In this document: piece after piece, positions 1 through 27,833 of the stretch | Position numbering within the stretch: position 1 is the stretch's first letter | Layout of the letters: each line of letters starts with the position of its first letter | Virus record (IMG/VR): IMGVR_UViG_3300013006_001829 | Span: 1 to 27,833 of that record | Strand: one strand, 5' to 3' | Length of the DNA: 27,833 bases | Source of the DNA: a virus | Made by a program: the position numbers and the translations under genes | The notes under the pieces: model-generated | The model's input: only the letters and a program-made list of their open reading frames with translations | Databases searched by the model: none | Told to the model about the DNA's origin: nothing

Positions 1-126
1 ACTGGTTGCAAATGTAGCACTGGTTGCAAATGTAGCACTGGTTGCAAATGTAGCACTGGTTGCAAATGTAGCACTGGTTGCAAATGTAGCACTGGTTGCA
101 AATGTAGCACTGGTTGCAAATGTTGC
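1..126. repeat. 18-bp tandem array encoding ATFATS hexads
   Basis: The unit actggttgcaaatgtagc is repeated seven times with exact 18-bp period; only the last copy (109-126) carries a substitution. It continues to the window edge, so the full copy number is unknown. It is in frame with the fibre gene on the minus strand (A-T-F-A-T-S per unit), so copy-number changes would lengthen or shorten the fibre without a frameshift. Confidence 0.97.
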
Positions 127-1695
127 GGTAGTAGCCCAACTTGATGTAGTGGCATTAACTGCATATGTTGCGGTAGTAGCCCAACTTGATGTAGTGGCAT
201 TAACTGCACTGGTTACTAAAGTAGCTGTATTAAATGACTGTGCATACGTGGCCGTAACTGCCTGAGCAACTAATGTCCCTGTATTCCAAGCAGTAAGTTG
301 TACACTGTTGTCACTGAATTTCAGTGTGGTCGCGGTGTTGACCAGTTGTATGGCTCCGGTCTTAAATGTACCATACGATCCTGTAAATATTCCGCCAACT
401 TCTGTACCTGTATTATACCATTCTAAAGCACGTGAATCATTGGCTAGTACTAAAGCTGCACTAGTACCTGTATTAATGTAATAGTGCATTCTAATGCCAA
501 TGTCTTTGCCATCGTTAAATGTCCAAGATCCGCTAGTAGATGCATGTAGTTCAATAATGTTATCGGTAAATGTTGCAGTACCATTAACTGTTAATCCACT
601 AAAGGTAACAGTACTGGTAGTGTTCAATGCTTGATCTGCTCCAGGCCCAGTTGGTCCCGACGGGCCAGTTGGTCCAGTTGGTCCAGTTGGACCAAGTCCT
701 AAATCAATAAAGTTAAAAACGCCCTGCATACTACCATAAGTTTGATCCACATAGTATAAAGGGCTGGGTACATTAGTCGGTATTGTCCAGGTCAATGTAC
801 CCGTAGTTACACCGTTATTTGTAACACCTGATGTATAAGCATTAGTGATACCGACGGTCGGGGCAGTCTTTATCCAAAAGTTATGTCCAGGGGCATTGAC
901 ATTAAAATAATAGGTAAACCCTTTTACTAGAGTAACTGCAGGATCGTTCGCTCCTGATATTAACCAATCTGCATTGCCAAAATTAGTAACTGCTATAGTC
1001 AATCCACCTGTAGTACCTGTTGATCCAGTTGGTCCTTGTGGTCCTTGTGGACCCAACGGGCCTTGTGGGCCTAAAGGTCCAATAACTGTGCTTCCATTAA
1101 TGGTTAAGTTACTGGCAGTATTAATACTTACTGCATTACCACCTATATAAATCGTCGAGGTACCTACATAAAGACTACGCCATTGTTTTAATGGACTGCC
1201 TAAATTATAGGTAAGGTCTGTTCTGGGTAAGATGTCACTTTCCACTGATATAAGATTATTGCTACCAGATCCACCGCTGCCACCAGTTGGATGTATATCT
1301 ACCCAGAAATTATCGTAATAGATATACATTTGACCTAGATTACTGTCATACCAGGTTGTACCTGTGGTTGCATCCGTTGGAGGAGTGGGTCCCACATAGG
1401 TCGATCCAACTACTTGTCCATTGAAAACCAAACGACTACCAGTACCGACATACAGTCTTTTAGAAGCCAAATAAATGCTTGAGCTTACATAGATATTTTG
1501 CCAATTAAAATTAGCCGAACCTAAATTATAAACTGCGGTAACGGCAGGAAGAATGTTATAGTAGGGCGTTGAACTAGTGATTATTGAGGCAGAAATTTGT
1601 CTGAAATTTTCATTTACTTTGATAAAAGCAGATCGTAGACTGTCGCCGTCGCCTGCATTGGCACTAGATCCTGTGTTAATATATTGAATGGCCAT
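1..1695 (-). CDS. Collagen-like, repeat-rich tail fibre protein (C-terminus beyond window)
   Basis: The frame is open from an ATG at 1693-1695 to the left edge with no stop (565 codons seen), so the C-terminus is missing. The protein begins MAIQYINTGSSANAGDGDSL, an N-terminus typical of tail-fibre or structural proteins of marine and freshwater T4-like phages (recalled, not searched). Two collagen-like Gly-X-Y runs are visible: GPLGPQGPLGPQGPQGPTG at 1024-1080 and GPTGPTGPTGPSGPTGPG at about 640-695. The left end turns into a Thr/Ala-rich repeat: a 15-residue unit (WATTATYAVNATTSS) used almost twice, then ATFATS hexads. Short beta-strand/Thr segments between the collagen runs suggest a trimeric fibre. 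Probable role: adsorption or receptor contact. A possible late promoter on this strand at 1725-1732 (ACTAAATA) is weak. Confidence 0.85.
   Translation of the reverse strand, partial: MAIQYINTGSSANAGDGDSLRSAFIKVNENFRQISASIITSSTPYYNILPAVTAVYNLGSANFNWQNIYVSSSIYLASKRLYVGTGSRLVFNGQVVGSTYVGPTPPTDATTGTTWYDSNLGQMYIYYDNFWVDIHPTGGSGGSGSNNLISVESDILPRTDLTYNLGSPLKQWRSLYVGTSTIYIGGNAVSINTASNLTINGSTVIGPLGPQGPLGPQGPQGPTGSTGTTGGLTIAVTNFGNADWLISGANDPAVTLVKGFTYYFNVNAPGHNFWIKTAPTVGITNAYTSGVTNNGVTTGTLTWTIPTNVPSPLYYVDQTYGSMQGVFNFIDLGLGPTGPTGPTGPSGPTGPGADQALNTTSTVTFSGLTVNGTATFTDNIIELHASTSGSWTFNDGKDIGIRMHYYINTGTSAALVLANDSRALEWYNTGTEVGGIFTGSYGTFKTGAIQLVNTATTLKFSDNSVQLTAWNTGTLVAQAVTATYAQSFNTATLVTSAVNATTSSWATTATYAVNATTSSWATTATFATSATFATSATFATSATFATSATFATSATFATSATFATS
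121..208. repeat. 45-bp direct repeat, nearly two copies
   Basis: tgttgcggtagtagcccaac begins both copies, at 121 and at 166; the period is exactly 45 bp (15 codons) and the identity runs to about 207. It lies in the same fibre gene, next to the 18-bp array, and keeps the reading frame. Confidence 0.95.
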
Positions 1696-1780
1696 ATTGA
1701 TTCCAAATGTACTGGTTCTTTGCTTATTTAGTTGCTCTTAAAGGTAAAAGGTGCTAACATATTTCTGTAATATCAAGCAC

Positions 1781-1788
1781 TATAAATA
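1781..1788 (+). promoter_or_regulatory. T4-type late promoter (TATAAATA), HNH gene
   Basis: Exact TATAAATA. Six bases separate its end from the ATG at 1795. With the usual late start site about 5-7 nt after the box, the transcript would begin at or next to the start codon, that is, leaderless. No Shine-Dalgarno is visible upstream of 1795. Confidence 0.6.
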
Positions 1789-1794
1789 ATCGCG

Positions 1795-2301
1795 ATGGCC
1801 ACACTTATACTCAACGCCGACGCTGTTCCCATCAGTATGCTGCCCTTGAGCACCATTACCTGGGAAGAAAGCATCAAATATCTGGTTTCAGACAAAGCTA
1901 CCGTGCTAGAATGGTATGACGACTGGATTGTACGCAGTGTGAACTGGAGTACTCGTGTACCCGCTGTGATGATGTTGCGAGAATATCAAAAGAAGAAAAC
2001 TGCTGTGCGTTTCAGCAAACAGAATGTATTTCTACGCGATCAATACTGTTGCCAATATTGCGGTATAGATATTCAAAAACGATACGCCACACTGGATCAT
2101 GTATTACCGGTCAGTCACGGCGGCAAGAGTACCTTTGAAAATTGTGTTTGTGCCTGTTCGACTTGCAACTCCAATAAAGGCAGCAACAAGAAGATTGTTC
2201 CAAAAGTCAAGCCTTACAAACCTGCTTATTATGAACTGGTGGAAAAGCGTAAAAAGATCAGTTGGGACCTACAACATCCCAGTTGGGCTGATTACATTTA
2301 A
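1795..2301 (+). CDS. HNH endonuclease
   Basis: 168 aa. The C-terminal half is a zinc-stabilised HNH (beta-beta-alpha metal) nuclease: CxxC at C86/C89, the catalytic DH at D101-H102, H108, then N116 and a second CxxC at C121/C124 followed by N-x-N-K-G. The N-terminal part (LILNADAVPISMLPLSTITW) is the conserved lead-in seen in free-standing phage and bacterial HNH proteins of this type, which supports the 1795 start over the internal Met16. It could be a homing-type nuclease or a packaging/recombination helper; the sequence does not decide. Its TAA (2299-2301) abuts the stop of the convergent IF-1 gene with no gap. Confidence 0.9.
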   Translation: MATLILNADAVPISMLPLSTITWEESIKYLVSDKATVLEWYDDWIVRSVNWSTRVPAVMMLREYQKKKTAVRFSKQNVFLRDQYCCQYCGIDIQKRYATLDHVLPVSHGGKSTFENCVCACSTCNSNKGSNKKIVPKVKPYKPAYYELVEKRKKISWDLQHPSWADYI

Positions 2302-2550
2302 TTACTTTTCGCGGTAGACAATTCTGGCTTTGGAAACATCATAAGGGCTCATTTCTACCCTAACTCGATCCCCGGTAAGGATCTGTATTTTATGCTGTCG
2401 CATTTTACCGCTGATGTGCCCTAATACAATAGGACCATTTTCTAACTGTACACGAAACATGGCATTAGGAAGGACCTCATTAACGGTACCTTCCATGGCA
2501 ATTACATCTTCTTTACTCACTGGTGTTAGATCTCCTTTAAATTTTTTCAC
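2302..2550 (-). CDS. infA: Translation initiation factor IF-1
   Basis: The protein aligns by eye along its whole length with bacterial IF-1, an S1/OB-fold protein that binds the ribosomal A site during initiation. Shared blocks are [48 protein letters not shown]. From ATG 2550 it has 82 aa; a GTG at 2518-2520, preceded by AAGGAGAT, would give exactly 72 aa, the usual bacterial length, starting at [10 protein letters not shown]. Both starts have plausible Shine-Dalgarno sequences (AGGTG for the ATG). The ATG start overlaps the 3' end of the upstream ligase gene by 14 nt, so the two are co-transcribed. A phage-encoded IF-1 could bias initiation on phage mRNAs; that role is inference. Confidence 0.93.
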
Positions 2551-3862
2551 CTACTCGAAATCCGCGAAACTTTAAGAATCGAGGGAATCGAAGACTATAT
2601 GAGCCGTCTTGATTTTGTGTAACGGCGTCTGCTCTTACTTCCACAACCTGACCAGCAAGGCTATCACGCCCGCTCCAAAACTCAGTTCTATCACTGTCGC
2701 TAAAACCACTACCCACATTGACCTGTATTAGTCGCCCATCATCCACACCTGAGCAAACCAATGCTCCCAGACGTCCTGCATTTCTTCCAGTGCCCTCTTC
2801 AACATCTGTAATCTCCAGGCTGACTTCAATATAAGGTTTCTGTTTGAGCCAACTGTGGCTGCGTTTGCATTCATAGACAGTATCAATGTCTTTGATCATA
2901 ATGCCTTCGTAGCCTTGATCTACAGCATCTTTGTTATACTGCTTGTATTCAAGTTCACCTACCAGGCTATCTAAATCTACTTCCTTTTGGGGAATAATGT
3001 CAATGCTGCCAATCTTGTCAAAGATGGCCTTCATGGCTCGCAGTAGATTACTGCGACGACGCTGTCCCAAGATACTGGTGCCCTTGACAAATTCACTCAA
3101 CGGCACAATGTCAAACAACATCAGTCGAGCATCTTGAGCCTGTACATCATCTTTGCGATGCACCTGCTTCATCAGGGCCTGAAAGCTGGTACTGACTACT
3201 TCTCCATCCAGCACATAACTACGATCAATTAGATCAATATTGTCCAAAATAGACTGTGTAATGTGTGTAAAATTGGTCAGTTCTTTGCCGTTTCTGGTAA
3301 ATTGAGTTACCGTTCGATTCTCTCGATTCACCACAGTAAGACAACGAACTCCATCCAATTTGGGTTCAAGCAATTTACGGCCCACAATTTTCTTTTCATG
3401 ATTGGCTCCATCATGTGCCAACATGCACTCAAACACTGGGACCGGGGCGATACCAGGAAATACTTTGAGTACCTTGTTAATGGTCTTTTCACTGACTCCA
3501 CAACGTAGATCTTTGATCAAGATACGACGATACCATCCATTCCATTGATCGACCGTAGCACAGAACATAAGATGCTCGACTAAATCACGAGCAGCGTGAC
3601 CAGTTGCCCTACGATCGATTAGAGCTTGTACCTGTAGGGCAAAGGCATCCCAATGCAATCCAGTTGGACTGGTTTGTGGATCTGTGTCTTTTTTAACAGG
3701 AACCTGTTTTACGCCAAAAGTGATCAACGGGTTTAGTGCCATTCTCATGCCATCAAACAATTCGGTATTGTCTCTTACGGCTTCGGCCTCTAGGATCTGT
3801 TCTTTGTTAATTCGGCTAGCGTGGACTTCTAGATCTCGAATAGTGCGAAAACAAGTACTCAT
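2537..3862 (-). CDS. ATP-dependent DNA ligase (T4 gp30-like)
   Basis: 441 aa, near the 487 aa of T4 gp30. It seals nicks in duplex DNA during replication and repair via a lysyl-AMP intermediate. Nucleotidyltransferase motifs appear in order: motif I EPKLDGVR with adenylated K168, VLDGEVV at 218-223, LMLFDIVPL at 248-256 (IIIa), EGIMIKD at 319-325 (IV) and WLKQKP at 338-343 (V), followed by an OB-fold region to about residue 430. An all-alpha N-terminal region precedes the catalytic core, as in T4-like ligases. It is transcribed from a good sigma70-type promoter (3895-3923) and leads into IF-1. Confidence 0.95.
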
Positions 3863-3894
3863 AAATCTCTGTGTCTAAGTGTTAAGATACAGAC

Positions 3895-3923
3895 ATTGTA
3901 TGATAAAACCTCTACCCTGTCAA
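3895..3923 (-). promoter_or_regulatory. Early sigma70-type promoter, ligase/IF-1
   Basis: On the minus strand TTGACA (plus 3918-3923), a 17-bp spacer, then TACAAT (plus 3895-3900). It lies 33 bp upstream of the ligase ATG, the same geometry as the early-gene promoters at 25.4-27.8 kb. Confidence 0.8.
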
Positions 3924-3930
3924 CCATAAA

Positions 3931-4254
3931 TTAGATTGAAAAACTACTGCCGCAACCGCAGGTGGTTTCAGCATTGGGATTGCGTATGACAAAACTGGAT
4001 CCCTGTAGCTCATCTTTGTAGTCTATTTCGGCACCCTGCAGATACTGCATACTCATTGCGTCCACTAGCACTTTCCAATCACCTAGTGGGACTTCAAAAT
4101 CATCTTCATTTTGTTCTAGGTCAAAGGTAAATCCATAACTGAAACCTGAACATCCCCCACCTTGAACAAAGGTACGCAGTTTGAGATTAGGATTATTTTC
4201 TTCTGCAAGTAAATCGGTAATTTTAGCTCTTGCACTTTCACTGATTGTTATCAT
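3931..4254 (-). CDS. erpA: ErpA-type A-type iron-sulphur carrier protein
   Basis: 107 aa from the ATG at 4252-4254. The frame stays open upstream to 4323, but homology starts at [12 protein letters not shown]-type carriers receive an Fe-S cluster from the scaffold and pass it to apo-proteins. The three ligand cysteines are present: C35 in [13 protein letters not shown] and C99/C101 in the C-terminal [11 protein letters not shown]. The [10 protein letters not shown] and [13 protein letters not shown] segments point to the ErpA subgroup, not IscA. It is divergent from, and only about 60 bp away from, the gene at 4315 and the IscU/IscA genes beyond. A GATAAATA late-like box sits 5 nt upstream of the ATG, and no Shine-Dalgarno is visible. 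Confidence 0.95.
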
Positions 4255-4259
4255 ATAAT

Positions 4260-4267
4260 TATTTATC
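4260..4267 (-). promoter_or_regulatory. Late-promoter-like box (GATAAATA), erpA
   Basis: One mismatch to TATAAATA. It lies only 5 nt before the erpA ATG, so a transcript from it would be leaderless or nearly so. It is back to back with the perfect late promoter on the other strand at 4270-4277. Confidence 0.45.
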
Positions 4268-4269
4268 GC

Positions 4270-4277
4270 TATAAATA
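4270..4277 (+). promoter_or_regulatory. T4-type late promoter (TATAAATA), Fe-S operon
   Basis: Exact TATAAATA, 37 nt upstream of the ATG at 4315, with AAAGGAG at 4302-4308 as ribosome binding site. It would drive the secreted protein, IscU, IscA and the following gene. Confidence 0.75.
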
Positions 4278-4314
4278 CCATGTCCGCACAATTTTTACTC
4301 AAAAGGAGTGAATT

Positions 4315-4659
4315 ATGAAACACACATTAACTGCAATTGCGTTAGCAGCAGGATTGATTACACCTGCCTTAGCCCAACATCATCATGGCATGCGACATTT
4401 TGATCATCACCATGCTCATCGAGGAGATTGGAACTGGGTCGCACCTGCTATTATTGGCGGAGCGATAGCTTACGGTCTTACTAGACCTGCTACTGTTGTG
4501 GCACAACCAGCACCAGTATACATTCAACCTAATCCTGTATATGTACAGCAGGCTCCGGCTTATATTCAATATCCTACCGTGGTCATCGACGGAGTCGCTT
4601 ATACTCGACAGGTTATGATTGTCAATGGTGTAAGCCAAGAAGTATTGATTAGGCAATAA
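4315..4659 (+). CDS. Secreted His-rich small protein
   Basis: 114 aa. The N-terminus is a classical Sec signal peptide (KH, hydrophobic AIALAAGLI, cleavage after ...PALA, before Q21). The mature start is very His-rich ([19 protein letters not shown]), followed by a Gly-containing hydrophobic stretch ([15 protein letters not shown]), then Pro/Tyr/Gln repeats ([21 protein letters not shown]) and a C-terminal beta-like [15 protein letters not shown]. It is probably exported to the periplasm or envelope. The His cluster could bind metal, which is suggestive beside Fe-S genes but unproven. It has a strong Shine-Dalgarno and a late promoter. No family is assigned. Confidence 0.8.
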
Positions 4660-4711
4660 GGGTTTATTTAACAAGCGGGCACGCCAAGATGGTCTATTAC
4701 AGGGGGTAGTT

Positions 4712-5095
4712 ATGTATAGTGCAAAAGTGTTGGATCATTATGAAAATCCTAGAAATGTAGGAAGTTTTTCCAAAGACGAAGAAAATGTAGGTACAGGATT
4801 AGTGGGGGCTCCGGCGTGCGGGGACCTGATGAAACTGCAGATTCGTGTAGAGAATGGCATTATTACAGATGCCAAATTCAAAACATATGGATGTGGATCA
4901 GCCATTGCCAGCAGTAGTCTGGTTACAGAATGGGTCAAGGGCCGAACATTAGATCAGGCCAGTGCCATTCGCAATACAGACATTGCTCAAGAATTAGCTT
5001 TGCCGCCAGTGAAAATACATTGCAGTATACTGGCCGAAGATGCTATCAAAGCGGCTATTGCCGATTATCAAGAGAAACATGCTGACACTAACTGA
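4712..5095 (+). CDS. iscU: Iron-sulphur cluster scaffold IscU
   Basis: 127 aa, full length compared with about 128 in E. coli and nearly collinear with it. IscU is the scaffold on which cysteine desulphurase IscS builds [2Fe-2S] clusters. All functional residues are present: C36 in GAPACGD with D38, C61 in YGCGSAIAS, and H103-C104 in KIHCSILAEDAI. The LPPVK motif (97-101) recognised by the HscA chaperone is intact, so the protein looks able to work with the host Isc machinery. No IscS, HscA/HscB or ferredoxin gene is in this window. The start at 4712 has a GGGGG ribosome site at 4700-4704 and no N-terminal extension. The 3' end overlaps iscA by 17 nt. Confidence 0.97.
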   Translation: MYSAKVLDHYENPRNVGSFSKDEENVGTGLVGAPACGDLMKLQIRVENGIITDAKFKTYGCGSAIASSSLVTEWVKGRTLDQASAIRNTDIAQELALPPVKIHCSILAEDAIKAAIADYQEKHADTN

Positions 5096-5399
5096 ATCAG
5101 CAGCAAATAGAGTCAAAGAACAACTGTTGCATAGAGGAAAAGGCCTAGGCATCAAGCTAGGTGTTAGAACCACAGGCTGCTCAGGTATGAGTTATACATT
5201 AGAATTTATAGATCGTATCGATGAAACACTGGCCATATACGAATCCAATGGTGTCTATGTCTATGTGGATCCAAAACACAGTATATATCTAAAAGGGGTA
5301 GAAATGGATTGGGTTACAAAAGGCCTTAATTCAGGATTTGAGTTTTCCAATCCCAATGAGAAGAGCCGTTGCGGATGTGGCGAGAGTTTCAGCATATGA
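5079..5399 (+). CDS. iscA: Iron-sulphur carrier IscA
   Basis: 106 aa from ATG 5079; this start is chosen because MLTLTESAANRVKEQL matches the family N-terminus, whereas the open frame begins at 5040 inside iscU. Ligand cysteines are C34 (RTTGCSGMSYTLEF) and C98/C100 (SRCGCGESFSI). The HRGKGLGIKLGVR and KGLNSGFEFSNPN blocks are IscA-like, distinguishing it from the ErpA-type gene at 3931-4254. The 17-nt overlap with iscU and an ATGA overlap with the next gene imply translational coupling. Together the scaffold and two carriers form a partial Isc pathway on a phage genome. Confidence 0.96.
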   Translation: MLTLTESAANRVKEQLLHRGKGLGIKLGVRTTGCSGMSYTLEFIDRIDETLAIYESNGVYVYVDPKHSIYLKGVEMDWVTKGLNSGFEFSNPNEKSRCGCGESFSI

Positions 5400-5734
5400 C
5401 CAAACCCTGGTTAAGAGAAAACACTCAAGATTGGATTACCCAATTAGAACATCGATTGGAAGATATCAATTACTACCTAAACTGTGCAGTAGCTTGGTGC
5501 GAGGAGCGGGGAATCACTGACGATCGTAGTGTTATGATCTGCGGCTTTATTACCTGTATCTGGGTCAGTCAAATGCGTAATGAGCCTATCAGCTACAGAG
5601 AAATGTTAGAGTTCTTGGGACTAACCCATCTTGACGAAGGATTGGATCAAATATACGATCTAGGACCAATGTTAAGCAAATTGGATCACGAAGAAGTCCT
5701 ACAGTTGTTAGTAGGAAGGCTCCAGGACTTTTAG
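5396..5734 (+). CDS. Unknown protein coupled to iscA
   Basis: 112 aa from ATG 5396, which overlaps the iscA stop as ATGA; an in-frame ATG at 5369 lies inside iscA and is less likely. The protein is mostly predicted helical, with two cysteines around residues 30-37 (NCAVAWCEE) and two more near 50 (MICGFITC), then an acidic leucine-rich tail (HLDEGLDQIYDLGPMLSKLDHEEVLQLL). I do not recognise the family. Translational coupling to iscA makes a partner or client of the Fe-S proteins possible. The stop overlaps the convergent gene by 4 nt. Confidence 0.75.
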   Translation: MTKPWLRENTQDWITQLEHRLEDINYYLNCAVAWCEERGITDDRSVMICGFITCIWVSQMRNEPISYREMLEFLGLTHLDEGLDQIYDLGPMLSKLDHEEVLQLLVGRLQDF

Positions 5735-5979
5735 TCTTTGCCGTCGTAGTCCTTAACCGGACCGCCGTGAATCTCACTCTTGGCCTTTTTACCTTTGAGT
5801 CTTACACCGGTGCCTTTTCTTCCTTGTGTACCTGTTCCGTCTGTATGATCACTGTCATGTGCTCTCAGTCCTAGACTGACGCACTGAGCGTATCTAACGG
5901 CGCTCAGTCGTTTGATAGCACATTGACTTTTGGTAGGATGTGCTATGTTCTTCTCTGTAATAAATTCTTCGGCTCGCAT
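5731..5979 (-). CDS. Small basic protein of unknown function
   Basis: 82 aa, basic, Gly/Lys-rich at the C-terminus (GTGTQGRKGTGVRLKGKKAKSE), ending HGGPVKDYDGKD. Two cysteines (residues 20 and 33) sit in SQCAIKRLSAVRYAQCVSLG. The MRAEEFI start is reminiscent of small T4-like phage proteins. Composition suggests nucleic-acid binding, but no fold is recognised. An AATAAATA late-like box (plus 5984-5991) lies 4 nt before the ATG. Confidence 0.65.
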   Translation of the reverse strand: MRAEEFITEKNIAHPTKSQCAIKRLSAVRYAQCVSLGLRAHDSDHTDGTGTQGRKGTGVRLKGKKAKSEIHGGPVKDYDGKD

Positions 5980-5986
5980 CTGTTAT

Positions 5987-6310
5987 TTATTTAAACAAGA
6001 TGAGACTCATGATCACAGTCTGTGCCGCAAATCCCATACAGATGGTCGCAATATAGATAAAGTTACGATCAATCAGGCTCTTGAAGAACAGAGTGATTAG
6101 GGCACTCCACACAAAGATCATAAGATCCACAGGAGGTAGTTTATCAGTTTGGCCTAACAGCACTGATAACAGCGTAGGAATGCTGGCAAAGTGCAGTAGA
6201 ATAATGGTAATCCAGCCCAGTGTGTGGGCACTGATACGACCCAGATGTTCTCTGAGGAACTGATAAATTGCGATAGGTAAATTTTGGATATAGGCAATAA
6301 CGGGCATCAT
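5987..6310 (-). CDS. Three-helix membrane protein (holin candidate)
   Basis: 107 aa. Three hydrophobic segments are visible at about residues 30-52 (TLGWITIILLHFASIPTLLSVL), 62-78 (VDLMIFVWSALITLFF) and 84-105 (FIYIATICMGFAAQTVIMSLIL), separated by short polar loops. It lies 9 nt downstream of the SleB-like lysin in the same direction, which makes a holin or other lysis protein plausible; this rests on context and topology only. The start could also be the second Met (6307). Confidence 0.7.
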   Translation of the reverse strand: MMPVIAYIQNLPIAIYQFLREHLGRISAHTLGWITIILLHFASIPTLLSVLLGQTDKLPPVDLMIFVWSALITLFFKSLIDRNFIYIATICMGFAAQTVIMSLILFK

Positions 6311-6319
6311 TTTGATTTC

Positions 6320-6898
6320 TCACTCGTAAAAAATATGTTGGCCAATTTTAGCAACTCGCTTGCGATTCCATTTGGGATCGATATATGAGGCGTGATAATA
6401 TAGTGCGTTCTTTAGACCGGGTAATCTAAAACCTTCCAATAGAACTTTTTTGGCCACGGCCATGCTCTCATCGTAGGCCGCTTGATTGACCGGACGAAAC
6501 TTAACTGTTCTATCACAGTACCAACTGAACTGACAAATGACTTTTTCATAGAATTTATTCTTTTGATAGATCACTTTGCAGACATCATCTGGGAACTGGC
6601 CACTGGCCGCCCTGTTGAGTGTAACCTGTGCTACTGCTACCTTGCCTTCAAACGGCTCATTGGCTGCTTCATGATAGATGTTTTTGGCCAAACAGCCTAA
6701 TTGTTGTTCTCTAATCTGTACAGTAATATTAGATCCCACTACTTCTTCGGTTGCGGACAGTTTGTTATTGATCGCCCAATTGAGCAATTTTACTGATCCT
6801 AGTAATGCCAGCAGCATTAATAATGCTGCAACAATGTTAATAAGACCAATAGCGACCTCATTATTTTCCTTTTCCCCGCCTATTACGGTTTCAGTCAT
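6320..6898 (-). CDS. Membrane-anchored cell-wall hydrolase, SleB family
   Basis: 192 aa. Residues about 15-42 form one transmembrane or signal-anchor helix (VAIGLINIVAALLMLLALLG). Residues 68-192 are a SleB/Hydrolase_2 domain: CLAKNIYHEAANEPFEGK with the putative catalytic Glu77, AVAQVTLNRA, FPDDVCKVIYQ, CQFSWYCD, and AxxYYHA near the end. Such enzymes cleave peptidoglycan, probably as lytic transglycosylases. The anchor suggests export without full release (SAR-like). A strong AGGAGGT precedes the ATG. It is the likely endolysin, paired with the membrane protein just downstream. Confidence 0.9.
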   Translation of the reverse strand: MTETVIGGEKENNEVAIGLINIVAALLMLLALLGSVKLLNWAINNKLSATEEVVGSNITVQIREQQLGCLAKNIYHEAANEPFEGKVAVAQVTLNRAASGQFPDDVCKVIYQKNKFYEKVICQFSWYCDRTVKFRPVNQAAYDESMAVAKKVLLEGFRLPGLKNALYYHASYIDPKWNRKRVAKIGQHIFYE

Positions 6899-6929
6899 AA
6901 TGACCTCCTTTTTTGTAAGGGTAAGTTAA

Positions 6930-6959
6930 TTTATCAACAATCAATGATTGTACGGTCAA
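6930..6959 (-). promoter_or_regulatory. Possible promoter of the lysin gene
   Basis: On the minus strand TTGACC (plus 6954-6959) is followed after 18 bp by GATAAA (plus 6930-6935). The -35 resembles the early promoters but the -10 is poor. A weak late-type GATAAATT reading is also possible. Confidence 0.3.
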
Positions 6960-6991
6960 AGATAACAAAAATCAAGCAGTTTGGAGTAAAC

Positions 6992-8467
6992 TTATGAGTA
7001 AACTTTTACCTTGTACAGATTTTCAAAACGATCTGCATCGTTCCTATCATTAACCATAGGCTCTCCACGTATGTTGAGACTGGTATTTAACAACATAGGG
7101 CAGCCAGTCTTAGAATACCATTGTTCGAGTAGTTGTCTGATACCTGACCCGTCTTTAGGCACAGTCTGTACTCGACTGGTTCCGTCAGCATGTACAATGG
7201 CAGGAAACAGATCAGCACGTTTACAACCAGCAACTACCTGCATATACCTGCTGGTGGTCCAGTTTAAAGGCATACTAAAGTATTCATCGGCTAGTTCTTC
7301 TAAAATAACAGGTGCAAAGGGTCGAAACTTCTGACGACGTTTAATTTCATTGACCTTGTCCTTTATTTCATTGCCTCGGGGATCTGCCAGTAGGCTTCGA
7401 TTACCTAGTGCTCTTGGGCCAAACTCTGCTCGTCCATTAGCAACTCCTACAATTTTATTAGCTAGCAATTCGTTAATTAATTGATCAACAGGATATGGTC
7501 CAGCAATGTCATGCCCAAGATAAGCTGTGGTCCAATTTAATTTTTTTCCATAACCTAAAGCTGCGGCACCCAAACTGCTGCCAGCATCTCCCGGATTGGG
7601 CATTATCCAAATGTTACTGTAGTAGTGGCCTAACAGTCTATTGGCACTACAGTTAAGAGCCACTCCCCCGCCGTAGACTAAATTGTCACTGGAGCCCAGT
7701 TGTCGTGCTTTTTTAATCACTGTAGTGATCAATTCCTCAACCAAAATCTGACTGCTGGTAGCAATGTCATAATGATTAGCTGACTGTTCAAAAAAAGGAT
7801 CTATACCTTTGTGTAGGTTGTACTTAAAAGTTAAACGATCTAGATCATCAATTAGGTAATCTCGCAAATTGATACTATTAGATCCATAGGCTGCCATGCC
7901 CATTAATATATATTCTTCATCGAGTGGTCGTAGTCCTACTCGATTAGTCATTGCACTGTAAAATAATCCAATACTGTTAGGATATCGCTGGGACCATAGT
8001 TTTTTGTAAGTGGCTCTGTTGTTTTTATATTCAGCATGCCAAATGGTCATGGTGTCAAATTCCCCAATTGCATCTATAACAACAACTGTTGCAACGTTAA
8101 ATGGACTGGTCTGAAACCCGGCAGCCGCATGACTTAGGTGATGATTATGTGTGTGTATCTTTTTATTGCCCAACAAGTCTACATTTTGTTGTTTGATTAT
8201 GTGTTTGATCTTGACATTGCTAATGTCGGGTTTTTGTCCTGCAATCAATTGTCTTAGATACTTTAATAAAGGTCTTTCGTAGTAATGCAGTTCATAATCA
8301 GAAGATACATAGCCAACAGCATCATCAATAATTGATTTGCAGAGATCTTGGTCATGTTTGTTTTTGCTGTATCTTTCACTATGACCAGCAAACAGAATAT
8401 TTCCCTGTTTGTTGATAACAGTCAATGCAGCATCGTGAAATCCACAACTTAATCCAATATAATCCAT
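6992..8467 (-). CDS. NodU/CmcH-family carbamoyltransferase
   Basis: 491 aa, somewhat shorter than the usual 550-600 aa. The N-terminal YrdC-like/ASKHA part has GLSCGFHDAALTVI and the metal-binding HNHHLSHAAAGF, then YGGGVALNCSANRL and NPGDAGSSLGAA. The C-terminal domain has GRAEFGPRALGNRSLLADPR and RRQKFRPFAPVILEE. Family members move a carbamoyl group from carbamoyl phosphate, via carbamoyl-AMP, to a sugar or other hydroxyl (NodU acts on Nod factor, CmcH and TobZ on antibiotics). It is the last gene of the leftward operon, 2 nt after the fibre-tip-like gene. The context suggests carbamoylation of a sugar made or attached by the operon. Confidence 0.93.
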   Translation of the reverse strand: MDYIGLSCGFHDAALTVINKQGNILFAGHSERYSKNKHDQDLCKSIIDDAVGYVSSDYELHYYERPLLKYLRQLIAGQKPDISNVKIKHIIKQQNVDLLGNKKIHTHNHHLSHAAAGFQTSPFNVATVVVIDAIGEFDTMTIWHAEYKNNRATYKKLWSQRYPNSIGLFYSAMTNRVGLRPLDEEYILMGMAAYGSNSINLRDYLIDDLDRLTFKYNLHKGIDPFFEQSANHYDIATSSQILVEELITTVIKKARQLGSSDNLVYGGGVALNCSANRLLGHYYSNIWIMPNPGDAGSSLGAAALGYGKKLNWTTAYLGHDIAGPYPVDQLINELLANKIVGVANGRAEFGPRALGNRSLLADPRGNEIKDKVNEIKRRQKFRPFAPVILEELADEYFSMPLNWTTSRYMQVVAGCKRADLFPAIVHADGTSRVQTVPKDGSGIRQLLEQWYSKTGCPMLLNTSLNIRGEPMVNDRNDADRFENLYKVKVYS

Positions 8468-8469
8468 AA

Positions 8470-9204
8470 TTATTCCCAGTCAGTTAAAGGACATCTTTTC
8501 CAAATTTTAGTCACTCCGTCAAAATTTTTAACACAATAGTAAATAAAATTTTTATCTAATGAGATATCACCTTCTATATCACCTTTCATTCCTATAGAAG
8601 ATTCAATCGTCGTGCTTTGTATGTTAGTGACTCCACTTAAATAGACTCTACTATCCTCAAAAGCTATTAATTTTATTATTTTATTTGTAGTACTAGTAGA
8701 AGAAACAATGACCAATCTTTCCTTATTAGATGCCTTATTAATTTCTAAAGACAATCTGTAAGGGTGTGTTCCTGGTTCTTGTTTAGAATTAAAACCAATC
8801 CATTTTTTAGCTGATATTTTTTCTGATTCAATATAATTGGAAATTATTGCACATTCAGAATTAATAATTTTATTTTTAATGTATTTGGAATTTAGATTTT
8901 CAGTTTCGATCGAAACTGATTCAATCGATTCTGCAGAATCAATAATTTTTGCCGAAACAATTTCAGATTGTATCTTTGAAATTTTTAAGGTAGAAGTCGC
9001 ATGATCCCAGATACATTGATCTCCCGAACCAATCAAAAATGGAGAACCATCACTGTTATAGACGGCCAGAGCTCCTGTTATACTACCTTCAATAGTTGAA
9101 GAATTATTAATGAAAATTTTATCTTCAATCTCGCTGATAACGATATTTGCTATTCCTATTAATTCTTTTCCATCTTTTAAAATAATTTTATCAGTCACAA
9201 ACAT
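8470..9204 (-). CDS. Fibre-tip or structural-like protein
   Basis: 244 aa. The C-terminus (GMKGDIEGDISLDKNFIYYC, then DGVTKIWKRCPLTDW) matches a recurrent closing motif of phage tail-fibre proteins (GxxGDxxGDI...YxYYC...DGxxxIWKR). The middle is a low-complexity Ile/Ser/Glu ladder (AKIIDSAESIESVSIETENL) with the look of a beta-helix or needle-like trimer. It overlaps the upstream gene by 14 nt. It is probably a virion adhesin or an attachment protein decorated by the neighbouring enzymes; this is inference from motif and position. Confidence 0.65.
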   Translation of the reverse strand: MFVTDKIILKDGKELIGIANIVISEIEDKIFINNSSTIEGSITGALAVYNSDGSPFLIGSGDQCIWDHATSTLKISKIQSEIVSAKIIDSAESIESVSIETENLNSKYIKNKIINSECAIISNYIESEKISAKKWIGFNSKQEPGTHPYRLSLEINKASNKERLVIVSSTSTTNKIIKLIAFEDSRVYLSGVTNIQSTTIESSIGMKGDIEGDISLDKNFIYYCVKNFDGVTKIWKRCPLTDWE

Positions 9205-10129
9205 TTTCCCTATTTGAAATTTTTTCAGTAATATCTTTATGAATTAGATTTGCTATTTTATTTCTAGAATTTAGATCGATATGGAATTGACTATATCCCC
9301 ATTTATGACTTGCATCTACAAAAACAGGTTCATTTAATTGGATTATATTTAAATTACTTTTGTAATGATGCTGAAATTTATTCATAATAACTGTAGATAA
9401 TCTTTCAGCATACTTATGATCCGTTGGGTCTGTCATTATTTTTGTTTGCCTGTAGTACATTAAATGCTCAGGTCCAACTTTTATACTTTTTACTTTGTGG
9501 TTGGATTCAATTACAAAATTAGAAAAATGAGTTTTTACTAAAATAACTCTATCTTGAAAAATTTCATGAATACTCCTAGCAAAATCTACCATTAGATCAA
9601 ATGACCATTCCAAAGATTCTTTTGTATCAAACGGTAATAAAAAATCTTCCTTGGCAAAATATTCTTTGTACAACCAGTGCAGACAATTATTGGGATTTTC
9701 CACAATCCTCATAGCAGGTAAGCAACTAAAACATTCGTTTGCTATCAAGCATTTTGTGTATACTTCAGGACTAAACCCAACTAACAAATAGTCCTGCGGT
9801 CCTGCATTTTTTTTGTAAAAATTCAAATATGGAAATTTTACAATTTCATTATATACCTGACTACTAATCAATGTATCGTGTTTTCCTGCTGTAGATAGTG
9901 TTTCTAAAACTCGTTGGGCGATAGGGCCAGGCTTGGTATATAAAGAAATAACGCTAGTTCCCATTTCTGGAAAACTACGTTTGTTAAAATTTAAATCGCC
10001 GTTATCTATTGTGTCCTTGTCTATAGCGTAGTCTATAACATCAAAATCTCTTTGTAAAAGGTCATTAGTTGCAATATCTTGTAAATCACATCCTCCGTAC
10101 AAAAAAAGTTTTGATTTTTTTGTCCTCAT
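9191..10129 (-). CDS. DUF6270/SGNH-like protein
   Basis: 312 aa. It begins with a beta-strand and a GGCD turn (KLFLYGGCDLQDI) that resembles the GSC.xRD opening of DUF6270 proteins, and ends WGYSQFHIDLNSRNKIANLI, where the His would be the block V residue of an SGNH hydrolase. The nucleophile serine expected in GxS is a Cys here (GGCD), so catalysis is uncertain. The match is by memory of the family, not a search. It sits with five other SGNH domains in the operon and overlaps the next gene by 14 nt. AGGAG lies 12 nt before the ATG. Confidence 0.6.
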   Translation of the reverse strand: MRTKKSKLFLYGGCDLQDIATNDLLQRDFDVIDYAIDKDTIDNGDLNFNKRSFPEMGTSVISLYTKPGPIAQRVLETLSTAGKHDTLISSQVYNEIVKFPYLNFYKKNAGPQDYLLVGFSPEVYTKCLIANECFSCLPAMRIVENPNNCLHWLYKEYFAKEDFLLPFDTKESLEWSFDLMVDFARSIHEIFQDRVILVKTHFSNFVIESNHKVKSIKVGPEHLMYYRQTKIMTDPTDHKYAERLSTVIMNKFQHHYKSNLNIIQLNEPVFVDASHKWGYSQFHIDLNSRNKIANLIHKDITEKISNRENVCD

Positions 10130-10156
10130 TTTATATAAAACTCCTATATAACTAAT

Positions 10157-10164
10157 TATAAATA
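10157..10164 (+). promoter_or_regulatory. T4-type late promoter (TATAAATA), small ORF
   Basis: Exact TATAAATA in the 57-bp gap between two divergent genes, 22 nt upstream of the ATG at 10187. It is the main reason to believe the 61-codon frame that follows. Confidence 0.6.
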
Positions 10165-10186
10165 TTGATATCGTAGAAAAAAATAT

Positions 10187-10372
10187 ATGAAATCAGTTAT
10201 TGATCAAGATGAGATTCATAAACTACTACTGTTATTAGCGGAAGGACTAGTTTATTGTGAAAAATATCTAGGAAGAAGTTTTTTAACTGATTCAATAAGA
10301 GCCTGGTATTTTAAAAATGCTCCAGAATATTTTCCATCTGATCCATCATCCTCGTCATTTGGTTCCAATTAA
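10187..10372 (+). CDS. Small unknown protein on the opposite strand
   Basis: 61 aa. The only rightward gene in the 7-22.9 kb leftward operon. Its own TATAAATA late promoter lies 22 nt upstream. Residues 5-35 look like an amphipathic helix (IDQDEIHKLLLLLAEGLVYC), and the tail is Ser/Pro-rich (PSDPSSSSFGSN). It overlaps the 3' end of the convergent methyltransferase gene by 18 nt. There is no clear Shine-Dalgarno. No family is recognised. Confidence 0.55.
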   Translation: MKSVIDQDEIHKLLLLLAEGLVYCEKYLGRSFLTDSIRAWYFKNAPEYFPSDPSSSSFGSN

Positions 10373-10894
10373 CATAAATCTAGTAAATCCCCAAGACGGA
10401 TAAATGAATTCTTTTTGGCCAGAGTAAAAAATCTCACTAAGCGGAAATAAAGATATGAAATCGTTCAAGTTTTTAGTATTTGTATGATGATCTTCATGAG
10501 GCATGTTATTTCCCTGTAAAGCGACCATTGTTCCTTTAGGAATATTCGTCCACCATGTAAGATCTTCAAAATGTTCAGTGCTGGTATTAATTATCAGATC
10601 GACGTTTGTCGGAATAATGCTATTACAGTCTGCGGTAACTGCTTTGAATTGCCAGTCCTGCCATTTCCAATTTTCATTAATTACATCAGCCTTCGGTTCG
10701 CAGGCAGGATCAATATCTATGCTGCGTATTTTGTTTATCTGAATATTGTTTCTAGCTCGCAATAAGAATGCAGCGATTCCGTACCAGCCTCCGTAAATCC
10801 ATATAGTATCTATTTTATCAAATAGATTTTCTAATTCTTCGCAGAGCCAAATCTTGCTGCCTATTTGACCGCTACTGAACGCATCTCGATTCAT
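10355..10894 (-). CDS. Class I SAM-dependent methyltransferase-like protein
   Basis: 179 aa. A Rossmann-like pattern is visible: IDTIWIYGGWYGIAAFLL corresponds to motif I (Gly-rich, after a beta-strand), RSIDIDPACEPKADVIN to the acidic end of strand 2 that binds the SAM ribose, AVTADCN to motif III, and VDLIINTSTEHFEDL to motif IV. The opening NRDAFSSGQIGSKIWLCEEL is shared with methyltransferase-like proteins common in T4-like marine phages (recalled). The substrate is unknown; context suggests a sugar. The 3' end overlaps the small plus-strand gene. Confidence 0.8.
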   Translation of the reverse strand: MNRDAFSSGQIGSKIWLCEELENLFDKIDTIWIYGGWYGIAAFLLRARNNIQINKIRSIDIDPACEPKADVINENWKWQDWQFKAVTADCNSIIPTNVDLIINTSTEHFEDLTWWTNIPKGTMVALQGNNMPHEDHHTNTKNLNDFISLFPLSEIFYSGQKEFIYPSWGFTRFMLIGTK

Positions 10895-10899
10895 GTTAA

Positions 10900-11337
10900 T
10901 TAGGGATAGATAAAAGGATCTCTTTTACGAAATTCAGCTAGTTTTTTTTGCCAAAGCACATCCTCAGGAACTTGGCCAAGCAAATAAGTTTCTATTCTTG
11001 TAATTTTTTCGTTATCATTTAATGATAACACATGAAGAATTTTTTGAGAATCAAATGTAGAACCGTTAAAAAAGTTCTCAATTTCAAGAAATATCTTATA
11101 TTGATCTACTGCAACTGAGATAACATTTCGTTCTATTGAATTAAAAGGGCTTAATTGTTCTTGATAAAAACTTTTCAACGTATCTTTTCCTACTATAATA
11201 CGATTTTCCCAATCATAATACTCTATATTAGAATCGTAATATTGATCAAAAAAAGAAAAAAATGCGTCTTTATTTGTTTTTTGATAACCTGCTGTAATAA
11301 ATGATATGCATACATTTTCAATTTCTTCGTTAGTCAT
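10900..11337 (-). CDS. NTF2/SnoaL-like small protein
   Basis: 145 aa. The layout is that of an NTF2-like cone: an N-terminal helix (EEIENVCISFITAGYQKTN), the FFSFFDQYYDSNIEYYDWENRIIVGKDTLKSFY segment, then beta-strands (VISVAVDQYKIFLEIENFF, KILHVLSLNDNEKITRIETY). NTF2-like folds serve as isomerases, cyclases or binding proteins; no catalytic residue can be fixed here. The last residues KKLAEFRKRDPFIYP resemble the end of the 41-aa protein at 12019-12144. A good AAAGGA site precedes the ATG. Confidence 0.75.
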   Translation of the reverse strand: MTNEEIENVCISFITAGYQKTNKDAFFSFFDQYYDSNIEYYDWENRIIVGKDTLKSFYQEQLSPFNSIERNVISVAVDQYKIFLEIENFFNGSTFDSQKILHVLSLNDNEKITRIETYLLGQVPEDVLWQKKLAEFRKRDPFIYP

Positions 11338-11348
11338 TTTTTTTTCCT

Positions 11349-12014
11349 TTAGGTTTTAGGTACAAAAATGCCACCTGGCATTTGATAAACATAGATGTTG
11401 TTGAGAACAAAATAATGTGCTAAATGTGTGTGAAAATTATCACCTCTGCCTGCCATTATTTCTGTATGACTTTTTATTTTCATATATGGAACAGGTAATA
11501 ATGTATCAATTAATTTTTTAGGTGTAGACATAAAAAATATATCATTTACTGTCACAACAAACGGCAGTGGCGGACCTGTTACATTTATCGGACTTGCTCC
11601 ATAAATCTTGGAAAGATCAATTGAGTTGATACGCCTATTGAAACTATCTATATCTGGAATTTCTATGTCTGGTCTTGTAATTATAGCACAGTCGTATTCA
11701 TGTTGTAAATTAATCAATTTGATCAATATCTTTTGCCAATGATAGATTTGCTTATTCCCTCTGTGTTCAAAATCAATCTCTTGCTCTAAATTTAAATATT
11801 TCGGTGTTTTGCCTACGGTTGATAGTATATACGATTCAGTGATTGATTTTTTTGGATCAATATCGTCTATGCCGTTTCTATCTCCATTTAAAGTGGACGA
11901 ATTCCAGGTACTCATGAATATGTCATAATCAAATTGATCTAAAAATTTCCACGTAGGGAATTTTTGAGAGAAGGTTCGATATTCACCACCAACAAGTAAA
12001 GCCAATTTTTTCAT
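11349..12014 (-). CDS. Glycosyltransferase-like protein, paralogue 1
   Basis: 221 aa. It opens LALLVGGEYRTF and continues DIFMSTWNSS, then has YDCAIITRPDIEIPDID and a YQMPGGIFVP end. The same skeleton (GxxR, xSTW or HVW, and an RxDl/RPDi acidic site after a YD(x)vi strand) appears in the 588-aa and 264-aa proteins of this operon. I take it as a divergent phage glycosyltransferase-like family with the RPD acid in the role of a DxD; that assignment is inference from pattern. It lies 4 nt after the 41-aa gene. Confidence 0.65.
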   Translation of the reverse strand: MKKLALLVGGEYRTFSQKFPTWKFLDQFDYDIFMSTWNSSTLNGDRNGIDDIDPKKSITESYILSTVGKTPKYLNLEQEIDFEHRGNKQIYHWQKILIKLINLQHEYDCAIITRPDIEIPDIDSFNRRINSIDLSKIYGASPINVTGPPLPFVVTVNDIFFMSTPKKLIDTLLPVPYMKIKSHTEIMAGRGDNFHTHLAHYFVLNNIYVYQMPGGIFVPKT

Positions 12015-12018
12015 TGTA

Positions 12019-12144
12019 TCATTTGTATATGTAAGGCTCTTTGGTTTTAATCTGTTTCAATCGTTTACGATATCTTATCTGTCTAGTAAGTTTGCCAAAC
12101 AACCGTTCTACGATGTAAAATCTAATCTTCTCCAATATAGACAT
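12019..12144 (-). CDS. 41-aa basic protein (small gene)
   Basis: Not obvious by length: ATG at 12142-12144, TGA at 12019-12021, 41 aa, starting MSILEKIRFYIVERLFGK and ending KRLKQIKTKEPYIYK. The ATG directly follows the TAA of the upstream gene (12145-12147), and the stop is 4 nt from the next ATG (12014), so it fills a 130-nt gap exactly. It is strongly basic and probably one amphipathic helix. Its tail resembles KKLAEFRKRDPFIYP at the end of the NTF2-like protein nearby. Function unknown. Confidence 0.8.
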   Translation of the reverse strand: MSILEKIRFYIVERLFGKLTRQIRYRKRLKQIKTKEPYIYK

Positions 12145-12954
12145 TTATACGAATCCGTTTAATTTAATATGCTCAATTAATCGATCAGCCGTATCTTGGT
12201 GGCCGCCATCACCGGTATGCATACTATTAACCGTGTCTGGCCACAGACGTGTGCAACGACCCCAATCTTGATTGCAATAATCCCTAGGTTCATCAACTAA
12301 ATTACTATAATCAGTATCTGATGAAAATATAATGCAGTTTATTCCCTGTTTCTTGATCATCTTATAAGCCATTAATATAACACCTCGATCATATTCTCGT
12401 TTAATGCTAGAATCAAATATATCAAAATAATAGCGTTCCATCAACTCTACTTTTTCTACAGATTCTGTATGTAGTCGTTTGTAGTAATCATTTTTATTAT
12501 TGGCTTTGGCTAACTTTAAATATTCAGAAAACGCTATTACTTGCTCACTTAATACCTTAGGAGAGTAATTTGGGTTATCCTTAAAATAGAAATCCATTGG
12601 AGCATCATGCAAAGGCGGAGTGTGATAGTGCGGAGGATATAAATGATAATTGATATCTAATGCAGTTAAAGGTATATTTGGATCTTGATCTTTGCCTGTA
12701 GCAATCCATTCCACTCTATCAAATGATGTTGTACCTAAAATCACTAGGTGAGGTTTAGGAGTCATCTTGGCCGCATAAGCACCTTGAAGGTATATTGTGA
12801 AATTACTAGCACTCCCTCTCGCTAATCTAACTAGATCCCAATCAAAATGTTGAGAAGTTAACACACCATACGGCTTTGTATGCAGATTGGTACAGCCAAT
12901 ACCATAGTTAAAACTATCGCCACATACTATCATTAGTTTCTTGTCTGTAGTCAT
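12145..12954 (-). CDS. SGNH/GDSL-type hydrolase, paralogue A
   Basis: 269 aa from ATG 12954. An in-frame ATG five codons upstream (12969) overlaps the preceding gene, but homology with the next paralogue begins at TDKKLMIVCGDSF, and TAA-A-ATG spacing fits the shorter start. SGNH blocks are block I VCGDSFNYGIG with the nucleophile Ser, block II RLARGSASNFT (Gly, Asn), block III VILGTTSFDRVEW, and block V TGDGGHQDTADRL with Asp/His. Such enzymes remove or transfer acyl groups on sugars. It is a tandem duplicate of the upstream gene, much more similar within blocks than in the middle. Confidence 0.88.
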   Translation of the reverse strand: MTTDKKLMIVCGDSFNYGIGCTNLHTKPYGVLTSQHFDWDLVRLARGSASNFTIYLQGAYAAKMTPKPHLVILGTTSFDRVEWIATGKDQDPNIPLTALDINYHLYPPHYHTPPLHDAPMDFYFKDNPNYSPKVLSEQVIAFSEYLKLAKANNKNDYYKRLHTESVEKVELMERYYFDIFDSSIKREYDRGVILMAYKMIKKQGINCIIFSSDTDYSNLVDEPRDYCNQDWGRCTRLWPDTVNSMHTGDGGHQDTADRLIEHIKLNGFV

Positions 12955-12955
12955 T

Positions 12956-13759
12956 TTAAATAAATCCATTTATTTTAATGTGTTCTATTAATCGATCTGC
13001 TGTGTCTTGATGCCCGTCATCCCCTGTATGAAATGACCCAATTGTGTCTGGCCACAACTGGCAGCATCTATGCCAATCTTGCCTACAATAATCTCTAGGA
13101 TCGTCAACTAAATCTTTAAACATTACATCTACTGAAAATATAATACAATTTATTCCTTGTTTTTTAAGCATACTATATGCCCTTAGTATGACACCACGGT
13201 CGTAATCTTGTTTGATCCGTGGATCAAAAATATCAAAATAGTAGTCTTCTATAAGCTGTATTTTTTCTGATCCTTCAGTAAGCATCCTTGTATAATGATT
13301 AGGTTGTTTTGATTTTTCTATTTTTAAAAAATCAGTTAGAGCCAAAACTTGTTCACTCAACATCCTAGGGTTGTATTTTGGATTATCTTTAAAATAAAAA
13401 TCCATTGGAGAATCATGATGAGGTTGTGCCCAATTATGCGGAGGATATTGATGATAGTTAATATCTAAGGCAGTTAATGGTATGTTTGAATTTACTGTTT
13501 TACCAGTAGTAATCCATTCTACTCTATCAAAGGATGTTGTACCTAAAATTACTAGATGAGGTTTAGGAGTCATCTTGGCTGCATAAGCTCCCTGCAGGTG
13601 AACAGTAAAATTGCTAGCACTTCCCCTTGCTAATCTAACTAGGTCCCAATCAAAATGATGAGAGGTCAGCACACCATATGGTTTTGTATGCAGATTAGTA
13701 CAGCCGATACCATAATTAAAGCTGTCCCCGCATACTACCATTAATTTTTTATCTGCCAT
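12956..13759 (-). CDS. SGNH/GDSL-type hydrolase, paralogue B
   Basis: 267 aa, start MADKKLMVVCGDSF, overlapping the upstream 588-aa gene by 11 nt. Blocks are CGDSFNYGIG, GSASNFT, GTTSFDRVEW and HTGDDGHQDTADRLIEHI, identical in order and spacing to paralogue A; most of the first 130 residues are the same in both. No signal peptide is seen, so it should act in the cytoplasm, for instance on a glycan or nucleotide-sugar intermediate or as an acyltransferase. Confidence 0.88.
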   Translation of the reverse strand: MADKKLMVVCGDSFNYGIGCTNLHTKPYGVLTSHHFDWDLVRLARGSASNFTVHLQGAYAAKMTPKPHLVILGTTSFDRVEWITTGKTVNSNIPLTALDINYHQYPPHNWAQPHHDSPMDFYFKDNPKYNPRMLSEQVLALTDFLKIEKSKQPNHYTRMLTEGSEKIQLIEDYYFDIFDPRIKQDYDRGVILRAYSMLKKQGINCIIFSVDVMFKDLVDDPRDYCRQDWHRCCQLWPDTIGSFHTGDDGHQDTADRLIEHIKINGFI

Positions 13760-15515
13760 GATATTTCCACTTTTCTAAAACATTTAAGAATTCTTGACGT
13801 GTCAACAATTTATCAAAAACAATTGAAGCAAATTCAAAATGTGAATTTGGACCAGGATGTAGACAATCTCTAGCTTTGTTCTGTTTATGAACTTTGTAAG
13901 CTGGATCAATAAATTCTTCGATGCAATTCATCATAACAGGAATATAGTTAACTTCTAGTTCAGGTGGGTAATCAATTAGTCGAGGGTTATTTCTCTGCAT
14001 GAAATCTCCGTTCCAACAACTAAAAAAGAAAGGTATATTTTTAGATTTTAAATAGTATTTTATAAAAAGAAGAATTTGGTAGTATTCATGATAGGACTGA
14101 CGTAAATCTAAATTCTTCTGCATAAAATCAAGGGTATTATCATAAAACATCCCTGTCAATGGATTACCTGGCAAAAAATTTGTAACGATTCCTTTCCCGG
14201 CAGTGTCTGTAAACACCAATTCTTTTCTAGTGACAGGAGGTAGTAAGACATAAACCATATCTGGTCTAGCACCTTTATGCTCTATAGAAACATATACATT
14301 TCTAATAGCAGAATTAGCACTGATCCCCCCTTTACCTACATTGAATACGGCTATGGGACCGTTATTAGTTTTTATAATAATTCGTTGTTTAAGAAATGTA
14401 TGCCATAAATGTTCTGCAGGAAGTCCTATACCTTCAGTAAATGAACAACCACTGACTAAAATTGTTGGATAATCATGTGCTTCCTCAAATTCTCTAGGGT
14501 CTGAACTAGTTACTCTAAAACCGTAAGAATTGTAAGCATAGGTAATATCATACTCGCCGTATGTTATGAATTTTGTTCCTCTATCCTCCTTTGTTCTTTC
14601 ATATGTATGAAGATCGTCAGGGGTTTTCCAAAAATGACTGCTATTCCTTTCAGGAAATAAATCAAAATCATATTTGTTCCATAGATTGTAATTAATTAAA
14701 TTTTCAGGAGATTTAACGCGATCGAACGGAATTGGGCTAAGATGGGCCACTGCTTCACCCCAATGGTTAAATCCCATACCAGCAAATACTTTAAATCTCT
14801 TCTCCCACCATTCTTTTGCTTTTATTCTAACTGAACTAAAATCAATATCCGATAAATTTCTGCAGTTACTTCTTACAATAGCCCATTGTAAAGGTAAATT
14901 CATAATTTTATTGTATAAAATTAGAAATTGTTCTGCTAGATATTGATGTGTGTCAACCATTTCACCGGTATTAAAAATATCCATCGGTATATCTAAAAGT
15001 TTTGTAATGCTTTCTTGCGTACCTAGATAGAGCATATCGCTCATTTTACGAAATTTATCTAGCGGAAACGGATTATCTAAGTATCCGCCACATATAGCGT
15101 ACAAAGTATCGTGGCTATCATTAGGAATATTGAAAATGAAATCTTTAAAAAAATCTTCATAATAATCTAATGCTAGATCTGGTCTGAATAATATTACTCG
15201 ATCATACTGAATCCCTGAATTATTCATGAGAGATATTGCAGACTTCCAGCGATTAATCAAATACCCTTGATAACATATTTGACTATATGGAGGATCATTT
15301 AGATCGGCAATATCTATAGCTATTGGATTAATAAACTTGCGTATGCTATCTTCTGTTATATTTTCTGTAATGGACCCGCCTTCCATTGGCAAGAATTTGC
15401 TTGTATTCCAGGTAGAAAAATAGCAATCAACATTATTCCATTTTAAAAACGACCAAAACTTGTGAGCTATAGCAAATTCTCTATACTCCCCTGCTATTAA
15501 AACCGCTATTTTCAT
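13749..15515 (-). CDS. Fusion: glycosyltransferase-like domain + SGNH hydrolase
   Basis: 588 aa in one open frame. Residues 1-215 match the glycosyltransferase-like family of this operon (KIAVLIAGEYREF, CYFSTWNTSK, YDRVILFRPDLALDYYEDF). Residues about 350-588 are an SGNH domain: TILVSGCSFTEGIG (Ser359 nucleophile, GCS in place of GDS), VFNVGKGGISANSAIRNV (block II), MVYVLLPPVTR (block III region), and RDCLHPGPNSH (block V Asp/His). A linker with HLSPIPFDRVKSP and NSYGFRV joins them. The fusion ties two gene families that also occur separately here to one pathway. ATGA coupling with the upstream SGNH gene. Confidence 0.82.
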   Translation of the reverse strand: MKIAVLIAGEYREFAIAHKFWSFLKWNNVDCYFSTWNTSKFLPMEGGSITENITEDSIRKFINPIAIDIADLNDPPYSQICYQGYLINRWKSAISLMNNSGIQYDRVILFRPDLALDYYEDFFKDFIFNIPNDSHDTLYAICGGYLDNPFPLDKFRKMSDMLYLGTQESITKLLDIPMDIFNTGEMVDTHQYLAEQFLILYNKIMNLPLQWAIVRSNCRNLSDIDFSSVRIKAKEWWEKRFKVFAGMGFNHWGEAVAHLSPIPFDRVKSPENLINYNLWNKYDFDLFPERNSSHFWKTPDDLHTYERTKEDRGTKFITYGEYDITYAYNSYGFRVTSSDPREFEEAHDYPTILVSGCSFTEGIGLPAEHLWHTFLKQRIIIKTNNGPIAVFNVGKGGISANSAIRNVYVSIEHKGARPDMVYVLLPPVTRKELVFTDTAGKGIVTNFLPGNPLTGMFYDNTLDFMQKNLDLRQSYHEYYQILLFIKYYLKSKNIPFFFSCWNGDFMQRNNPRLIDYPPELEVNYIPVMMNCIEEFIDPAYKVHKQNKARDCLHPGPNSHFEFASIVFDKLLTRQEFLNVLEKWKYHGR

Positions 15516-16216
15516 AAGTCTGAATTACCTAATAAATCAAAAATTGCTATATATTTTAATAAACGATCAGCCCAGGCAGCATGTCCTTCTTCTAAAGGGT
15601 GCATAAGGGGACCTATTTTGTAATTATTTTCTTTGACAAATTGGGCAAAACTTGGAACTACATAATATCGATTTTTTATTATTTGTGCCAATAATTCAGG
15701 TTTTATCACACCCGTTTCCATTTTCATTGACGTAGTTATTAAATATGGAATTTTTTTAGTTCTTAAAAAATTCTGCATTTTTAACACTATCATTACATTA
15801 AGGGTATGATCCCCGCGATCATTCTGATGACCAATAGGATAATTTTCAACACCTGGTGCAGTAGAAGCTAGATAAGCATAGTAAGATCCAAGATCAGAGG
15901 AACAAAATTCTCTACGAGCAAGGTGAGTCAACCCTATATTAACAAAAATCTCTTCAGGTTTAAAGATTACCAACGCTTTAGACAAATTATTAATCAGCAT
16001 CCTATAGGAACGTTCATTCGACCCCTCAGGCAATCCGGAATTTTGATAGTAGTTTATTCCTAACTGATCAGCCATAATCCCTGTATAACAGTGTTTCCTT
16101 TTATAAGGAGTAAACGAAAAAAGAGTTCCTTCGACAGTATCAAATTCAGGGCCGTCTGGATGTAATTCATGCCCCCATACGAATGAATCACCGACCGTAT
16201 AAAAAAATTTTATCAT
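15512..16216 (-). CDS. SGNH hydrolase, paralogue C
   Basis: 234 aa. FFYTVGDSFVWGHEL (block I, Ser), then YKRKHCYTGIMADQL, a GSNERSYRML block II, VNIGLTHLARREF near block III, and MHPLEEGHAAWADRLLKYI with the C-terminal His. It shares these blocks with paralogue D, which abuts it with an ATGA overlap, but differs from the A/B pair. One deletion relative to D removes about 12 residues in the middle. Cytoplasmic by lack of a signal. Confidence 0.87.
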   Translation of the reverse strand: MIKFFYTVGDSFVWGHELHPDGPEFDTVEGTLFSFTPYKRKHCYTGIMADQLGINYYQNSGLPEGSNERSYRMLINNLSKALVIFKPEEIFVNIGLTHLARREFCSSDLGSYYAYLASTAPGVENYPIGHQNDRGDHTLNVMIVLKMQNFLRTKKIPYLITTSMKMETGVIKPELLAQIIKNRYYVVPSFAQFVKENNYKIGPLMHPLEEGHAAWADRLLKYIAIFDLLGNSDL

Positions 16217-16956
16217 AAATCAAAATTATTTAACAAATTGTTTTCATTTATATGAGTTAACAAATGTGCAGCCCAGGCAGCATGTCCTTCTTCTAAAGGG
16301 TGCATAAGGGGACCTATTTTGTAATTATTTTTTTTAGCAAAATCAAAAAAAGATGGTTGTACGTAGTAACGATTTTTAACTATTTGATTGGAAAGTTCGT
16401 GGGTTATAACTTGGAGTTTTCGATAAAATTCTATTGATAAGGAAGCAGTTATTAGATAGGGAATTTTATTCGTTCTTAAAAAATTCTGCATTCCTAACAC
16501 CATCATCATATCAAATGTAAAATGCCCGTAATCAAAACTAAAATGATTTACAAGAGTTTTCCACAAAGTATGGTGACCTGGCATCATATCATTGGGTTCA
16601 AACGAATTTAAATGAATATAGTAATCCCCTATCTCATTGAAACAAAATTCTCTACGAGCAACGTGAGTCAAACCTATATTAACAAAAATCTCTTCAGGTT
16701 TGTAAATTGTCAATGCAGAAGACAAATCATTAATCAGCATCCTATAGGAACGTTCATTTGAACCGCCTGGACAACTACTATTAGCATAAGATTCGACTGA
16801 CAACTGGTCGGCTATAATTCCGGTGTAACAATGCTTTCTTTTATAGGGACTAAATTCAAATTTAGCCACAGATGAGTTGTCTGCTTCAGGACCGTCTGGA
16901 TGTAATTCATGTCCCCATACGAATGAATCACCTACTGCATAAAAAAATTTAGTCAT
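16213..16956 (-). CDS. SGNH hydrolase, paralogue D
   Basis: 247 aa. KFFYAVGDSFVWGHELHPDG, GGSNERSYRMLINDLS, VNIGLTHVARREF and LMHPLEEGHAAWAAHLL give the four SGNH blocks. The first and last quarters are almost identical to paralogue C, while the middle (residues about 115-180) has diverged, a pattern of duplication followed by change in the substrate-facing part. It overlaps the upstream glycosyltransferase-like gene by ATGA. Confidence 0.87.
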   Translation of the reverse strand: MTKFFYAVGDSFVWGHELHPDGPEADNSSVAKFEFSPYKRKHCYTGIIADQLSVESYANSSCPGGSNERSYRMLINDLSSALTIYKPEEIFVNIGLTHVARREFCFNEIGDYYIHLNSFEPNDMMPGHHTLWKTLVNHFSFDYGHFTFDMMMVLGMQNFLRTNKIPYLITASLSIEFYRKLQVITHELSNQIVKNRYYVQPSFFDFAKKNNYKIGPLMHPLEEGHAAWAAHLLTHINENNLLNNFDL

Positions 16957-17747
16957 AATTTATAAAAAGTATTGGAATAATCAGATATCTGTCGATATCC
17001 GTCTGCTGTTAAAGGATCTATATTAGAGACTTCGGGCCTGAAAACTGTTGTTAAAATATGATTATTGAGTATTCTAAAATTGCTTTCTTCAGCAAAGTCT
17101 GACATGTTTCCGCCTGGACCTATAAGATCATAGTCATCTTGTCTGACCTCGTGCTTTTGTATTTTTCTATATAGATCTGAAAGTAAATCCATCGCTGTTG
17201 AAGAGCCGTACAGAAATGTATCGGAAGCATTTACTCTGTTGAATTCAACTGACATTCTGCCCGAGTGCAAACAAACGATATCAAGATATCGATGTTGATT
17301 GATTAGATGATGTCTTGCTGTTTGGGTAAAATCTTGTGTTAGATCAAATATTAAATCATATCTACTTTTAACAACTAAATCGTATCTGAAATTATTTTCA
17401 ATTTCATATTGTTTCTTCAAGTGATTGGCCATCATCATTGAATAAGTTAAAGACGCCCACGAGAATCCAGCACCGATGGCCTGCGCAGAATCAATAATAT
17501 ATTTTTTTGGATTAAACAGATTAACCTTGTCATTCAACCAACCGACATCAACAGGAGTATCTCCTTCCCAATATACAGGTTGTTCTCCAGGGACAGGAAA
17601 TAATGTTCTTCTCTTATAGGTATTATAATCCCAAACATGACAAAAGTAGTCACATTGGTATTCTCCTGAAAAATAATGCAAAATATTAGGAGCGGCAACA
17701 TCTATGGTTCTAGGCTGACCACTTAGACACACTGCTATTTTCATCAT
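16953..17747 (-). CDS. Glycosyltransferase-like protein, paralogue 2
   Basis: 264 aa, MMKIAVCLSGQPRTIDVAAP, followed by YFCHVWDYNTYKRR, then SLTYSMMMANHLKKQ, and YDLVVKSRYDLIFD, where R-x-D occupies the position of RPD in the other family members. The N-terminal CLSGQPRT/HxW pattern is widespread in phage and bacterial proteins annotated as glycosyltransferase-like (recalled). GAGGTAAT precedes the ATG pair. The second Met is an equally good start. Confidence 0.68.
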   Translation of the reverse strand: MMKIAVCLSGQPRTIDVAAPNILHYFSGEYQCDYFCHVWDYNTYKRRTLFPVPGEQPVYWEGDTPVDVGWLNDKVNLFNPKKYIIDSAQAIGAGFSWASLTYSMMMANHLKKQYEIENNFRYDLVVKSRYDLIFDLTQDFTQTARHHLINQHRYLDIVCLHSGRMSVEFNRVNASDTFLYGSSTAMDLLSDLYRKIQKHEVRQDDYDLIGPGGNMSDFAEESNFRILNNHILTTVFRPEVSNIDPLTADGYRQISDYSNTFYKL

Positions 17748-18301
17748 ATTACCTCAAACAATTTAAGATCACCAAAATGAGTACACTCTGTTTTTATTTT
17801 TAAACTTTTTAAAAAATAATAAAACCCCTTGTCGTCAAGGGTTCCTTTTTTTCTTACTGGTGACAGATACTTGTACTCGATTCCAAAATTACAGGCACAA
17901 TCAAATGTAAGTGAGTTTGAAAAAAATATCTGAGGTGAAACTTCAGTAACTCCGCGACCTCCAGTATATCGCCCTCTGACATAATATAATTTGTTAGAGG
18001 TATAAAGATCTAATTTTGGCAACAAATTTGAATGTTGAGAAAACAGAGACAGTGTATCATCAGATAGATCTATTGCCACACAGGTATCAAAATCTTTTTT
18101 AATCTCTAATTCATGTTGTCTTTTTTTAAAACAGCTTTTCCAAAGATTTATATACAAATCGTTTTCATCTATGTGTTCAAAAAACTCAATATTATAATCA
18201 CTCATTTGGTTGCAACAGTGCTGTCGGAGAGCAGACAAATTAGTATTTGAGGTGCCGTACAAACAGACTGCTAAATTAAGGTTGGTAGATTCCGGTCTCA
18301 T
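17744..18301 (-). CDS. Unknown protein, possibly a degenerate glycosyltransferase-like paralogue
   Basis: 185 aa. The N-terminal LNLAVCLYGTSNTNLSALRQ resembles the IAVCLSGQPRT opening of the next gene, and DTCVAIDLSDDTLSLFS may be a remnant of the acid-containing strand, but the HxW and RPD motifs are not clear. A Gly/Arg stretch (YYVRGRYTGGRGVTEVSPQIFFSNSLTFD) is similar in layout to acceptor-side regions of such proteins. It overlaps the radical SAM gene by 26 nt; AAGGA lies 9 nt before the ATG. Function not assigned. Confidence 0.6.
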   Translation of the reverse strand: MRPESTNLNLAVCLYGTSNTNLSALRQHCCNQMSDYNIEFFEHIDENDLYINLWKSCFKKRQHELEIKKDFDTCVAIDLSDDTLSLFSQHSNLLPKLDLYTSNKLYYVRGRYTGGRGVTEVSPQIFFSNSLTFDCACNFGIEYKYLSPVRKKGTLDDKGFYYFLKSLKIKTECTHFGDLKLFEVI

Positions 18302-19709
18302 AGTGTCTTATTCCTTCTTTGTGCAAGGGCATGATATCAAAAACTTTAGGTACCTCGATGGCACTGTACCAAGGAGCAATCTCTGGGAAAGTTTCTAAAA
18401 TGTTTTTGCCTCTTCGCTGATCGTATTGTGTGAAAAAACTCTTGAAGTCAACCAGCAACAGTTTCTTGTCATCAGGCATGTAGACATGGCCTTTGTCTAA
18501 CACTTCAATGTAGTCCAGCAGTCTTTGGATCTGTGCCATTTCCCCGTCAAGAAACAGGCGAGAGTCTTTGTTCTTGTCGTACCACACTTTTAATTTGGCA
18601 TGCAACTGCATCTTAACATCATCTGGTAGTGCAAGCGGACTCATGAAGCTGGGCCAACGCAGCATGTTCAATGACAGGTTAGGCCTGTGGTGACCATATC
18701 GACTTTTTAATTCAATGACATCATCTAAAAACTCTGTGATACTGAACAGGCATAGACTGTTGATGGTCATCATTATGGTCAAGGCTCGAAACTGAGCATT
18801 TTCTATAAAGGTTGACAGATTGTGTCGCCATTGCTGGTAGTTCAATCCATCTCTAATATATTCAGCATGTGCTCCGAAACTTTCATTACTGGTATAGAGA
18901 TCAAACTCTCTAATAGGTAATGTGTGAGTTATGCCGATCAATTTTTCCAAGGCTTTTTCACTGAGCCCTAGATTGGAATTAACGGCAAATCTTAAGTTCC
19001 TGCTGTCGCTCTGATGTAGGATATCCACAAACCTCCAAAAGTTCTGACTGACGGTGGCCTCACCTCCGGTGATTCTAATTTCATCTAGGGTCTTAGATAA
19101 TTTAGGCCACCAGGCAAAGAAAGCATCTACATAGGGATTATTTTCCATATGGCGACCATTCAGTTCGGTCCAACTGCCATCTGACTGATAGGCTCCGCCT
19201 CCACCGCCCGGGGATGAAAAGTTTTGATAGGCTCCGTGTTTTTCCAAATCCTGTGCCCAGGTAGAACTGTAGCCTGCATTGCAGTAGCTACAGGCAAAAT
19301 TGCATTGGCGGTCGAAACTGATTTCTAGTGTCTTTAGATCAATGTCAGCATCCCAGGGCAGGTCTTTGAGTCGCCTGATGTCTTCTTCTTGATAGATTTC
19401 ACTTTTGTAGATTCTGTCACTGGGATTGTTACGACCTATTCCTTCGATCTTCCAACAATAGCTGCACTCTGCAGGCTTATCTCCATTCAACATCATCTTA
19501 CGCATCTGCTTTTTGTGATCGGTGTTGTGTATGGCACTGGGGTTAGTCAAGATCTGTTGGGGATCAATGGGATGCGGCAAGGGCAAATGACAGCTCATGG
19601 TGTGTCCACTGCCTAGATGTATGCTGGCGTTCAACCACTTGGCCGCACAGAAACTGGGACTGATGGAGTTCAGGTGTTGATCACGCCACTTTATTAGATG
19701 TTCACTCAT
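18276..19709 (-). CDS. Radical SAM enzyme (twitch-type), paralogue 2
   Basis: 477 aa. The radical SAM cluster motif CxxxCxxC is C136-NFA-C140-SY-C143, followed by the GGE-like RITGGEATVS (SAM amino-group binding) and a partial TIM barrel. An N-terminal module of about 115 residues carries C21, C40-H41, and C82/C85 (AECSYCW), a likely extra Fe-S or zinc site. It parallels the next upstream gene along its length. Such phage proteins are annotated as twitch-domain radical SAM proteins (recalled); the substrate is unknown. A Gly run (SSPGGGGGAYQSDG) sits after the cluster. TAAtATG spacing couples it to the upstream gene. Confidence 0.9.
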   Translation of the reverse strand: MSEHLIKWRDQHLNSISPSFCAAKWLNASIHLGSGHTMSCHLPLPHPIDPQQILTNPSAIHNTDHKKQMRKMMLNGDKPAECSYCWKIEGIGRNNPSDRIYKSEIYQEEDIRRLKDLPWDADIDLKTLEISFDRQCNFACSYCNAGYSSTWAQDLEKHGAYQNFSSPGGGGGAYQSDGSWTELNGRHMENNPYVDAFFAWWPKLSKTLDEIRITGGEATVSQNFWRFVDILHQSDSRNLRFAVNSNLGLSEKALEKLIGITHTLPIREFDLYTSNESFGAHAEYIRDGLNYQQWRHNLSTFIENAQFRALTIMMTINSLCLFSITEFLDDVIELKSRYGHHRPNLSLNMLRWPSFMSPLALPDDVKMQLHAKLKVWYDKNKDSRLFLDGEMAQIQRLLDYIEVLDKGHVYMPDDKKLLLVDFKSFFTQYDQRRGKNILETFPEIAPWYSAIEVPKVFDIMPLHKEGIRHYETGIYQP

Positions 19710-19710
19710 A

Positions 19711-21165
19711 TTAGAAAGGCCCCTGTGTTTGCCATCTCACGGTATACATTTTACACTCTTGATAAAAGTCAGCCAACTGTGGAAAGGTCTCTTTAAAGTC
19801 AGTACCTCGTCGTAGATCGTATTCGGTGATATATTCAGCAAACTGTGCTCTCAAGGGCCCAATTCGTCCAAATTTAGCATGTGTACGCATCATTTCATCC
19901 GTTACAGTATAATATAGCCGTTCGATCCTATTTATTTCAAAGTCAAAGAAGCCTTTGCCACATAAGGGAGGCCAATTCAGCTGATGCAGATTTCTATAGG
20001 CATGTGTGACCACCTGCTCTAACATGGGCAGATATTTGGTGTCGGCCACCCAGGCGGCCAAAAACTCTGGCCAACGTATGTAGGGCACATCCAGAGTCAC
20101 TGGGTTTTTGCGTATGGGCTGTTGAGTATACTGTCGTTTCATGTCCAGGATGTCATCCATCAGCAAATGAAAACTGGGCAGACTCATAATGTTGTAGGCC
20201 GCCATGACCGAGAGATGACTGTGTGGTATTTCGGCCAAGACCCTGTGGCAGTTGGCCAGCCAGCGATCATAATTCAGCCCAAATCTAATGTATTCGGCTT
20301 GGGCTCCATGTGCTTCGTTACTGGTATAGACCTTGAAGATTTTAACGGCTCCTTTGTCCTGTATGATCTGCATTTTTTTGATAAATTTGTTGATCAACTG
20401 TGGGGGCACGTCTAGGTTGCTGTTGATGTTGAATTCCATCTGAGGCTGTGGATGATCTATCAGGTAGTCTAATACTCGAAACAACTGTTTGCTCATCAAG
20501 GGTTCCCCACCTGTGATTCTAAAGACCTTGAGCTCTTTGACCACATCAGGCCACCAGGACCAAAAGGCTTCCACATAGGGATTAGGTTTGGTTATGGGCA
20601 AGGGCAATATGTCCTGTTGTTTGAGATAGTCTAGACTATGCAAGGGCAGATCCTGCAGTTGATAGGGGCCATGCTGTTCTATTTCCTGTCTCCAGGTGCT
20701 GCTGACCGCAGGACTACAGTAGGCACATTTAAAGTTGCAGGCCGTGTCAAAACTGACTTCCAGATAGCTAGGCACCGCATCTGTGTCCCAGGGGCTTTTA
20801 ACAATGTGATCTAGATAGGGTGCGGCCCAGGGCTCGGCACTTTTGGTTATGCGATCGCTGAACACCGGACCGCTGTTTGAGCCACGATCGGCGTCTTCGG
20901 CACGCCAGCAGTAGTCACACTCTTCAGGCCTTGAGCCCTCTAGCATCTGCCTTCGCTGCTGTTTTTTGTAGTTGCTGTTGTGCAGAGCACTGACATTGAT
21001 TTTGATCTCGTCCACTGAGATCTTGTGAGGACTGGGGTGATGACAACTGTGTGTCTGTCCGGTGCCCAACAACAGACTGACCTGTTGCCATTTGGCCACA
21101 CACATGCTGGGACTGACCTTGTCTAGTCGCTGTTGTGTTTCTGTAAAAATTTGATTATGATCCAT
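19711..21165 (-). CDS. Radical SAM enzyme (twitch-type), paralogue 1
   Basis: 484 aa. Cluster motif C143-NFK-C147-AY-C150 after LEVSFDTA, then RITGGEPLMSKQ and INSNLDVPP. The N-terminal module has C22, C41-H42-H43 and C83/C86 (EECDYCW), in the same order and spacing as in paralogue 2, so the auxiliary site is conserved. Shared blocks run to the C-terminal YDLRRGTDFKETFP. AGGAT lies 6 nt before the ATG. Two non-identical radical SAM enzymes in tandem suggest two steps of one pathway or a heteromeric pair. The enzymes need Fe-S clusters, which links them to the phage ErpA/IscU/IscA set. Confidence 0.92.
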   Translation of the reverse strand: MDHNQIFTETQQRLDKVSPSMCVAKWQQVSLLLGTGQTHSCHHPSPHKISVDEIKINVSALHNSNYKKQQRRQMLEGSRPEECDYCWRAEDADRGSNSGPVFSDRITKSAEPWAAPYLDHIVKSPWDTDAVPSYLEVSFDTACNFKCAYCSPAVSSTWRQEIEQHGPYQLQDLPLHSLDYLKQQDILPLPITKPNPYVEAFWSWWPDVVKELKVFRITGGEPLMSKQLFRVLDYLIDHPQPQMEFNINSNLDVPPQLINKFIKKMQIIQDKGAVKIFKVYTSNEAHGAQAEYIRFGLNYDRWLANCHRVLAEIPHSHLSVMAAYNIMSLPSFHLLMDDILDMKRQYTQQPIRKNPVTLDVPYIRWPEFLAAWVADTKYLPMLEQVVTHAYRNLHQLNWPPLCGKGFFDFEINRIERLYYTVTDEMMRTHAKFGRIGPLRAQFAEYITEYDLRRGTDFKETFPQLADFYQECKMYTVRWQTQGPF

Positions 21166-21201
21166 GCATATCCTAGTTGATTAAGTTGTATTTTGTCTAG
21201 T

Positions 21202-22857
21202 CTAGGCCTGTTCGTAGTATTGACTACGCAGCCACTCTCGGTCGTTGATGTACAGCAGTTGATCAAGCGGGCCGTCCTGCTCATAGATGTCATTAACCCA
21301 CTGTTCAGCTTCTAGTGCGGCTCTAATGGCCTCGGATGAGTAGGGTCTGTTGTAATCTCTATCTTGCCAGGCTTTGAGCAGATCTCGGGTGCGCCAGTCG
21401 CTGGGATTGTTGTGCAGTCGAATGGTCAGCTTGACACACTCTCTAAAAGCACTGCGCCAGGTACTGAACTCATCCGTGTTGTAGCGTGTTTCGTTGCTGA
21501 CCACAGATATGACTCTGAGATCTTTGAACAGTTCGGTGGTCATGTCCAGCCCGGCCCACATCCAAGAGTCTTTGAGCAGTTGTGTAGGCAGCAGTTTGAC
21601 TCCACCATAGCCATACTCTAGATCATTTAGAGCATTGCGACTGTGCCATATGTGAGCGCAGTGTCGGTCCCAGATAGAGGGTTGATAGTCAAAACGCCAG
21701 GCATCTAGCAGCCAGGCATCGGCATCTACCACCCAAAACATGTCGGTGGTGGCCAGTTCAGCGGCTCGGCAGTGTGCGGCGTAGATACCCACCACACCGT
21801 CTATGCGTTGGGCATGTGGTGCTCGTTCTAGCACACGAGCCCAATGTAGATCGGCAGTGGGTTCTCCACAGCTGATAAAAAACACATCCAGCTGACCAAA
21901 TATGCTGGGTGTGATCATGCCCATGACCTTTTGCCCCGCCACCCGATCGACCACACGTACTCGTACGGCCCAAATGTCAGGGTTCTGGTCATTGGTGCAG
22001 CGTGAATCCAACATCCATACGTGTTCGTACTCTAGGTCGTACCAGGGTATTACATAGTCCAGATCATAGCAGAGTTCAGGCAGATCACTATTGTAGACAA
22101 CGTCGTGCTGGGGAGTAATGGTGCCATACCACTGCCAGTCTTTGGGCTTGCGATAAGCGGGTGAGAACCTGACCAACCACAGGGGTTCGGCCAGATCCTC
22201 AGTGTGTGCTGGATCCAGTGCCCAGGCACAGTCACAGTCCATGTCCCAGTAGGCCGGAAAGCATTGATCCAAATCTACGGTAATGGCAGGAGCGTCCGGG
22301 TTCAGTTCAATGTCAAGGTGAGGTGTAACCTCACCCATGTCCTTGACTCCTTGTACTGTGCGACCCATAGGTTGACAGCTAAAGGCCCATATGCGATCCT
22401 CACCACCGGGTACCACACGCCAGTCTAAATACCAAACCAGTTGATATTGATAGTCCCAGGCCGGAGGTTGATAATGGCCATAGATCTGAGGTCCCTCATA
22501 GGTAATGGATCGATCTAGATCAGGATTGCGTCGCCAAATCAGCTGAGGTCTGGTAACGGTGACCTGATAGTAACCCGCATCAGGTCGCCACCCGGGAGGA
22601 AACAGTTTGGCTATCCACTGACCCTGGCTGTTGGACCAAACCACACAGTGATCGCCACCGGTATCAGGCACATGTTCAATTAGGTGATGTAGCTGCAGGT
22701 CCGATTGATCTCGCCAAGGATTCAAGATCAGCTGATTAGTGCCGGTGACCAGTTGAGCCAGCTGTTGATCATAGAGCTCGGGTTGACCGGTCCACTCTAT
22801 GGCTTCAACCAGTAGAGGGTCTATGAGGTTGACTATGGATAAGAATTGTCCGGACAT
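21202..22857 (-). CDS. Trp-rich repeat protein fused to a glycosyltransferase-like domain
   Basis: 551 aa. Residues about 94-320 hold about three copies of a 70-80-residue repeat with the pattern G-x-ITPxxDxxxNxDxPxxxxDLDxxxPxxD...WxLD...WxVR (copies start near 94, 173 and 244; the first is weakest). Residues about 322-470 look like a GT-A glycosyltransferase core: DVFFISCGEPTADLHWARVL, AAELATTDMFWVVDADAW with the DxD-like VDAD at 377-380, then a YGYGGVKLLP acceptor-side loop. The C-terminus is helical. It is the first gene of the leftward operon, 62 nt after a TATAAATA. The repeat function is unknown. Confidence 0.75.
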   Translation of the reverse strand: MSGQFLSIVNLIDPLLVEAIEWTGQPELYDQQLAQLVTGTNQLILNPWRDQSDLQLHHLIEHVPDTGGDHCVVWSNSQGQWIAKLFPPGWRPDAGYYQVTVTRPQLIWRRNPDLDRSITYEGPQIYGHYQPPAWDYQYQLVWYLDWRVVPGGEDRIWAFSCQPMGRTVQGVKDMGEVTPHLDIELNPDAPAITVDLDQCFPAYWDMDCDCAWALDPAHTEDLAEPLWLVRFSPAYRKPKDWQWYGTITPQHDVVYNSDLPELCYDLDYVIPWYDLEYEHVWMLDSRCTNDQNPDIWAVRVRVVDRVAGQKVMGMITPSIFGQLDVFFISCGEPTADLHWARVLERAPHAQRIDGVVGIYAAHCRAAELATTDMFWVVDADAWLLDAWRFDYQPSIWDRHCAHIWHSRNALNDLEYGYGGVKLLPTQLLKDSWMWAGLDMTTELFKDLRVISVVSNETRYNTDEFSTWRSAFRECVKLTIRLHNNPSDWRTRDLLKAWQDRDYNRPYSSEAIRAALEAEQWVNDIYEQDGPLDQLLYINDREWLRSQYYEQA

Positions 22858-22882
22858 GAGGGTTTGGTTTTTTATCTGACTC

Positions 22883-22912
22883 TAGACAGGGTGCGTAAAT
22901 AATGTATATACT
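22883..22912 (+). promoter_or_regulatory. Probable early promoter, GT9-like gene
   Basis: TAGACA (22883-22888), 18-bp spacer, TATACT (22907-22912), then 26 nt to the ATG at 22939. Weaker than the other early promoters because of the -35 and the spacer. Confidence 0.5.
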
Positions 22913-22918
22913 TAATGA

Positions 22919-22926
22919 TATTTATA
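22919..22926 (-). promoter_or_regulatory. T4-type late promoter of the leftward operon
   Basis: TATTTATA on the plus strand, that is TATAAATA leftward, 61 nt upstream of the 551-aa gene. No other convincing promoter is seen until the end of the operon near 6992, about 16 kb downstream. Confidence 0.75.
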
Positions 22927-22938
22927 GGAATAAAGCTG

Positions 22939-23718
22939 ATGACCCAAAATAAAAAACTAGGCATTGTACAGAGTAGAGGACTGGGCGACATAGTGATCGC
23001 CCTGCCCATAGCACATTATTATCACCAAGAAGGATACCAAATCCACTGGCCCATCTGCAGAGAATTCGTCAGTCACTTTGAACAGACCGTGCCCTGGGTC
23101 ACCTGGCATCCAGTGACCACAGATCAGGGCAGCTTCTTTCTGCAACAACCCCAACAGATACTGACACAGTTGGGCTGTGATGAGATCATGCCGCTATACC
23201 AGGCTCTGACCGGACAGAACTATCACGAGGCCGCATGGTTCCAGCATACCAAATTTGATCAGTACAAGTATATACGTGCGGGCGTGCCATTCCGTAACAA
23301 ATGGCGTCTGGCTGACTGCGTTACCAGACAGCGGGACAGAGAACAGCAGTTGTTAACGGCGGTTAGACAGCAGTTGCCCAATCCCAATGACCCGTTCTGT
23401 ATAGTACATCTAGAGGGCAGTGATCATCGTGCAGACTTTGATCAAAGCATAATCCCCGCAGGCATGCAGATAGTAGAGATCACGGCGGTCAGTGACAGTG
23501 TTTGGGATTGGCTGAGCGTGATAGAAGCGGCCGATGTAGCAATCCTGGTAGACAGTGTGTACAGCAACCTAGTGGAACAGATGACTCTACTAGACGATGA
23601 CAGCAGATACTTTATACCACGCAGTCATATTGGACTGACACCGGTTCAGATCAATCACTGGAACTGGCTAGCCAATACCTCACTGAATCCTGCCAGCAAG
23701 ACCATACAGGTCAAGTAG
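22939..23718 (+). CDS. GT9/heptosyltransferase-like glycosyltransferase
   Basis: 259 aa from ATG 22939 (AGGAA at 22926-22930); an in-frame ATG at 22915 falls in the promoter zone. The N-terminal IVQSRGLGDIVIALPIAHYY is the GDxxxxxP glycine-loop signature of GT-B family 9 enzymes (ADP-heptose:LPS heptosyltransferases), and the C-terminal VIEAADVAILVDSVYSNLVEQ corresponds to the donor-binding region before the final helix. The protein is shorter than bacterial members (about 320-350 aa), so part of the N-terminal domain is reduced. It may act on the same glycan as the divergent operon. Confidence 0.7.
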   Translation: MTQNKKLGIVQSRGLGDIVIALPIAHYYHQEGYQIHWPICREFVSHFEQTVPWVTWHPVTTDQGSFFLQQPQQILTQLGCDEIMPLYQALTGQNYHEAAWFQHTKFDQYKYIRAGVPFRNKWRLADCVTRQRDREQQLLTAVRQQLPNPNDPFCIVHLEGSDHRADFDQSIIPAGMQIVEITAVSDSVWDWLSVIEAADVAILVDSVYSNLVEQMTLLDDDSRYFIPRSHIGLTPVQINHWNWLANTSLNPASKTIQVK

Positions 23719-23739
23719 TCTATGTGCCACATGGGCAGA

Positions 23740-23768
23740 TTGACCATCTAAGCTAGGGATTGTACAAT
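23740..23768 (+). promoter_or_regulatory. Early sigma70-type promoter
   Basis: TTGACC (23740-23745), 17 bp, TACAAT (23763-23768), 41 nt before the ATG at 23810 and its AAGGAG (23796-23801). Confidence 0.75.
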
Positions 23769-23809
23769 TATACACACATACATACACACATGGCAAAGGA
23801 GCGACAGCA

Positions 23810-24430
23810 ATGAAAAAGACAACAATGCGGGACTGGCAGCCTAAAACACCAGGACTGCCTCACCACTTTAGGCCTACCAGTGAGGATCTATACGGTGAAT
23901 GCCGAAAGGCCTACTTTAAAAATATCAATTTACCTGTACTACAAGAACTCTATCACGGAGACCCTAGACATCCTTTGAGCTGTGTGATTACGGGCGAGGT
24001 GGGTTTTAGTAACTGGGAAGACCTACTGACCGGAAAACCTAAACAACGCTTTGACCTTGACTTTAATCATATTAGACAGCGAGCCAGAGAAGGGCGTCAA
24101 AGCGGTGATAGTGCTGACAAATGGGACCTGAGTCCCTGTAGTATTTTCCGTAGTTATAGTCTGGCAGATAGCCGTCCAGATCTAATTGAGTTCATGTGCA
24201 TCATGCCGGTGAGCAAAAAATCCCATCATCACATCAGTCAAGATAGTGCCATGGGTGATGTGATACTGACAAACTACAATCGCAAATACTGGCCCTGGCA
24301 TCTACAGAGTCGACAGAACTTTGATCACATAGTGAACAAATACCATTTGGGATTGGACTACGATTGGTTCATAGACCATTTAAGCAATATCAATCATCCT
24401 AAGATCAACTGCCGTAAGCAGTATTCCTGA
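23810..24430 (+). CDS. Unknown protein with a possible HNH-like core
   Basis: 206 aa with a clear Shine-Dalgarno and early promoter. Two motifs stand out: LSCVITGEVGFSNWEDLLTGKPKQRFDLDFNH (residues about 56-87, a C..TG...FDxDH shape) and LIEFMCIMPVSKKSHHHIS (about 124-142). Together they recall the D-H and H elements of HNH-type nucleases with C/xxP-K-S-H, but the zinc pairs are not evident, so the assignment is weak. The tail is Trp/Tyr/His-rich (RKYWPWHLQSRQNFDHI). Followed by a 515-bp non-coding stretch. Confidence 0.7.
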   Translation: MKKTTMRDWQPKTPGLPHHFRPTSEDLYGECRKAYFKNINLPVLQELYHGDPRHPLSCVITGEVGFSNWEDLLTGKPKQRFDLDFNHIRQRAREGRQSGDSADKWDLSPCSIFRSYSLADSRPDLIEFMCIMPVSKKSHHHISQDSAMGDVILTNYNRKYWPWHLQSRQNFDHIVNKYHLGLDYDWFIDHLSNINHPKINCRKQYS

Positions 24431-24491
24431 GATCAAAATACCCCGCTAGAGTGGTCTAAGAATTAGTACCTAGATCACTGTGTATAGCAAT

Positions 24492-24507
24492 ACCCCGCTG
24501 TAGGGGT
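24492..24507 (+). terminator. Hairpin after the 23810 gene
   Basis: ACCCC-gctgta-GGGGT, 5-bp GC-rich stem with a 6-nt loop. No T-run follows, so it may be a processing or stabilising hairpin and not an intrinsic terminator. Confidence 0.35.
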
Positions 24508-24591
24508 CACTGGGGATTTAGAAGATCTACACATGCACACGCAGTAGAGAACACGGTATAGGCGGACACTTCTAGACCAGAGTATAGCACA

Positions 24592-24670
24592 GGGTGTAGA
24601 AGTGTGTGAACGATGAGTGTGAAGAAGTGTAAAAGGGTGTGAAACTGTGTAGAATGGTGTGGAATCTTGT
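24592..24670. repeat. GTGT array phased at 10 bp
   Basis: GTGT occurs at 24594, 24604, 24617, 24627, 24637, 24647 and 24657, with a TTGT at 24667. The last six are exactly 10 bp apart, and the first two are also 10 bp apart. The unit is roughly gaaNNgGTGT. The phase puts each GTGT on one face of the helix. Confidence 0.85.
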
Positions 24671-24764
24671 GGGAGTATTTGAGCTTAGCCTGTCTCCAAA
24701 CCGGCCTGCGAATAATTCTTATTTAGATCTAGGCATCAGACGGTGCCACATTCTGATCCCAAGT

Positions 24765-24785
24765 TGTGGATAACTCTGTGGATAT
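24765..24785 (-). other. Consensus DnaA box plus near-match
   Basis: TGTGGATAA at 24765-24773 is the complement of TTATCCACA, the consensus DnaA box. TGTGGATAT at 24777-24785 has one mismatch. They are in the same orientation and 12 bp apart start to start. Confidence 0.6.
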
Positions 24786-24822
24786 CACACTTGTTTAGAC
24801 TGGTTCCAAAAACCACCAACTT

Positions 24823-24838
24823 GTGGCAGAAACGCCAC
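24823..24838 (+). other. Stem-loop upstream of tRNA promoter
   Basis: GTGGC-agaaac-GCCAC, 26 bp upstream of the TTGACA at 24864. The same GTGGC-N6-GCCAC form recurs at 25341-25356 before the next early promoter. Confidence 0.5.
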
Positions 24839-24863
24839 TAAATCGGTCTATTATACACAGTGA

Positions 24864-24892
24864 TTGACACACAAGCAGTATGAAACTATACT
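24864..24892 (+). promoter_or_regulatory. Early promoter of the tRNA pair
   Basis: TTGACA (24864-24869), 17 bp, TATACT (24887-24892), 53 nt before the first tRNA. Confidence 0.75.
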
Positions 24893-24945
24893 GTATCTAC
24901 AGTGAGTAGTAAGCGTAGTATATAGTATACACACTAGCAAGTTTA

Positions 24946-25023
24946 GGGCCTCTAGCTCATGTTGGTTAGAGCAGTGGACTCATAATCCATTGGTGCGGAG
25001 TTCGACTCTCCGGGGGCCCACCA
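24946..25023 (+). tRNA. tRNA with CAU anticodon (Ile or Met)
   Basis: 78 nt with encoded CCA. Acceptor GGGCCTC/GGGGCCC (one T-G pair), D arm with GTTGGTTAGAGC, anticodon stem GTGGA/TCCAT around loop ctCATaa, T arm CGGAG-TTCGACT-CTCCG. The loop is compatible with elongator tRNA-Met or with lysidine-modified tRNA-Ile2; the G-rich acceptor and the TTGGTGCGGAG region resemble the Ile2 type found in T4-like phages. The sequence alone does not settle which. Confidence 0.93.
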
Positions 25024-25028
25024 AATAT

Positions 25029-25104
25029 CTGCCCGTAGCTCAGTGGATAGAGCAACAGCCTTCTAAGCTGTGGGTCGGAGGTTCGATCCCTCCCGGGCAG
25101 GCCA
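25029..25104 (+). tRNA. tRNA-Arg(UCU)
   Basis: 76 nt with encoded CCA. Acceptor CTGCCCG/CGGGCAG, anticodon stem ACAGC/GCTGT around cttctaa with anticodon TCT, T arm GGAGG-TTCGATC-CCTCC, discriminator G. It reads AGA (and AGG by wobble). It starts 5 nt after the previous tRNA, so both come from one transcript. Confidence 0.95.
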
Positions 25105-25150
25105 AATCCATACTGTAACTCATAACTATACTGTACAGTAGTATTATACT

Positions 25151-25292
25151 GTAGACTAGTATAGTACTGAAGACTAGTATAGTACTGAAGACTATGACTA
25201 TACTGAAGATCATGACTATACTACGAATCAGTATAGTACTACGAATCATGATAGTTACACGATTCATAACTATACTACGATTCATGACAACT
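25151..25292. repeat. About eight diverged 18-bp tandem repeats with a flipping core
   Basis: Units of 18 bp start at 25151 (gtagactagtatagtact) and run to about 25292; degenerate relatives reach back to about 25118. The core is AGTATAGT or its complement ACTATACT (tgACTATACT), in orientation +,+,-,-,+ and so on, always at the same place in the unit, with flanks gaagac, acgaat or acgatt. An open frame crosses the array on the minus strand but also runs over the tRNA, so it is not a gene. Copies are diverged, which argues for an old array kept for a binding function. Confidence 0.8.
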
Positions 25293-25387
25293 TCGCGGCA
25301 CTAGCATCTTTTGCCCAATCTGTCAAGCGGAATCCCGTCTGTGGCGAATCTGCCACTGTAGCCAAAATGCCACAACGATCTTTTGAG
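25293..25387. other. Short AT/GC-mixed gap before the early-gene train
   Basis: No gene is visible. It contains the GTGGC-gaatct-GCCAC stem-loop (25341-25356) and separated arms TGCCCAA and TTGGGCA on either side of it, the second within the spacer of the next promoter. Confidence 0.5.
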
Positions 25388-25416
25388 TTGACCTTTTGGG
25401 CAGTGAGCTGTATACT
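25388..25416 (+). promoter_or_regulatory. Early promoter cassette 1
   Basis: TTGACC (25388-25393), 17 bp, TATACT (25411-25416), leader ATTGAGACTGAAGCACTAA, ATG 33 nt after the -10. A GTGGC/GCCAC stem-loop lies 32 bp upstream. Confidence 0.85.
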
Positions 25417-25448
25417 ATTGAGACTGAAGCACTAAACGAGAGCACAAG

Positions 25449-25700
25449 ATGTACACACTTAGTCTAGCACAGAGCCAGCAGATTAACAGTGCCGTCTATA
25501 CACACGACTGGGAAGCTGAGGCAGTAGCCAGTTGGGAAGCCACAGGCGACGACCTAATGGACGAACTGGCAGATCGCTTTGAGAGCCAGTTTAAGGACTG
25601 GGACACTGTAGAGGAGTTGGGCGGCATCACAGTGTATCTCAAAGGGGGACGGTTAGTGGCCTTCTACGACTACGAGCAGTTTAAAGGATCCGTATTTTAG
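25449..25700 (+). CDS. Small acidic early protein
   Basis: 83 aa, acidic. An N-terminal helix (MYTLSLAQSQQINSAVYTHDWEAEAV) is followed by TGDDLMDELADRFESQFKDW and a beta-hairpin-like VEELGGITVYLKGGRLVAFYDY. No family is recognised. It is the first of the early train and ends 29 nt before the next -35. The ribosome site is weak (GAG at 25438-25440). Confidence 0.8.
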   Translation: MYTLSLAQSQQINSAVYTHDWEAEAVASWEATGDDLMDELADRFESQFKDWDTVEELGGITVYLKGGRLVAFYDYEQFKGSVF

Positions 25701-25709
25701 AGTGCCGAG

Positions 25710-25743
25710 TGTGGGGTTCTTGCCACAATTGACAGGGATCCCA
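25710..25743 (+). other. Stem-loop spanning the -35 of cassette 2
   Basis: GTGGGGTTC (25711-25719) can pair with GGATCCCAC (25735-25743) as RNA with two G-U wobbles, across a loop that contains TTGACA. A shorter alternative is TGTGG/CCACA within 25710-25727. Confidence 0.55.
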
Positions 25744-25757
25744 CTGAGCAGTATAAT
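25729..25757 (+). promoter_or_regulatory. Early promoter cassette 2
   Basis: TTGACA (25729-25734), 17 bp, TATAAT (25752-25757): a perfect sigma70 consensus. Leader ACATGAACTGAGC, ATG 37 nt after the -10. Confidence 0.9.
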
Positions 25758-25793
25758 ACATGAACTGAGCAATACACTACACGGGAGAGAGCG

Positions 25794-26045
25794 ATGAGTG
25801 CAATGTCAAACCTGCATATGGACGTACAAGACCTGCTTGAAGAGGGATTCACCCCTGCAGAGATCGCTCGTATACTGAACATTGAGGAGTCGCTGATTGA
25901 TCCTCGTGCGTTCAATACACTATACGACGGCATGGACGACTACGAGAGTGATGACGGCTACGAGTACGTGACGGGCTGTGATCCCTCTGAGGACTCCTAT
26001 TTGGATGCCAGTTATGAGGACCGGTTCGACATCGGCGACTATTGA
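25794..26045 (+). CDS. Acidic early protein with HTH-like N-terminus
   Basis: 83 aa. Residues about 9-32 (MDVQDLLEEGFTPAEIARIL) read like a small helix-turn-helix; the rest is strongly acidic and Tyr-rich (DGMDDYESDDGYEYVTG, then DPSEDSYLDASYED). It resembles the 86-aa protein of the next cassette (AEIARILNIEESLID vs DEVADMLRINGILDE). A DNA-mimic or host-takeover role is possible but not shown. The ATG at 25794 follows GGGAGAG. Confidence 0.8.
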   Translation: MSAMSNLHMDVQDLLEEGFTPAEIARILNIEESLIDPRAFNTLYDGMDDYESDDGYEYVTGCDPSEDSYLDASYEDRFDIGDY

Positions 26046-26053
26046 AGTGCCGG

Positions 26054-26073
26054 GTGTGGTATAATTGCCACAC
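26054..26073 (+). other. Stem-loop before cassette 3
   Basis: GTGTGG-tataattg-CCACAC, 6-bp perfect stem, ending 1 nt before TTGACA. Confidence 0.6.
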
Positions 26074-26102
26074 TTGACAGTTTGGGCCAAGTTCGCTATA
26101 CT
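26074..26102 (+). promoter_or_regulatory. Early promoter cassette 3
   Basis: TTGACA (26074-26079), 17 bp, TATACT (26097-26102), leader ATTGAAACAGTAACGC, ATG 32 nt after the -10. Confidence 0.88.
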
Positions 26103-26133
26103 ATTGAAACAGTAACGCATAAAGGACTACGCT

Positions 26134-26394
26134 ATGACACGCCAGCAAACCAACTACCTGCTCGAACTGATCGACAGCGGACTGCTCGATGCGCGGGACG
26201 TCGTTACTATGGCTGTCAAGTACATGAGCGAAGACGAAGTCGCTGACATGCTGCGGATCAATGGCATCCTGGACGAAGAGTACGACGATGAGGAGGACTG
26301 GATTGCGGCAGGGCGGGACTTTGAGGACAGTCTGGAAGAGATTGATCCTGTCAGTGAGTCGCAGGAATGGGCAGACTACGACCCAGACTGCTGA
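26134..26394 (+). CDS. Acidic early protein, relative of the previous one
   Basis: 86 aa. Helical N-terminus (TRQQTNYLLELIDSGLLDAR), then a DEVADMLRINGIL helix and a very acidic tail (LDEEYDDEEDWIAAGRD, then DFEDSLEEIDPVSESQ). Preceded by AAGGA (26122-26126). Its general layout (a helix pair, then an acidic tail) matches the 25794 protein, suggesting an ancient duplication together with its promoter cassette. Function unknown. Confidence 0.8.
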   Translation: MTRQQTNYLLELIDSGLLDARDVVTMAVKYMSEDEVADMLRINGILDEEYDDEEDWIAAGRDFEDSLEEIDPVSESQEWADYDPDC

Positions 26395-26404
26395 AGTGCC
26401 AGGT

Positions 26405-26435
26405 GTGGGACTGTAGCAACGGTTGACAGTCCCAC
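26405..26435 (+). other. 10-bp perfect inverted repeat spanning the -35 of cassette 4
   Basis: GTGGGACTGT (26405-26414) and ACAGTCCCAC (26426-26435) are exact complements, loop agcaacggttg, with the -35 TTGACA partly in the loop and partly in the right arm. A small nested CAAC-g-GTTG palindrome fills the loop. Confidence 0.8.
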
Positions 26436-26451
26436 CGACCCACTGTATACT
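26423..26451 (+). promoter_or_regulatory. Early promoter cassette 4
   Basis: TTGACA (26423-26428), 17 bp, TATACT (26446-26451), leader ACTGAGACTGAAGCACTAGA, ATG 34 nt after the -10. The leader is almost identical to that of cassette 1. Confidence 0.88.
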
Positions 26452-26484
26452 ACTGAGACTGAAGCACTAGACGGAGATTGAACT

Positions 26485-26769
26485 ATGTGGACTACAGAAA
26501 ATCAGCGAGTGATGGCAGACGCACTCAAACAGTTGGTAGAGGACGAGGGCACTGCCTATGCCGCAGGCTACCTGTCCAGCTTCGTTGTCAGTATGCTGAA
26601 GGACTTGCCCAAGCGTAAGCAGAAGGAAGAACTACAGCAGATCCTGCGACATAACTGCGACTATAAGGTCACCGTCAAGCACCTGCTGACTGGTGAGGAC
26701 ATTAAGATCCGACGCGGTGATCGCGGGACCTGCTTGGATCCCAGCATGGAACGCTACCACACCATGTGA
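26485..26769 (+). CDS. Small early protein, unknown
   Basis: 94 aa with CGGAG at 26472-26476. The first half is helical (NQRVMADALKQLVEDEGTAY, then AGYLSSFVVSMLKDLPKR), followed by a basic stretch (RKQKEELQQILRHNCDYKVTVKHLL) and a Gly/Asp-rich end (TGEDIKIRRGDRGTC). Basic in the middle, unlike its acidic neighbours. No family is recognised. Confidence 0.78.
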   Translation: MWTTENQRVMADALKQLVEDEGTAYAAGYLSSFVVSMLKDLPKRKQKEELQQILRHNCDYKVTVKHLLTGEDIKIRRGDRGTCLDPSMERYHTM

Positions 26770-26778
26770 TGTGGTTCT

Positions 26779-26808
26779 GCTGCCACAGGATTGACGGGCT
26801 GTGGCAGC
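26779..26808 (+). other. 10-bp perfect inverted repeat spanning the -35 of cassette 5
   Basis: GCTGCCACAG (26779-26788) and CTGTGGCAGC (26799-26808) are exact complements; the loop gattgacggg contains the TTGACG -35. The arms are unrelated in sequence to those of cassettes 4 and 6. Confidence 0.8.
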
Positions 26809-26819
26809 TATCATATAAT
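26791..26819 (+). promoter_or_regulatory. Early promoter cassette 5
   Basis: TTGACG (26791-26796), 17 bp, TATAAT (26814-26819), leader ACTTGAACTGAAACGC, ATG 33 nt after the -10. Confidence 0.88.
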
Positions 26820-26851
26820 ACTTGAACTGAAACGCTGTTTAGGAGAACGCA

Positions 26852-27187
26852 ATGACTGCAATCGCTAACATTCCCCAGCTCCACGCTGTCGCCACTGCTC
26901 GTGCCGCTGCCAAAGCCGCCGAACTTGATGCAAAATACGGACAAGCCTGGCCCTGCGGTTTTGCTTGGGTCAACATCAGCGGCGTGAAGCTGAGCACCAA
27001 AGTGGGCAAAGAGTTCGCCAAGTTGGGGTTCCGCAAGGCCTACGGCTACAAGAACACGGTTCAGCTGTGGAACCCCAGCGGACATGGGACGCAGAACATG
27101 GACGTAAAGGAGGAGGCCGCTGAGGTCTACGCTGACGTGTTCCGTGCGGCGGGCTACGATGCGTTCGCCGGCTCGCGTATGGACTGA
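26852..27187 (+). CDS. Ala-rich early protein, unknown
   Basis: 111 aa, AGGAG at 26841-26845. Ala-rich helix first (VATARAAAKAAELDAKYG), then a more globular part with WPCGFAWVNISGVKLSTKVG, FAKLGFRKAYGYKNTVQLW and a final helix (VKEEAAEVYADVFRAAGYDA). Aromatic and Gly residues suggest a compact alpha/beta fold. I recall similar hypothetical proteins in phages but cannot name the family. More GC-rich than the operon at 8-18 kb. Confidence 0.82.
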   Translation: MTAIANIPQLHAVATARAAAKAAELDAKYGQAWPCGFAWVNISGVKLSTKVGKEFAKLGFRKAYGYKNTVQLWNPSGHGTQNMDVKEEAAEVYADVFRAAGYDAFAGSRMD

Positions 27188-27197
27188 AGTGCCAGAT

Positions 27198-27231
27198 GTG
27201 GGATCTTTGCAACGGTTGACAGAGATCCCAC
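27198..27231 (+). other. 9-bp perfect inverted repeat spanning the -35 of cassette 6
   Basis: GTGGGATCT (27198-27206) and AGATCCCAC (27223-27231), 16-nt loop ttgcaacggttgacag with the complete TTGACA. The loop also has the CAAC-g-GTTG palindrome seen in cassette 4. Confidence 0.8.
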
Positions 27232-27244
27232 TGAGCAGTATACT
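27216..27244 (+). promoter_or_regulatory. Early promoter cassette 6
   Basis: TTGACA (27216-27221), 17 bp, TATACT (27239-27244), leader ACTTGAACTGCGAAACAC, ATG 36 nt after the -10. Confidence 0.88.
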
Positions 27245-27279
27245 ACTTGAACTGCGAAACACAACGGGAGGGCGGCACG

Positions 27280-27498
27280 ATGGGATACACGGTACTGGCA
27301 GATCGGCACCAAATGGACGACATGCGAAATCGATTCGGTCCGCGAGCTGGACTAGAAGGCCCGTTCAACTTCAGTGGTCGTGTCTTGTACTACGACAGCA
27401 AAGAAGGACAGTACTACGATCCGCTCACTGACTTCTATGTGGAGCAGAGCGAGATGGATGCGATCCACAACCGTTTGATGAATACTCTGAGGGGTTGA
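27280..27498 (+). CDS. Small early protein, unknown
   Basis: 72 aa from ATG 27280 (MGYTVLADRHQMDDMRNRFG), chosen because GGGAGGG (27265-27271) is properly spaced; the frame is open upstream to 27247, but that start would overlap the promoter -10 region. Contains YYDSKEGQYYDPLTDFYVEQ and a helical end (EMDAIHNRLMNTLRG). No family is recognised. The next gene follows after 2 nt without its own promoter. Confidence 0.78.
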   Translation: MGYTVLADRHQMDDMRNRFGPRAGLEGPFNFSGRVLYYDSKEGQYYDPLTDFYVEQSEMDAIHNRLMNTLRG

Positions 27499-27500
27499 CT

Positions 27501-27746
27501 ATGAGCTGGAACAAGGAAGGCGAGCGAGTGGCTGGTGTATACTTGGGTGCCTACACTATCACAGGTGTAGTCCAGAGCAGCCGTGTCAAGTATGGTGGGC
27601 GGGTTCAACACCGTGTCTTGCTGGATACTCCGGTGGAGGTGTTTGGTCGTGTGGCAGAGGAACTGATGTTAGACGATGAAGAACTATTCACCGGACCTGC
27701 AAGGCGGCTAGGCATGATGGATGTTGTGAATAAACAACACGCTTGA
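27501..27746 (+). CDS. Small early protein, unknown (beta-rich)
   Basis: 81 aa from ATG 27501 with GAGGGG just upstream; a TTG at 27495 is in frame but less likely. The protein looks like a small beta-barrel (GERVAGVYLGAYTITGVVQS, then RVKYGGRVQHRVLLDTPVEV) followed by an acidic helix (VAEELMLDDEELF). Its TGA stop lies inside the -35 box of the next promoter. Co-transcribed with the 72-aa gene from cassette 6. Confidence 0.75.
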   Translation: MSWNKEGERVAGVYLGAYTITGVVQSSRVKYGGRVQHRVLLDTPVEVFGRVAEELMLDDEELFTGPARRLGMMDVVNKQHA

Positions 27747-27771
27747 CGCTTTGGCTAGCCGAAGTTATACT
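27743..27771 (+). promoter_or_regulatory. Early promoter cassette 7
   Basis: TTGACG (27743-27748), 17 bp, TATACT (27766-27771), leader ATTGAAACAGTAACGCAA as in cassette 3, ATG 31 nt after the -10. The spacer is itself palindromic (cTTtGGCtaGCCgAAg). Confidence 0.85.
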
Positions 27772-27801
27772 ATTGAAACAGTAACGCAACGGAGCAACAA
27801 A

Positions 27802-27833
27802 ATGGCCAGTTCCAGATTCCCTAATATGAGCTA
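27802..27833 (+). CDS. Start of the next early gene (partial)
   Basis: ATG at 27802 after CGGAG (27790-27794); MASSRFPNMS is read before the window ends. Placement after cassette 7 supports it. Nothing can be said of function. Confidence 0.6.
   Translation, partial: MASSRFPNMS

Follow-up and report, generated by a model that had tools for sequence, protein, structure and literature searches.

What a long, one-directional run of enzyme genes does for the phage that carries it is the question raised by this locus. An earlier note had seen in it a possible undescribed glycan-decoration system. The window (the whole 27,833-nt stretch analysed) contains a real, recurring sugar-building and sugar-decorating island in the host-recognition region of an uncultured aquatic phage. 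The reading that we favour, although tentatively, is that a T4-like phage uses the island to build a glycan in the cytosol and decorate it, with its own tail-fibre or baseplate proteins as the likeliest recipients and a microprotein as carbamoyltransferase partner. Phage radical SAM islands have been on record since 2010 with no function assigned; a paired arrangement of two such enzymes, lectin-domain fusions and cellular neighbours now tie these islands to carbohydrate chemistry and suggest a testable target. If that target is the virion, phages would carry elaborate sugar decorations on their adhesins, with a bearing on host range and recognition.

Extent, conservation and setting of the gene string

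The 16 co-oriented ORFs reported earlier do run along the minus strand from 22857 down to 6992, but a 17th had been overlooked inside the run (12019-12144 (-), 41 aa). This ORF is kept in other contigs, so the gap at 12015-12144 holds a conserved gene and the operon has 17 (Table 1). The junctions, described earlier as ATGA or 1 nt, are more varied: four are ATGA overlaps of 4 nt (15512/16216 side; neighbours 13749, 15512, 16213 and 16953), four are overlaps of 11-26 nt and four are spacers of 1-11 nt, with 36 nt after 21202 and two wider gaps (12015-12144 and 10130-10354). Apart from the methyltransferase end, nothing in the second of these gaps had a homologue in blastx or short-peptide searches. 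The divergent gene at 22915-23718 had looked by eye like a heptosyltransferase; Pfam and PDB searches with it were empty.

Table 1. Genes of the operon and the adjoining endolysin gene (window coordinates)
Feature	Position	Strand	Evidence or remark
Endolysin, SleB-type cell wall hydrolase	6320..6898	-	PF07486 1.3e-25; next gene downstream, same strand
NodU/TobZ-type carbamoyltransferase	6992..8467	-	PF16861 2.2e-49, PF02543 7.5e-35; phrog_1601 1.9e-95
244-aa fibre-tip-like protein	8470..9204	-	sequence only
312-aa protein, possible degenerate SGNH (DUF6270-like)	9191..10129	-	DUF6270 E 0.019, below cut-off
Methyltransferase-like protein (cluster 19, 15 loci)	10355..10894	-	IDID motif only; no significant family match
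NTF2/SnoaL-like protein ending in RKRDPFIY	10900..11337	-	SnoaL_2 E 0.031, below cut-off
221-aa GT-A-like glycosyltransferase	11349..12014	-	hhalign 100% to N-terminal domain of 588-aa fusion
DPFIY-family microprotein, 41 aa, MSILEKIRFYIVERLFGKLTRQIRYRKRLKQIKTKEPYIYK	12019..12144	-	conserved family; no Pfam match
SGNH-motif protein, tandem copy 75% identical	12145..12969	-	GDSF + DGGH
SGNH-motif protein	12956..13759	-	GDSF + C-terminal DDGH
588-aa fusion, GT-A glycosyltransferase (about 1-240) + SGNH domain (about 330-588)	13749..15515	-	predicted model pLDDT 74.6; Foldseek
SGNH-type protein, DUF6071, tandem copy 62% identical	15512..16216	-	PF19547 6.2e-9
SGNH-type protein, DUF6071	16213..16956	-	PF19547 4.8e-15; GDSF motif
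264-aa glycosyltransferase-like protein	16953..17747	-	phrog_13607 2.8e-14; hhalign 95.4% to GT domain of 588-aa fusion
185-aa conserved protein (cluster 38, 7 loci)	17744..18301	-	no Pfam, PHROG or NCBIfam match
Radical SAM enzyme B, N-terminal twitch type	18276..19709	-	NF033640 299.6 bits
Radical SAM enzyme A, N-terminal twitch type	19711..21165	-	NF033640 291.8 bits; CNFKCAYC
551-aa protein, N-terminal repeats + C-terminal GT-A glycosyltransferase domain, VDAD motif	21202..22857	-	first gene of unit

The earlier note had proposed looking for the same gene order elsewhere, and it is present on other viral contigs at protein identities of 36-89%: it is retained in L002 and L003/L004 and partly in L005, L033 and L075, which argues against chance. 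Isolate phages gave no megablast match, and no tblastn match for the 588-aa fusion or the 551-aa protein. In a longer related contig (G023), genes for baseplate wedge, hub/lysozyme and tail fibre precede the island. The window has a tail fibre at its far end (1-1695), homologues of which do not consistently adjoin the island.

GC content falls from 0.44-0.52 in the first three operon genes to 0.28-0.37 in the following ones (carbamoyltransferase, 0.40), thus marking the operon as a mosaic. Such a composition, the strongly variable gene content across loci (neighbourhood table, about 70 loci) and the gradual cassette exchange described for comparable islands in passages of PMC7029224 could reflect independently swapped cassettes that collect at a hypervariable site and form no single pathway. 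We consider this quite improbable, because the order of at least ten genes is kept in L003, the two radical SAM genes have an invariant order and microprotein and carbamoyltransferase genes are coupled (see below), which together indicate functional linkage.

The single late promoter that the earlier note placed ahead of the operon was not confirmed. The T4-type motif TATAAATA occurs at 22919-22926(-), but the four such sites in the window, against 2.35 expected, do not exceed chance, and none precedes the unit in L002, L003 or L006. A sigma-70 scan (72 promoter-like sites versus 60.5 in shuffles) was uninformative. Late expression itself is likely nonetheless, since the island adjoins baseplate and tail-fibre genes in relatives and the endolysin gene here.

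Glycosyltransferase, SGNH and radical SAM genes

Most of the enzyme calls made earlier from the sequence were borne out. Both radical SAM proteins score above the curated cut-off of 170 bits for NCBIfam NF033640 (N_Twi_rSAM) and have an intact CxxxCxxC motif; across the family, cysteines 21, 40, 82, 85, 136, 140 and 143 (protein B numbering) are invariant. Glycosyltransferase-like domains are supported in four proteins (11349, the N-terminus of 13749, 16953 and the C-terminus of 21202), but not in the 185-aa protein at 17744 (hhalign probability to the operon glycosyltransferases of 0.2, not significant). In the 551-aa protein, alignment with glycosyltransferase-like homologues of ~300 aa revealed nearly invariant D378 and D380, and residues 320-460 of the model (pLDDT 84.8) match GT-A folds with Z about 10. 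The GT-A half of the 588-aa fusion matches 4ayl and 1fo8 (Z 11.2) and its SGNH half matches CgnD (Z 14.6) and TesA (Z 13.5). All five SGNH domains carry GDSF or GCSF and three carry DxxH, whereas the two DUF6071 proteins have another pattern; the fold itself was matched only in the 588-aa protein, the other calls following from motif or DUF6071. The carbamoyltransferase has both Carbam_trans_N and Carbam_trans_C domains, and its PDB relatives are NovN, GdmN and TobZ. Two calls stand as weak ones: the methyltransferase (10355) and the NTF2-like protein have no match above curated cut-offs, the former being conserved in 15 loci. The fibre-tip-like protein (8470), named from its sequence, matched nothing in Pfam, in PHROGs or among phage records.

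Radical SAM B lies downstream of A in all 62 loci that have both. In relatives, A is often fused to a concanavalin-A-like (lectin-like) domain, or this domain sits between A and B; it is related to a domain fused to a GT7 galactosyltransferase (hhalign 97%). Cellular relatives were found in five Bdellovibrio-group loci, all with Wzm/Wzt-type ABC exporter genes and four also with a carbamoyltransferase; L096, one of these loci, has identified GT4 enzymes, which recur by similarity. Taken together, family content, fold matches, lectin-domain fusions and cellular neighbourhoods support well the glycan-building or glycan-decorating role suggested earlier. A defensive role as viperin (pVip) was rejected: the NCBIfam viperin model, with its cut-off of 180 bits, gave 14.1 and 18.4, and PADLOC pVip hits were partial at 20-22 bits. 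An Fe-S supply link through adjoining IscU/IscA genes was likewise set aside; by itself IscU says little, since far too many viral contigs carry it.

The carbamoyltransferase and the DPFIY microprotein

The 41-aa ORF belongs to a family of 127 distinct short proteins (median 33 aa) that end in DPFIY or nearly so. Pro, Ile and Tyr of this motif are invariant and written with several synonymous codons, and between the window and L003 the ORF has 14 synonymous-codon differences, with 6 in changed codons. A microprotein gene lies upstream of 78 of 80 close phage carbamoyltransferase genes, within 25 nt in 64 cases; adjacency counted from a second starting point gave 75/80. The two genes are five genes apart in the window. 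The microprotein is a conserved, apparently unannotated carbamoyltransferase partner in many aquatic phages. It is absent from the carbamoyltransferase neighbourhoods of HTVC008M, P-SSM2, S-CAM8 and Mosig, from IscU loci and from the cellular loci inspected. A tblastn search with a 36-aa microprotein found nothing, possibly owing to the low-complexity filter, yet the marine single-cell virus record MH319727.1 carries one.

Radical SAM genes occur in 21/21 contigs chosen by carbamoyltransferase and carbamoyltransferase genes in 16/17 chosen by radical SAM, compared with 6/15 and 2/15, respectively, in contigs chosen by IscU, which are unmatched in length and lineage and among which radical SAM is also common above 80 kb (6/7).

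The DPFIY tag also ends the NTF2-like protein. Microproteins and NTF2-like protein could form an undescribed tag-directed complex in which the peptide would recruit or anchor the carbamoyltransferase or undergo modification by it (and possibly by the radical SAM pair), so that carbamoylation would be two-component and peptide-guided; we regard this as possible, though some way short of probable.

The microprotein could instead be the product, with carbamoyltransferase, SGNH and radical SAM enzymes acting on a short precursor ending in FIY as in a RiPP pathway. Peptides are the substrates of many radical SAM enzymes that have auxiliary-cluster domains. In the crocagin pathway, a short precursor occurs together with an SGNH-fold protease (CgnD), an N-methyltransferase and a carbamoyltransferase (PMC10070186), and CgnD ranks first among the fold matches for the SGNH domain of the 588-aa protein, although such a match says little about substrate. 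We judge this very unlikely: the C-terminal tag is almost constant in 131 distinct proteins, unlike a diversifying core, and is the same in the NTF2-like protein, neighbour annotation revealed no relative of CgnB, CgnC or CgnE, and glycan genes dominate.

The microproteins are strongly basic (median net charge +9) and mildly amphipathic. This could mean a membrane anchor, which would speak against a virion target and for a lipid-linked or host-surface substrate.

Candidate targets and known systems

In the mechanism that we tentatively favour, the GT-A enzymes would transfer sugars and the SGNH domains would add or remove acyl groups, as their folds suggest. The radical SAM pair may alter a sugar or sugar-bearing substrate, as the lectin-domain fusions and cellular context of its relatives suggest, and the NodU-type enzyme would, like its family, add a carbamoyl group. 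The microprotein would serve as its small partner, most likely a docking or anchoring subunit that recruits the enzyme through its C-terminal tag, and the NTF2-like protein, with the same tag, would join the complex. The carbohydrate would be made in the cytosol of the infected cell, where phage tail-fibre and baseplate proteins are probably made at the same time. In mycobacteriophages the virion itself is glycosylated, on capsid and tail tube proteins (Freeman et al. 2023, cited in PMC12619734), although these are other phages with other enzymes, and the relevant passages of PMC12619734 mention neither radical SAM enzymes nor carbamoyltransferases.

Alternatively, the island could act on a polysaccharide of the host surface (O-chain or capsule), perhaps so that competing phages can no longer adsorb. 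In passages of PMC7029224, similar islands are read as O-chain modification and a host-surface role is proposed for pelagimyophage glycosyltransferases; the cellular relatives adjoin polysaccharide exporters, and a basic, mildly amphipathic microprotein could keep the carbamoyltransferase at the inner membrane. However, the operon encodes no exporter, flippase, polymerase, ligase or lipid-carrier enzyme; its 17 proteins all look soluble, with no membrane-like segment and nothing answering to Wzm/Wzt, and among 1080 ORFs of related phage islands there is none with three or more such segments. The virion and lysis gene neighbours suggest late expression, when a changed surface would be of little help. 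We therefore hold a host-surface target to be rather unlikely. Hypermodification of DNA bases with decorated sugars, as protection from restriction, is the least likely explanation of those weighed. DNA glycosylation by phage glycosyltransferases is possible according to work cited in a passage of PMC12619734, and in G023 a gene of the thymidylate-synthase family is found downstream of the island, but the operon has no base hydroxylase or hydroxymethyltransferase, and the tail-fibre location, the lectin-like fusions to radical SAM and GT7 enzymes and the exporter-linked cellular relatives point elsewhere.

Among the closest known systems is the pelagimyophage "host recognition cluster" (HRC), where the region of the tail fibres holds islands of glycosyltransferase genes and radical SAM cassettes (Zaragoza-Solas et al. 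2020, PMC7029224). As far as its passages describe it, the HRC is, like our island, hypervariable; it lies among the structural genes of T4-like aquatic phages and contains tail fibres, glycosyltransferases and radical SAM cassettes that can be exchanged. Genes for virion structure, tail fibres among them, indeed lie beside the island (baseplate and tail fibre upstream in G023; endolysin and tail fibre in the window). Gene content is hypervariable across about 70 loci, and glycosyltransferase folds are present in the operon. Neither VrlC nor gp14, which bound the T4-like HRC, was identified in the 27.8-kb window, which is a fragment. In contrast to our island, a carbamoyltransferase is not mentioned in the main text of PMC7029224, and its HRC passages are silent on radical SAM pairing, SGNH repertoire and microprotein. 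TobZ, NodU and NovN share both domains with the phage carbamoyltransferase and align over most of its length, but the phage lineage is coupled to the microprotein. The Wzm/Wzt-dependent loci of Bdellovibrio/Bacteriovorax MAGs (L094, L096, L098, L102) share twitch radical SAM and carbamoyltransferase genes; they add the ABC exporter that phage islands lack, and no microprotein was found in them.

"Undescribed", as the earlier note put it, is thus too strong for the general idea, given the precedents in PMC7029224 and PMC2853527. Set against the passages of these papers, what is new is the radical SAM pair of fixed A-B order, the lectin-like fusion of A in relatives, with its relation to a domain carried by a galactosyltransferase, the cellular relatives beside polysaccharide exporters in five Bdellovibrio-group loci (four with carbamoyltransferase) and the microprotein family (~33 aa) upstream of phage carbamoyltransferases, with a tag common to the NTF2-like protein.

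The second precedent is a swappable block in Campylobacter phages CP220/CPt10, just downstream of baseplate genes, in which some five radical SAM genes are joined by an amidinotransferase gene and two that resemble nucleotide-sugar transferases (Timms et al. 2010, PMC2853527; FN667788). Tblastn with radical SAM B at 1e-5 matched no Campylobacter phage, and the 40 kb of CP220 viewed have no annotated carbamoyltransferase, whereas an amidinotransferase-like gene (cluster 23, named by sequence) is also found in related environmental islands.

Gene content and layout of the operon

The sixteen minus-strand ORFs that the earlier note had listed from 22857 to 6992 were borne out (see table), and since the gap at 12015-12144 holds a further, conserved ORF of 41 aa, absent from that list, the operon comprises 17 genes. 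Its junctions, described as ATGA or 1-nt, are ATGA overlaps at four positions; the rest are mostly other overlaps or short spacers, with two larger gaps. The proposal of one late promoter was not upheld: a single TATAAATA lies 62 nt upstream, where the window holds four such sites versus 2.35 expected, and none was found ahead of the corresponding gene unit in the related viral loci L002, L003 and L006, where the genes ahead of the first glycosyltransferase look structural.

Features of the window
Feature	Position (strand)	Remark
Tail-fibre gene	1-1695(-)	collagen-like GPTG/GPQG repeats; runs off window end
Iron-sulphur assembly gene	3931-4323(-)
Iron-sulphur assembly gene	4712-5095(+)
Iron-sulphur assembly gene	5040-5399(+)
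Carbamoyltransferase	6992-8467(-)	NodU/TobZ type
Gap	10130-10354	33-codon open stretch
NTF2-like protein	10900-11337(-)	ends in DPFIY
221-aa protein	11349-12014(-)
Microprotein	12019-12144(-)	41 aa; ends in DPFIY
588-aa fusion	13749-15515(-)
264-aa protein	16953-17747(-)
185-aa protein	17744-18301(-)
Radical SAM B	18276-19709(-)
Radical SAM A	19711-21165(-)
551-aa protein	21202-22857(-)
Divergent gene	22915-23718(+)	protein family cluster 50

The operon might alternatively be a mere collection of cassettes; its GC content forms a mosaic, with 0.44-0.52 for the leading three genes, 0.28-0.37 for those that follow and 0.40 for the carbamoyltransferase, and a check run for gene order in other viral contigs found nearly the whole order in L002 and L003/L004, at 36-89% protein identity. 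Isolate phages gave no DNA-level match to the window, a 27.8-kb record of an uncultured virus. The divergent upstream gene, which holds the same place in L002, L003, L004 and L006, is sugar-transferase-like by eye yet has no database match. The open stretch at 10130-10354, EDDGSDGKYSGAFLKYQALIESVKKLLPRYFSQ, looks like a gene remnant and has no homologue among the loci at hand.

Enzymes and the radical SAM pair

Both radical SAM proteins score above the NCBIfam cut-off for N_Twi_rSAM, and their family alignment contains a CxxxCxxC set and four invariant N-terminal cysteines. In the carbamoyltransferase both Pfam domains are present, and it can be aligned with NovN, GdmN and TobZ; GDSF or GCSF is kept in all five proposed SGNH domains. 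Of the glycosyltransferase-like proteins claimed (three or four, plus a further type with repeats), four are supported. The predicted structure of the 588-aa fusion (mean pLDDT 74.6) resembles GT-A glycosyltransferases 1fo8 and 4ayl in its N-terminal part (Z 11.2) and the SGNH enzymes CgnD (Z 14.6) and TesA (Z 13.5) in its C-terminal part; in the 551-aa model (pLDDT 84.8), residues 320-460 form a GT-A domain (Z about 10) in which two aspartates are nearly invariant; and hhalign relates the 221-aa (100%) and 264-aa (95%) proteins to the fusion's glycosyltransferase domain. For the 185-aa protein, hhalign did not support such a relationship. The methyltransferase, NTF2-like and fibre-tip-like assignments remained weak calls, as did a DUF6270-like identity in the operon. 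A crocagin-like peptide pathway (PMC10070186) is a rival explanation for this enzyme set.

Scanning viral contigs for relatives of radical SAM B gave 71 loci. Radical SAM A stands ahead of B on the same strand in 62/62 loci with both in view; as B served to retrieve the loci and near-duplicates occur among the contigs, these counts are not independent events. The two genes are adjacent or one gene apart, and in 36/38 cases the intervening gene encodes a small protein of cluster 6 or 32, whose own or relatives' matches to the concanavalin-A-like family Laminin_G_3 are weak or clear. Many loci have radical SAM A fused to a cluster 6-type domain, and a related concanavalin-A-like domain (hhalign 97%) is found on the GT7 galactosyltransferase that relatives encode; the window's own two radical SAM proteins are without one. 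The strongest indirect sign that the radical SAM enzymes act on a carbohydrate-bearing substrate is this sharing of related lectin-like domains between the A fusions and GT7.

For radical SAM and carbamoyltransferase co-occurrence, NF033640 exceeded its cut-off in 21/21 carbamoyltransferase-chosen contigs versus 6/15 IscU-chosen ones, and Carbam_trans_C was found in 16/17 radical SAM-chosen contigs versus 2/15, the IscU contigs being unmatched in length and lineage; above 80 kb, 6/7 of them carry radical SAM. IscU is very common in viral contigs. In the window, iron-sulphur assembly genes (two IscA/ErpA-like and one IscU-like, assigned from sequence and homology) lie beside the operon with its two radical SAM enzymes.

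Genomic setting and proposed target

We read the operon as a cytosolic system that would assemble and tailor a glycan destined for fibre or baseplate proteins of the phage itself, a reading whose timing, substrate and product we infer. In the 107-kb viral contig G023 the island is flanked on one side by baseplate wedge, hub/lysozyme and tail-fibre genes. DNA hypermodification is a rival reading; the other flank holds a thymidylate-synthase-family gene together with an ATPase and virion structural genes. The window's own tail-fibre gene is a conceivable glycosylation target. Such islands are already known, contrary to the suggestion of an undescribed system, because in Campylobacter phage CP220 five radical SAM genes lie together with an amidinotransferase and two nucleotide-sugar-transferase-like genes in an analogous block, downstream of the baseplate genes (PMC2853527), and pelagimyophage host recognition clusters contain glycosyltransferases and radical SAM cassettes (PMC7029224). 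Some contigs carry multiple radical SAM copies; G021 (116 kb; L360, L361) has thirteen twitch-type matches in a ~20-kb run, about 38183-58419 of 116205.

For cellular relatives, a genome scan gave 26 loci, mostly in Bdellovibrio-group MAGs. Two are phage-like contigs (L093, L103), binned as Neomarinimicrobiota and Pelagibacterales MAGs but probably of phage origin, given their phage-type tail-fibre or glycan islands. In five loci (L088, L094, L096, L098, L102), genes for an ABC ATPase and for multi-span membrane proteins of polysaccharide-exporter type recur, named by Pfam in L096 and via the recurring genes in the other four; L096 also has GT4 enzymes together with a radical SAM protein of the SPASM type, and 4/5 have a carbamoyltransferase. 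In contrast to these cellular loci, none of the 1080 phage-island ORFs encodes a protein with at least three membrane-like segments, and 17/17 operon proteins look soluble, which makes a surface polysaccharide less likely than a cytosolic substrate and hence the virion. Host-surface modification is the rival here, and hosts could supply the export system.

The DPFIY microprotein and the carbamoyltransferase

The 41-aa ORF starts directly behind the preceding gene's stop (TAAATG) and is, judged by codon-level comparison, conserved: of the nucleotide differences from L003, synonymous codons account for 14 and changed codons for 6. Scanning with its family gave at least 599 matching stretches, from which 80 loci were kept. 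A DPFIY motif is C-terminal in 98/98 ORFs of one set; in a second collection of 131 distinct tagged proteins, for which the search pattern itself demanded a C-terminal tag, 127 are short, with a median length of 33 aa. Pro, Ile and Tyr of the tag are invariant even though they are encoded by four, three and two different codons. Three of the four longer proteins are NTF2-like (the window, L002, L003/L004), and the fourth (L278) probably belongs with the short ones, its reading having begun at an early start codon. The microprotein has no Pfam match, and DPFIY did not occur in the open-access literature searched by term.

Among closest relatives, in sets with contigs in common, the carbamoyltransferase lies downstream of the tag in 75/80 loci and a tagged ORF upstream of the carbamoyltransferase in 78/80, with stop-to-start spacing of -3 to +25 nt in 64 of those 78. 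On our reading the microprotein would be a small protein partnering the carbamoyltransferase. It has moved away from that gene in the window and L003/L004, where the tagged NTF2-like protein lies between the two. For 13 distant carbamoyltransferases from the radical SAM set, the tag occurs upstream within 4 kb in 5/13; several other distant loci have a tagged ORF elsewhere, and L009 and L014 have none. The pair was not found in HTVC008M, P-SSM2, S-CAM8 or Mosig; it is present, with an ATGA overlap, in the marine single-cell virus record MH319727.1. A family of about 340 aa without a Pfam match (cluster 71, L186-L265) directly precedes the microprotein in 39 loci and occurs close by in 50/80.
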